Positions 1 through 64,000 of a stretch of DNA of 64,000 bases are shown here, in pieces. The DNA lies in assembly GCA_014621425.1 (NCBI GenBank), contig JAANBB010000069.1:62001-126000 (forward strand). The letters run 5' to 3'. The position numbers and the translations under genes were made by a program. Positions within the stretch are counted from its first letter, which is position 1, and each line of letters begins with the position of its first letter. Origin of the DNA: Cylindrodendrum hubeiense. Taxonomy: Eukaryota > Ascomycota > Sordariomycetes > Hypocreales > Nectriaceae. Below the pieces are notes generated by a model. That model saw only the letters and a program-made list of their open reading frames with translations, did not search any database and was not told where the DNA came from.

Positions 1-205
1 ATTTGCAACTCGGACGGCTTTTCTGCTTCGATAGGCTCGACAGTCCAGCCTTTATGCCATTGGTCATACCGAGCAAAGTCCAGGAACTGCAAGTAATTAG
101 CACACTATTTGATTGGGTTCGACGTGGAATACATACCACTAATCGGACAGTGGCTGGTGGGGCTAGGATCTCGATCTGGGCAGATACGGAATGGGTCGAC
201 GCCAT
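1..205 (-). CDS. SRPBCC (START-like) family protein, 5' part only
   Basis: This is the first part of a minus-strand gene that leaves the window at its left end. The start ATG is at 205-203. Exon 1 (205-137) gives 23 residues, MASTHSVSAQIEILAPPATV and so on, and ends at a GTATGT donor. A 50-nt intron (136-87) ends in TTGCAG. Exon 2 (86-1) continues in frame with FLDFARYDQWHKGWTVEP. The sequence S-A-x-I-E-I-x-A-P-P-x-x-V-R followed by F-x-D-F-x-x-Y-x-x-W-H is the usual beginning of SRPBCC/polyketide-cyclase-like ligand-binding folds, which bind hydrophobic ligands in a deep pocket. Substrate and role cannot be told. The open plus-strand frame over the same bases is a shadow. I am fairly sure of the family but not of the full extent. 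Confidence 0.75.
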   Translation of the reverse strand, partial: MASTHSVSAQIEILAPPATVRLVVCIPRRTQSNSVLITCSSWTLLGMTNGIKAGLSSLSKQKSRPSCK

Positions 206-909
206 GGTTTCGGGAAGGGTATTGGTAGATGATGAGTGGGTGTTGTTGGATGTCAAGAGGCAGTATCAAGATGCAGTATGTATGAGACTGAATTGAATGC
301 CATTATGCAAGGGCTCTTTATAGATTTGTCGCGTCATTTGCATTGATTTGCATTGATCGACTTTCAGTGAGTGCCGAAGCCACGGAGCCACTGAAGCCAC
401 TGACCCCTGGCGCCACCAACTCCACTGAGCGCGACGTTGCACCGACTGGCCAATGACAGGGTGCAAAATACGCCCAGCCGGCGAAATGGCACACCCGACC
501 CAGTGGATGCGCGAAAAAATGCCGAGCGGCTGGTCACGTGGACGTACCCCAGGTGCTCGCGCATTTCTCGGCCTCGGCCAGGATTCGGCCGCCTCGTGGT
601 CCAGTCGCAAGCCACAGCAGTTATCAACCCGTCGTGTCCGCAGATTAAGGATATATATAAGGCACATTGGCTGCCCGCTTAATGGAAATGAGGAAATAGA
701 CACACAGCAATCTCAAACACCAAACATCCAACTTGACATCTACTCTTGAAGCCTCCTCTTGGTAACTTCAATCACCCAACCTGCATCACCGGAACACTAC
801 CACTACCACTACCACCCACTACCATCACTACAACCACCACATCCACACTACCAACACTAAAATCACCACATCCACCACCACAACCACCACAATCACCACA
901 ATCACCACC
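206..909. promoter_or_regulatory. divergent promoter region and SDR-type gene leader
   Basis: This is the intergenic region between the minus-strand SRPBCC start and the plus-strand gene at 910. On the plus strand there is a CCAAT element near 449-453 and a TATA-like ATATATATAAGG near 650-661, about 250 bp before the ATG. The reading frames over it are not convincing genes. Confidence 0.55.
787..909 (+). repeat. C/A-only low-complexity leader (CCACTA/CCACCA repeats)
   Basis: The bases just before the ATG at 910 are degenerate ACTACC, CCACCA and ATCACC units, almost free of G. They would form most of the 5' UTR, because the TATA-like box lies at about 650-661. An unstructured CA-rich leader is compatible with efficient scanning, but that is inference. 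Confidence 0.7.
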
Positions 910-1635
910 ATGTCATTCAAGACGATCGCTTTCTTTGGCGCTAGCGCTGGCGTTGGTAACTCGGCACTCAAGCACACCCTCGCTGCAGGCCACCAATGCA
1001 TCGCCCTTCTCCGAACGCCCTCAAAGCTCACCGGCACCATGTCACCCGAATCGAACCCCAACCTCCGCGTGGTCCAGGGCGACGTGAAAAACGCCGCTGA
1101 TGTTATTCAGTGTCTTACGAAAGCAGACGGAAACCTTGTCGACGAGATTGTCTTCACCGTCGGCGCCGTGCCTGACTTCTCCAAGATGAGCCTCGGCGAC
1201 CCGGTGGTCTGCAGGACAGGCATGGCTGCTGTCCTGGAGTCGCTGGCTAAGCTCCGAGCTGGCGGCGCTACCGGTAGACCCCTGCTCATTGGAGTGAGCA
1301 CTACCGGCATGTCTCGCTTCGGCCGCGACTTTCCCCTTTTGTTGATTCCGGTTTATCACTGGGCGCTCAAGGCCGCTCACCAGGACAAGGGAGCCATGGA
1401 GAACAGTATGGCTGAGAGCGGCGAAGACTTCACCGTTGTCCGCGCCAGTCTTTTGGTCAACGGTGCCACAGACAAGAAGATCCGAGTGGGAATCGAGGAC
1501 CTAAAGACCGGACGAGAGGCAACTGCTATTGGGTACACCATCTCCAGAGAGGACGCAGGAAAGTGGATTGCAGATAATCTTCTGCTCAAGAGAGAGTCCA
1601 AATACGTCAACAAGTTTGCAACCATCACATATTAA
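910..1635 (+). CDS. NAD(P)-binding Rossmann-fold (NmrA/SDR-like) protein
   Basis: A single-exon gene of 241 residues with ATG in the context CACCATGT. The N-terminus reads TIAFFGASAGVGNSALKHTL, a beta-strand followed by a G-x-x-x-x-G-x-x dinucleotide-binding loop as in atypical short-chain dehydrogenases of the NAD(P)-bd_dom/NmrA group. Later come a VQGDV segment (end of the second beta-alpha unit) and a DFTVVRASLLVNG segment typical of this family near its C-terminal third. No Y-x3-K catalytic pair in the classical spacing is evident, so it may sense cofactor or act as an atypical reductase rather than a classical dehydrogenase. The length fits the family. The substrate is unknown. The Zn2Cys6 gene downstream (2097) is on the same strand but no functional tie is visible. 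Confidence 0.8.
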   Translation: MSFKTIAFFGASAGVGNSALKHTLAAGHQCIALLRTPSKLTGTMSPESNPNLRVVQGDVKNAADVIQCLTKADGNLVDEIVFTVGAVPDFSKMSLGDPVVCRTGMAAVLESLAKLRAGGATGRPLLIGVSTTGMSRFGRDFPLLLIPVYHWALKAAHQDKGAMENSMAESGEDFTVVRASLLVNGATDKKIRVGIEDLKTGREATAIGYTISREDAGKWIADNLLLKRESKYVNKFATITY

Positions 1636-2096
1636 AGCGGCTTTGCTTTGGTTTGTCTGCAGATTGAAAGAGCAAGCTTACATACGAATACTAGAGGGAT
1701 TGGGATTGGGTTTGTGTTTGAACCTATATAGAGTTGCGGCACTGCAGGCGGTTGTTTATTTGACTGATATGCAAGACATTTGAGCGTCCTCGATATAATT
1801 AAGTACAGAATACTATTTTCATTGAACAAGTCTGAACGCTTCTGCTCTACCAAATTTGTCTGGAATTACTGTCGGTGAGTGCTGGGGCCGAGCCGCAAGG
1901 CGCCAGCTCTGGGCTAAACTAAACACCACAATGTCGCAAGGTCTGGTTTCCACTCTCGTCCCTGCTTAGTAATTGTGCTGACACCGCGACTCGATCAAGC
2001 TGCTGCGCATGGTAGCGAAAGAGAATCAAGCATGACACCCCGCAAAGCAGCCGACTCACTTATCACGCACCTTCACGTCTGCCGCCGTGCCACATA
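1636..2096. other. intergenic, 461 bp
   Basis: This holds the 3' end of the NAD(P)-binding gene and the promoter of the Zn2Cys6 gene. No convincing gene, repeat or strong core promoter element was seen. Confidence 0.5.
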
Positions 2097-4864
2097 ATGT
2101 CACAAGTGCCCGCTGCGACGAGTGGAGGCGCCGGTGGGTCGCCATCAGGACCGAACAATCACGCGACGTCGCCCGCGTCGTTATCAGCGCCTGCGTCCGC
2201 ATCAGTCAAGAAGCTGCGCAGCTGTGCGGTATGCCGTAGCCGCAAGGTACGATGCGACAAGTTGTCGCCGTGCTCGAACTGCCGCCGAGCCAATATCGCC
2301 TGCGTCGTCCCGTCCAACGACCGTCCCCCGAGGTGGGCTCGTCGCCTTGAGCGCGTCACTAACAATGCGGCATCAACCGAAAATGCGCCACAGGATGTTG
2401 ACCCAGGCGCTCGCCAGGTCATGGAAAGACTTCGCAATCTCGAGAGCCTCGTCAAGGAGCTGAGTGGCCAGCTTGAGCAGGCAAACGCAGCGGCTAGTTC
2501 TGGTGGCGGATCATCTCAGGGCAACTCGCCAGACGCAGACAACCAGATCAACGCGCCGTCAAGTACAAGCACCGCAGTAATACAGAAGCATTTTGGACGG
2601 CTTGTCCTCCAAGACACAAAGCAAAGCCAGTATATCGGCAGCGGCTTCTGGTCCCGTGTCAGCGACGAGGTATGTGCAAGCTCATTTGTTCGGGAACGTA
2701 GCTGACCGGCCACAGCTGGATGGGCTGAAGATAGATGCCCAGCGCCTGGAAGCCGATGGTTCTGACACCTCAGAGGACGAAGAATCCCCAGGGAAGACGC
2801 CGTCCACTCATGAGCTTGAACGAGCACCTTCGGAGCGGCATGCATTCCTATTCGGGCACAATCTGACTGCGTCGGCACCCGACCTTCGCGAGTTTCGCCC
2901 GCTCCCGTCTCAAATACCCTTTCTCCTAGACACATTCTCTGAAAACGTGAACCTCTTCTCTCAAATTGTTCATATGCCAACCGTCTCTAAGATGATGCGT
3001 GGGATGCGTGGAAACGATATATCAAGTTTCACGCCGGCCAACGAAGCTTTGATGTTTTCAATGTCCTACGCAGCCGTCACATCTATGGAGGAAGATGATG
3101 TAAGTATATTGGCATTGATGCATTAAAGCATGCATACCCTTGAACATATACTTATTATGCGCCTAGGTAATGACTAACTTCGGCTCCTCGAAAGCAGAGC
3201 TTAACCTCAAGTATCGGCTCGGGCTGGAGCATGCCCTGGCCAAGGCCGATTTCCTCAATGTCCCTGACATGGTGCTAGTCCAAGCCTTTGCCATCTTTCT
3301 GTTTCTTGTTCGCCGCCATGATAGCCCGAGGTTCGTATGGATGATGACGGGGCTCGTCATCAGGATGGCTCAGGCCATTGGACTGCACCGAGACGGTTCC
3401 CATTTCGAACATCTGCCCCCCTTTGAAGTAGAGATGCGGCGAAGAGTCTGGTGGGTGCTCTGCATGTTAGACATACGAGCCTCGGAGGACCAGGGAACGG
3501 AGTTTACGATTGCAAACGGCAGTTTTGACACCAAATTTCCCCTGAATATCAACGACGCAGATATTGATCCTGACACCAAGGAGATGCCTCTGGAGCGCCA
3601 AGCCTTTTCTGACATGTCATTCGCGCTTGTTTCATTCGAAATGGCAGAGGTAGTAAGGCAGATGATGTCCCCAGAGCTCAGGCAAGCTGGGCCAAGTTTG
3701 GACGTCCAGAGCCGACTGCTGAACGGTTTGTTTGAGAAACTGGAAGGAGGCTACCTTCAATATTCAGTAGATCCCGGGAATCTCGCATACCAGGCTGCCG
3801 TCATTTCAACGCGCCTCGTCGTATCCAAGATGAGGTTGTTGATATACCTCCCCGTTCTTTTCGCTTCGCCCAGCGAACACTTCTCTGACGAGATCCGGGA
3901 CAAACTGCTGGTTGCTGCTATAGAAGTCGCCGAGTACAACCATGTCCTCAATGCCGAGAAAAACTACATCCCATGGCGCTGGATTTTCCAAACCTACACC
4001 CATTGGTATGCCATCGTCTTTCTCTTGATCGAGATCTCTCGTCGCCAGTGGTCGTCTATCGTTGAGCGAGCTTGGGTCGCTCTCCACAGCTGTTGGTTGA
4101 TCCCAACCCATGCCAAAACGGACAAGAACTTGCGGACCTGGCTCCCGTTGCGGAAGCTGATGTCCAAAGCTCGTAAACATCGAGAGACGGAGCTTGAGCG
4201 GCTGCGGGGTAATGTGCCGGCTATTGAGCAGCTAGAGAAGTACGACAGCAACATCCCCACTCCAGCCAGCTCCGGGCCGTTTCCGCCGGGGAAAGGCGAG
4301 GTGCTCTTTCAACAGCACTGGCGCAGTCTTGTCGTCATGCCAGCGGAGCCCAGCAGTCGCAATCAAGTTTCTGAACCTCCTGCGGTAGGTACTTCGCACC
4401 CGTCGATTGTGACACAGGAAGTCTACAAACCGGAACAGGATCCTGCCTCTGGCGCTGGGGCCTGGATGCAGTATATTTGGGCCGACACGAGTTTAGAGCC
4501 TGTCGACTTGGCTAGCGAGTCTCAAGGTGGCAGCCAAGGCTTGTCTAACACATCTACGAACCCAGAACCCACCGTGGACATCAACTCTCAGAGTAGAGTG
4601 GCCTCTGGGCAGATTGAGGAGTCGTCATACACCACACCGTCTTCAGTGCCAGCAAACGGTTCAGATCAATTCATCGGCCAAGGCTTCACACCTTGGCTAT
4701 GGGCTGACGCGGACCCGACGTTTGACGTTTTCGCCAGTGTGGACGTAAATATGGATATGGATGAAGACGTTGACTGGAATAATTGGTTAGAATTCGCCTC
4801 GGGTATGGAGGTGAATACCAAGCCAGATGGAGCTGGTGGTAGCTGGCCTACGCCGATGCAATGA
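2097..4864 (+). CDS. Zn2Cys6 transcription factor with fungal_trans middle region
   Basis: Three exons: 2097-2669, 2716-3099 and 3167-4864. Introns begin GTATGT and GTAAGT and end CACAG and CCTAG. They join in frame to give about 884 residues. Residues 43-69 carry a binuclear zinc cluster C-x2-C-x6-C-x5-C-x2-C-x6-C (CAVCRSRKVRCDKLSPC then CRRANIAC), followed by a short coiled-coil-like stretch (MERLRNLESLVKELSGQLEQ). The middle part has the fungal-specific regulatory domain with RMAQAIGLHRDGSHF and the E-x-R-R-R-V-W-W helix (EMRRRVWWVLCMLD), usual in regulators of catabolism and secondary metabolism. The last 200 residues are acidic, Ser/Thr/Pro rich and end in a D/W-rich stretch, likely an activation region. 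The target genes are not known. Confidence 0.92.
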
Positions 4865-5083
4865 GACTTGAGTTTGAGGGGTTCCCAAGCAATTTTAATA
4901 CAGCGTGTTGACCACCTGGGGGATGAAGATAACCGGGTGTGTTCCTCTGGGAAACACGATGAATGCCTTTGTTAATTGTCTCTCACTCCTCTCAATTGTA
5001 CCAAGTATGCAACATGTGCGTGGCTGTGATCTTGGTGAGATGGATGGTGCGTCGGGCCTGCACCACTATGACTATGGGATCCG

Positions 5084-7440
5084 TCAAGAATGGAGCCATT
5101 CCAACTGCCACTCGGATGTCTGAGTTGCCCTACCATGAGAGTTATAGGTAGAGGCTTCACCACTAGGGGTATGCACTTCATGGAGGAGAAAGCCCAGAGG
5201 CCCAGCCCCGTCATAGTTGTCCAAACCTACTCCATCGACCTCTCCGACATCATCCCCCATGAGTGCCACGGGGTCTAGATTGTCGCTTGCGACTGGACCA
5301 TCATCGGAACTACTCTCTTGGCCCGAAGATGCAAATCGGCCTAATTGAGGAGCCATGCTAGCTAGCTGCATGCGTTCATCGCGCAGTTTCTCGTACGCCC
5401 GGATTTGCTCCGATCGTGGCCGGAGAGCCCAAGGGGCAATCCAGTAGTCAATTCCCTTCCCTGCCTCGAAGTAATGGCTGAAAGGCTGCGCGCGGTGAAT
5501 ACCTCCCAGTTTCACCCGGACGAGAGAAAATCGCTGCTCTCGTGGCTCCTCCCTATGCAGCCATGCCGTGGCCCTACAAAACGATGAGGATTTGGCCATA
5601 GCAGCAGCCACTTTAAGAAGAATTGATGCTGCTCTGAGCACCTGTAGCCGGTTTCTCAACCACGATTGTGGACTAGCGTGTAGTCCTGCTGTTTCCTCTG
5701 CCACACTTGGCGGTGCATACATGTGACAGTCTCGCGCGAGGTGAAGTGCTGCGATGGACCATGAATCGAAAGGAAAGGCCCAAACATGCTTCGACAGGTT
5801 GCAATCCCCGCATCGGGTAGGACATTTCCGATATGCCTCGGTGCAGTCCCACGGGAATAGATCCTGGTATGGGTAAATTGATCCCCCGAAGGCACCCCAG
5901 TCGTGCCAGTACTCTTGGTATGTATCGATGATATCAGCTTCGTCATAACGCCCGAAGCGGAATCGGAGAAGGTACTCTTCAGTGAGGCCCTTTGGTACAT
6001 CAAACTGAGTTTTGACGTCCTGTTTCGTATAACCCTCATCCGGACAGACAAAGCTCATGGTGTATAATGGTCCATTAACTTCAGGTAACCGTCTGGGTCC
6101 GTAAACCAGAGAGCTAAATATATCATGATTGATGATGGAATCGCAAAACTTTTGACAGTTATTGTTGGTGACACTCCATCCAAGCTCAATCACTGGATCC
6201 AAGAGGCGCTCAGCGATGCTTTTCAGGTAAACCTTGACGCGGCTCTGGATAAGATTCCTAAGTTGATACAATATAGGTTCCAGGATCGAGTCCAGTATGG
6301 CATCCTGATCGGATACTGGCAAACCTGGATTGTCAAAAGGTGCCTTACTTGCCGCAAGAAGGTCATTGACAATCTTAAGCTCAGCATCATGTGGAAGAAC
6401 GCCGCTGAAAGGTACACCGACCACCTGCTTCATGATGGCCTTGTATCGTTTATCGTCAGTGGGTTGATGTTTACAACCCCATAGTTTCCGGTCCGGGGAA
6501 CCATCGACGGCAAGACTCCGAGCTCTTGAGCTCTTAAGGTTGAATCGTTCATGAAAGATAGATAACTCGCGAAAGGTTATAAGGGCGCCGCCTTTAGATC
6601 TACAAACGTACTTATGAGTTACTTTGGCACCAGGGTATAGGTAAGTAGACGACTCACTGCGAAACTCCGTTCTCGATGATCAAAGGCCCAACGCGGAGAG
6701 CCATGTGCACATGGCCGAAGGGGTATTTTTGCGCGTGTTTCCGGAGGAACCTTGGGATGTCTTTATCCGCTCGGGCCTGCGCCTGTGCGGCATCATCCTC
6801 AGTCATTGGTAAAGGCTTGTCCGCTTTCGACCTAGAAGTGTTTTTCGTGCGTTTTGCCTTTCCAAACACAAGCCCAAAGCCGATTCTGTTTAATCTGCTT
6901 GGCTCCTTCGTTCCCCCCACAGCCATGAGGCCCTGGTACTTGGCTAAAGCAACTAGTTCACGCAATTTGAGGAGATTGCATCGCTTCTGTCCTGCTATAA
7001 TATGGCTATCACTCCTACCAATTGGAAAAAGACTTACTAGCCTCCCAGCTTGGTCGAACTCGGTAGGATGTTTGCACCCACACATCTTATTGCTTATTTC
7101 CGGTGTGATCGCATCAGAAAGAATGCAATGTTTGTATGCCTTGTAGTAGGAATCTTGGCCGTGATAATGAAGGCGATAGCAACTTTCGCAAACAACTCCG
7201 CGATCTTTTGGGCTGTCGCAAGCGAACATGCTCCCGCAAATAACGTTTTTACAACTTGACCGCGAGCAACGGAGCGGCTCGAATACTGGTATTGACTTCT
7301 TGTCCAGCTTGGAGAAAGAAACTGTTCGTGTTAGTTCACGAACATGTAGAAAGGTGATCCTGCCTACGTTGGGGAACAGTCGGTTTATTCCCGAAGCCGG
7401 GTTTATCCAGTGGTGGCCGATGTTCAATTAGCTTCTCCAT
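5084..7440 (-). CDS. uncharacterised Cys/His-rich protein, main part of a probably broken gene
   Basis: No function is recognised. Reading from the right, an open frame (7427-6654) joins across an intron with donor GTGAGT at about 6655 and acceptor TTTGTAG near 6609 to a long frame that runs to the stop at 5084. The splice is supported because the frame stays open through WGCKHQPTDDKRYKAIMKQV. The first exon carries a treble-clef-like cysteine set (C-S-R-S-S-C-K-N-V-I-C, then C-x2-C, then H-x-H and C). Two further Cys/His groups follow (MCGCKHP, WGCKH), and later RKCPTRCGDCNLSKHVWAF. Together they suggest metal binding in a fungal-specific protein. The segment 7380-7600 changes frame several times, so the true N-terminus probably lies in the neighbouring entry at 7581-8269 and the gene may be inactive. 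The nearest ATG on this side is at 7440. Confidence 0.55.
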
Positions 7441-7580
7441 GTCAAGGAAACCTAGGGCTGTTTAGCGAAAATGTTTCCTTGAAGAGTTGGAAACAAAGCT
7501 GACCCGCATTCTGTAAGAGCGCCCAGGCTCTCTGCTGCATGCCTTTGAGCTTTGGGGTATCTGGAGGAACCGATTCAGGA

Positions 7581-8269
7581 CTACATCCTATACAGGAGGT
7601 TGTGAAGTAACAGACCATCAATCGCCTTTTTGACCTCAGACTTGATTTTATCTCTGTAGTACTCCACCTTTTTGATTCTGTAATCCTTTGGGCCTGCGAC
7701 TTTGGATGTAGCTAGAGCCTGGAACATGGGCGGCTTCACTTCTGTCTTTTTCCCTACGAATCTGTTAACCTTGAGCCTCCGATGTATGAATAGGATTGAA
7801 TCAGGTTCTGAATGAAAATTGAGCACATACTTTGGTGGTGAGCATGCTGCCGGGCTTCCCGGCTGACCTGGTCGAGAAACGTATCGAAACCATGGATTTG
7901 GTCGTCGTCCTCGTCATCGACGACCACGTCTGCATATTCCGGCTGTTGCCATACCTTCAGAGTGCGGATAATATTCTCAAGGTCGGCCTTGACACCTTCC
8001 CAATATAGCGTCTCTAGTTCTCGGGTCAAGTGCTCGTGTCCTGGCCCGATCAACGACCATGTGAGATTCCCCACAGTCGTGATGCTCGGCGGCTGAGACC
8101 GGGAAAATAGTCGGGGGGCTTGGATACCCATCATTCGTCGAGGCGGAATTGCCAGGCAATGCGAAGAACTAGTCGCAAGATGAAATTCCGTTCGAGTTCG
8201 ACATTTATTGCTCAGAGGAAGCAATGGGCTTGTTTCAGGTTGTGGGGAGGATCCGTGGTCCCACTCCAT
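7581..8269 (-). CDS. uncharacterised protein, N-terminal part of the gene at 5084
   Basis: The ATG is at 8269. Exon 1 (8269-7831) ends at a GTATGT donor. The best intron is 7830-7754 (77 nt), with GTTAAC as branch site and TCGTAG as acceptor. Exon 2 then reads KKTEVKPPMFQALATSKVAG and continues to a stop at 7581. As it stands the product is about 203 residues and has an acidic patch (DVVVDDEDDD). Beyond the stop, protein-like sequence continues in the other minus-strand frames until the long frame of the 5084-7440 entry takes over. I therefore think this is the 5' end of that gene, separated from it by frame changes. No known domain is recognised. Confidence 0.45.
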
Positions 8270-9417
8270 CAGCGGCTGAGTTGCTGCACGCTGTCAGGCA
8301 GCGGTGAGCCCCGCCCCCGCGTCAGCTTTACAGCGGACGACTGATCAGCTATGAGGTATAATATGTCTCTGCTGGGCCGTGGAATTCATTCATCGGATCC
8401 ATTGCATAAACATGATTTTATCGAGGGGCTGTTGTCTCCGGACAGTTCCGGACAGAAGGATTGAAATGGCTATCTAGGCCGAATCCGAGGCCGATCCAAA
8501 GTAGAGCACCAGGCTATCACTTAAATAGCATACCAAGGATCATCCCGTCCGCAGCAACATGTTGTTGGCTCGCATCGCATGCCGGATCCGAGGAAGCCCA
8601 GAAGTAGCCCTCAGCCCGCCCTGCACAGCCGGGCGAGTTGGCTGCGTATAGCCCAACGCCACATTACCGGAGCGCCTGGGACGGCACATGCATTGAATGG
8701 CTGAGTCGTCCTCGGTGTTACTACCATCTGTCCATGCACTCTGACGCGTCAGCACACGCAACACCTTCCGAGCCTCTATTGTAGAGAAAGGAACACGGCG
8801 TTGGACTTGCATGCCAGTGGCTGCCCGTTCAGTGTGAAGGCTTCGGCTTGTTCGGAGCTTGAGGTCTCGCAGTGCATAGTACACGGCCGCCTCTCCCAGC
8901 CCCCAATCTCACCTCATACTACCGCAGCAGGCACTGAGACTACTGGTGGCCGCGAAATGGACACATCTCAGCCTGCGACTCTCGTGATTTGATTTTGAAT
9001 TTCTATTGGCTCGCACTCTGGCCTCTGCGGCTGGGCACGCCACTGCATCTGCAAAGTGCACTGAATGTGCAACTTCTAGTCCACGGCCCAACACATATCA
9101 TTAGTAACCGTACTATTCCAGTCTTTTTGACGTATCTGAACAGTTCAAGTCTCTGTTGGCCGGTATGAATGTATATATAGTTGCACAAGCCATTATTGTA
9201 AAGGATTACAGTGCAGCATGTAGGCTCCAGCTCATGTCCATTTGTCTCATCGTACCGAGCCTGATCGTTAGTTCAGGAACTGTGGCGTCAAATCCCTGCC
9301 GCCTTCTCAGTGAATCCTACAGATATAATTAGGTGAGTTTGCAACTTAAATCAAGACTTCCGCCGCCTTTCCCGTTCTGTAGTACCGGACTTCGTGCCAC
9401 GGGAAACAGCCCTCAGC
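8270..9417. other. intergenic, 1.15 kb
   Basis: A divergent intergenic space between the minus-strand gene starting at 8269 and the plus-strand gene at 9418. The minus-strand frame at 8540-8884 has no family resemblance. A TATATATAG stretch lies near 9173-9181. No repeat or RNA gene was seen. Confidence 0.5.
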
Positions 9418-10947
9418 ATGGCTAATTCAACAATGTCCTCAAACTGCATGATTGATGACAACGATAACTTTTACGGACTGGGTATTCGCATGGGAATCTA
9501 CCTGCAATGGATCTCATCTTGGATGAGCCTGTTGGTGGATCCAGAGTCGGCCCAATCTATATTCGACACCAATTCTATCTTCGTGTTCGCGATTACTATG
9601 GCAACAATTCTTGCAAATTTCACGGATTCGGATATCAAACCCATCGAAACTTTTATCATGTTGCAATTCATGCTGGGCTTTTTTATTACTACCCTGAGCA
9701 CTATTGGCATGCGGCTGAAATTTCTACACATGGGTGGCGTTGCAGAACTTCTTACACGACTAGAAACTTGCTTCATGCACGCTTTCAAAAAGGATCCAGC
9801 GACTAGGACCTTTTCACGGCTGAAGGAGAAGATCTCCAGGGCCATGAATGGAGCGATTGGTCGCGAGAGGAAATTGCATGGGATCTTGGAGTGGGTAAAG
9901 GCGCTTTGCGTAAATACGAAGAAGCTTGTATGTGCATTCTCCGGTTGGTCACTGGAGATCGTGCTACGCCTCAAGCCCTGCCATTTATCATTGTCCGGTG
10001 TTCTGTGGAGGACTGCAATCGCTATCATGGTTGCGGGTTTCAATATGTGGTATTGGTGGTTCAAATTCCAGCCTCACGACCAATCCTCCGACGACTGTGC
10101 ATTGTTTTTCTTTCCCTTTTGGGAGAGAAAGGACAGTTTGGCCTTTGGAAAGGTCATTTCGATCATCGTCGCCGCCCTCGTTTTACTCCCAGGTTTATTC
10201 GTCCTTCATTTCATTCTACACCTCCTCTATGCCACTTTAAAAGTGATAGGCAGAGATATCTGGGAAATCACCACACCAGATATGGCAGCCGTAAAAACAA
10301 GCATCAACCAATCATTGAAGACAAAGAATATTCCGCTTTTAAAGGGACCTAAACATTTCCATGGCATTCTCCCTTCCACATCATCTTCGTCGATGGTACC
10401 ACAATTAGGTGGCTTTATGGACTTGGTCGACTTCTTTTCCACCGCTGACGACCGGAAAATCCGCTTGACCGACATATTTAAGCTCATGGTATCGCTGGAG
10501 AATGCAAAGGTCGAAAGAGCGGCCGTGGATGAAGAGTTAAGAGGCAGTAGCAGACCGCGGTTACCAACCTCGGGCAAAAAGGTACCGGAAATTAGCGCCC
10601 ACATCCAGCAACGGCTGCTTTATTTACTATGGAATATTTGCATCATCCTCAGCATTGTTTGGTTCATTGCTTGCATTGAGCTCACTATTTCCGAGAATCA
10701 TATCCAGAGCGTTGATTCAATCAGCAGGACCGATCCCGGTCAATTGATACCCTTCATCATTGGTTTTGTCACTACGGTACAGGTTGCTAAAAGGTCATGT
10801 TATGGGGCCTAGCAAAGGTTTAATCCGTTCCATCACTAGTACATGACTGATGCTAACTCAAGACAGAAATATCCCGAATGGAAGAAGGTAAAGCTTGAGG
10901 TTGATGAGCCTTCGGAGGGATCCTTCCAGATAACGAAGATTGTGTGA
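9418..10947 (+). CDS. multi-pass membrane protein of a fungal uncharacterised family
   Basis: The start is the ATG at 9418 (MANSTMSSNC); the frame extends 8 codons upstream only with a GTG. The long exon runs to 10776 or 10782. An intron with a weak donor (GTACAG or GTTGCT), branch site GCTAAC and acceptor GACAG leads to a final exon at 10867-10947 (KYPEWKKVKLEVDEPSEG), giving about 480 residues. Hydrophobic segments lie at roughly residues 30-105 (two or three), 205-225, 245-275, and near the C-terminus (LLWNICIILSIVWFIACIEL and LIPFIIGFVTTVQ). The N-terminal DNFYGLGIRMGIYLQW motif marks a family of ascomycete membrane proteins without known function. The cytosolic loop at 320-390 is polar. 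Confidence 0.8.
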
Positions 10948-11465
10948 CGTGTGAACAAGGGTTGAGTTCGAGTGGTAACTGTTGATGAATGTAGATAATG
11001 ATGCGAATAGAAGGTGGTAAGGCATTTCCTCAGCTCGACAATCGCCTCCACGTGAGACGTTGTCAGAACTCGACCCTGATGGTAAAAGTGTGATCATCGA
11101 CGTAGGAGTCTTTTATTTACTGTTCCGAAGAGCCGTCCAGGAATCCCGATGTGGGTATGGGCTACAGGGTATAAAGATAGATGGGATGACTCCAATTGAA
11201 CTTGGTTGTAAATCTAGTACCATTGCGCACCTTGTCGTCTATGAGTCAGTCGCTTCGTGTAAACTCTTCGAACACCCTGCTAACCTTAACAATTTGGCAA
11301 ATCTTGTGCACCCTGCTGAGTTGCCAATTTTAGATGCCTATAAAGCCCCAGTTGCGTTTCCATGTCCCTACCGTATTAATCTTTCCACCGTTGACTTCTT
11401 TCTCATTCCCAAGAGAGCAAATCCATCCCACGGCTTGCAGCCCCAAGAACGAAAACACCGACGCC
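10948..11465. other. intergenic, 0.5 kb
   Basis: A spacer between two plus-strand genes. An in-frame ATG at 11334 would lengthen the downstream protein by 44 residues that look non-conserved. Nothing else was seen. Confidence 0.5.
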
Positions 11466-13253
11466 ATGGCGAACCACCTACTAAGCCTTCCATATGAGCT
11501 CCGGGACTCGATCTGGTCCTTTGCTTCTAGCGCTGGCGCCTGCAATGGCCTGGCTGGAACCTGTCGCCAGATCCAAGACGAATTCCGACCGGTCTTCAAG
11601 TTTCCGCAAACCGTGCAGGAGCTCATCGGCCTCAAGATCTGGGTAGACTCATCCTATATCAATGGCCAGTGGCTGAAGCTCTGCTATACTTGGTCGGAGG
11701 GCGCCACGACTTACCAGCAAGTCACCATGATCCAGGACTTGAGCGATGATGAGCTACATCGCTTCCTACAGAAGATTCAACACATCACTTATTTCGAGAT
11801 CCATCTTGTTGCTCCACGGCGAGGTCACTTCGTCGGTGCCTTGTTGATGATGCTCGCGAAGGTCCAGGACGCCTATCACATTGCTTGGTCAACATCTCCC
11901 AAGCGCAGGGTCAGACGGAAGAAGAAAGCCACCCGAATTATCAGCCCTTTCACCATCGTGTTCCGTACCGAAGACAGTGATGCCAGGCCACTAAACTCGA
12001 AGCCATTCTGGGAATGCCGCGCTCCAAAGGACCTCAGAGATCCGACTCGAGAGCATGACCCGGATTGGGGCCCGTCCCCTTTCTTCTACGAATGCTTTAT
12101 GGCCAATCTGCCCCATTATTTCAAGACCGAGCCCAGGTTCAGATTTGGGAGTTGGCCACGGCCGCACGTGTCCACCTTTGGTCTACAAGCCAAAGTCACG
12201 CCTGCACTACTGCCCTCGCGACCCCGACCGCTTGGACGCGATGGCCTGGCCCTGTTTGTAGGAAAAGAAGTGGTAGAGCTCTCCAAGCATCAGGGATATC
12301 GGAGAGATGCCCATAGAAACCTATTGGTTCCTACAGACCATAGGTATGAGTATATCCGGGCTGATACGGTCAGCCTGGAAATACGACTTCATTTCCTTCT
12401 CGACTCGCTCGTTGGGCCTATAGGAGGGCCACTCGATATGCTGCGATTACATCGCTTCAAGACAATGGATGATGTGCGCGACGGGAATATCTTGGCCCAG
12501 AATATGGGTGCTCGTCTAAATTCCGGTCTAGGAGGCTGTGGAGGACTGAAGAGAGCCATTACCAGTGCAGCTCGACTACTTCGCTACCTATTCAATCCTT
12601 TCGCATCGGCTGAGATAAGAGAGGCGCGATCTGCCTGTGCGCATCTCGCCCAGATTGGATGGTCCCAAGACATGGTCCATCCGCGAGATATCTCAGCAAT
12701 CTGCCCACGGGATCTGTGGTTGCAGTATTATCCAAATGGCATTCGATTCCCGCGGAAGGGGTGCAAGAGGGATGGGGGCGGAAGTTTGGTAGAATGGCGC
12801 CATCACATTGCAGTTACAGTACGCGCGAAGGAACTAGGCCGCGTGACTCAGTGGTGGGACTGCGTGTGTTGCTGCGAAGAGTCGTGCGAGGGATGGGACA
12901 AGGTATTCATTGCTGCGCGTGCCTTCGATGGACACGTGTGCGGCTGGAAATTCTTCATAACCGTGGGCCACAAGGCTAGCGATCCCAGCTGGTGCGGGTG
13001 TCTAGAATGCGGGGATGCCCATCGGCCAGCCATGATGCATCGGAGCTTTTCCGGGCCCATGCATCTTCAGAGGGGGACAGCTAGAGGTGAATGTGACCGC
13101 CTCCAGCTGCGACAGGCACCTAAGTGTTCGATGATAAACGCCATCAAATGGATATCGAACCCCTATTTAGGGACACACGGAAGCCATAAGTGCGTTACTG
13201 ATTCTCCTTATTGTTGTCAGATCTCAGGTACCCATAGACAAAACGGGATCTGA
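11466..13253 (+). CDS. hypothetical protein with 2EXR/F-box-like N-terminus
   Basis: An intronless frame; the chosen ATG (11466, context CGCCATGGC) starts MANHLLSLPYELRDSIWSFA. The L-P-x-E-L-R-x-x-I-W core followed by a TCRQIQDEFRPVF segment resembles the 2EXR/F-box-like motif at the N-terminus of many ascomycete proteins. The product is 595 residues. The rest is not recognised. The C-terminal third is rich in Cys and Trp (WWDCVCCCEESCEGW, WCGCLECGD), so metal binding or disulfides are possible. A second in-frame ATG at 11334 would add 44 residues. No membrane segment is seen. The role is unknown; F-box-like proteins can act as ubiquitin-ligase adaptors, but that is only analogy here. Confidence 0.7.
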   Translation: MANHLLSLPYELRDSIWSFASSAGACNGLAGTCRQIQDEFRPVFKFPQTVQELIGLKIWVDSSYINGQWLKLCYTWSEGATTYQQVTMIQDLSDDELHRFLQKIQHITYFEIHLVAPRRGHFVGALLMMLAKVQDAYHIAWSTSPKRRVRRKKKATRIISPFTIVFRTEDSDARPLNSKPFWECRAPKDLRDPTREHDPDWGPSPFFYECFMANLPHYFKTEPRFRFGSWPRPHVSTFGLQAKVTPALLPSRPRPLGRDGLALFVGKEVVELSKHQGYRRDAHRNLLVPTDHRYEYIRADTVSLEIRLHFLLDSLVGPIGGPLDMLRLHRFKTMDDVRDGNILAQNMGARLNSGLGGCGGLKRAITSAARLLRYLFNPFASAEIREARSACAHLAQIGWSQDMVHPRDISAICPRDLWLQYYPNGIRFPRKGCKRDGGGSLVEWRHHIAVTVRAKELGRVTQWWDCVCCCEESCEGWDKVFIAARAFDGHVCGWKFFITVGHKASDPSWCGCLECGDAHRPAMMHRSFSGPMHLQRGTARGECDRLQLRQAPKCSMINAIKWISNPYLGTHGSHKCVTDSPYCCQISGTHRQNGI

Positions 13254-14469
13254 AGAGACGTTACATGGGGCGGACCACATTGGACTGAACGACAAAATTG
13301 TTGTTGGTGGCATGGTGGTAGATGGTAGACCAAGGAAAATCGAATCAAATTGAAGAAAATAAAACTGAAATTTACCTCTCTATGCTAGCCCCATCTAGAT
13401 TTCCAGGCACTACTACAAAGAAGTCCAAAATCCAACGTCTTGTACGAATACTAATGAGATAATATACTTATACCTTTATGACCTAAATCTATGCTCAGAA
13501 CCTAACGAAATAAGGAGAACGAGGGTGTTTAGGGTAACCCGGCCCAAATTGGGACATCATTGGTCAACTATCTAATCTTCAAGGTCGGATCTTCTCGGCT
13601 TGTCACTTTTCTGCAAGCATGAAGAGGTTACATATATACTGGGGCTCTATATGCAGCATTCGTCATTCGCCGTTCATTGAAAACTCCGTCGGTTGACTTA
13701 AACTCCGTTTACATGGAGCCTTCGTCTTCGTATATGAATCCCGGTCGTCTGAATCCCGCTCGCGTGAATCCCGGCGGTCTAAAATACTCACTCTTCTTTT
13801 CTTGCTATCAATTAACGTAAATTGTTTACAGATCTAATTTCTCCATTACTGCTCTTCCCGCTGCTTACGCCCGTTTTTACCAGGAATTATTTAAGAGCTT
13901 AACGCTCCGAGTCAGCATCTTAGAACTTATAGCGCACTGAAGGAACTGATCGCTAAACGAATTCTCGGATTTGCCCGACGGGATCCACACGGCATCGACG
14001 ACCGGAATTCGCATTGAAACACGGCATTGACAATCTGGTCCCCCTTTTACACGGCGGGAGGCGACAATTGTTGAGGGGCGGCCCCGTTTTTCGTCATAGC
14101 ACAAACCTCGGCTCAAGGGATTATTCCCCAATTAGGAACGACGCCCGGTCCTCCGATGGCTCAGCGCCAAATACGTGTTTCACCATGACGACACTCGACA
14201 GGGCTGGTCCGTTGAGCCTCCAAGATAGCCCAAACCTAGAGTGAAAAGTGGATGTTGAGATCTTTTTTCGTTCGCGGAACCAAGATAATTGCTGGAATTT
14301 CCAACGCTTGGGCCCCACGTGTGATGATGCCGAGGCATAATCTATACGGAGATTGGCCATGACAGGACGTGGCCATATTTCGAATTGAATATCTACTAGC
14401 CAAGTCCTCTTCCTGAGAATAGCTTTCTCAGACGGGTTCGTGATAAGTCGTGACATAATTTCACAAACA
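13254..14469. other. intergenic, 1.2 kb, partly repetitive
   Basis: No gene is recognisable. The stretch 13600-13880 has short repeated phrases (AACTCCGT twice, GAATCCCG three times) and looks like decayed repeat DNA. The rest is the promoter side of the CYP505 gene. Confidence 0.5.
13736..13780. repeat. three tandem 15-bp units beginning GAATCCCG
   Basis: Units at 13736-13750, 13751-13765 and 13766-13780 each begin GAATCCCG and differ in the last seven bases. This is a short degenerate tandem array in gene-free DNA. Confidence 0.85.
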
Positions 14470-17400
14470 ATGGCGGATATGCAAGCAACCGTCGACATTC
14501 CAGAGCCCAAGGGCCTGCCATTTCTTGGCAACATTGCAGCCCTCGACTCTGAATTTCCACTTGGGTCGATGAAATCCCTAGCCGACCAATTCGGTGAGCT
14601 CAACAGCTGGGTTTGAGTCGATCTTTTGCTAATTTAATTATCTACAAGGTGAGATCTATCGTTTGCGATTCCCTGACAGGACCGTCGTCATCGTCTCCAA
14701 CCACGCATTGGTCAACGAGACCTGTAACGAGAAGCGCTTCAAGAAATCAGTAAATTCGGCATTGAATGTTTGTCACCAAAATCACATTGCAGGGTGTTTT
14801 CTGACCTCTATCCTAGCAAGTCAGAGCGGGTGTCCATGATGGACTATTCACAGTAAGCCAACGCGTCCCAAATTGGCCATTTTGTTTAACAATTAATCTA
14901 GGCGAGAATGGGAGAGGAGAATTGGGGAATCGCCCACCGAGTGCTTATGCCAGCATTCGGTCCCCTGTCAATTAGGGGAATGTACGATGAGATGCACGAT
15001 ATCGCGTCCCAACTTGCTCTGAAATGGGCACGATATGGACCCGACAATTCAATTGCTGTCACCGACGACTTTACTCGACTCACTCTGGATACACTGGCAC
15101 TATGCTCCATGGGATATCGGTTTAACAGTTACTACTCTCCAGTTCTTCACCCATTCATTGAAGCAATGGGCGACTTCCTCACTGAAGCTGGCGAGAAACC
15201 CCGTCGCCTACCACTACCCGCCATGGTCTACCGGGCTCGCGATGAGAAACTCATGAGCGATATCGAGGTCATGAGGAGCACCGCGAAAGAAGTGCTAGAG
15301 GCTCGCAAGGCAGAGGACAACAGCGAACGGAAGGATCTTTTGGACGCAATGTTGAAGGGTGTCGACACGAAGACGGGGAAAAAGATGAACGACGAGAGCA
15401 TCATGGACAACCTTATCACCTTTTTGATCGCTGGGCATGAGACAACTTCCGGTATGCTCTCATTCGCATTCTACCAACTTCTTAAGCACCCAGAGGCGTA
15501 TCAAAAAGCGCAGCAAGAGGTAGATGATGTGGTCGGAAAGGGTGTTATTGAGGTTGGGCACCTATCGAAGCTGCCGTATATCAATGGCGTTCTCCGCGAA
15601 ACCCTACGGATCAATGCGACAATCCCCCTGTTTACCGTCGAAGCATTCGAAGACACCGTCCTGGCTGGTAAATATCCGGTCAAAGCAGGTGAGACCATCG
15701 TTAATCTGCTCGCAAAATCGCACCTGGACCCTGCGGTATTCGGCGACGATGCGAACGATTTCAAACCTGAGCGCATGTTTGACGAGAACTTTGAGCGACT
15801 TAACCGCGAGTTCCCCAACTCATGGAAGCCCTTTGGAAATGGTATGCGTGGCTGCATTGGACGCCCTTTCGCTTGGCAAGAAGCATTGCTGGTCATGGTT
15901 ATGCTTCTGCAGAACTTCAACTTTGTCCTTGACCCGAACTATACTTTTGACGTCAAACAAACGTTGACGATCAAGCCGAAGGATATGCACATGCGCGCTA
16001 TTCTGCGCGATGGTCTTACGCCTACCACCCTCGAGCGTCGTCTGGCCGGAATAGTAAAGCCAGAGAAAAAGGCAGCAAGAGCTGCTACCAACGGTGCTAC
16101 CGAGGACAGCGAGAGTGGCGTTCCAGTGACGATTCTGTACGGCTCTAACAGCGGAACGTGTGAGTCTTTAGCGCGGCGCGTTGCAACCGATGCCGCAGCC
16201 CATGGATTCCGTGCTACAAAGGTCGATTGCCTGGATAGCGCAAAGAACAACCTACCTGCGGACCAGCCAGTAGTCATCATCACATCATCATACGAGGGAC
16301 AGCCTCCAGATAACGCGGGGCATTTCGTGGCTTGGGTTGAGCAGACGAAGCCGGAACAGAAACCACTCCATGACGTCTCATACGCTGTCTTTGGCTGCGG
16401 TCACAAGGATTGGGTTCAGACCTTCCATCGCATCCCCAAGCTTGTGGACGGCGCTCTTGAGGATCTTGGTGCTACGAGGCTTGTCGACATCGGGCTCACT
16501 GATGCTTCGACCAGTCAAGTCTTCGAGGACTTTGAAGCCTGGGAAGACAAGACCTTGTGGCCTGCGCTAACCGCTCGTTACAATGCGACAAGTCCTAGCG
16601 AGGGCGTCAATGTAGTTGACGTCACTGTTTCGAACCTTCGAGCCTTGACTTTGCGACAGGATGTCACTGAGGCGACAGTCGTCGACACTCGCAGCTTGGC
16701 AACTGGAGACGACAAGAAGCCGACAAAGAAGCACATCGAGATCCAGCTACCGGAGGACATGACATATACCGCCGGAGACTATCTTGCCATCCTGCCAATC
16801 AACCCTCAAGAGAGTGTTCACCGTGCCATGCGACGCTTTAAGCTTCCTTGGGATGCTCATCTGGAGATCAACACCAATGGCCCACTGGCCCTCCCAACAA
16901 ACACTTCTGTTCCTGCCAACGACATTCTCAGCTCTTACGTGGAGCTGTCTCAGCCTGCAACAAAGAGAGTGAGTAAACTATATATTTCCTCTACAAGTTC
17001 GGCATGCTAACATATTCTCTAAAGAACCTACTCACCATCGCCGAAGCCGCGTCGGATGAAGCCACCAAGGCTGCAATCCAAACTCTGGCCAACGATGCGT
17101 ACGCAGATGAGATTATCGCCAAACGAGTGTCTGTTCTTGACATCCTTGAGCGCTATCCCTCGATTGACCTTCCCATTGGCGAGTTCCTACTCATGATGCC
17201 TTCGATGCGCATCCGACAATAGTAAGCTTTTATCCTGTCTACTGATCGAACTAGATCTAACATTCACACAGCTCCGTCTCTTCATCACCGCTCTGGAACA
17301 AATCTCACGTCACACTATCCTTCTCTGTCCTCAATGAGCCTTCCCTCTCCGGCCATGGCGCCCACCAGGGCGTTGCCACTTCCTACCTCAACTCACTCTC

Positions 17401-17947
17401 TAAAGGTGACACGCTACACGTCGCCATCCGGCCATCCCAAGCAGCATTTGGTCTCCCTTCAGACCCGGAGTCCACGCCGATGGTTTGCGTCGCCGCGGGC
17501 ACTGGCCTGGCACCTTTCCGCGGCTTCATCCAGGAACGAGCGGCAATGATAGCCTCAGGACGCAAACTCGCGCCAGCCATCCTATTTTTCGGTTGCCGAT
17601 CACCAGAACTGGATGATATTTACCGCCAGGAATTGGATCAGTGGCAAAGCCTCGGCGCTGTGGACGTGCGACGAGCATATAGCCGCGCTTCGGAGCAAAG
17701 TGAAGGATGTCTCCATGTGCAAGATCGAATGTGGAAGGACCGCGAGGACGTCATTGACTTGTGGCAGAAAGGCGCCACAGTTTTTGTATGCGGATCGAGG
17801 GGTGTTGCTGAGTCTGCAAAAGAATCGATTATCAAGATTAAAATCGAAATGGAAAGCAGAATCGATGGAAAGACGGACCTGGAGACTACCCAGAAGTGGT
17901 TTGAGTCTCTTCGAAATATCCGTTATGTAACGGATGTGTTTGATTAG
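14470..17947 (+). CDS. CYP505-type self-sufficient P450 (fatty-acid hydroxylase fused to P450 reductase)
   Basis: Six exons join in frame: 14470-14593, 14649-14767, 14817-14852, 14902-16968, 17025-17221 and 17272-17947, about 1072 residues, the normal length of P450foxy/BM3-like enzymes. The P450 half has the I-helix AGHETTSG (near residue 270) and the heme loop FGNGMRGCIG with the Cys ligand near residue 410. The flavodoxin (FMN) domain begins TILYGSNSGTCE near residue 502. The FAD domain shows R-Q-Y-S (created by the 17222-17271 intron splice), and the NADPH domain shows CVAAGTGLAPFRGF and FGCRSPELD. In this family one chain takes electrons from NADPH to heme and hydroxylates fatty acids near the omega end, usually at the ER membrane or in the cytosol. 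It converges with the ABC-G pump gene. The exact substrate is unknown. Confidence 0.95.
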
Positions 17948-18217
17948 AATATTGACATGATGACGGAGAATTACTATGATTGGGTATAGATTGGTATCTG
18001 TTGAAAATAGACTAGAGCATGCTACTTTTAGGCGGATGGAAACGTTTACAACGCAGCGCTTCCAAATGAATGTAAATCAGTGGCGCTTAAGAAGGGATAT
18101 TTGAATATAAGCTATGTAGAATCTTGTTTCGGAAGCACTTGCGTATAAATGAAGAGAAAACAAAAGAAAACACGACCTTTGTCTCTGTCTGGCCGAGAAA
18201 ATCGGTCAAGGTTGCGA

Positions 18218-21200
18218 CTAAGCTCTTCTAACTTTCCATGTCCGTACTCTGAAGATATAATATAAAGTTACTGTGCTCAAGATATTGAAGGCAACGTAGC
18301 ACCAGAAAATACCATAGTTGCGCCAGCGGTCCTTCCAATGAATTTCGCGTGCTGCCAGGTACTGATCTGCTGACGAAATGGAGCAATATTCGCAGTCCGA
18401 CGTTGCATTGGGGTTGTAAAGGCTTCCAGTTGCTGTTTTCAAGAACTCAGCCAAGTACTTCCCACATGTCTCACCGGACGGTGGATTGAATATGCTCAGC
18501 TCGCTTTCGGAACAATGAACTTCCCGACCATGGAGAACAGTGCTGCTGATTCCACCGATGTAGTATGTGAATGGAGACACGCGCCACATAAAGGTCCAAA
18601 ATCCCGGCAGCGCACTTGGCGGCTGCATGACACCACTGAAGATGAATGAGAGAGCGAACATGAGGATTGCCAGCATGGCTGCGACTGTAGGATCTGGCAC
18701 TGCGGCGACGACCATCTGGGCCATACTCGCAGCGTAAATATAGAACTGAATGATAAAGAGCAGAACAAGACCCTTTGTTTCCCCACTGGTGTGAGTACCG
18801 AAGACGGAGAAGAAGAAAGACACCCACGAGCAGATTCCCAGGAGTATTTGCCAGGGCAACTCAACGAGCACTTGGGACAAGATAAAAACCTTCCACGAGT
18901 ATACTCGAGATGGCCGCTCGCGCACTTCGTATATGGACCGTTGTATGACGAACTTGGGCATGACCTGGTTGACGAGCGTTGAAAAGATAGTGCACATCAG
19001 AAAGATGCTGAACAAGGCATCCTGGAGGCCCTGCTGAGAATTGTTTGCCTTCCAGAAAGAGAATCCAATGAATAGACCAGACGCGATGCCGAGCATGAAC
19101 TTGGAGAATATGTACTCTGGCTGCCGAAAGTATTGTTGAAAGGCTCGGACAGCTACGAAACGAAACTGGCCAAGAAATGACGTGGCAAACTCCTCGTTCA
19201 TATCTTCCCCGGATATATTGGTCTTTTCAAGGTGCTGAAGACGATCAAGCTCAGAAAGAACTAAAGTTCGCTCAAGGCTGTTGCTCCAGGCTGCGACCCA
19301 ATCTACATCTGCAGAGATGTTTCCAGACACCAAGTTGAGGATGTACTCTGCTGGATTCTCCGTCTCACCGCAGCGCTTGCCGCCATTCCGAGAAAAGTAA
19401 TCTAGGAGGGTTGTAGACTGCGTGCCTATGTCGCCAAAATACACAGTCTTGCCCCCTGCAGCTAGGAAGAGCAGGCGGTCGAATGTTTGGAAGAGCAAGG
19501 CACTCGGCTGGTGAATCGTTGCCAATACTGCCTGGCCATGATCGGCCAAGTCTCGAAGAAGAGTGCAAATTGTCCACGAGCTCTGAGAATCAAGCCCGCT
19601 TGTAGGCTCATCGAGAAAGATGAGTAGTGAAGGTTTTGCTGCAAGTTCCACGCCAATGCTGAGCAACTTCCTCTGCTCCACGTTGAGGCCTTCTCCGAGC
19701 GAGCCAACTACGGCTTCTGCAAAGTCCTCCATCCCCAACATATTGATGACTTCTTCCACATACTGGTATTTTTCTTGTTCGGAAACCGATCGAGGCTGGC
19801 GTAGTGCTGCGCTAAAACGGAGAGCTTCACGGACGGTGGTGGTCTCGAGGTGCAGGTCCTGCTGCTGCACATAACCCGTCCTCCGGGGAAAGCTCGAATT
19901 TGGCATTTGGCCGCTTATGAGGATGTCACCAGTAACCACGCCAATAGAAACTCTCTGGGCGAGGACGTCAAGAAGGGTAGTCTTGCCAGCTCCCGAGACT
20001 CCCATCAGAGCTGTAAGAGTGCCCGGCTTTACCCAGCCGTTGACGTCGTCTAGCAGCCGTCTGGTGCCTTTATCAAGCGGTATGTCATAATTAACCCCCC
20101 TCCACATAAGCACATCTTTCTGCCCAGGCAAGGAAATGTTGCCATCACCGGCTTCAGTTGTTGGACTAGTCGACGATCCTTCTACGTCGCCCCGTAGGAA
20201 CTTGGGAGCATGTCCGTGGCGAAACACCAAGGCTTCTGCTTTGGATTGGTTACCGCGGTTGAGTTCGGTGGCAACGAGGTAGACAACATGGAAGAATACC
20301 AGAAATGCGACTAGAATACCGTAGTTGCGCCATATGTGTGAGTAGCTGTACTTGTAATTGATCTCGATGAATCGATCGCCGGATATAGAAAGCTGGCCGG
20401 GGATAGAGCCAACAGCTGAGCAGATGAACGCATCACCTGTGCCGTGGGGTGGGATAAACGACGCGCATTCAAACTCTCGTCCGTGAAATTCGTTGACAAT
20501 CAGGGCCTCGAAAGCATAAAATATTGGAGTGATCCATCGGATCCAGGAGAGCCAGGGATGCATGGAGGCCACGGGCAGCGTGAAGCCGGTATACACGACA
20601 ATGAACAGTATCATCATTCCCGCCAAACTCATTGCCTGGCCTGAGGTTCTTGTAACGGCCCCAAGGCTGCGAAAAATTCCCGACATGGTGAGAATCGCGG
20701 TGATGAGAAACAAATAGAAGGTGAAGAACTGAGACGGCTCGCGCCGCAGATTGGCCATGAAATAGAGAATGATACTAAAGGCAGAGCAGCGGAGGAGTTT
20801 GATCGGTAAGTCGACGATGACACTCGCGAGTGCTTCAGTAAAGGGATGCACGAATGCATACCGGGCCTGCTTCTCCACGACCGGCCGCTGGCTGTAGAGT
20901 TGCAGAATCTCGTTTATGGTAATAAGGGTGTTGATAAGCACGGCGAAGAAAAGGACGGCCCCTTTTTGAAAGAAGGCATTGCTCGTGTTGGGCGAGTTAT
21001 AAAAGATAGATCCAATAATCAGTGAGAGGATCACCTGGACTACCACTGTCGACATGGCCGTGGGCCAGTCGTTGCGCAGGCGCTGGTACGCCCTCCGAAT
21101 GCAAAGGCGGATCTGCATCGGGATTGACAGGAGGTACGGGCTGGATGCCCGGGTGTGTTTGGCCTGCTGCTCCATGTGGTGAGACTGGAACTCCTTGGCA

Positions 21201-22456
21201 TCGTCGCTATCCACAGGGTGCTCGCGTTCGTACTCTTCAATCCGTGCCTTGAGCTGGTGGTAATCGTCGCTATTCCTCCAGTACTGCGCAAACTCGGCCG
21301 CGGTTCGGGGCACTTTTTCCTCCATGCCTGGGAACGTTTGCCGCTCGCGAGGATTGGCGATGGCAGTCAGAAAGTCCGGAGCAGCCTGTTTCGGGTCCCT
21401 CTTCCAGCCCATCTCCTCGAAGAAGGCGACGGCGCTATGGCAAGGGCCGTAATAGATCTCGTGGCCGTCGTACAGCACGATGACTTTGTCAAACAGGTCG
21501 TACATGGACTGGGATGACTGGTATGCGGCCACCGCATGACACGATCTGCCCAGGTCGGCCGAGAGGCGAAGAGATGTCGTAAACTGCAGGGCCGAGGCTG
21601 CATCGAGTCCACGCGTGCTATTGTCCCACGCTCCAATGCGTACCCTGGAGAGAAACATTTCGGCGATGCTAACCCGTTTGCGCTCGCCACCACTGATCCC
21701 TCGAACGAAGTTATCACCCACTTTCGTGTTGCACGTACGTGTCAGCCCAAAGACAGCCATGATGACCCCGACAGTCGTCTCTACAAAATCAGATCGCGTC
21801 TGGCTGTCAATTCGCTGTCGTGGCACCCGCGCCGATGCTGCAAATGAGAGAGTCTCGCCCACAGTCAAGTGGGGAAAGTGTTCGTCTACCTCTTGATTGT
21901 AGGCGACATCGCCGCGGTACCGCTTGGTCATTTCCTTGTAGCCAATGCCCCGGTAGTGAATGTTGCTTTGGGGGTCGAGTGTAAGGCCTCCGAGATGGCC
22001 ACAAAACGTCTTGAGTAGCGTCGTGCAGCCACTGCCGGGACGACCCAGAACGAGTAGCAGCTCGCCGCTCTCCAACAAGCCATCAAAACTGCGGAGAATT
22101 TGTCGCTGGGTGACCGGTCTCCAGGAGAGCACCCGGCGGAAAGGTATTGTGAAACTAGACGTTACGGTCTCCTGGAATTGCACAGAGGATCCTAAGCCGG
22201 AAACGCAGACGTTGGAGAAGACAATGCCCTGCTCCTGTGGCTTGATGCCTGCTTGGCTTAGGGACGATATGGCCTTCTGTGCCCAGAAATAGTGGTCGAA
22301 TTCCTCGCTCTCGGGATCTAGGCGGGAGTCGAGATCAGCGTCAGGAAGGGCGACTCCTCGAGACTGTAAGTCTGTGGCGATGCGATTCAACGTTCTAAGC
22401 TCTTCATCCTGGAGGACGTCGGAGTTTTGTCTCCGATTTTGGACGGTTGATACCAT
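18218..22456 (-). CDS. full-size PDR-type ABC-G multidrug transporter
   Basis: An intronless gene of about 1412 residues from the ATG at 22456; the frame is open to 22513 but only with a TTG. The order is NBD1-TMD1-NBD2-TMD2, as in yeast Pdr5. NBD1 has the fungal PDR-type Walker A GRPGSGCTTLLKT (Cys for Lys, near residue 137) and an intact signature VRGISGGERKRVS, with a degenerate Walker B (RIGAWDNSTRGLDA). NBD2 has a canonical Walker A GVSGAGKTTLLDV (near 817), Walker B LLIFLDEPTSGLD and a degenerate signature LNVEQRKLL. This asymmetry is normal for the family. Six hydrophobic segments follow each NBD. Such pumps export drugs, sterol-like compounds or metabolites from the plasma membrane. 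The gene shares a 0.5-kb divergent promoter with a Zn2Cys6 regulator, a likely controller. Confidence 0.95.
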   Translation of the reverse strand: MVSTVQNRRQNSDVLQDEELRTLNRIATDLQSRGVALPDADLDSRLDPESEEFDHYFWAQKAISSLSQAGIKPQEQGIVFSNVCVSGLGSSVQFQETVTSSFTIPFRRVLSWRPVTQRQILRSFDGLLESGELLLVLGRPGSGCTTLLKTFCGHLGGLTLDPQSNIHYRGIGYKEMTKRYRGDVAYNQEVDEHFPHLTVGETLSFAASARVPRQRIDSQTRSDFVETTVGVIMAVFGLTRTCNTKVGDNFVRGISGGERKRVSIAEMFLSRVRIGAWDNSTRGLDAASALQFTTSLRLSADLGRSCHAVAAYQSSQSMYDLFDKVIVLYDGHEIYYGPCHSAVAFFEEMGWKRDPKQAAPDFLTAIANPRERQTFPGMEEKVPRTAAEFAQYWRNSDDYHQLKARIEEYEREHPVDSDDAKEFQSHHMEQQAKHTRASSPYLLSIPMQIRLCIRRAYQRLRNDWPTAMSTVVVQVILSLIIGSIFYNSPNTSNAFFQKGAVLFFAVLINTLITINEILQLYSQRPVVEKQARYAFVHPFTEALASVIVDLPIKLLRCSAFSIILYFMANLRREPSQFFTFYLFLITAILTMSGIFRSLGAVTRTSGQAMSLAGMMILFIVVYTGFTLPVASMHPWLSWIRWITPIFYAFEALIVNEFHGREFECASFIPPHGTGDAFICSAVGSIPGQLSISGDRFIEINYKYSYSHIWRNYGILVAFLVFFHVVYLVATELNRGNQSKAEALVFRHGHAPKFLRGDVEGSSTSPTTEAGDGNISLPGQKDVLMWRGVNYDIPLDKGTRRLLDDVNGWVKPGTLTALMGVSGAGKTTLLDVLAQRVSIGVVTGDILISGQMPNSSFPRRTGYVQQQDLHLETTTVREALRFSAALRQPRSVSEQEKYQYVEEVINMLGMEDFAEAVVGSLGEGLNVEQRKLLSIGVELAAKPSLLIFLDEPTSGLDSQSSWTICTLLRDLADHGQAVLATIHQPSALLFQTFDRLLFLAAGGKTVYFGDIGTQSTTLLDYFSRNGGKRCGETENPAEYILNLVSGNISADVDWVAAWSNSLERTLVLSELDRLQHLEKTNISGEDMNEEFATSFLGQFRFVAVRAFQQYFRQPEYIFSKFMLGIASGLFIGFSFWKANNSQQGLQDALFSIFLMCTIFSTLVNQVMPKFVIQRSIYEVRERPSRVYSWKVFILSQVLVELPWQILLGICSWVSFFFSVFGTHTSGETKGLVLLFIIQFYIYAASMAQMVVAAVPDPTVAAMLAILMFALSFIFSGVMQPPSALPGFWTFMWRVSPFTYYIGGISSTVLHGREVHCSESELSIFNPPSGETCGKYLAEFLKTATGSLYNPNATSDCEYCSISSADQYLAAREIHWKDRWRNYGIFWCYVAFNILSTVTLYYIFRVRTWKVRRA

Positions 22457-22958
22457 GTCTGCAGCTACTTTGATCAAAGAGTGTAGGCTATTAACTGATG
22501 CAGAGAAAGACAAGGGGAAGATAAACAGGAAAGAGAAATATCGATAAATCTGATATCAAGTAGTCATCTGGACCAAGCAACGGCGGTGCCGTAAGATGCC
22601 GGTAGACCTGTGACCAGCATCGTCATGCAGGTCCACATAATCCAACAAAGGCCATTGCCCAATGATATACCCGGGAACCTGAGGGCTTTTCCTTTAATAT
22701 CTCCAAGACCGGTTTCTTAGTCTCGCGCTGAGATCCTTCTTCAAGAGTGGATGTTGCTCGCGACAACTGAATGAAAAAGATGTCCGAGGACGAGAATATG
22801 TCCGCGGACGAATTCGAGCGAGCCAGTTAGACGGAAGAACAGGATGAGTATTGTGGGTCTTGCCGGGGTCTGGAAATAGACAGACTCCATGACGGAAAGC
22901 CGGCTTTGAAACTGCCCGAGCCACCTGATCGACTCACATTCTTGAGGTACAAAGGCAA
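22457..22958. promoter_or_regulatory. shared divergent promoter of ABC-G pump and Zn2Cys6 regulator
   Basis: A 502-bp space with start codons pointing away on both sides. No clear TATA box or inverted CGG triplet pair was identified by eye. The arrangement itself suggests joint control. Confidence 0.5.
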
Positions 22959-24929
22959 ATGAGTGCCCATCCATCGCTTGGCAGTCACGGCGAAGATCGG
23001 CAAGTCGGCATGCAAGAGAAACATGTTCCAAGAAAGGCCCGCAAAGGCACTAGATCCTGCACCGAGTGTCGCCGGCGCAAGATAGCCTGCTCTTGGAGCT
23101 CAAAGCACGCCTCGAAGTGTCGTAGGTGCGAGGAGCGCGGGTCAGATTGCACCCCCCAGGTCTTTGCATCGCCATCTACTACACGGCGGCGATCTACCAC
23201 TCACGATCGGGTCGCGCGCCTCGAAAAGCGCATTACCAGCCTTACTACAGCCGTCCGCAGCCTAGGATCAGAGTTCGAGTCCCGGGACACGACTCCACGG
23301 ACCTCACCGGTCGTGATCCAGGACAGCCAGTCCGGCTCGGACTCAGACTTGGACGAGTGTCAAGTCTCAGATGTCCCAATAATAGAACCCCCTGCATATC
23401 TCAATTCGCTATTTAATAACGACCTCATATGCTCAGACAACTACAGCAGCGACACTCATAGCGGTCGCACCGGGAAGACGTTGGATCGACTCTGCGGATC
23501 GGCCAGGACTATTTTGCAGTCTCTCATACCCTCAAAGAACGACGTATGCGTGTTCGCCGACCGTGCGCCAGGATGGCTGCTGCTCCTCGAGAGCATCTTT
23601 CCGCTGGACTCAGTCAGCAAATTCGGCATCGATATTTTATCGCAGTATGATGATATGAAGCTGCCGGACGTTGACCCAAATAATCTTGCTTCCTGGCTCC
23701 TCATAGTCGCTTTCACAATTGAGCACCGACCTGACGAGGCAGCTAGCCATACGTTCACATCGAGATGGCACACTGCCACTCGGTTCTCCGACGCTGTGGC
23801 TGAGGTAGTAGAGAGAACCATAATAGCCCAAGAGGGAATCTCGGGTTCTATCAAAGGTATCAGGACTACGATACTCCTCATACGACTGTAAGTCCCTTCT
23901 TGATGACTTTCCCGATATTTCTGACACTGTTGATTCGCCAGTTACTTTGCTCGCGGCAACTTCCTTAAGGGCTGGTTGCAGCTACGTCGAGTCCTGGCTT
24001 TTGCAGAGCTGCTTGGACTACACCGCTCGACAGATCCACATGCCACAATGATGTGGGAGTGCCTATGCTCCATGGAAAAGGTCAATTCTATGATGTTTGC
24101 ATTTCCATCGACCACGAGGTACCGCCGAGAAAAGACGGAACCGAGGGCGCCGACTTCGTACATTTCTCAACTTGCCAACATCACCATCGGACTCGAGGAC
24201 ATCACCGAGTTGTCCGATCCCCAATTATATAAGAAGGTCTCGGAACTGGATGGCGATCTACGCAGACTCGTCCCTGCGACCCCGGAGCGATTAGGACAGC
24301 ATGAGACTAGACTGGCCGCTCTCGTGATGCAGCAACTCCACAGCTACATCTGCATGCGCGTGCACATGACTCTGGGCCTTCGCCCGCCGTCCCCAGACAC
24401 CTCTCACAGCCGTAAAGCCTGCACTGAGGCATGCTTGCAGGTGACCCAGAGATACATGACGCTTTCCTCCCTGCTGTCGAGCGGCTTTCCTCGGCGAGTT
24501 TTCGACCTACAGGCCTTTACTGCCGTAGTCATCCTGCTTCTACTTGGATTCAGCTCATCCGCAGACGCGTCGCAAACAGCCAAGACCGTGGCAGAAGAAG
24601 TCCGCGAAGCAATGCAGTCAATTAGTGACCAGTCCAGCTCGGACTATGCTAGACAAGCTATCCGGACGATTCGCGCCCTTGTTGAGCTTCTTGATACCAA
24701 TACCGATGCGAGCATCAGTATGAGAGTCCCATTACTGGGCAAGGTTCTTGTTCGGCGAGCCAAGCCTGTCGAAGGAAGTATTAGCCTCCAGTTCCCAGCA
24801 TCTGAGACTCCACCCTGCCTCCCCGATCCAATCTGGGGATCATTGTCTTGGTCAATGAAGGATCCCGAGCAGGTATTCTACGACGCCATCATGGGGGATT
24901 GCGAGTTTGGCGGGTTCGACTTCACTTAA
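22959..24929 (+). CDS. Zn2Cys6 transcription factor beside the ABC-G pump
   Basis: Two exons, 22959-23887 and 23942-24929, joined through a GTAAGT...GCCAG intron, give about 638 residues. The zinc cluster near residues 34-64 is C-x2-C-x6-C-x9-C-x2-C-x6-C (CTECRRRKIAC, then CRRCEERGSDC). The nine-residue central loop is longer than the usual five to six. A basic stretch and a short heptad region (VARLEKRITSLTTAVRSL) follow, likely for dimerisation. The middle contains a weak fungal_trans region with LLGLHRSTDPHATMMWECLCSMEK. The divergent position beside the ABC-G pump makes control of that pump, and perhaps of the CYP505 gene beyond it, a reasonable guess. No DNA-binding site was identified. 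Confidence 0.9.
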
Positions 24930-25850
24930 TCAGCTGTTTACGCGTGGTGATGGGTACTCTAACGCACAATGCTGACGGTTCCTGGTTCCTGTTAGCCATT
25001 TCTTCTGCATGTGCCGCAAAGAGGGGCTAAAATAAAAGCCCGACATACAACGCATATTCATATCTCACCAGGCACGTTCATGCCAACCCTGACTTTACGG
25101 AAGCATCATCGCAACCAACTCTAGAGGTGGCAGAATCGTGGCAACGAGTCGGAAGAAAGTTTCCGTCCAAAACTCTGGACATATCGACTGCATCCTGTTT
25201 CAGGGGCACTTGCATGACATGCAGTTCGAATAGTAAATCTCGGTATATTTGTTGAGCTAGGTCGGTTAGATTATCACGGACAAATGGTCCTTACAGTATT
25301 TATCGTATTGTTAATAGCCTATGCGGTCTACCACGCCCCTAAACGACACCCCGATGTATCATTTGTGAGAAATATCGTGTTTTTACTGCGCGGCTAAATG
25401 AGTTCTCCATTGGTAAGAGAACTGTACCAACATTATCGAAGATGTAAATTCTCTGGCAAGGGCCAGCATAGATGAAGTTACCTGCCACAGGTCCGATGTG
25501 CTACAAGACTTAGAGCACGAGGCCTAGAATCAGGGCAAGATTTTACTTATGGCCTATCCCGTGATTATTAATTTGTTTATGGATTTCAGGGGAGTTTCCT
25601 TGTTATGAAAATGCCAATATCTTACCAGAAAGCGACGGGAATGTACATTCCTTCGTGGGAGAAGTCCGTTTTCGTATCATATGTCAATTCAGGAGTGTTA
25701 TTAAGTGATTCAACTGGACTATTTGGAAATGGTTGAAGATGATAGATGTAGTGAACGAAACATCAGTCCATTATTCATATTTAAAACAATACGATTCAAG
25801 AATGGTAAAGTGACCTGAAATAATTGATAGACTACGTTTAGCCATATTGC
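24930..25850. other. intergenic, 0.9 kb between convergent genes
   Basis: The 3' regions of the Zn2Cys6 gene (+) and the permease (-). The second half is AT-rich. Nothing recognisable was seen. Confidence 0.5.
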
Positions 25851-27897
25851 TTACGCAGACGCCTTCCTGGAGGAATCTTTCTCGCCATCGGACACGGCAA
25901 GGGCAGGATCTTTAACCTCCACCCCTTCTGTCGTAGGGACCTGACCAATCATGTGATGCTAGAACTTTCTGTTAATAATCATTACAGATACATTCGCGGA
26001 GGAGTACGTTACATTGATGTTGATCTTGGGTCCCTTAAACCATTTGTGTGCGTCAACAAAGAACCAGATCACTACGAACACCATCGGCACGCCCTACATG
26101 GAATGTTAGCATTGAATTTGCACCAGATGGGGAAAACTTACAAAGACCACAATGGTCCAGTTCATGCCATCGGCTGTCAGGTTCGCTCCCTTAACCGCTG
26201 GGAAGCAGAAGATGGGCATCATAACTAATACAAAAATGCATGAAACGATACCACAAGGCACGCTGAACTTTCCTAGATTCCAAGGTCCGGGGCGAAAGTT
26301 ATTTCCGACGAAAACAATCTTGATGAAGACGGGGAGAACAAAGGCGATGTATGCAGCAAGAGCGCCGATGGAAAAGATGGCAGCAATGCTAGCATCACCT
26401 CCGAAGAGTAGAAGCATGCATAGGACTCCGATTAAAGTATTGAACCAAACTGCGTTGACGGGGGTGAGAGTATGTCGGTTGACCTTCTTCAGGAGGGGGC
26501 TGAAGATGCCGTAGCAGTCATCACGAGCATATGCAAAGCAGACTCGACTAGCGCTAACCATGCAACCCTGGCCCATGGTGTAAGCGCATATGATTGTCAT
26601 ACACAAAACAGCTATGGCGATGGGTTCCGGGAGGATTTGGATCAGATAGGCAGCCCAAGGTTGACCCTGTATACATGTTAGCTGATAGGCAGATTTTGCA
26701 GCTGCTGACTTACCAAATCGCTCTCAAAGATTTCTCCGACATCCTGAATAGTGTAGGCAATGAGAACATTCAAAATGAAACCCAAAACAGATCCAGAGAG
26801 CGCAGTCATGACAATAGACCGCGGTGTGGCAACTGCCGCATTAGAACATTCCTCTGACAAGTGGAACGACGAGTCTAAGTAGTGGTACATAGTCAGCATA
26901 TTTCCCCATCTGGAGGTGAATCCCCGGATATAGTAATTAGGGAGAACTAACCGTAACCTGACATTGTCCACGTAATGGCAAGGAATGACATCATAACCGA
27001 CACACCATCAGGCCAGTCGGTGAAGTTTTGGATACCCCACGCAAAATCGCTGGTTTGGAACTTCGGGGTCACTGTTGTAGCTGCCGGGATAATGATGATG
27101 GTGATGAACAGGCAAGCTATATTAACAATGCTTCCCACTGAATTGAAGTTGGCGATCCATCGAGTGGGCATGCTGCTCAGGACGGATTGAGTGATCATGA
27201 TGAATACTGTCAGCAAAAACGTCTGCCAGTCGGTTGGGACGTAGTCGGGATTTCTCATCGACGCGACAGCGAGGATCATTCCAGCTAAAGATAGGTCAGA
27301 CGATGATCGCAATGGCTTGAGTAGAACAGCTGGCTACATACCACATCCATAGCCAACACTCGGGGCGCCAGTAACTTGTACCATCCAGTTTGCCCAGCCA
27401 GTGATCCAGGCGGCGAGCGGGCCGTACTTTGGACCGGCAAGAACAGCAGCCGCATAGTACAATCCACCAGAAGTTGGCATACTCGACGCCAATTCTGCCA
27501 TCGACATGGCAACCTAATTCTGTCAGGATTGAGTCGGCCAATAAGTAGAAGGCGTCTTACACAGAGGACGAAGATGACGGATAGAATCCAGCCCCAGGTA
27601 TTAGCTGCCGGACCGGCTGGAAGAAAATTAGCAACACTACTCAAACCGACCACGGGTAGACATACCATAACCAAGTCCATACCACATGGTTGTGCCGATA
27701 CTGGGGAGAAGTCCCATGACGGAGAAGCTGACGGCGAATGTGGTCCATGAAGAAAACTCGCGCTTGAATTCTTGCTTGTATCCCAGCGCTGCCAGTGTCT
27801 GTTCATCCGCCGACAGCTCGGCGAGATTGTCAGGGAGGTCGCCACTGGCAAGCACGCTCGTGACCGGCGGCCCGTTGGCTTCCACGTCGACAGCCAT
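25851..27897 (-). CDS. APC-family amino acid/GABA/choline-type permease
   Basis: The ATG is at 27897 and the stop TAA at 25853-25851. About eight exons, including 27897-27666, 27616-27561 and 27513-27342, join in frame to about 520 residues. The N-terminal tail is followed by GYKQEFKREFSSWTTFAVSF and GLLPSIGTTMWYGLGYAGPA, the start of TM1 in the yeast Uga4/Hnm1 group. SMAELASSMPTSGGLYYAAA and GWANWMVQVTGAPSVGYGC are the conserved TM2/TM3 part. Further hydrophobic segments continue to GIVSCIFVLVMMPIFCFPA, and a last loop GPKINI precedes a short acidic tail. This group carries GABA, choline, polyamines or related amines across the plasma membrane with protons. The exact substrate cannot be read from sequence. 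The last two short exons (VPMVFVVIWFFVDAHKWFKG, then HMIGQVPTTEG) are missed by simple frame reading. Confidence 0.88.
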
Positions 27898-29837
27898 GTT
27901 GGGCGAGATTCCTCGTGTCAGGTGATCGCTGGTTGACAGTCAAGGGCAGCTGAACTTTGGGGCGAAGATTTAGACCTGCTGACGACTCCTGCGACGGAAA
28001 TGGCAATGGTTAAATAAGATCCTGGCAGGTAACTTGAATCGGGAGGAACGCGGGGTAGATGGCATCGGTCGTCCAAGTGGTTTGGGTTGGGCGCGATGTC
28101 ACACAAGATGCTCAGCTCGCACGCATTAGTCAAACGCCACACCAACCGTCACGTCCCGACATGCACACATCACATATCTATACTTCTTCGTATGAACCAG
28201 ACGACGATCCCCCTAAGGGCTGAAAGGAATAGTGCAACCCTCGTGGGGGTGTGATAAGGCGTAGATAAGCCAGGGCCAGAGATAGCATTGCTTATCTCCC
28301 ACGTATCAGATGTACGATGTTCAACAATATCCCTGCAGCCCGCGACACTAGAGAGAACGGAAATGAGAAGGTTTGATACACCCTAGTTGTCGGGCCGTCC
28401 CAAAACGGTCAATGGCTTGCATTTTGACCCCTCGCCACTCCGCCGCAGCTATTGAAGGCGCCACTACTCCAATCTCTTATCTTTGTTTATTGCCGGCTGG
28501 ACCATGACGTGTGCAACAGCTGCCAAACCAACACAGATACCCAATAACTGCGAGACGGTATCGTGATTAGTGCGGTCGGATTCCGCACGTCGAACCCTTT
28601 TTACTCCGGAACTTCCGAGATAAAGTTGATTAGCACTTTCCCGTGACTTTGCAAGGATCTGAATGGTCGTTCAACTACCACCACACGGAATGGTCCCGTT
28701 CCCAGTTGCGCTGGATATTTTACAATCCTATCGCGACCTCTGCCTACCACGGCAGTATTTGAGGTTCTGGTTATTTTATTGATCATCTCACTGTCCAAAT
28801 TAATGGTTCGACCGAAGAAACTTCTCAAATTTGGCTATCGTGGACATCTATATGTCTTCGGCTGCCATCATGATCCGAGCGTATGTTTGTACCCAAATGG
28901 CCGAGACCAGCTATACGACTTTAACTTAGCTTTCTCTTATAGTATTTGTATCGAACCCATGGATACGATTTAATGCCACCGAGCTATATCTCTTAATTGC
29001 TACGGACGACCTTAGCTTGCGGACAGCCCTGAGAGATTATGTTCGGAGGGTATAGTTACACAATATTTCGTGGCATATTGGCTATCAAGAAATTCCCTTC
29101 TTGCTCGGCAGTAATTGCACGCCGAAACCGAATGGTCCAAAATTGCTGTGCCTGCAAGATGCGGCTCAAAGCCAGTCGCTCCAGCAAACTATGTCAACGA
29201 GGAGGAGTCACAGGACTCTGGGCAAACTGGATTCGACATTTGAACCCAATCGAAAAGCACTCTGAGCTGAGAATAACTGTCAAGTGACAGCCGTCCTGTT
29301 GGGGACTTTCTATGCTGGCAACATGTACTGGGTGCTCACACACTCAGATGTGACTGATGCGATGCATGAAGTAGCAAGCAATGTACCAACCAACCACGCC
29401 ACAGCCCTGCGTGTGAGACATGTGGTTGTCTAACACCTCGCTTGCCTCGCATTTGTGGTTGACCCAATCACTGTGTATTGATTGCCTATTCCCCGTCATC
29501 TCCCATGCGACCGTCGAAATGATGGACGTCGCAACAGAGGTATCTTCAAAGATTTAAAGCCTGCAAAGCGAGACTTGTCGAAATTTTGGCGATGCCCAAC
29601 AGCTTTTGCCATCATCCCATCGCCAAATCACAAGTGAACCATCGATAACGGCGCGTTTATCGCTGGTAACGGATTATTTCATTGCTATTGACAGCGAGGT
29701 CACTGGTCTGAGCTGACGGATTGTCCCTAATCATAGACGGTGGCTGAGAGCAACGAGCTATCTATGGAGGGCCCTTCCCTCCGAGACTCCGCCAAGCCAT
29801 TGCTCATATCCGGCGGCCGTAGTTCGCCACAATTCCC

Positions 29838-29875
29838 GTCGACTGATCCAGTTGGTGTCGACTGATCCAGTTCGT
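29838..29875. repeat. 19-bp unit repeated in tandem twice
   Basis: GTCGACTGATCCAGTT followed by GGT, then the same with CGT, so the two 19-bp units differ at one base. A third partial GTCG follows. A recent local duplication in gene-free DNA. Confidence 0.85.
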
Positions 29876-30456
29876 GTCGTGCAGACCTCCATGTTCCTTG
29901 AAATGATAGGTACAGACCAGTGCAATACTTTCACAGAGGTAGTAAGTCTCTCATGATTTTCATGCACAACGGTGCTCGTAGTCGAAGCATCAATGAGGCT
30001 CCGGCTGCAGAGAACATGGGCTAAAAGTGTAAAACAAAAATGAGCTGCATATCGCCGAACGCCCTAAACAGTCGGGCAACCGAGTTACAGTCAGGATGGT
30101 CCTAGTTTGGGCGAATTGGTTGAGTTTCAATGCGGTATTACGAAGAATGTGTGCCCATCTTCACGATGAGGCGATGAGCACAACCCTCGTTTTTTCAAGG
30201 TCAAAATCATTTTAATCGGCAAGGCAGGAGGAAATGGAGGCCTTGTCGCTGCCTGTCTCTGTAATTCTGTGGGAGATAACTCATTCGCATGGCCGTTCTG
30301 GCTCGCGATCCAGTCCGTTGGCATGTTAACATGGCAAGACAGAGGTGAGGCTGTACGGCAGGCAACAAGGCAAAAAAAACCTTGAAAAGGGTCCCTAGCT
30401 CCTTGAAAAACAGGAACCGCCAGCGGTCATCGGCGCAGACAGGGGCACAAGCGTGC

Positions 30457-30537
30457 ACCAATCAGCACACAGAGCTCTCTCGCACCTGATTGGCTGCCTT
30501 GCCTTTTAGCCTACTAATTCTACTTTGGTATATAACA
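30457..30537 (+). promoter_or_regulatory. core promoter of the T1 zinc-finger gene
   Basis: A CCAAT at about 30458-30462, an inverted one (ATTGG) near 30489-30493, and a TATATAA element at about 30530-30536, some 210 bp before the ATG at 30744. This is an ordinary fungal promoter layout. Confidence 0.5.
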
Positions 30538-30743
30538 GATCCTATGCCATCTTCAATCTCAAGCTGCTTTCTTACACAGCAATACGGCTTCCAGTCATTC
30601 AAACTCTGAAACTTGCGTAACCATCTTCGTCAAGCCATTCAGCTACTGGGAATATCAAGAAACTACAAACTCCCGTTCACAAAGACAACGATTCTTGCCA
30701 CAATTATCCCCCTAATGCAAATATATCTTCATCCGGCGGCACC

Positions 30744-31742
30744 ATGGTCCTATTTCAGTTGGCACATGGGAGTCAAACAGGAGATCCGCAAATGGTGCGC
30801 GAAAGCGAATCAACGTCGCCATTTGATTACGAGAAGCATAGGGTGTCTCCAAAGAGCTTGAATATATTTTCGAGGGAATCTCTTTCTTCAGACTCGGAGA
30901 GGGAGGAAACAGATTCATGTTTGATCTCAAGTCACTGTGATGAGAAACAAATTTTCAAGCAAATTCATACATTGACGAATTTCGTGGATCAGCTGAAAGA
31001 AGAAGGTCTAGCACACTTTTGGCAATGGATTTCAAGTGAGGAGCGATATCGAATCATGTCACCTCCAGTTGGAACACGACCAAACGCAGAGTGTTTCAAA
31101 GGCTATTCAGAAGTGGAATGTACTACGGATTCGGAAGATATGGAAATGGTTTTTGTCAGGTCAACGAGTATCAAGGCACGGCCTCTATTCGCCTGTCCGT
31201 TTCGGCTTCGAATGCCCCAAAACCATCAGTGCTGTCTACGGCAAGGGGGCTTTTCCGGTTTCCGTGAACTCACGCGCCACCTACTAGCAGCCCACCGCTT
31301 ACCATACTATTGCCCTATATGCCGGCAAATATTCAGCATGGCTAAGGATTGCAATGATCACATACAAATGAGATCGTGCAGTCTCAAGACAGGGTCTGAA
31401 ATCGAAGGTGTATCGAACAATCAGATATGGGAGCTTTCACGGCGTGCTGATCTGGTGCATTCTATGGAAGATCAATGGAGCTTGGTGTGGAATAATGTTT
31501 TCCGTGGAAGCGAGAGGCTACCTCCACCTTATATGGCATCCAATGTTGAGTATTACATCCGCATCCTCCGAAACTACTGGTCGGAAACTGGACAAGACAT
31601 CATGATGGATTTATTAAGATCGAACCACCAACCAGAGAAAGTCGACTGGGGCAGCGAAGAAATCATGGCGCTCAAGGAGGAGATCTTGGCGAAGATGGCG
31701 GATGAACTTATCGAGATCTTCAGAGAAAGCAACAATGAATAA
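30744..31742 (+). CDS. paired C2H2/C2HC zinc-finger protein, subtype T1 (cassette A)
   Basis: An intronless gene of 332 residues with a good start context (CACCATGG). The N-terminal 140 residues are polar, with an acidic Ser-rich patch and FVDQLKEEGLAHFWQWISSE. Finger 1 is C151, C164, H179, H184 (FACPFRLRMPQNHQC then FRELTRHLLAAH). Finger 2 is C190, C193, H206, C212 (YYCPICRQIF then DHIQMRSC). After these comes DQWSLVWNNVFRGSERLPPPY, the W-x3-W-x3-F...P-x3-Y segment shared by all six genes of this family in the window. It is closest to the C-terminal third of the HET fusion at 46947 (EIEGVSxNQI and LPYYCPxC shared) but has no HET domain. This zinc-finger type is abundant and uncharacterised in filamentous ascomycetes. 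DNA or protein binding is likely but unproven. Confidence 0.85.
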   Translation: MVLFQLAHGSQTGDPQMVRESESTSPFDYEKHRVSPKSLNIFSRESLSSDSEREETDSCLISSHCDEKQIFKQIHTLTNFVDQLKEEGLAHFWQWISSEERYRIMSPPVGTRPNAECFKGYSEVECTTDSEDMEMVFVRSTSIKARPLFACPFRLRMPQNHQCCLRQGGFSGFRELTRHLLAAHRLPYYCPICRQIFSMAKDCNDHIQMRSCSLKTGSEIEGVSNNQIWELSRRADLVHSMEDQWSLVWNNVFRGSERLPPPYMASNVEYYIRILRNYWSETGQDIMMDLLRSNHQPEKVDWGSEEIMALKEEILAKMADELIEIFRESNNE

Positions 31743-32218
31743 CAGGACTGAAGAGAATTCAACGAGCTCTTGAAACGATCGTGTGACACTACGTCTCAAT
31801 CCCATCCCTATTCATTCATTTTGACGATCTGGCGATGGTGGCTTTGCATGGTTTCGGAAATATGTCATCGGCATGAGTACTCTACTACTACAATCAATTT
31901 ACATCACAGGTTTGGATTTGAAGGGAGTGCCATTAACCTACAATTCAGAGATGCCTCTCGACGATTATTAATGCCTGGGGGATAGGGGGATTCGATATTT
32001 GGGTGCAAGTGGAGGAAGGTAATTACCGACACTTGGGCAGTTACTGTGATAGGAGTTTGCTTTGATCCTCTGATATAAGATGGGGACATCAGGGACATTA
32101 AGGGGACATAGCGAGACGGCAAAGTGTAAGTAGTGAGACTTTATATCTTGAATAATGAGAATTTATAAACGGAAACGAAATAGCTAAATCAGCGCGAAGG
32201 TGACAGAACACATGACTG
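31743..32218. other. intergenic between convergent zinc-finger genes
   Basis: 476 bp of 3' flanking DNA shared by T1 (+) and T3 (-) of cassette A. No feature was seen. Confidence 0.5.
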
Positions 32219-33740
32219 TCAGCGTCCAAACCTCGGATAACTCATTGGATATCCCTCATTACTCCCATCATCACCCTCAATCCGCTCCCGCTGTTGGAGT
32301 CGGTTCATCGGCAAGCCCCGGGAAGATCGTGCATTGGAAAGCGTCGGGACACTCGACTCAATATTAGGCGCTTCGGTATCATCGCCTTGATAGTAGCTGC
32401 CCTGAGGGGTAGCAGCTGGATAGGGCTCATATAGAGAGCCGTATGGTTGAGCAACATGACCTGGATAGAAACCACCGAGTGGATTAGGTTGCGATATTGT
32501 GCTCGACTGCTGCTGCCAGCCAGATGGGTCGTCATGTGTAGGGTGCGCTGGTGACATAGGCGGCTCTTGCGTTTGCGTCAGTGCTCGTGGTGTCGCATCT
32601 ACCCGAGTCGCCGAGAAGAACAAAAGTTCATCGAGAATACCACGGATAAACTGAGCGGTCTCGATTGGGATGGAACATGTACGCACATAGTCCCAATAAT
32701 TATTCACTCTGTCGGCAAGTTTCTTGTCAAAATCAAATGTGATGAATGGCGAATTGGGGTGCGCATGATTGGGAAACAGGATGTCCCATAAGTGGTACCA
32801 GTTTTTTCTCCAGGTGCCCGGGCGAGTTGTTGGATCATTGATCAGATCCACCTGTCCTTCTGTGATTCCGGGGACCTCGATCTCGTTTGGGATGCAGTTG
32901 CGTGGCTGCATGTGTGCATCCCGCTGGTACCGTCCGTTGGCGTCGTTGGAAAACTCGCGTTTGCAGATTGCGCAGTGTAGAGCCTGTGGCGGGTGTGTTC
33001 TCAGGACATGTTGGCGGACATCGGCAACATGGCGAAGTCGGGCTGAGCCACATTTCCGGTATGTTATACAATCAAACTTGAAAAACGGGCAAGCAAGCTC
33101 TGCTTCTGACGTGCCGGGCTGTGATGTCCTGGAACCACCTCCGCCCGAGGGCTTTTTTCCACGCTCACGGTCTTTGCCCGACTTGTTAGAGCGATGGCGA
33201 CGGCCTTGATCCTCAGCCACGTTTCCCCCTACAAAGGGCTCAATGTCGTTATATCCAACCCCATATTGCTGGCCACCGCTGCCTTGGTGTTGGCTTGGTC
33301 CACGCCCAGTTAGGGTACGGAAGAACGACGGCCCACCCAAGGCGACATAGACGAATAAACAATCGGTCAGAATTTGGGCGAGTTGACATTTCGAAAATTG
33401 ACGCTCCACGGAACTGGGCTGGCCCTGAATCGACGGAGGGTCGCACCCATCTCTGGGGGGAGGTGACCACAAGACTGGTGCTGCGATGAGACCAACAACA
33501 GCCAAAGCCAGCTTGGTACAGTTGCTTGTGGTAGGTTGGCGCTATCCCTTTGTCAGTCGCACAAACCAACAGAGATATCACTAGAATCAATAGGGGTCAT
33601 ACCTGGCCATCGGGAACCCGCCCGACGGTTGGCTTCGTTGGGAAATCGAAACCTCCATCTGTTTTCGTGGCCTCATAAAGGGCCATTGTGTCTGTGACAC
33701 GGGGTTCAAGGCAAATGGGGGTGTGGTACTGCAGCGACAT
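32219..33740 (-). CDS. paired zinc-finger protein, subtype T3 (cassette A)
   Basis: Two exons: 33740-33603 (46 codons from MSLQYHTPICLEP) and 33541-32219. They are separated by a 61-nt intron with GTATGA donor, GACTGAC branch site and GATAG acceptor. The product is about 486 residues. The exon-1 stretch MALYEATKTDGGF and its phase-0 intron match MRPFKASKRPGGF of the T3 gene at 54762. A basic, Gly-rich linker (RRHRSNKSGKDRERGKK) precedes the fingers. Finger 1 starts ACPFFKFD near residue 197. Finger 2 is LHCAICKREF with a later His/Cys pair. Then come EVPGITEGQ and NWYHLWDILFPNHAHPNSPF, again shared with the other T3. The C-terminus is rich in Pro, Gln and Tyr and disordered. A TATA-like TATATA lies about 50 bp before the ATG. 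Function unknown. Confidence 0.82.
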
Positions 33741-34057
33741 CTCGATTCGTGGCTGGATTGTTCAAAGAGAAAGACGGCCACGAACTCTATATATGTCTAT
33801 CTTCTAAAGAAAGAATCCGGGGTCAGTGAAACAGTTGGGGAGCCTAGATAGAAAACCAAAGCGTGAGGGTAAGGTGAGATGGCAACCCAGCATCACCGAG
33901 CACCGATATGCGTACTTTAAGCTCAAGCAAGTACACTCGCGCGCACCAGCCCACACACACGATGGTCGAGCTGCCAGCAGCCATGGGACAAAGTAGACAA
34001 AGTGGCAGAGTCACAGCCCGCTTTGCACCACTTCGAAACGATCTTCATCGGCGAAGC

Positions 34058-34121
34058 GCACGCATTTATGAGCACGCATTTGCGGGCACGCATTTTCGGG
34101 CACGCAGCCTCGCGCACGCGG
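34058..34121. repeat. 14-bp tandem repeat, four units plus a partial
   Basis: Units of 14 bp start at 34058, 34072, 34086 and 34100, with a final partial unit at 34114, all beginning GCACGC; the first three continue ATTT. Each carries the CGCA core that also forms half of the nearby palindromes. Confidence 0.9.
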
Positions 34122-34323
34122 TTGTTGCACTTTGCAACAACAGTCTTGGCGCTTTGGGAAGTGTGCTAAATTGTTATTTTGTCGAATTAACAAGTCCCGC
34201 AAGGCATTCCAGATTGCACAGACGCCACAATGGTCCGGATTCCAACATGCACTCAATGAGATGGACGCTTCGCTTCGCTCCCGACTCTTCCGGAGATACC
34301 GGCGTAGTGCGAGTTGCGTATCA

Positions 34324-34337
34324 TGCGCAGGTGCGTA
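34324..34337. promoter_or_regulatory. TACGCA-N2-TGCGTA palindrome, one mismatch
   Basis: TGCGCAGGTGCGTA, one base off the palindrome consensus, in the divergent T3/S promoter of cassette A about 300 bp before S. Confidence 0.6.
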
Positions 34338-34548
34338 TTGCGTCAATCGAATCATAACGACCTAAACGGGGATAGTAAGTACGGAGATGGTGGCCGACTG
34401 GCCTCAGGAGCAGGCTGTGGATTTTTGGTACGCAGATGTGGAGTGTAGTGATATTTGGGAACACCACCATATCCATCCTCGATGTCTCAATCGACATGTA
34501 CACACGTCAGTGTAGGCAGAATTGAAGCCCATGCGCCGAGCAGGCGTG

Positions 34549-34558
34549 AATATATATC
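34549..34558 (+). promoter_or_regulatory. TATA-like element of S gene A
   Basis: AATATATATC about 85 bp before the S start at 34639. The other S gene has the same kind of element about 83 bp before its start (53965-53976). Confidence 0.55.
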
Positions 34559-34638
34559 GATAGCATCCCTCAAGTGAGTGTGGTTAGCCTCGCTATCAAT
34601 CTTAGAACGCTATTCTACGCAGCCCATCTCCACACATA

Positions 34639-35079
34639 ATGAGCTACAGTATCTCGTCTGTTGAGACCAGTGATGGCAGGTACGCAGATGTGTCCATCCT
34701 TTGCGCAAGCGCAGTTTGAATTCGGCTACTAATCGGGCCCAGCACACCGTCCATTCACAGACCATTGCCGTGTCTCCAAAGATTCCGCCTTACCAGCTGG
34801 CTGCAAGATCCTTACACACCAGTGCAGGACATGTTTGTAAGGTTGCAGCAGCCACAGCAGCCACAGCAGCCACAGCAGCCACAGCAGCCACAGCAACCGC
34901 AGCCGTCAAAGCCACCAAGGTCAACAGAGGTGATATCAAGGAGGGAGTCGGAACAGGAATCAAAGGCAAAAACAATGATGGAAGAGCTTGAGAGACAGTT
35001 TAGTGCGGATACGTCTAAAATTATTACCATGCAGGAGCCTCCCCTAGAATGGGCAGGTTTAGTGTATGAAAGGCGGTAA
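34639..35079 (+). CDS. small uncharacterised protein, S family (cassette A), Gln/Pro repeat
   Basis: Two exons, 34639-34679 and 34743-35079, give 125 residues. Exon 1 encodes MSYSISSVETSDGR and ends after two bases of a codon (phase 2). The intron begins GTACGC, has TACTAAT as branch site and ends CCCAG. The product shares WLQDP-x2-PVQD-x2-VR and a C-terminal E-L-E-R-Q-F-x3-T-S with the S gene at 53521-53887, which has a 41-nt first exon and an intron in the same phase. The middle holds six copies of Q-Q-P from a CAGCAGCCA repeat that the other copy lacks. No membrane segment, signal peptide or known domain is seen. The gene lies between T3 and T2 in both cassettes, which argues for a shared job. 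Confidence 0.8.
34846..34902 (+). repeat. 9-bp coding repeat CAGCAGCCA
   Basis: Five perfect CAGCAGCCA units from 34846 to 34890, one variant, then CAG. It encodes Q-Q-P repeats inside the S gene and is likely length-variable between strains. Confidence 0.95.
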
Positions 35080-35080
35080 T

Positions 35081-35112
35081 GGCTGTGTGGCTGCGTGGCT
35101 GCGTGGCTGCGT
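35081..35112. repeat. 8-bp tandem array GGCTGCGT
   Basis: GGCTGTGT followed by three GGCTGCGT units directly after the S stop codon. Each unit contains a TGCGT half-site. Confidence 0.9.
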
Positions 35113-35399
35113 GGCTCTCAGTTGTAATTTGTACATGGGGAGTAGATACTCGGGAACAATAAAACTGGATGCACCTTGCAATACCCATTTGGTTGACTAA
35201 GCCCCCTACCAAGGCCTGAATCTCCAGAGCTGCTGGGTGAAGTATTCGATGCATTCACCTCTCAGCCACGGAATGCGATGCGACTACACTATGATTCTGC
35301 CCATGAGCGCATTCGAGACAAGATCTGACCACTCCATCTTTATTCACATCAGCTAAAGTTGATGCCATGTAATGTCTCGTATCAGAAGCAAAATGTAAA

Positions 35400-35413
35400 T
35401 ACGCAAGTGCGTA
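35400..35413. promoter_or_regulatory. TACGCA-N2-TGCGTA palindrome, perfect
   Basis: TACGCAAGTGCGTA, a perfect 14-bp palindrome 631 bp before the T2 start. It is the first of a pair in this promoter. Confidence 0.65.
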
Positions 35414-35528
35414 GCGTTGACGCCACGCCATGAGACTTGCATGATACAAAATGCTCAGTCGGGCCACGCTGACGACAACCCTTCTACCCTGCTGCGCCCC
35501 ACTTGGCCATTTTGTTCGGCTTTATTAC

Positions 35529-35542
35529 TACGCAGTTGCGCA
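35529..35542. promoter_or_regulatory. TACGCA-N2-TGCGTA palindrome, one mismatch
   Basis: TACGCAGTTGCGCA, 502 bp before the T2 start, the second of the pair. The T2 promoter of cassette B has the same two-site layout. Confidence 0.6.
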
Positions 35543-36030
35543 GGCCACTAATGTCAAATAGCTGGCTCTCCATTCATCGTCATCGTCATGTTCTAGCCAG
35601 TCGCGCCGCACAACTCTCACCGCCTGATTTCACCAACACCAATGAATCCTGTCAGACAATCAGTTCGAAACACGAATGGGGCCGAATTCAAATCGATGAG
35701 TAACGCGGCCAAATTTCCATCGTTAATCACCGGCTCCACCATTTATCAATAATTTATTTTTACCACATCAATTTCCCGCCATAAATGCAGGTTCTCCTGC
35801 AGCGTCATGAACATGCGAACGCCAACGCAGAGCGCTAGCCATGTCAGGTACAATACCACCTATTCTTCCTTCTATTAGGCTTTCCTTTTATAGCATCAAG
35901 TTCTCACCCTTACTGTGTCTCATTTTATCTCACCAGTACCTACTGCGAAAACCCAAACAATTTGCCTGTTGTTGTCTATACAAGATGCGCCATGCGTTCG
36001 TCTGCTCGCATTTCAACGACAGTTCCTGGC

Positions 36031-37715
36031 ATGGACGAACCTTGCCAACCGACAGATCATGGTGCCCAATTTCATTTTATGAATTGCACCAGTCCTAGCA
36101 CAGATCCACCCACTGAAGGGATCATGCACTTGCCCTTGCGACCTGGGAATACCCGTCAACTCGTAGGGGATTTCAGTGGCACTTGTTCTATAGCAAGCTA
36201 CCCGGAACAGGTGAATTGTGGTCTGCTGAGCTCACAAGGCTCCTTCGCATATGGCTTTGATCCAAGTTGCCCTCCTTTCCAGGAAGAACACGATCAGCAT
36301 CAAGCCAATGCCAGCATGCAAGGCTCAGAATGGAGCAGCGGCTCAAGTTCTTCGCTTTCAGATTCAGTAGGAGGTATGATATAACGTTACTATTTTAATA
36401 TCACCCTTAGAATGACAATTGTTTTGATTTTGACAAAGATCCATTGACTGACGTATAATCTTGGCAGGAATAAGAAAACGCCGCCGTAACTACGAAGGTA
36501 CTATAAACTACCCGTCATTGTTCGAAAATACTGGCCGAGGTGAGCTAGAATGAAATGTTGATAAAACTCTTCTATCAGATTCCTTTCATAATGGCTCTCC
36601 TGTCGAAACCCAAGTTCAAAGCTTAGCAGCTAACCGAAAGGCTTTAGATTTAAGAAGTATTGGCAGTTGGTCTAGCCACACACCTTCATGGCCTCCTCCT
36701 GACGCGAGCACCGAGCTTAAAATTGAAGGCTATGCGTCAGGGCTAATCAGCAATGATGGGAGGCAACGGGACTTAATTAAGCCTGACGCAAGTGAACCAC
36801 GACCTATAAAAAAAGATCCGGAAGACCTCCCCCCCAGCAATCGATTGGGAAATCGATAAGTCGAAGTCTCTGGGACTGAAACCGCTTTCTCAATACTCCC
36901 AAAAACCAACAACATCCACTCTTTTCGCTTGTCCATTCTACAAGCATGATCGCCATAAATACCATGATTGCTTCAGATATGAACTTCGGCGAGTGAAAGA
37001 TGTCAAGCAACACATCATCAGAAAACATATGAAGCCCGAGTATTACTGCGCCCGATGCTTCCTCATTTTCTCAACTGCAGAACAAAGAGATCGTCACACG
37101 CGGGCCCCTCAATGCAAACCGAATGCTATTCCCCAGTTCGATGGCATTTCAGACCAGCAACGAAAATTACTCAACAGCTACATCAGTAGAGGGAAGACAT
37201 TAGAGGAACAGTGGTTTGACACATGGGATTCTGTATTTCCAGGTCTACTCCGGCCTCAGTCATGTTATCTTGGAAACTACGTTGAGGAGATGATGTCGCA
37301 ACTTCGGGATTTCTGGTCCAGGAAACGGACTGAGGTTCTTCCAAGTATACTGGATGACATGCATATCGATATTGATCTCTGTCTATTAGACAAAGTTGTG
37401 GAGAGGATCTTCGATCGATTTGAGTCCGAAGTTCCAAGCTCGGCTGTTGATATAGATACCACATCATCAGGAATAGTGCGTACTTCACCACTGCACATTG
37501 AGCCAACTAAGGTGGAAAACCCCCAGGTTGTACAGACAAACATCTCAGCAGAAACCGGGCAAGACTGGACACAAGATTGGCAACATGTGGAGGACCCTTG
37601 GCCAGTGGATACAGATGAACAGTCCCTTATTGATACCTTGACTGAGGGCTCGGAGTTCGATTTCACATTTTTGGATGAGGGCTTCGTAAATTCCATTGAA
37701 ACCCAAGCCGCTTAA
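36031..37715 (+). CDS. paired zinc-finger protein, subtype T2 (cassette A)
   Basis: The best model has four exons, 36031-36373, 36468-36539, 36579-36791 and 36838-37715, about 501 residues. The ATG at 36031 is chosen because MDEPCQPTDH matches MRCYQPTAH of the T2 gene at 50976. The first intron has the same phase in both genes and is followed by a basic cluster (IRKRRR here, RKRRR there), a likely nuclear signal. Introns 2 and 3 are very short (39 and 46 nt). The third skips runs of seven A and seven C and could instead hide a one-base frameshift. Finger 1 starts FACPFYKHDRHKYHDC near residue 240 with KQHIIRKH; finger 2 is YYCARCFLIF. Then come EEQWFDTWDSVF and RPQSCYLGNYVEEMMSQLRD, very close to the other T2. 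The C-terminus is acidic. Function unknown. Confidence 0.75.
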
Positions 37716-38110
37716 AAAAGTATCATCTCATCACGTGGGATTTCTCACGGTAAATTATCCGTCTCCCCTATGTCACCATTTTATTTTATTTTATTGTATC
37801 ACTTTATTGTAGGATCCTTGTCTCGGTCTTAACATCCTCCATGCTTCATACAATCATTGTAAAGTGAATGAATCTCTCTCGCGATATCGAGCATCATGAT
37901 AGTCATCATATCATTGCGTAGAATCTTGTGACTGAACCATTACTATGTAGTTGCATTTTCAGAGATAAAAGGGAGAACGCGGTGTCCTCGCGGATTTCAT
38001 TCCATAGCAGAGTGGGTAGTGCCTCCTAAGACGACGATAGTCGGAATAGTCTACCCTTTCAAATCTTGTTAGGCCGGCTCTGGATTTGTTTCCTGGATTA
38101 TAACCAAGTC
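37716..38110. other. intergenic between convergent genes
   Basis: The 3' flanks of T2 (+) and the MFS transporter (-). A TTTTATTTTA-rich stretch near 37780-37810 may serve as polyadenylation signal. Nothing else was seen. Confidence 0.45.
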
Positions 38111-40163
38111 CTACTTCAGTGACGTTTCTTTCATAGGGACTGCAATTTCCGCGTCGTCGGTATTGGACTCAGTCGATTCTGACTCAGCTCCGCCATTTCG
38201 ATATTGACTTTGCGTCTTCGTATGCATCCGGTATGCTAGAGCAATGGCGAGTATTGCTTGGAGAAGTAGAAAGGCAGCGGACGTGTAGTTGCCGTTTACC
38301 ACTGCTGGTTGATCGACGATCTTGAACACTGCAAGTGGAACGGTGGCGACGGCCACAGAGCCCCAAACATTGAGTCCTGCGAGAGCGAAAGCCCGTGTTG
38401 CCGGATCACCAGCACTGTGATATGTCAGTCCACGATTTCCTTCCTCTCCAGAACCAGACTTACAGGATCTCGTTTGTCCAGGCCCAGAACATGCAGTTCG
38501 CAGAAGCTCCCCAGCCAGAGTTGTAGTACAGAAACCACCTACCAACCTTGTTCGCTGGAAATACGGGTGTCGTCGCAAGAATCAAAACGATTACAGCATT
38601 GAGAGTGCAGCCAAAGACCATTGGTGGCCAACGTCGACCTTTGAGGAAGGTATCGCCTACAATATCGCTGTTAGCATGCAAATGTATAATGACAAAGGTT
38701 TGATCCATACTTGACCAAGCCAGAAACAGCGTCGTTGTCATGATGATGGCATATAATGGTGTCGTGTAGTTGTTGATTTGTGGGACAGTGAACGATCCGG
38801 GTTCCACTTCGTTCCAGGCCTTGAACCAAAAGGTCAGAGACAGCGAAGGCTGCATTCCAATCATGTCTGTAAAGTGCAACCATACATATCAGCGTATGTT
38901 TCAGAATCACGCGCTTCAAATAACGGCACTTACTGCACACTGAAATAATCCACAATATCCAGACCTCGGGTATGGTGAACCAATGGACTACCTGAGCCTT
39001 CGTGAAAGCGCCCTGTTTTACATCGCCCTCCTTCGGCATGCGCGCCCGCGCCAAAAGGCACTCTTCCTCAGAAAACATGAAGTTGGGTTTAAGCTTGGAA
39101 GGAACCTCGGAAAGTAAAAAGAATTGTGGCAGAAGAATAACGACAGATATTATCCCGTCTAAGAGCATGAGCTAGGACGGTCGTTAGTATAAGGATATGG
39201 TACGGGGATGTTCATACGAACCCATCTCCATCCAGACAAGCCACGGACACCGGTAAGGCTAACGTACGCCGCAGATTGAAGGTATGAGTTTACCATCGGC
39301 CCAATCTGAGAAGCTGTGTTCATCAAAGCTAGCCGCTAACTTGGCGTCAGTAATTGCAGGGAATTATGGTAATCGACTTTGAAACTCACTCTGGCCAATT
39401 CTCCCTTCTGATACCAAGACCCAGCAAGATACATGACTAGTGTGCGGCGAGATTAGCTTCCGTTCACTTATATACATTATTTGCAGTGTCATTCATACTT
39501 CCAGAGTAATGACCACTGTCCTTCATTAGCTTGGTATCCAAGAGTAGTTCATGGTCAACTTACGTCGAGAAGACTCCAGTCAATGCCCTCAACGCGTACA
39601 TCTGGGTCCCGGTCTTCATCCAGGCCTGGCCAAAAGTACTATTACACAAGTTATTGAGAGTTCTCTGAGTTCAACGCCAATTGACGCACCAGATTGTCCA
39701 CCCAAGTTGGATGCCCCTACACAGTTCAGAAATTAGCCCTCTGCGGTTATTCCCATGAAGAGTTGAATCGGACATACGGGATGAAGTGCTTCGGGTTCAT
39801 ACGAACGAGGAGAAGACTTGAAGGCCAAAGGGCAACCATCATACCAACATTGTAGGCTGTGTTTGCATAGTTGAGCTCGTTGCCGTTAAAGCCCAATTCC
39901 TCCTTCATCCCTGACACATACGCCGTTTGTAGGTTGGCTCTGTCGATGAACTTGGAGAAGGTTCCAAGAAGCCCAAACACCACAAGTGTGCAATCAATCT
40001 TGCGCACCAGTCGCCGCTCTTCGGGAGACTTATCCCAGGTGTCCCAGAGATAACTTCGCCATGTTCTGTTCTGAGTGGATACATCGATACCGTTTTCGAC
40101 CCCAGCAGGCTTCACTTCCACACCTTGTTCAGCAATCAATACCGTGCTGTTGGGAGCTCCCAT
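38111..40163 (-). CDS. MFS anion:cation symporter, Dal5/Soa1-like
   Basis: The ATG is at 40163 (MGAPNSTVLIAEQG; the frame is open upstream to 40220). At least eight exons with GTATGT/GTAAGT-type introns run to the stop at 38111. TM1 and its loop carry CTLVVFGLLGTFSKFIDRAN and the typical AYVSGMKEELGFNGNELNYA. Then come SSLLLVRMNPKHFIPG, MYALRALTGVFS, MYLAGSWYQKGELARR and GWRWVLMLLDGII, all marks of the Dal5/Vht1/Liz1 (ACS) family of about 12 TM segments. The second half ends AAFLLLQAILAIALAYRMHT with an acidic tail. Members carry allantoate, biotin, pantothenate, nicotinate or sulfonates. The divergent TauD-type dioxygenase gene makes a sulfonate substrate, as for yeast Soa1, attractive; that is inference. 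Confidence 0.87.
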
Positions 40164-41731
40164 TGTGCAGAAAAATGAAAACGTGTACCGATAAGTAAAG
40201 CATATGAGAGGACCAGACAAAGAACTTTAAGGCGACTTGATATCACAAATCTTCTGCGTAACTACCAAGGAAAGTAACCTACTTCGGAATTAGTTCAAAA
40301 GTCGTCATAGTGGAGGGATATGGACAATATTTGGATTTTCTTGGCCGTTGACTCTTTGCTGACATGGTTTCTATTGCAATTCCATTCGTAGCAGATCATG
40401 TACGAGGTACCAGGCCCAGGTTCTTTACATCCCTGATAAAGGCTTTTCCACCCCCGTCTAAATGGGATACCGTAAGCGGGTAGCGGCGATTAAGAACCTT
40501 CAAGTGGATCGCCAGAGGCACAGGTCATAATGAGCTCTAAGTATTAACCCCGTCTTATTGCGATATCTACCTCGGATGTTGAAGGTTCACTATTGATGTG
40601 GGCGATGAGTCGGGGTGGGGGAGGCGGGTTGACCCTAGAAGCGAGTAGCGCAATATCAGTGCTGGAAATAGAGAGCTTGAAAACAGGACGCGTTTTCTGG
40701 CCAATTAAAATATCATACCTGTTTATGGGATCATCCCGTTTCCCCCCTTGAGGTTTAAGTCAATGGGCCCCCTCTCACGGCCCCCCTCGTGAATAAGGCT
40801 TAGTACGCGCGCTTTTCTTATTATGGAGTAGCTTCTGACGTCAATTAACTGTCCGCAGCCCGCGGGATCCGGGAACTGACAACTTATCAGGATTCCAACC
40901 AGCCTTTCAAGCTGCCAGCAAGCCACCAGCCAGCCAACTGACATGCTCGCTTGCTACACTAAAGCTATTCTCTAAAACGAACTGGATTTTTTTATTTAAA
41001 ATAGGGCTTTCACAGCGAAGAGCAGGCAGTCAGAATTGATAGAACAAGATATGTCTGCAATTGAATTCTTTAGGTATCCGTGTAGTAGAGACTCTGTATT
41101 AATGTGATTATCTGTTCATATTTACTAAGTATTTTTCTTGAAGTTATAGTGCTGTAAATATGAACCGGTCTACGTTAGATTATCTGACGTATCCAAGGAG
41201 ATTGTGGCTCAACTTGCCCAACTAAGAAGGCGCGCTAGGCCGAAACATAAAAAGGTCCCTATTGAAGGGGATGCCCATTAACCTATCGCCACGGTTACCT
41301 CGTAGGATTAGGCCCGGCGGAATGGGACCCCTTCCCTTTCCCCTGGTAGCACATTAACATGCCAAGGATGGTGCCTTCGCCCTTAAATCCCCGAAAGCAG
41401 CTGGAGCGCTTGGCAACGCCAAGAATGATGCAATTCGTGCTTGTAGAGTCCACAGGAAGCAATATGGGGACGCTGAGACGATGCAAGTGGATAGATAGCA
41501 TGGGTTCCAGACACACGTTCCCATGCGAAACCAGTTTTTATGCCTGTCTGAATTAATAATGCGGACTCCATCAATATTTAGGTCCGAAGCTCGGAGCAAA
41601 AATGCCCGAGGAGATGCTTATCTCACCGTTGGGATGGATCCCATAAATTAAATCCCTATTCAAATCGCCTTGCTAGCTTCACGTACTTTCCTAAGATTTT
41701 TTGATCACTTAGTGTCTGTAAATCTGACTCA
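40164..41731. promoter_or_regulatory. divergent region between MFS transporter and TauD-type gene
   Basis: 1.57 kb with both genes pointing outward, so it holds both promoters. Short frames inside it are not convincing. No clear binding site was identified. Confidence 0.5.
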
Positions 41732-42976
41732 ATGCCTTCTCTCATCAAAGGTCGTGGTAATCCTTTGCCGGAACTACAGCGCACTCCTTTGCAATATTCC
41801 GGGTCATTCGACGAATTTGAGTCTTTTGATCTCACTTCAGCCATTGGTCGAGAATACCCCAAAGTCCAACTCAGCGATATAATCAACGATGATAACCGAA
41901 TCCGTGATCTTGCTGTGTTGTGCTCGCAGCGAGGAGTTGTGTTCTTTCGAGAGCAAGACATCAGCACGGAACAGTTGAAGATCTTGACCAACAAGCTCGG
42001 TGAACTCACAGGCAAACCAGAAGAGTCAAAGGTGAGGAGAAGGATGGCCCCTTCGGTTTAAACCCTCTAATATTTGAAAAGCTTCACAGACACGCATTGA
42101 GCAGCAAACACAACAAAAAGAATCACAATCAGAACGGGACGCATGATGAAGAGGTGTTCTACATTTCCTCAGTAAGAGAAAAGGAAAACCACAGCAACCG
42201 ATTCGAAGCGCCACTTCCCAAACTTGCAAGTTACTTGTGGCACTCAGAGTAAGCCAGAAGTTTACCTCCCTATCGATGGCTGAAGTTAATGTGTTGAAAA
42301 TAGCATCACGTTCGAGAACCTACCGTCAGACTATGCGATTCTCCAAATGGTTGATTTGCCAGGCGATGCAGGCGGAGATACCATATGGGCCTCAGCATAC
42401 GAGATGTTCGACCGCATGTCTCCCGCATATCAAAAACTCGCCGAAGGCCTCACAGCGACTCATTACCAACCTGTTTTCTCTCGCATCATGAAATCCACCA
42501 CGGACCCCTTGATTACAGAGGATCGTGGCCACCCGGAGAACCGCGGTCTCGATTTCGAAGCAACCCATCCAGTAGTGCGGACGAATCCAATCACTGGATG
42601 GAAACACCTGTTTGGCGTTGGCCAACAGATACATGATGGAAAGATCAATGGTGTTACGGACAGAGAAGAAGATATTTTGAAGAAGTACTTCCTGCAACTC
42701 ATTACCGAGAACCACGATCTACAGGTCAGATTCAGGTGGGGAAAGAATGATATTGCAGTCTGGGACAATCGATGCACATTCCACACAGCCACGATGGATT
42801 ATACCGGAGAACGAAAAGGTATTCGCATCACCTCGGTGGGAGAAAAGCCTTACTTGGACCCAAATTCCTTGTCCAGACGCGAAGCGCTTCGATTAGCCGA
42901 GCTGGGCAAGACTGTTTACAACCAACCTGAAAATAGAGACAGTCCGGCGAAGCGGCGGAAAATCTCTGTAGAGTAG
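41732..42976 (+). CDS. TauD/TfdA-type Fe(II)/2-oxoglutarate dioxygenase
   Basis: Three exons, 41732-42031, 42082-42248 and 42304-42976, give 379 residues. Splices are fixed by the conserved text: exon 2 begins LHRHALSSKHN and exon 2/3 creates WHSDITFENLPSDYAILQMV. HSD holds the first His and the Asp of the iron-binding H-x-D...H triad. The distal His lies in NRCTFHTAT and the 2-oxoglutarate-binding Arg in KGIRITSVGEKP. Length and motifs fit fungal TauD-like enzymes such as yeast Jlp1, which splits sulfonates (taurine and others) to sulfite and an aldehyde. Other family members act on herbicides or amino acids, so the substrate is open. A basic KRRK lies at the very C-terminus. It is transcribed divergently from an ACS-family transporter. 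Confidence 0.92.
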
Positions 42977-44090
42977 TGTAGTTAGCAATTTCCTTGCCGG
43001 AGTAGAAGGAGTAGATGAGGCAAATCAACAAGTGTGAATCCTACTTATCATTCTGACCTAGTTTCAAGTCCCCGTTAATCTCCTTTCTTCCATATAGCCC
43101 TGGGAATTAGAATCATTCTACTCGAGGATCATTAAACTGAGAGAGCCAGTACAGCAAACTCAAAGACAGCAGATCACCTAGAGACCTATCACCTAGGCCG
43201 CAAGGCGCGCGATTAATGCTCAGCCAAGCGACTGAGTCTGCAACCAACGACGTGGTTATCTGCGCGGATTACGCCATTAGATACGCGATTGTGTATGTGA
43301 TTAACTGCTTAATGACCACATTGGATCCAGTGCAGCCTTTGATAAAACGAGCACTTCTGTCGGCGATCAGTTCTCCACCGTGAAACCTGACCCCGCCGGA
43401 ACTATGCCTGGATGGACCTGGTCACCGCCAATTTGACCCGTTAGGGAAATGACCAACGTCCAGATCTAGCCATAAGTCAACGCCATTCCTAGCTTATCTT
43501 GGAAGATTAGCCAATTGCAGACCTGCTCTTCCTGATGCTTAGAATGCAACTGTCACCATTTGTGAACCTCGTTGTGGCTCTGTGCTGTTGATTCGAAAGC
43601 TTAGGGTTGAATAAAGTGCGTCATACTGATTGACTGCTTTAGCAATGACGTACCATTCCCACCCTCTTGAATAGCTGCTCGAAAAGCCAGGAGAGGTCAA
43701 ATTAGCCACTTGAGTAGGGTGGAATGAAGAACCGTGTTGTGGTCAATGCGGTTGGAAGTGGGGCAAGCAGCTAACTCCCTGGTCGGTTTCTGGGTGGGTG
43801 GGTTGACTTACTAGACCTTCAGGGATAAAGCATGATCCATTGGATATTTGAGTCAAGAGAGGGTAAAAAGTGCTCAAATTCAAGTCATGAATAAAGGTGG
43901 CTGTATGGACCAAAATGATGCCATCTACGCTACAATAACGACTGACTCAGCTGACCACCGTTTCTAAGACATGGTGAGGGGTCGGCTTGAGCTGCTATTG
44001 CAACAGCTATTAATAACAGGCAATCGGCCAGACTCGTCAAAAACAAAACAAAGACTGTCAAAGAAGTAGAATCGAGTAGCTTTCTGAAAA
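42977..44090. other. intergenic, 1.1 kb
   Basis: The 3' flank of the dioxygenase and the promoter of the carbonic anhydrase. No gene or repeat was recognised. Confidence 0.5.
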
Positions 44091-44670
44091 ATGGCATCCC
44101 AAACTTCCAACCAAGAGAACCTTGTCGCAAAGAATGCGTTGTACACCGCGAACTTTACCGAAGGCCATCTGGCTCTCCCTCCTGCGAAGAAATACGCCGT
44201 TGGTGAGTAATCCGCATCCTTTTTACGAATATTCTCTAATTATAGGTGCAGTAACATGTATGGATGCGCGTATTGATCCTGCAGCGGCATTTGGAATCTC
44301 CCTGGGAGACGCCCATGTTATTCGAAACGCAGGTGGCAACGCTGTCGATGCATTACGCTCGCTCGTCATTTCACAGCAGCTACTCGGAACGGCTGAGATC
44401 ATACTCGTCAAGCATACAGGATGCGGCATGCTAATATTCGATACTCCTACCGCAACTGGATTAGTTGAGAAGAATTTGGGCGCCGAAGGAATTAAGGAGT
44501 TGGAAAGGTTTGTGGGCGGTAGCGGTAACTTTCAAACATTCTCGGACTTGGAAACGGCTGTGAAGAGTGATGTGAAGCTGTTGAAGGATAGCTCTTTGTT
44601 TGCGGAGGAGATTGTTATATCGGGCTGGATTTATGAGGTGGAAACTGGGAAGACGAGGCAAGTTTTGTAA
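44091..44670 (+). CDS. beta-class carbonic anhydrase, short form
   Basis: Two exons, 44091-44202 and 44246-44670, give 178 residues; the ATG is in an AAAATGGC context. The splice restores YAVGAVTCMDARIDPAAAFG. The zinc ligands are the Cys of TCMDARID and the His and Cys of VKHTGCGML. The Asp-Arg pair of C-x-D-x-R is present, as is HVIRNAGGNA. The enzyme interconverts CO2 and bicarbonate. It belongs to the short beta-CA type that ascomycetes carry beside a longer main enzyme. No targeting signal is clear, so a cytosolic place is likely. It follows the TauD-type gene on the same strand, 1.1 kb away. A metabolic link is possible but not shown. Confidence 0.93.
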
Positions 44671-46946
44671 GATTCTGGCTTCCTTCCCTGATAGAGAGGT
44701 ACACTCCTCTAAATTGCAGATCTACGGGGATTCTTTGTACTAGAGATAGGCTTTGCCCGGTTTGAATCGAGAGTTTGGGAACGTGAGGGTCAAGGAACAA
44801 ACGCGGGATTAAGGGGTAAGATTTCCATGGCGTGAGACGTCTGCTCGCTCTCGCCTTATGGCTCGATGGAAATATTAATTGGGACTTAGAGACCTTATAA
44901 GATACCTTGAACCTTCATAATGCGTGTGATTATCGTGAGCGCTGTCCGGACTACAAAGTGAAACGAAAGAAGTGAATCTGGACTACTTCGATTGCTCCCC
45001 TAGGGCCGCGATGCATGATTTTAATTAGAACCGTTGCGAAGCAGCTTTCAAGACTGAATGCAATTGATTTGAAAAGATTGAAGACATAAAGTAATATAAA
45101 CTGGAATTAAGCAAGTCACTATAGCGGTTTCTTTGCCTCCTTATCGTGATGGACAGAGATGCTCACCAGGCAAAACCAACGTAGGGTAGCAAACTCAGTC
45201 TCGATGAAAATTCGCGTAATGGAACAACAACCACACATCAACTAACTAAGAAATTGCTAACGGGAATGCTAGTAGTGTGGTAATATGACAAGGTACCATG
45301 AGAAGAAATCAAAAACTGTAAAAATATGTCATACTTCTATAATAACTGGAAAATAACCTTGACTAGTAGTAATTCGTGTTGCTTTATAGACATGTGAAAA
45401 AAATCGTTGCTGCATGATAAGGCTCGCCTGTGTTCGGAGCTGTCTATACCTCACTATGTGATGGGATACGTATTCGCTTCTAAGTTTACATCACCATGGA
45501 TCTGAAGGATCAGTGCCAAATCTACGATTATACATGATTGTGACTGCAACCATAAAATAATGAGCTCTTTATAAATCCACTACAATACCCTACACGGAAA
45601 TCATGCCAGCTAGCTATCCCTCACATTTAACCATGTATATTGTTACGAGATGTGACCTCCAATGATGCACCGGACTGCTGCCCCTGAAACCATGAAATGG
45701 CACACATCGGAAATAGTCAACTGTACTCGGTAAGGTAAAGAACAATTCTGTTACAAACCAGTGTTGGTACCTCAACTATTTGTGCCCTGTAGAGCAGGTC
45801 TACGCTGGAATGTAAGTTGAGTGCCAATACTGCACAACACTTACCGCGGTAAATTCCATGCGTTTAAACGACCCACGTGGGAGGATATATCATATTAGTA
45901 GGATTAACTGGACCCGTGCATGAGGGTTGCCTGGCTGTGGATGCCTCGTAGAGCCAGATAGCTGTTGGGCGCTCAATCCGTGACACTGGTGATACATGGA
46001 CCCCTGCATCTGGATAAAATGTTTTTATCCCCTGTCCACCATGGTGGATTTATCTCAAGACTTAGATAAGGTAAAGTGTCATCCTACGCTAGATAGTGGC
46101 GCTATATCAAATCGCTGGTGACAGAGTGAAGGTTATTAGATACAATGCCAAAGTCTACTTCGCGATAATATCACGGCTTGCAAGGGAGTGGCAAAGTAAG
46201 TCCGCGCCGGTGGTAGCCCCGCGTTTACGAGCTAGCTTGTTAATGGGGCTTTCCCATAAAAACAAGCAGTCGTATCAGATGTAGCTATTAAGCAGGAAAA
46301 TGTGCTGGCTTTGTAGCGTTATGGATATGAGCGTCGTATCAAAGCCAGTGGTATCTCTCTGTGCATAGCCGAGCAGCTGATTCCTACGTTGCACTTGGGT
46401 ACCGGTCGGGCTGGGTAGCAGAAGTGGACAGCGTGATAAAATGTGACACGAGGCAGCAAGCCTTGTTCTTAATTTCAACGTGTCCATCGATTTCAACCAA
46501 GAATAGTGAACTACGTGGAGGCCTAGTGGATGCCTTCGTCACCCAATACCATCTGCCGCGTGCACATTCCACAATGCCTTGGTCCAGCGCGCGCCACGAC
46601 CGCGAGCCTTGGCCTTAACGTCATCCACATCTCCTTCTATTAATGTAGAAGCCACAATAGGTAGCATAACGTCTAGTCGAGCGAGGCAATCAATAAGATT
46701 GGTGCTCCCAACGAGGCAGGGATGCGACCCAATATATGTGGATCAGGCTGGGCTGGGCTACGTACATAGTAAGCGCACAGGTGTGCACGAGAAAAGCCAA
46801 TCATATCCAGTCTAACGGCACAGTTGAGCCTCATAACACCTCTCAGGTTGCGAATTTGAGTATTTGAACCCTCTTCACATCCCACGCGCGCAAGATCGAA
46901 TGCCAACTTCCTGTCGCCTCATCTGCTGGTCGATTTGTCTGCTGCA
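44671..46946. other. gene-free stretch, 2.3 kb
   Basis: AT-rich DNA between the carbonic anhydrase and the HET-zinc finger gene. Short frames (46096-46284, 46361-46618, 46579-46815) are not convincing. A small inverted repeat GCACAGGTGTGC lies near 46775-46786, 160 bp before the HET gene. No repeat family or RNA gene was recognised. Confidence 0.45.
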
Positions 46947-49364
46947 ATGAGGCTCTTAGACGTCAACACATTCAAGCTTATCAATTACGGCCAAGCCACA
47001 GACTGGCCTGCTTACGCAGCGGTATCCCACTGTCGAGAGGATGCAGAACTTACTATTGATGAACTGCGAAACCGAGATGCGCAGGATCTAGACGCAGATC
47101 CCGAGAGAGCAACCTTCACATGGATCTTACAGGCATGCTCTGAAGCCCGAGCTTTAGGGATTGGGATGATCTGGGTAGATTCGCTGTGCGTCGATAGATC
47201 GTCGTGTGCAGAGCTGTCTGAGGCCATCAACTCCATGTTTCGAATATACCAAGGCTCACAGATATGTCTTGTGCATCTCAGCGACATTGATGCACGACAG
47301 ACGCCACTTGCAAGTCCAGTGGAACACATTCAGAAAAGCAGGTGGACGAGCCAGGTCTGGATGCTCCAAGAACTTATTGCATCGGAGCATTTGCAGTTTT
47401 ACGACAACCAATGGACACTTATGGGAAGTAAAAGAACACTGCTTCCAATGCTTTCTCGTCTTCTCCACATCGACAGTGCTGTCCTGGACAACTCAAAATG
47501 TCTCTTTGACTTTTCGATCGGGCGGCGAATGTCCTGGGCCTCTCGGCTCTCAGCTATTCGACACGAGGACGTTGCATATTCATTACTAGGGATATTTGGA
47601 GTCAAGATGAATATCATCTACGGCGAAGGTGGAAGGGCATTTATTCGTTTGCAAGATGAAATCTTAAAAGATACATACGACGTTTCGCTGTTTGCCTGGA
47701 CATCCGACGATGATCAAGAGTATCGAGGTCTCTATGGGCACTCTCCCTCCGAATACACCCACTTTGCATCTCAATCGAACCCGATGCCTCTGCGAATCCG
47801 AGGGCAGATGCACATAAGATCCGCTGGAATACTTGTCGATGACGAGTTTGAATTTTGCAGTACAGGGGATGAGATAGTCCTGTGTCTTTTAGGTCTGAGA
47901 TTTCAGGAAGGCAACACTGTGGGATTCGGAATTCATTTGGTAGAGTGGGACAATCGATATGTACGATCATCCTCGTCGCTTCTTATCAATGTGGACGACT
48001 TCCCAAAGCGAAGCGCAAGAAGAATTTGCGTCAGCCGCGACGTGACCCGAAAAGACTCCAGCATTATCGCCACGCAGGTTTCTCCTCAGTTACAACAGCC
48101 AAACATTTGTTTTGGATCTATTACAACAGGTTTGGGAAATAAGACCGATGGGATGGAAACTCCAATGCCGGACAAAAGCGCCTCAACCGCAAACCAGATC
48201 GTTCCGAATTGGACTATGCCCAGCACATATATCATTACACGTGATGCTAGACCTGACAAGGCCACACCCTCTACTTATGGGACTTCAGCTGTATTTCTCC
48301 GTGCGATGTTACGGTTGACAACCTTTCGCAGCAGCAGCAGCAGCAAGGATGGAGATATGTTTGTGCAAGATCAAGGCGCAGTTGAGAAATATCACAACAC
48401 GCAGCCAGAGAATTCAAAACATCATAAGAAGCGTCCAAGAGATATGAGCGAATTGGATGATAGCTCGGAATCGGAGGCAGATATGGAATCCCATGCAAGT
48501 TCGATGGAACACACCCTGGATGAGAACCACCCATTAATGAATTTTGTGGATGAGTTGACGGACCATGGTCTGGCTCTCTTCTCTCAATTAATTTCAAGTC
48601 TTAGCCACGAACGAGATGTAAATACTACACACCCAACGAGAAAAAGACAGAAGGTGAAGGATTTTGAAGAGAAGGCCGATTCTGAGTGTATTCAACACTT
48701 GGAAAATGCGGACAGTGTTGTCAAGAGTCCAAGAAACAAGAACCCGTTATTCGCATGCCCCTTTCAGGCTCGCACACCCGATCAATATAGTTTGTGCCTC
48801 AAGGAAGGTGGATTTTCTAGCTTTCGGGGCCTCTGTCGACATCTCTTAGTATCACACCGCCTACCATACTATTGTCCCGTTTGCGGCCAAACCTTCACCA
48901 TGGCTGGAATTCGCGACGATCACATCAGAAAAAGATCGTGCAGTCCAACAAATGCGCCAGAGATCGAAGGCGTTTCCGACAATCAGATTATTCAACTTTT
49001 TCAGCGAGCTGATTCACTCAAGTCCAAAGAGGAACAATGGTGCTCCGTCTGGCACACTATTTTTCGTGGAAATGAAAGGCCCCCAGTGCCGTATTCCGCA
49101 TCTAAAGTCGAATCATGTATCCGCTCACTCAGGGACTATTGGTCAAAAGATGGACAAGGTGTGATTTGTTCTTTCGTTGAATCAAAAGAGCTACGAGGTG
49201 CCACAGTTCACGTAAGCAAAGAAGAGACGATTGCCTTGAGTCAAATGATTTTAGATCGAATGGTTGATCGACTTGTCAAGCTTCTAATTCCAATCGAAGA
49301 TGGGAAACGTGATGAAGAGGAATTTAGAGACCTTCTGGAAATACTACGGGAGGCGTCACCTTGA
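46947..49364 (+). CDS. HET-domain protein fused to paired zinc finger, subtype T1 (cassette B)
   Basis: An intronless gene of 805 residues from the ATG at 46947 (MRLLDVNTFKL); the frame extends 4 codons upstream only with TTG. Residues 1-260 are a HET domain: AAVSHC, IGMIWVDSLCVDRSSCAELS, AINSMFRIY, WMLQELIASEHLQFYD, RMSWASRLSAIRHEDVAYS and LLGIFGVKMNIIYGEG. Residues 330-600 are a linker with a Ser run and acidic stretches. Residues 604-665 hold the two fingers (FACPFQARTPDQYSLC, FRGLCRHLLVSH, YYCPVCGQTF, DDHIRKRSC), then EQWCSVWHTIFRGNERPPVPY. HET domains trigger incompatibility-type cell death when partners differ. The finger part may be the sensing or DNA/protein-binding module. The zinc-finger half is clearly related to the gene at 30744, which has no HET part. 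Confidence 0.9.
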   Translation: MRLLDVNTFKLINYGQATDWPAYAAVSHCREDAELTIDELRNRDAQDLDADPERATFTWILQACSEARALGIGMIWVDSLCVDRSSCAELSEAINSMFRIYQGSQICLVHLSDIDARQTPLASPVEHIQKSRWTSQVWMLQELIASEHLQFYDNQWTLMGSKRTLLPMLSRLLHIDSAVLDNSKCLFDFSIGRRMSWASRLSAIRHEDVAYSLLGIFGVKMNIIYGEGGRAFIRLQDEILKDTYDVSLFAWTSDDDQEYRGLYGHSPSEYTHFASQSNPMPLRIRGQMHIRSAGILVDDEFEFCSTGDEIVLCLLGLRFQEGNTVGFGIHLVEWDNRYVRSSSSLLINVDDFPKRSARRICVSRDVTRKDSSIIATQVSPQLQQPNICFGSITTGLGNKTDGMETPMPDKSASTANQIVPNWTMPSTYIITRDARPDKATPSTYGTSAVFLRAMLRLTTFRSSSSSKDGDMFVQDQGAVEKYHNTQPENSKHHKKRPRDMSELDDSSESEADMESHASSMEHTLDENHPLMNFVDELTDHGLALFSQLISSLSHERDVNTTHPTRKRQKVKDFEEKADSECIQHLENADSVVKSPRNKNPLFACPFQARTPDQYSLCLKEGGFSSFRGLCRHLLVSHRLPYYCPVCGQTFTMAGIRDDHIRKRSCSPTNAPEIEGVSDNQIIQLFQRADSLKSKEEQWCSVWHTIFRGNERPPVPYSASKVESCIRSLRDYWSKDGQGVICSFVESKELRGATVHVSKEETIALSQMILDRMVDRLVKLLIPIEDGKRDEEEFRDLLEILREASP

Positions 49365-50975
49365 CTTATTTGAGCTTTGATACGCGCAAGCTCAGAGGTA
49401 GGTGTCTGACAACTAGAAAGACGAGTGAAGTTGATTTTATGATAGTTTCACCTAGGCTCTTAAATTCATCTACAGAAGACTTACCTATGTGTCATTGTAA
49501 CAATGCGGACATATAAATCTCGATGTATTTCTTTTTGGATCGTCTCACCAAGAAAATCGAGAATCGTAGCCATGGCGAACGCCATGAATGTTTTGGGGTT
49601 CTAACCCGAAAGAGATCACCACCAAAATTAAGATCTTGCAATATTGTCTCTAATATGTGTTGACAGTTCACGCTGGGATTGGTACTTGATGGTTGCACTG
49701 AGCCGGGAAATGACTCACATGTACAGATGCCGTCACCGGGCATGCGCCTTGTACAGGTGCTCTTATTCGTACAGGTGGATTGTCTGATGTGAATATGACA
49801 TGCTAGTTTCAAGCGAAATGGGATTCTGAAATCACGTCTCACCCGGCCCCAATGACACTGGGAACCTAGCGAGGCTGTTGAGGCCGCCGAGCGTAGTCAT
49901 GATTTCGTTGGCTTGTTACCCAAACTGCCTCTGCGTCGTCTTCTTCCGCGTTGAGCACGGAGTTTACTTCTGCTCCAAAGCCATGGCAATTACTGTGGCT
50001 TCCTTGTATGTTCAGCCGAGGCTGACCTGGTTGGGCGCGAGGATGTGGGTTAATTGAAGTTGTTGAAGCTCTCACAAATAATTGTCAAGCTGTACGACAA
50101 TACAAACAAAGGTGAGCCGCATCCCGATGATAACTGGTCTAGCAGCTAAACAAGAAAGTAAATGGCGATCAGGGGCCGTAATAGCTGCGATAAATAAAGG
50201 CCGGACCAGCCGGCACCTTAGATAGACCATTATCCTGCTCTGTCAACGTTATTAAGACCCTTATTGCTGTGATTGACCGTGACCTCAATTCGGCCGCCTG
50301 TTCATAGATCAATTCTGCTACCCAAAAGCTAGCAAATTTGCGGCTGGCGGGTGTGGTTGGTTTTGCCCAGTGTGCTTTCGTGCACATCTCACCATGAGTA
50401 TTCTAGTAGTTTGATCGATGCGTACGTCAGTAGCAAGATCCAGAAGAGTAGAGAGACATGACTTGGTGCACCTTGAGTGCAAGAGGATAGAACTTCTGTT
50501 GGGAGGCCTATCCTTGGTGGTGGACAGATATTGCTCAAAGTACTGCCCCTAACTAGCAGCGTTTAGATTCCTTGCGATGGAAATAATCGAAACTAGTAGG
50601 ATTTATTGTAAGTACAGTTTTTGTAGAGTGAGATGCAGGGCTACGCATTAATGACGCAGAAGGTCCCACAGTATTCCACAGCTTTCTGTGAGATAGCTTC
50701 AAAACTCACCAGGGGCACAGCTTTGTAGGAGTCAAGCAACCCCGCGGACATATATAAAAGGGCTTACGGATGGACAGTCAACACGAAACAGTTAAAGATT
50801 ATCATAGCTGACCACGCTTTGTGAGTATCCTGCATGGTTGGAGTACGAACTGAGAAAGTATGTATTGCAATTTAATAGAGAGTAAATAAGTGAATAATTA
50901 ATGCGTTGAGGAGAACATTTATATTCGGCCAACGGCCTTGGTGCTGCCACCCTTAAAGGCCATAGACTAGCTCAG
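49365..50975. other. intergenic, 1.6 kb, with an orphan promoter-like site
   Basis: Lies between the HET fusion (+) and T2 of cassette B (-), which converge. A minus-strand frame at 49492-49842 has a Cys-rich stretch (STCTNKSTCTRRMPGDGICT) but no clear gene structure. A strong TATATAAAAG box faces right at about 50752-50761, although no plus-strand gene follows. Confidence 0.45.
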
Positions 50976-52676
50976 TTATACAGAGCCCTCATCGGAAGAA
51001 CTCAACCATAAATTCCATTCCCAGCCACTGGGTAACTCTTCCGTAGCGTCAAACAGATCCTGATCATATAGTGTATCGCAAAAAGGCTCAATATCCTGCC
51101 AATCTTGTTGCAGATCCTGCCCCAATTCTGTTGGATTATTTCTTTGGCTGAATTTCTCCATCATTGCTTTGCCTTCTTCGACTGGTTGTGATGAGGTATT
51201 CTCAATTGCCAAAGGCGTTGTTCTATCCATCTCAATAGATGAATTAGACATCTGAGACTGGAATAGGTTAAAGACCGTTCCCACAACATTATCTAACAAA
51301 CAAGGATCAACCCCATTTTTGTGTGTATCATCCAGCACATTCGGAATGATTGCGTCCCTTTTGAGTTCCCAGAAATCCCTAATTTGTGACATGACCTCCT
51401 CGAGATAGTTACCTAAATAGCAGGATTCGGGCCGGAGCTGATCTTGAAACACTATATCCCAAATTATAAACCACTGATCCTCAGTTGATAGGCCTCGACT
51501 ATTGCTGCGTTTGAGATCCTTTTTTTGCCATTCTGAGATACCACCAACCTGAGACTCTAGCCCCTTTTTGCAATGTGGTAGATGTTGATCTCTTGCTTCG
51601 GCGTTCAAAAACTCCTTAGAGCAACGAGTGCAATAAAACTCGGGATTCATATGTTTTCTATAAATGTGCTGTTTCACATCCTTAACTCGCCGAAGTTCAT
51701 ATTTGAGGCAGTCATGATGCCTATGACGATCTCGCTTGTAGAATGGACAAGAAAGAAGGGTGTGTGTCTTTGCGGTGTTGATTTGAGGCTTCCTCTCCAT
51801 AGGCTGTGACGTGATGAGATTTGGATGACTTTTGGGCGAATCATAACGACTTCTTTTGTTAAGCTTCGATTCATCACTTTCCAACTTGATTAAGGTTGCT
51901 GGGTACAACTTCCTTTTTCTTGAGTCTAATGCACAAGTCGTGAAGCCCAGCTTGGGACTGGCTGCAAGAGCTCCGTTGGTGAAGCCGCGGACTGGACAGT
52001 CGCCGTTGAAATCCAAATCACAAGTCTTCGGATATTGAAACTGGCTTGTAAAAGCAGGGTATCGGTCAGACCAATCCGTTCCAAATATCTCCAGAACTTG
52101 TTGGGAATCTCGTATCACGCCATCGGTCTTCAGAACTGGTACGGGGACATTGGGGGGATCGTCATCGCGGCGTCGTTTGCCTATCCATTTAAAGAGTCCA
52201 TATCAGCTAATGGCTTGAGTCGAGAATAGCTTGCATTGTGTATGAATGAAATACTGGAAAGACGGTATGTCGGGACTTCTGGTGAATGAGCTGCATTGTA
52301 GATATAACTTACGCCCATTGACTGTATGATGACTGTATGGTTCTTGAGGAACTTGAGAGAACTCTGACAGCGGATTAACGCCATTTATAATCGTGTCTTG
52401 GAACTCTAGCAAGCCGCCGTCAACAGATTCCGTGTAGCCTCCAAATAATGGATATGCAGTGTTTGGATCACTTGCGACTAGAGTGGTATTGTCAACGCGT
52501 ATAGAAAATTGCAAGCTATCGATCGCGAATGGATCTTCCAAAGAGGCGTCGCAAGCATTGAGCATCTGTGGCTGGATGGTATTGTTTTCTTTCTGGAAGT
52601 GCTCATCAACGCCATTTCTTGTTATTGGCTCTTGGAAGAATTCCATGGCATGGGCCGTAGGTTGATAACAGCGCAT
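50976..52676 (-). CDS. paired zinc-finger protein, subtype T2 (cassette B)
   Basis: Exons 52676-52313 and 52180-50976 with a 132-nt intron (GTAAGT...GATAG) give 522 residues. The ATG at 52676 (MRCYQPTAH) matches the start of the T2 gene at 36031, and the first intron has the same phase 1. Downstream of the splice comes the basic RKRRR, then a polar linker with a second basic patch (SRKRKLY). Finger 1 begins LSCPFYKRDRHRHHDC near residue 266 with VKQHIYRKH; finger 2 is FYCTRCSKEF with H/C partners. Then come EDQWFIIWDIVF and RPESCYLGNYLEEVMSQIRD, nearly the same as in the other T2. The C-terminus is acidic and ends DEGSV. It is closer to its cassette-A partner than to T1 or T3. Function unknown. 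Confidence 0.85.
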
Positions 52677-53049
52677 TGGTCCGTGGACCTTCGCAGGACA
52701 AGTTGAAGGAATAACAAGGGAATCCGGTGTCTTTTCGGAGAGCGTGACCAGCAGGGTAGAAGAGGTAAGGTTCAGTCTGACCGGACTTTCGTGGTCCACA
52801 CCATCGGGACCGAAGTGTTTAGGCCGGATATATTTGCACTTTCATTCGGAGAAAAAGCATGGTGGATATGAGAGTTAAGGAGAAATTCGGCCCCCAAGAA
52901 TTCTAGCCCTTGTGAATATGCGATGGGCTTGATACCCATGCGGAGAGACACTTGTCTCAATGGACTCATGCTTGCCGCTCATATGACATATCCCGGGCGT
53001 CCTCGCTGAAACGTGGCCATGAAGCGCAACCAACGAGCCGATGTCATTG

Positions 53050-53063
53050 TACGCAGATGCGTA
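53050..53063. promoter_or_regulatory. TACGCA-N2-TGCGTA palindrome, perfect
   Basis: TACGCAGATGCGTA, 374 bp before the T2 start on the minus strand. Confidence 0.65.
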
Positions 53064-53171
53064 GTGGAGGTATCAAAGTCAGCCTGAGTGGCAGCAAGGC
53101 AGTCTAGAAGCGGCGGAGCAGGGTGGAACCGGAGCAATGTCCGCCTCATTTAAGGCAAGGTGACGTCGGGC

Positions 53172-53185
53172 TACGCAGCTGCGTA
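53172..53185. promoter_or_regulatory. TACGCA-N2-TGCGTA palindrome, perfect
   Basis: TACGCAGCTGCGTA, 496 bp before the T2 start. The central GC makes the whole 14-mer self-complementary. Confidence 0.65.
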
Positions 53186-53520
53186 TCTACATAGCCTGTC
53201 GCGTGGAGCCTGCAAGTGCTATGTAGATGGCCAATGTGAAATAAGACGGGATAAATAAAGACAGCAGCCAGTCACTATGCGAAGGAGAAGGTGAGTGGCC
53301 CGGGTTCGAGACATGCAGTGAAGCGATCAATGCTGAGGTGATCTGGGCGAAGCTAAAGAGGCGAGAACACGATCATTTGCCGAGTGATTAATTGCGTGGA
53401 AATAACCAGCGAAGTCAATAAATACGGTAGTTCTTTTTTCCACGCGACATATAAGACACGCGCAGATTGAGTCCGGAGCTATTATGTACAAGCGAAGGGC
53501 TGGCCACTATTCTTGGCATT

Positions 53521-53887
53521 CTAAGAGCTGCATGCAGCGTTGGACGTTTTTGTTGCAAATCGCTTTTCAAATTCTGCGACGGTTGCTCCGGCTTCCAACT
53601 TCCGCTGCTTCCGTTCTGATCTCCGTTGCGGAGTGCCGCCTTGTGATCCGGATGGCTGTTGCCTCACCAGCCTGTCTTGGACTGGCGGGGAAGGATCTTG
53701 CAGCCAATATTCTAAGCGGCCATTTTGAATGCGCGGTGAGGAGCTGTTGAGAGACGGCGGACCAACGGTCAGCATCGCATCGGAATTTACATTTCTCATT
53801 GTGCAGGTCCGGGGCGAAGCAGCCCCGAGGCTGAGTGCTTACGTACCTATAGCCTCCCGTGAGAGCTGACGCTGCACTGTGGCTCAT
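53521..53887 (-). CDS. small uncharacterised protein, S family (cassette B)
   Basis: Exons 53887-53847 and 53743-53521 give 87 residues. Exon 1 encodes MSHSAASALTGGYR and is 41 nt long, ending in the same phase as its partner at 34639. The intron begins GTACGT and ends TCAACAG. Exon 2 carries YWLQDPSPPVQDRLVRQQP, then a Gln/Arg-rich stretch without the Q-Q-P repeat, and ends in EFEKRF-x3-TS. No domain, signal peptide or membrane segment is known. The conserved W-L-Q-D-P-x2-P-V-Q-D core and the kept exon layout show that it is a real gene rather than a chance frame, and the adjoining palindromes match those of the other copy. Confidence 0.78.
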
Positions 53888-53964
53888 GTTTGCAAGATAG
53901 GAGCAGTGATGATGACTGTTCAGCTTGTTACGTGACTTGGGAGGCAATAATGGGATTGCAACGT

Positions 53965-53976
53965 CAATATATATTG
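53965..53976 (-). promoter_or_regulatory. TATA-like element of S gene B
   Basis: CAATATATATTG, itself palindromic, about 83 bp before the S start at 53887. The position matches the element before S gene A. Confidence 0.55.
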
Positions 53977-54079
53977 TGCTGGTAGTCGTGTTGAGATCCA
54001 GCTGTACACCGTTGCGTACTCATCCCAAGAGAAAATGTGAAAGTTGGCACACCTCGTTGTGTGAGACAACCATGTTTAC

Positions 54080-54093
54080 TACGCACCTGCGTG
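54080..54093. promoter_or_regulatory. TACGCA-N2-TGCGTA palindrome, one mismatch
   Basis: TACGCACCTGCGTG, 193 bp before the S start and 670 bp before the T3 start. Confidence 0.6.
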
Positions 54094-54761
54094 GTGATGG
54101 CTCCGAGTTGTCAATGCGAATGGCCTCGTGCTGTTGCTGGGTGCGCGACTGCGTAGCAATTTGCCAGGGTACGGAGATTGATCAAAGACCACATCGCCTC
54201 CGCCACCATGGGTTCAATCGACATGCGAGGAAATGTGGAAAGGCTCATTAATAAATAATAGCACTTTCAATCCGCCGTGCTGCAGAGCCGACTGTAGGGG
54301 CAGGTTGACCGAGCAGCCTGGAGAGAGCCTTGCAAGGCCTCCACCGTATTTTCACAACTCGAGGCTCAGAGAGCCTTAATTCACAAATCAGGTTGAAGCC
54401 TAGGGCGCCCACGGGTGTCTGTGCGACGCTTAACACTGGGTGCGCGGCGGCGTTGTTCGCCACCTGCGAAGCCGCGCCGACCAAACACCAAAATGCTATA
54501 TCCACTTAATCAAAAGGGCTGTGGCGTAGCTGTGTTGGCTAAGTGTCGCTCACCATTCAAACATCTGGGCAATGATCGGATGTCCTGCATCTCTACTTCA
54601 ATACCTACACCACGTTGGTTCTTGGTTCTTCTATTTTGATGCTTCATCATCCCGACTGGGTTGGGTTCTGCTTTATTCGCCACGGTGCTGTAGGTCCAGA
54701 TTCAACCGTAATAACACATGGGAGTTCATCGCCTGGTACTCGGAGCCGTGCAACAACAGAT

Positions 54762-56531
54762 ATGAGACCTTTCAAAGCCTCGAAACGCCCAGGCGGCTTC
54801 ACCAGACCTGCAACAAAGGAAAAGCTAGCTACCACGTCTCAGGTACGGCATTGTCCATTGTTGCTCAAGCTCCATTTACTGTGTTTGGGACTGACCAAAC
54901 AATAGAGTGAACCTTCGACTAGCCGCCGTAGGATCAAAAAAGCCTTCGCTTCACTTACTAGTCGGCTGCATTTCCGTTCCCGCTCCCGTACCCGTAACGC
55001 CCGTCATCACTTTGGCCACCACGGCGATCGCGGAGATCAACGCCACCCGGAATCTCACCCAGAATCCCAGAGAGGTCCCGGTGCATTCTTGAAACGCCAA
55101 CTGACACCTCGATTCACTCTCAATGGTATAGATTTCAGCATCACCTCTCGCAAAGACAGTGCCCGAAAACAAGGCCTTAATAAGCCTCAAATTACCTTGA
55201 CAGTCCGCTGTGCTCTGCCTGGCGAACCCGCAGGACAAGGTCCCCAGGGCTATTCTGAGGGTGGCGGTGGCGGTCAGGGATCCAACCATGAGAGTCCATA
55301 TAATCCTACCCGGTTGATGGGGGCGCGGCCCAACCTGGCAAAAGGGAGAGGCCGCAAGAGGAAGCCGCCAGGAGACGAGCCGCCAAACAGAGATGGCTTC
55401 AAGAAACCGAAGTTTGGTAAGCCCTACAAAAAGCCCCGGGTAGCATGCCCTTTTTACAAGCACGATCGCAAGGCGCACCCAAAATGTCGGAACGCCGAGC
55501 TTCGCACCGTTGCCGACGTCCGACGGCATATTATGAGGGCACCAGCACACCGGCAGCCTACGCACTGCCCAATCTGCAAATGTATCTTCGAGGGCCGCGA
55601 CGACGCCGAACTGCGTCACCGGCTCCATGAGCACATCCGACAACAAGAAAATCCTTGCGTGGAGAGGCATGTCATAGTTCCCGGAGTCACGGAGGACCAG
55701 AAGAAGAAACTAGAAGACAGTAGAAACCGCGCAGGCTCCCTGACGGAAAACTGGTATGAGGTCTGGGAAATCTTGTTCCCCACCGTCCCTCGCCCCAATT
55801 CACCCTACCATACGGGAACCGAAGTTCAAGAGATGTTTGATGAACTCATGGAAAAGTTTCGGGAGTCCGAGCTTGGGCAACAGGTCGCAGCAAAGAACCC
55901 TGCGCATACGGAGCTGGTTCTCTCATCTTTGGATACTTTCATGACGACTTCTGAGACGAGCTCCGCAGGTGTCCCGCTGATCGATGAACCTGCCCCAGCA
56001 CCTGAGGGGCAAAGCCCAATAAATCTAGAGCCCGCACCAGGGAATAAGACCGGGCCACCTATAACAACGATACCTGTGACAGCAACACCTACAACGATAC
56101 AGTCTACAACAATTCAACCTTCCACAATACCTTTAATATCACCTACCGAGCACATGCCGTCGGCGATACGAAGTGACGTCACAGTTTCGGGTACCTACCG
56201 CCCGAGTTCGACAAGTTCAATCCTGGAGGGGGAACATCATTTCCTCAGAGGGTCATTTGAAAGGCATCCGCCAGCACAATTGTATCCCACAAATTCTCCC
56301 TACCAAGCGATTTTTCCACAAGATTATTCCACTCCCGGTTATCTTTCACAGAACACTACTGGAGAGCCCCATGAGTATTCCTATCTTCTGGATGTTGGGA
56401 TTGATGATCCCATGTACAGTCTCCAGAATTTCTTTCCACTTAGCGACCCTCCGGAATTAAACCTGACGTACCTGAAGACGGCCACCCCGCCTCCTCCAGG
56501 ACCATCAACCAGAGCACCACCAGTGCCATAA
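54762..56531 (+). CDS. paired zinc-finger protein, subtype T3 (cassette B)
   Basis: Exons 54762-54842 and 54906-56531, split by a 63-nt intron (GTACGG, branch GACTGACC, acceptor AATAG), give 568 residues. Exon 1 (MRPFKASKRPGGFTRP) and its phase-0 intron match the T3 gene at 32219. The frame is also open upstream to an ATG at 54639, so a longer start is possible. A very basic region with RLHFRSRSRTRNARHH and GRGRKRKPP precedes finger 1 (VACPFYKHDRKAHPKC near residue 206) and finger 2 (HCPICKCIF). Then come VPGVTEDQ, ENWYEVWEILFPTVPRPNSPY and a Thr/Pro-rich disordered tail of over 200 residues with repeated T-T-I-Q-P-like phrases. The basic N-terminus suggests nuclear location. Function unknown. 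Confidence 0.83.
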
Positions 56532-56886
56532 GAATAAATGCGCCGATCACATTCAGTGCCAAATTTAGATTTCCAATGACTGAATCTATCTGATCAGACA
56601 TTATTATATTGTACCACTATCTTGTTTTTTATTTATTTATTATGTAGTAGCGTTGGAGTTCGTCAATAGTTGATTAGGATTGAGTTACGAAAGATGAATG
56701 CATGCACCTGGGCGGGCCCAAGGGTGATTGCAGGATACGCGCTGCACGGTGTTTTCTCGGATGATAAGCAACTGCAATAATATAAACATGACTTTGCCGT
56801 TTGGTTCTCAACATCTGTTTCTCATCCCCGAAGTTGATGTAGCCCTCACTTGCCACATGGTACATAGCCAAGAGAACTGTAATGAA

Positions 56887-56965
56887 ATTAGCCAAACTAA
56901 CAACATCGATCTAGCAGAATTTGATTAGTAGAATGAATGTAGTGTTCTAGTCTTTAAATTGCTGA
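56887..56965. repeat. dispersed repeat, copy 1
   Basis: A 79-nt stretch starting ATTAGCC matches 61004-61082 without gaps at 68 positions. Nine of the 11 differences are transitions, and seven of those nine place A or T in this copy. Confidence 0.85.
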
Positions 56966-57110
56966 TAGCCTACAAGGCTGCTTTGGAATATAACGAGGAA
57001 GCTATCTCATTGACGTCACGTCGACTTGCACGAAGCGGATCTTTTCACGCCCCCCACTCCGTCGCGCCCTATTACAGACCGCTTCGCAGCCCTCCCCATT
57101 TGACATCCAC

Positions 57111-57124
57111 TACGAAGCTGCGTA
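57111..57124. promoter_or_regulatory. TACGCA-N2-TGCGTA palindrome, one mismatch
   Basis: TACGAAGCTGCGTA, downstream of both flanking genes, so its use as promoter element is doubtful. It shows that the sequence also occurs outside the promoters of the cassettes. Confidence 0.4.
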
Positions 57125-57379
57125 GTGTTATAGTTCAGTCGATTTATGCCAGTCATGGGTGCGCGCTCTAGTCTAAAAATGCACTTTTTATTTTCTATAT
57201 TCTCAACGTATCTTAAACTAAAGAGTATCTAATGGTAATTTCTATAAAGATCAGTTCGGATTTATCCCCCACAAAAGCCTGTCGATACGTTATGGTGTAT
57301 AGGCTGGATGAAAAAGGGGTTTAAACCATCATCTGCCACATAACGGTTCTGCTAGTCCAAGGAATATAAGACAAGTGAG

Positions 57380-59026
57380 TTAAATGAGGTATCGGATGAA
57401 CAGTGTCCAGGCAGTCGCAACTACTGCTACCAAGAGGCATAAGGTAACAATTGTAACCCATTTCACAGGCGTTCGCCTTGTCAACGGATCCGAATTGGGG
57501 TCGATGATATCAGCCTCCCTAGCCTCCCGTCTCTTGCGCGTCAGGGTCAACGACTTGCCAATGTATTTAAAGTCGATGATGATGTAAATGAGACCGAGGA
57601 CGAAGCCCCAAGACTTGATGCCGATGGCCATGAGCAGGACTTTAGAGTAGCCCATATTCTTAGTGCCGTCTTGCAGCAGACCATAAACAACATCCGTCTT
57701 TAAATTAATCAGCTTCCCAATCCTGTTTTCAAAAGGAAATCATCCAGTATCACTTACGATAGTAGAGTTAGCATTGTTAAATGCACGCCAGACACCGTAC
57801 GCCGTGCCAAGCCTATTCTGGTCCCTCACAAGCAGCGGGAAGCAAATCTGCAGCGGCAGCGCGTTGATCGTATCGGCCAAGCTCGAGAAGACGAGTGCCA
57901 CCATTGGGTGCACGTTGGTGAACCCAAGCAGGGCGCACGAGATGATGAAGAGGATGGGCGCAAAGGCAACATAGTGGAATCGGTGGCCATATCTGTCAAT
58001 GGCCCAGCCGATGAAGGGACTGAGGACAATGCGGATAATCTTGCGACCGGTGGAGAGGTAGCCGGCAACAGCATCAGTGTAACCCTTCATGGCGATGAGA
58101 TCGGCCATGCTGACGTCGATGCCGCCCGCACCACCGTTCTGAATAATCTGGGTTGCGGGTAACATGAGAAACTGCCAGGGCAGGGTGAAAAGGACGTTCC
58201 ACCGGAAGTCGCTGTTGCTCGATGACTTCTTGTTGGCGCTGGTGCGACCGGACGCCAGTCTGTAGTCCTTGGGAACAATGCGCCGCTCGAAGAAGACATA
58301 AAACAGATTGACGAGGAGGGAAAGGAAACAGAAAAAGGCGGGGATCCAAAAAGTCCATCCATACCAACCCGTACCATCGCGGATGGGGATGGCACTCATG
58401 CCGCCCGCCAGGCCGATGGCGTTGGAAACAGCGCTCTCGAGGCCGAAGATGAAGGCGAAGTCGCGTGCGCCAAACCAATGGTAAAACATCTACAAATTAG
58501 CTTCAGTCACACTTAGTGTTTGAAGAGGTCGGATGCAAACCTTGTGTGTCGCAGAGTCGAGGATAGCGACGCCAAGTCCAGTAACAATGTTGCCGGCAGC
58601 GAGAATCCTCCAGATGCTAAGCTGAACACCCACGGCTCCAACGACAGTGCCAATGAAGACGATAAAGGTGCAGAAGATGGTGACGGGGTTGGGCCCGAAC
58701 CAATCCAGGACCATGCCGCCCACGATGGGCAGGATGCTGTTGATAAATGAGTCTGCGCTGGAGATGATGCCGAATTGGGTATTGTTAATACCAAGCTCCT
58801 CGCGGAGCGTGCTCTTGAGCGGACCGAGGGCGGCACTGGACCACTTCTCGCCCATGGGCAGGATGACTATGCATGCAAGCGCAACCCATTTGTACTTCCA
58901 GGGAATGTCCGGAGGGGGAATCTCCTGGGAGTCTTGGATATCCTCGTCGTCGAGGGTCTTGATGAAGGTTTCGGGGGATTCCTTTGCCTCCACGACGGCG
59001 GTTTCAGTCTTGTTGACTGGATTCAT
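57380..59026 (-). CDS. MFS transporter, MFSD1-like
   Basis: The ATG is at 59026 (MNPVNKTETAV; the frame is open to 59113 only with TTG). Three exons, about 59026-58542, 58489-57761 and 57690-57380, give about 500 residues. The N-terminal acidic tail is followed by WVALACIVILPMGEKWSSAA, then GINNTQFGIISSADSFINSI, the first MFS loop GGMVLDWFGPNP, and 12 predicted TM segments. The middle has the FHYVAFAPILFIISCALLGF half with IGWAIDRYGHRFH as the second conserved loop. This layout resembles MFSD1, a lysosomal dipeptide exporter in animals; in fungi a vacuolar place is possible. The last exon ends with a basic KRRREAREADI stretch and one more TM. Substrate unknown. Confidence 0.8.
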
Positions 59027-61399
59027 GGCTAAGAATGGAATATCTGGCTCGGCGCTGGGGAGAAGTGATGGAGGCTGGAGTTGAGGAGGAAGCTGCTGAA
59101 GATCTCTAGACAAGGCGATCTTCCCAAGGTTTTATATTTCTGAGCATCCCCACTCTGTCGTTGGGACTCTTCCCTCATCATGGTGATGACTTGATTGATC
59201 AAGCCAGAGCTAATCAGATTGACAAGGAGTGGAGGCATGACAAAATCGAGAGCGGCCGCCAGACGGGGCGCTAATCAGATCAAGGTCCTACACGAGCTTA
59301 GTGCAAGCGCCCGCACGGGTCGGTTCTTTTTCGCCGCACGATGCTAAGATTCGCCATCAGTTAACCTTCTTGACAAGGCTTCTACTGCTTATATCAACCA
59401 CGTTGCTCACCATTCTGAGAAGACAATTTTTCTTCTTCGTTTCAGAACTTGCATTAAGCTCTTATTAAAATCCAAGGAATTCCATTCCAGTATGTATATT
59501 TCACACCAGCACCCTATTTTACATTAGCCTGAGAAAAGGATTCCAACACCATGAACTCCCTTCCCCCCCGTCGCCAAGATCTTGGCAAGACTCCCACGTT
59601 TGGTCCAACGGGTCCGCGTTGGGTCATTTCATCCTTGTGTAGGCAGTAATTGCCTCATGCCGCAGGAACTCCATGCTTTTGATTGTCGCTGGGGGATTGG
59701 TATTGGGGCGGGACTAAAATAGGGCTGGTTATAAGTGGAGAGGACCCAGAAATGAGAGCAGCCTGGGCAAGAAGCGCGCCCGCCACATCGGATATCCAGA
59801 TGCTTGACGAAATCGACATCTTTTTCCTCCTCGGTAGGTCTGCTGTTAGATGGATAGTACACTCGGGTGAGGTCCTTCGAAGTGAGGCTTGAAGCTGTTA
59901 TCAAGGATCAGCTCACAGTCTGCTGCAACAGAACGGTGTTGACAAGGGCAATAATTAGTTCAACCCCCACATCATTGGATAATTGGCCTTGCGGCTACAG
60001 ATCAAAGACGAGCAGAGCCAGCACCTTATATCAACTTGAAGGGCTGAAATCTACGTTATATGTGCCGTGTTGTACCGTACACTCAAAGGGCTTTTCCGAC
60101 TGCCAAGCCTAATGTTACTAGCATGACCATCGGAATTCTATCTAACTGGAAGATGTAAAAGCTTGGCAGATGGAAGTTAATCAATTTCAGGGAATCTAGC
60201 GCCCCATTACCCCCACCAGCCCACAAAGCCTTTATCCACTCCACCATGCGAGGTCGGAAAAGCAACCGAGCTACCGAACATCCCAGTTCAACATGTCTTA
60301 TGACTTGCTTCTGGTAGGATTTCAAGCGGAGCGGCTCTCACTGCCAGTATCTACACGAAAGTAAGTCGGAGTACTTCCCTTCGGCATCAGCATCCACTTG
60401 AGGTCGATCAGCCATATTAGTAATCTATAAGAGGGAATTAGCTGGCGATAGAATCTGTGGGATATCAGCTTTAGTACGATATGATATCTAGAGAACCCAA
60501 AATTTCGGGTACGAAGGCCAGAAATGTAGGACCGCTCGGAGGGTGGATAAAGGGGAAGATCACGACCGTATTTCAACGCCTTGCCAACACGAAGACCATC
60601 AATTCTTCAGCCAAGCATCTGGTTAGATGCTCTCCCTCCTATTAAACCTTAACCCAAGCCGTTGCAGCGGATAGCTCTGGCAGCAGCCTCACGCACATGG
60701 GACCCAGGGAGACTTGTTGACCACGCTTGGTTAGGGATTCTCCGGGCAAGGGCATCCACTTTAGTTTTATGTCACGATCCTTTTCCCGCTGCTCTAGCAT
60801 CCCTCACATGGCACACGGTACAGGGCTAGGAGGCATATCAGGCTATCTTAGACACGTGGAGATTTACTGTTGAACTATTATATGTCATGAACGCGTCCGT
60901 TAACCTAAATCTCGCAGACATAGCTTCCTAAAACCTACCAGATATCCAGCAATTCGGATGGTATCTATAAGAAATAGTGGTCAAGGGCGATACCTATTAT
61001 GACATTAGCCAAGCCAACAACATCGACCTAGCAGAATTTCATTCATAGAATGAACGTAGCGTTCTGGTCTTTAGATTGTTGACCACGGCTGTATTGGACT
61101 CGGGCATTCAGGGATTTCCCGACACAGGGACACTTGTAGATAAGATGAATTTAGAAGTTAATTAGAGATCTAAAACTGGGGGAAAAAAATACAAATTAAG
61201 AAAGTTATTAAACTTTAATGCCTTAGATTGTGTGAGGAATCTAGAGACGTGTAGAGTCGAGCAGGAGAACTTCCAGCCGAAGGATCAACATGTATCCGCA
61301 TGCTGTGTGGAGACTGTACCTCGCATCCTTGTACAACAATGCTCCAGGCATTCGTCGTTTACCGCAACAGACCCAACCCATGATATAACTTCAAGTTAA
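59027..61399. other. intergenic, 2.4 kb
   Basis: The promoter side of the MFSD1-like gene, then the 3' flank of the ABC-B gene. Minus-strand frames at 60083-60325 and 60322-60576 show no family resemblance. It contains dispersed repeat copy 2 at 61004. Confidence 0.5.
61004..61082. repeat. dispersed repeat, copy 2
   Basis: The partner of 56887-56965 in the same orientation, 4 kb away across the MFSD1-like gene. It keeps more G and C at the differing sites. Confidence 0.85.
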
Positions 61400-64000
61400 T
61401 CAAAGGTTCTGCGATTCACACATCCTCCTATACATCTCACTCTTAACAAGCAGCTCATCATGCGTTCCCATAGCCAATATCCTGCCATTGTGAAAGACAC
61501 AAATGGCATCCGCATAGCGAACAGTTGACAATCGATGGGCAACAGCAATGGTGATTCGATCACCTGTCTTAGCAGCTTCGCTGAGAGCATCTTGAACTAC
61601 TCGTTCTGATTGTGTGTCCAATGCACTGGTAGCCTCATCCAGCAGGAGCAGGCGAGGATTTCGAATCAGCGCTCTGGCGATGGCAATACGTTGGCGTTGG
61701 CCGCCTGAAAGCTGAAGACCATTAGATCCGCAGGGAGTATTAAGACCTTCAGGGAGAGACGAGACAAAATCCCAGGCGTTGGCGGAGCGACAGGCCGCGA
61801 TAACATCTGCCTCGGGGACAGATGATACGTCTTCCGTGGGGAAGCCCATGGAAATATTGTCGCGAATTGTACCAGGATAGAGCTTGGGTTCCTGTTGAAC
61901 CAAGGCGACTTCCTTACGATACAACCAAGGGTTGATTTCGTCTAGATTCTTGCCATCTAGGACCAATTGACCATGCACTGGATCATAGAATCGCTCTAGC
62001 ATTGCAATCATGGTGCTCTTGCCACAACCGGAAGCACCGACAAAGGCAATGAACTGGCCTTGTTTAGTCTGTAATGTTAGGGTTAGCCAAAGATTCAACG
62101 CAAGTGGCATATGATCAATGAGTGGGGAAGGAAGCTATCCTCTGACTTCAATCGACGTACCTCAAGATCAATGCCACGCAAGACACGCGCATCTGGCCTC
62201 ATCGGATATGAAAATTGCACATTGTTGATATCAAGAGTGTTGAATCCATCAGGACCGTTATCACGATTCTCGTCTGTTTCCCGAATGCTAGGAGTAAGCT
62301 GCTCGAGCCAAAACAAATAATTGGCCGCATTGGTTGCCTTGGTCATGCCTAGGTAGCGGTCAGAAAGATCCAAATAGGTGACTTTGGACTTGTACATACT
62401 ACCTGCAAAGCCAAAAAGTATGGAAGCTTGTTGGCCGGAAAAGAAAACTCCCAGGAATGCGACGAAGAAGTTTACCATACTCAATTCGCCGAAAGAGACC
62501 AAACGGCATCCATACCTATTTGATCAAGTGAGTGAGTATTTGGTGCCGGAAGGTTTGGGCTGGGAATGACAAGGATAGGTGTGAACGTACCAGAATCCCA
62601 ACGCCTGGAATGCATATTCAACACTCTGTGTGAATGCGAAGGGGAGCATAATTAGGAAAATTGGCCGCAACGAGTCGGATATCGCATGCTCCAGCTCCTT
62701 GTTATAATCATCAAGAACCGAGTTCTCAATCGCTAGAGAAGATACTGTACGGATGGCATTGATTGCTTCCGAGGCGATTGAGGCACTCATCGAAAATCTC
62801 TTAGAAATCTTTGCGTCCATTGTGGTTTCCATTCGCATGCGAGCATAGCCCGAGGCAAGCAGAGGTGGGAGACCAGCGAAGATGATCACAACGCCCAATT
62901 TCCAACCGTACGCTAGAGCCACAATGCAGCATGATGTAACACCAACGACAGCGGTAAATATAAGAGCGATGTTGAAGCCCATCAGCTCGAAAACAGCTTG
63001 GGGATATGAATCGACCCGGCTTGATAAGGCTCCCGTGGTGTTCTCGGGCCTGTCGAAGAACCGCAGATCTTGCCGAAGCACGTCGTTTATGATCTGTTTT
63101 CGGTACTTGTGGTTTAGTGTCTAGTTTATGATTAGTATCATGATGCCACCCTAACAATTAGACTTAAGTGGCGTCCTACCTGAGCAATCACGTTGGACGC
63201 AAATCCAACTATAAAGTAAACGACGAGACAACCACAAGCCATAGCAAGAAACATCAAAGCGAAGAAGTTACCTTTCTTCTGCATTGCTGAGCCGGTAAAC
63301 TTGAAAACTTCAATGAATCTCGACATCAAGATAGCTTGACCTGGATAAGCAGCCGCTGATACTTCATTAGTCCGGAGTCAATAAGCTTGGGGCTGTCTGT
63401 CTCTTCACTTACCTGCAGCCATACAGGCCAGCGCCAATATAAGATAAGTCAGGTGGAGCTCGGGAGTCGACTTGACTATTTTCCACACGGTCTGTAGAAA
63501 TCCGATGCTATTCCATTTATCGAAATCATCCCGGTCCATGTCAGACTCCAAGCGTCCTTTCGTTGTTGTCGAATATCGCGTCATCGTTCTCTCGTGCCCA
63601 TCATCTTCCATGTCGTCAGCCAACTCGTCTCGGTCGCCTTCCGTGGAGCAATCGCTTTCGAAACCTGAAGTTTCCGAAGTTGACAGATCTTGAGCTTTGA
63701 CCAAGCGCGCGTATGCACCACCCTCCTCCAAAAGGGAATGATGTGTACCCTGCTCAACGATGCAGCCTTTATCCATGACGACGATGTTGTCGGCGTTTCG
63801 GATTGTTGCCAGTTTATGCGCAATAGTGACAGTAGTGCGGCCCTGAGACACATTGTCAAGGGCTTGCTGGACAATTTCCTCAGCGTGCGGATCTAGAGCG
63901 CTGGTGGCCTCGTCGAGCAGCAGGATGCGTGGCTGAGAAATAACGCTTCGAGCAATTGCCACTCTCTGCTTTTGACCACCAGAGAGCAAACCACCCCGCT
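61400..64000 (-). CDS. ABC-B (P-glycoprotein type) multidrug transporter, C-terminal two thirds
   Basis: A multi-exon gene whose 5' part lies beyond the right edge. Visible in protein order: the end of NBD1 with [15 protein letters not shown], Walker [14 protein letters not shown] and the H-loop TIAHKL; a charged linker ([11 protein letters not shown]); TMD2 from [15 protein letters not shown] through [20 protein letters not shown]; and NBD2 with Walker [15 protein letters not shown]-loop [12 protein letters not shown], signature [16 protein letters not shown], Walker [13 protein letters not shown] and H-loop AHRLS. The stop is at 61400. Both half-sites look intact in what is visible. Such full transporters export drugs or peptides (for example the a-factor exporter Ste6 in yeast). 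The absence of Walker A of NBD1 is due to the window end only. Confidence 0.93.

Follow-up and report, generated by a model that had tools for sequence, protein, structure and literature searches.

Few genes of moulds are as abundant, or as poorly understood, as those encoding HET-domain proteins. Some fungal gene clusters include the gene of an autoregulated zinc-finger transcription factor, and a palindromic site then recurs upstream of the clustered genes. Regulated cell death in fungi involves small linked gene sets—nwd2/het-S, gasdermin-protease pairs, and PP-motif clusters—the number of which varies per species; as described in the available parts of two reports, these sets consist of two or three genes, encode proteins with NLR, HeLo, gasdermin, or protease domains, and place a cell-death or immune protein beside its partner genes (PMC10197012, PMC12881547). 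At the het-B locus of Podospora, according to the available part of the report, a HET gene acts with a non-HET gene, the HET protein having a lectin fold and its partner being PII-like (PMC10890737).

The cassettes described here, two of which (A and B) lie in a 64,000-nucleotide stretch of Cylindrodendrum hubeiense DNA (the window), each contain three zinc-finger genes, T1, T2, and T3, and a small gene, S. They resemble the cell-death clusters in that a putative cell-death or immune protein is encoded beside its partners, but differ from them in that the HET protein is fused to the zinc-finger domain of two of its neighbors, and in having S and a shared palindrome. Like het-B, they would have a HET gene act with non-HET genes at one locus, but with a zinc-finger domain instead of the lectin fold and PII-like partner; the term "zinc finger" occurs neither in the main text of PMC10197012 or PMC12881547 nor in PMC10890737. 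With the autoregulated cluster factors, they share a clustered zinc-finger gene and a repeated upstream palindrome, whereas the finger here is of the type C-x12-C-x13-H-x4-H, falls below Pfam cut-offs, and in T1 is also joined to a HET domain. A literature search whose scope excluded most subscription papers yielded no description of this cassette or its palindromic site, and the proposal of an undescribed functional module, made in the initial annotation, is regarded as plausible.

Organization of Cassettes A and B

The gene positions in the initial annotation were borne out by open reading frames (Table 1), the start codons having been picked by reading the sequence. Its two layouts, T1(+) T3(-) S(+) T2(+) for A and T1(+) T2(-) S(-) T3(+) for B, are correct, and the T3-S-T2 block of A is therefore inverted as a unit in B. 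In T2a, the reading frame breaks at a run of A residues, where one frame gives way to another that overlaps it, owing either to a genuine lesion or to an error in the assembly; with this break and a T1 without HET, cassette A looks partly decayed.

Table 1. Genes and palindromic sites of cassettes A and B (window positions).
Feature	Positions	Strand	Basis or location
T1a, zinc-finger protein lacking HET, cassette A	30744..31742	+	ORF; T1 clade
T3a, zinc-finger protein, cassette A; short 5' exon and main exon	32219..33740	-	ORF; T3 clade
Palindrome, 1 mismatch	34324..34337		between T3a and Sa
Palindrome, 2 mismatches	34429..34442		between T3a and Sa
Sa, small protein, cassette A; MSYS..., phase-2 intron, WLQDP motif	34639..35079	+	
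Palindrome-like, 2 mismatches	34681..34694		at donor of Sa intron 1
Palindrome, exact	35400..35413		upstream of T2a
Palindrome, 1 mismatch	35529..35542		upstream of T2a
T2a, zinc-finger protein, acidic C-terminus, cassette A; frame broken near 36810	36031..37715	+	T2 clade
T1b, cassette B; N-terminal HET fused to T zinc-finger domain	46947..49364	+	PF06985; T1 clade
T2b, zinc-finger protein, cassette B	50976..52676	-	ORF; T2 clade
Palindrome, exact	53050..53063		upstream of T2b
Palindrome, exact	53172..53185		upstream of T2b
Sb, small protein, cassette B	53521..53887	-	
Palindrome, 2 mismatches	54005..54018		between Sb and T3b
Palindrome, 1 mismatch	54080..54093		between Sb and T3b
Palindrome, 2 mismatches	54142..54155		between Sb and T3b
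T3b, zinc-finger protein, cassette B	54762..56531	+	ORF; T3 clade

Zinc-Finger Subtypes and the Small Gene S

In a tree of 47 zinc-finger domains, T1, T2, and T3 were found to form separate clades (clade figures 100/99, 98/88, and 100/93, respectively), each containing both the A and B copies. Three subtypes, each occurring once per cassette, are confirmed by this tree and by the domain identities, and a failure of the copies to pair by subtype, one of two outcomes named in the initial annotation as speaking against it, was not found. From this genome, the tree took in the 15 T-domain matches that belong to cassettes and 16 of the 22 that do not; C574, C46, C246, C326, C568, and C29 were left out as short or weak, and an additional piece on C371 failed the domain filter. 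Domain identity between the A and B copies is 52% for T1, 60% for T2, and 33% for T3, the last barely above the 18–32% measured between subtypes in A, B, and the third cassette, C (see below); T3a forms a long branch.

Against the Pfam C2H2 models, T1b reached at best 16.6 bits (PF13894; cut-off, 27) and T2b 16.2 bits (PF12171; cut-off, 22.6). The Cys and His ligands C152, C165, H179, H184, C191, C194, H207, and C211, which follow a finger-like order, are conserved without exception across the 18 proteins aligned (T2b, the piece of T2a, and P0001–P0016). T2 has disordered flanks and an acidic C-terminus. Its helix residues R, D, and Q at positions -1, 3, and 6 do not single it out, because they recur in the unlinked relatives C168, C488, C634, C445, and C556x. 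Under the Zif268 code, R, D, and Q would suggest ACG. This triplet is contained in the half-site TACGCA of the palindrome described below. Prediction of the site from the finger-1 helix was demoted to a lead, since unlinked relatives share these residues and the T2-like proteins of two divergent loci, C323 and C379, have the same R, D, and Q yet other dyads.

The S pair is genuine: by reading, Sa and Sb both begin with MS[YH]S, have a phase-2 intron after about 14 codons, and contain WLQDP..PVQD in exon 2. As proposed, S sits between T2 and T3, in all three sure cases (A, B, and C). A borderline candidate occupies the expected slot in C323, with E = 1.05 when the whole genome was searched and E = 0.0066 against a set of frames from six sources, and none was found in C379. 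With Sc as the query, Sb alone was matched besides Sc itself, neither Sa nor the C323 candidate being recovered.

HET Domain of T1

The HET domain (PF06985; curated cut-off, 22.5 bits), which has 150 matches genome-wide, scored 44.7 bits in T1b and 48.2 bits in T1c (C371:9674-10117; 17.6 for a cut piece of T1c). P0018 and P0019 scored 51.9 and 41.2 bits, T1d was marginal at 22.8 bits, and T1e (C379), at 10.8 bits, fell below the cut-off. T1a has no HET domain, and no remnant was found upstream of it (27001–30743); therefore, the fusion noted in the initial annotation holds within the window for cassette B only. Since T1a lacks HET, T1e is below the cut-off, and the T2a frame is broken, not every copy need work. 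The NACHT or NB-ARC domain with repeats of a fungal NLR was not found in T1b or P0018, in which Pfam searches at E ≤ 1 gave HET and weak zinc-binding matches only. A role in allorecognition or programmed cell death, as suggested in the initial annotation, is a possibility drawn from the HET domain.

Further Copies of the Cassette

A third cassette, C, was found on contig C371 with the layout of B, T1(+) T2(-) S(-) T3(+), and the divergent loci C323 and C379 have the order T1-like(+), T(-), T2-like(+). The inner block occurs in both orientations, in A and C323 on the one hand and B and C on the other. When the T2 finger domain was used as the query, this genome gave 37 matches, 15 of which group into five clusters of three genes that share one orientation pattern. 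General unlinkage of the homologues, which would have spoken against the module, is not what these 15 show in this genome, nor the three sure S genes, each of which lies between a T2 and a T3; the other 22 matches lie elsewhere. As in the cell-death clusters, the putative effector is stably linked to its partners, in the layout of A, B, and C and, without a sure S, in C323 and C379, all in this genome. Outside it, the evidence consists of T1 and T2 relatives in Ilyonectria and Dactylonectria, on contigs of equal size. Overall, the existence of the T1-T2-S-T3 module is nearly certain, and the subtype tree and the gene order of the five clusters support an old duplication whose genes were kept together.

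Two other loci were considered. C13, which holds the nearest domain to that of T3b, was rejected as a cassette over 256501–264000 because its architecture differs and neither S (E < 0.9) nor the palindrome (≤2 mismatches) was found there. C3 has a T1-like frame without HET (by reading) and another T, but no S and no CGCANNTGCG; it is at most a remnant.

A Shared Palindromic Site

The palindrome TACGCANNTGCGTA, of the form TACGCA-NN-TGCGTA in A, B, and C, has exactly six exact occurrences in 47.5 Mb, four of which are in the inner intergenic DNA of these three cassettes. A fifth lies near a weak T-like match (C29), and the sixth, on C19, has neither a T nor an S match in its vicinity. In each inner block of A, B, and C, five sites (≤2 mismatches) are packed into about 2 kb, and their distances from T2 and from S are similar; around the starts of T1a, T1b, and T1c, none was found out to 3 kb. 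Single degenerate sites mean nothing, because the palindrome is not enriched genome-wide at ≤1 mismatch (61 versus 68 for the control). A 91-kb set of other loci contained 2, 11, and 14 sites at ≤0, ≤1, and ≤2 mismatches, respectively, and is unfair as a control, since many were fetched for holding a site. In the fetched C323 and C379 stretches, the palindrome is absent at ≤2 mismatches; these carry other dyads, CACANNTGTG three times and TRCRCNNNNGYGYA six times, noticed only after the sequence had been read and with six patterns tried per block. The E-box alone was rejected as a signal because CANNTG showed enrichment in none of the five blocks. The shared site is the strongest functional clue. 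It had been missed in the initial annotation.

Proposed Regulation and Alternatives

Gene content, layout, subtype trees, the HET fusion, and the enrichment and positions of the sites are the observations from which we infer that T2-S-T3 is a co-regulated unit, most likely controlled by T2 through the palindrome, beside the HET effector T1; we assign this reading a probability of about 0.5. The T1-(T2-S-T3) set would be an inherited multi-gene module of Nectriaceae-type fungi, here in three close and two divergent copies, with T1 as a HET-domain effector ending in the zinc-finger domain of the family. A dimeric regulator would bind the palindromes upstream of T2 and in the shared S/T3 upstream region; the likeliest candidate is T2 itself, possibly with T3, which would give an autoregulated switch in which S may also have a role. 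Disturbance of this switch, for instance when cell fusion introduces a mismatched partner or when an invader interferes, might release the T1 effector and thereby couple the switch to HET-driven cell death.

Possible, although somewhat unlikely, is that the module is real and co-regulated but that an unlinked regulator reads the palindrome, the T proteins being partners or sensors of T1. A bHLH-type protein is suggested by the CANNTG (E-box) core of the palindrome, and the non-unique T2 helix residues and the exact C19 site without a nearby T gene fit such a regulator; CANNTG alone is not enriched, however, and a regulator with many targets would not predict that four of the six exact sites fall in cassettes and that one more lies close to a weakly matching T-like sequence. 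Ordinary expansion of a gene family, with a zinc-finger block copied and its copies together by chance without joint function, is improbable: the abundance of T-domain and, still more, HET matches, the apparent decay of cassette A, and the remnant-like C3 agree with it, but order, relative orientation, S with its intron phase, and palindromes persist in three copies despite a divergence that must be long, given within-subtype identities of 33–60% even in the most conserved domain, and T1 and T2 relatives recur on equal-size contigs in two other genera. That the palindromes are recombination sites that flip the inner block, rather than regulatory sites, would account for its two orientations but is very improbable, since they lie inside the block around S, and recombination between them would change the orientation of S with respect to its two neighbors, whereas in A, B, and C alike S has the direction of T2 and diverges from T3.

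Implications

An extension of control by T2, put forward tentatively and with considerable doubt, is that the cassette is an undescribed fungal immune cassette with its own switch. T2 (with T3) would hold the palindromic operator and set its own level and that of S, and the same proteins or site would keep in check T1, the HET effector bearing the same zinc-finger domain; cell death would then be tripped when two versions of the cassette come together in one cell or when an invader interferes. Between the A/B/C and C323/C379 groups, the operator would have changed in step with the finger.

The cassette is a defined unit of four genes, present in several copies, whose rare DNA site is directly testable for binding, and its gene order indicates the likely partners of a HET protein. 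Should T2 bind the palindrome, this would be, as far as the literature searched shows, the first HET cassette to carry a transcriptional switch of its own.

Genes and subtypes of the cassettes

The host genome comprises 47.5 Mb in 798 contigs, with the window at C656:62001-126000. The eight genes placed by the initial annotation in cassettes A (T1+ T3- S+ T2+) and B (T1+ T2- S- T3+) were confirmed at the positions given. T1b carries an N-terminal HET domain (PF06985; 44.7 bits vs a cut-off of 22.5) together with a zinc-finger domain at its C-terminus; T1a consists of the zinc-finger part only, and a search of 27001-30743 turned up no remnant of a HET domain. The zinc-finger domain of T1 recurs in T2 and T3, both proteins being otherwise of low complexity. 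By reading and alignment, the small gene S begins with an exon of ~14 codons (MS[HY]S start) followed by a phase-2 intron, and its second exon contains the motif WLQDP..P. In Sa, a 9-bp tandem repeat (CAGCAGCCA; window 34846-34903) encodes a QPQ-rich stretch that Sb and Sc lack. In T2a, the frame breaks at an A-run (window 36554-36859 and 36810-37715), reflecting either gene decay or an assembly error; together with the missing HET domain of T1a, this break raises the possibility that cassette A is losing function.

A maximum-likelihood tree was built from 47 finger domains, namely 15 cassette members, 16 others from this genome, and 16 foreign proteins. The copies from A, B, and C (the last on contig C371) form a T1 clade (support 100/99), a T2 clade including 13 foreign proteins (98/88), and a T3 clade including one solo gene on C13 (100/93). 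Each clade unites the A and B copies, bearing out the earlier view of A and B as real paralogous cassettes. Domain identity is 48-53% within T1, 58-60% within T2, and 33-40% within T3, vs 18-32% across the A/B/C subtypes; T3 is thus the weakest subtype by identity, resting mainly on the tree. Long branches flagged by the tree program were those of T3a, T1e (the T1-like gene of C379), the third C379 gene, C3y, and C112.

Relatives in other species

T2 has 16 foreign matches at E <= 0.001, seven from Ilyonectria, Dactylonectria, and Neonectria and two from Xylariomycetidae sp. and Nemania. The three foreign matches to the T1 finger part at E <= 1e-8 are all HET proteins, of 804-825 aa. In Ilyonectria destructans, the T1 (P0018) and T2 (P0001) relatives are each recorded on a 2,551,192-base contig, and in Dactylonectria estremocensis (P0019 and P0004) each on a 744,783-base contig; given these equal sizes, T1 and T2 were taken to share a contig in both species. 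Within the T2 clade, the three cassette copies (A, B, C) are scattered among the foreign T2s, on weakly supported inner branches, so the cassette duplications probably predate these genera.

Further copies in the genome

With the T2b finger domain as query (40 of 40 candidates scored), 37 genome matches were obtained, 15 of them in five three-gene clusters; the T1b and T3b domains, each searched against the whole genome (33 and 32 matches), added no further three-gene cluster. Sb (4 of 4 candidates scored) matched B itself, C (E 1.5e-9), A (E 0.02), and C323 (E 1.05). Cassette C has the layout of B, and C323, counting its candidate S, that of A.

Genes of cassette C and of the related C323 locus
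Feature	Position	Strand	Remark
T1c	C371:9530-12421	+	main frame
Additional 452-aa frame	C371:13147-14502	-	between T1c and T2c
T2c	C371:15867-17087	-	main frame
Sc	C371:18432-18737	-	main frame
T3c	C371:19901-21241	+	main frame
T1-like (T1d)	C323:168025-170370	+	
T	C323:170991-173177	-	
S candidate	C323:173526-173957	+	E 0.0066, three-S-protein profile
T2-like	C323:174950-176542	+	

Read in reverse, C379 holds T1-like, T(-), and T2-like(+) genes, and the three-S-protein profile found no S there. In the tree, the T1-like genes of C323, C379, and C3 join T1 (98/92), and the T2-like pair of C323/C379 forms its own group (99/95), sister to T2 at a weaker 92/72. The third gene of both loci falls with C556 (93/83) outside the T3 clade and can be equated with T3 by position only. 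T1d barely reaches the HET cut-off (22.8 bits) and T1e stays below it (10.8), yet both align along the HET part.

Several other pieces of the family were noted. Ahead of T1c, another T3-like piece with three stops (C371:6926-7444) is apparently a relic. In an 853-aa frame (C13:259530-262088), a T3b-like finger domain (53% identity) precedes what appear, by reading, to be other zinc-finger segments, as if the T domain had been shuffled into another architecture. HET-domain matches number at least 150 genome-wide (150 of 191 candidates scored), one lying immediately left of the window (C656:60754-61074).

A palindrome in the inner block

The 14-bp palindrome TACGCANNTGCGTA was first spotted by reading intergenic DNA and counted afterwards. 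At <=2 mismatches it occurs at 13 places in the window where 1.6 are expected, a count that none of 100 shuffles reached; 10 of the 13 lie between T3a and T2a or T2b and T3b. At this tolerance, the inner blocks (T2-S-T3) of A, B, and C hold five sites each, their shuffled versions (300 each) averaging 0.12, 0.07, and 0.07 with maxima of 2, 1, and 2; outside these blocks, there are none in the remaining 30.9 kb of C371 and three in the remaining 59.8 kb of the window. Exact sites number six genome-wide (control 0): one in A, two in B, and one each in C, C29, and C19. At <=1 mismatch no genome-wide excess was seen (61 vs 68 in the control), and the argument therefore rests on the exact sites and their clustering.

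The placement of the sites recurs from cassette to cassette. Two sites lie upstream of each T2, at 488/617 bp (A), 373/495 bp (B), and 464/563 bp (C). Those upstream of S, at 196/301 bp (A), 117/192/254 bp (B), and 144/218/319 bp (C), stand in the region common to S and the divergent T3; an extra A site, at 34681, falls at the Sa splice donor. The starts of T1a, T1b, and T1c have no site with <=2 mismatches within 3 kb. Between inner blocks, blastn at E <= 0.01 aligned 57 bp for A-B and 93 bp for B-C, each time within the coding exon of S, and gave no alignment for A-C; the sites thus sit in otherwise non-alignable DNA.

The exact C29 site is 184 bp off the upstream end of a minus-strand frame (49788-51059) adjoining finger pieces that weakly match the T profile (best E 5.3e-4; E 0.0071, with a stop, in the T2b-domain search). 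These weak T-like pieces (C29:49559-51243) belong to no cassette. The C19 site lies immediately ahead of a frame that, by reading, resembles a protein kinase; neither T nor S was matched in 40001-58000.

The palindrome is missing from the C323 and C379 loci. There, CACANNTGTG is present in three copies upstream of the T2-like gene, and TRCRCNNNNGYGYA in six, five of which form a single 22-bp tandem array (0 of 300 shuffles reached the observed count for either); having been chosen after sequence reading from six patterns tried, both are leads. The array, between two T genes (C379:38700-38809), has dyad symmetry (CTACACCATTGTGYAG) and resembles the palindrome of A, B, and C, except for a symmetric G-to-A substitution.

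Proposed regulation and function

Overall, T1, T2, S, and T3 very probably constitute a real module (probability about 0.93), and it is likely that the palindrome co-regulates the inner unit T2-S-T3. The recurrence of the palindrome next to T2, S, and T3 fits autoregulation by a T protein. What the finger part matches, weakly, are DNA-binding fingers. T2 is favored as the regulator because its finger helix residues are identical in all 16 T2-clade proteins (3 own, 13 foreign) and vary in T1 and T3; this constancy is no proof, since the T2-like proteins of C323 and C379, as well as unlinked relatives, also have R, D, and Q at these positions. That T2 itself is the regulator is given even odds. 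The T2 core (about residues 147-320) is predicted mostly with good confidence, between disordered flanks, and the acidic C-terminus with its aromatic residues appears to resemble activation regions.

T1 is proposed as the effector because HET domains are reported to suffice for cell-death induction and to be remote relatives of TIR (PMC10197012); S may be the partner setting the switch. A literature search found no description of a HET-zinc-finger cassette or of the palindromic site. Cell-death clusters of two and three genes are known in fungi (PMC10197012, PMC12881547). Tentatively, and at somewhat less than even odds, the module may act in cell death or allorecognition.
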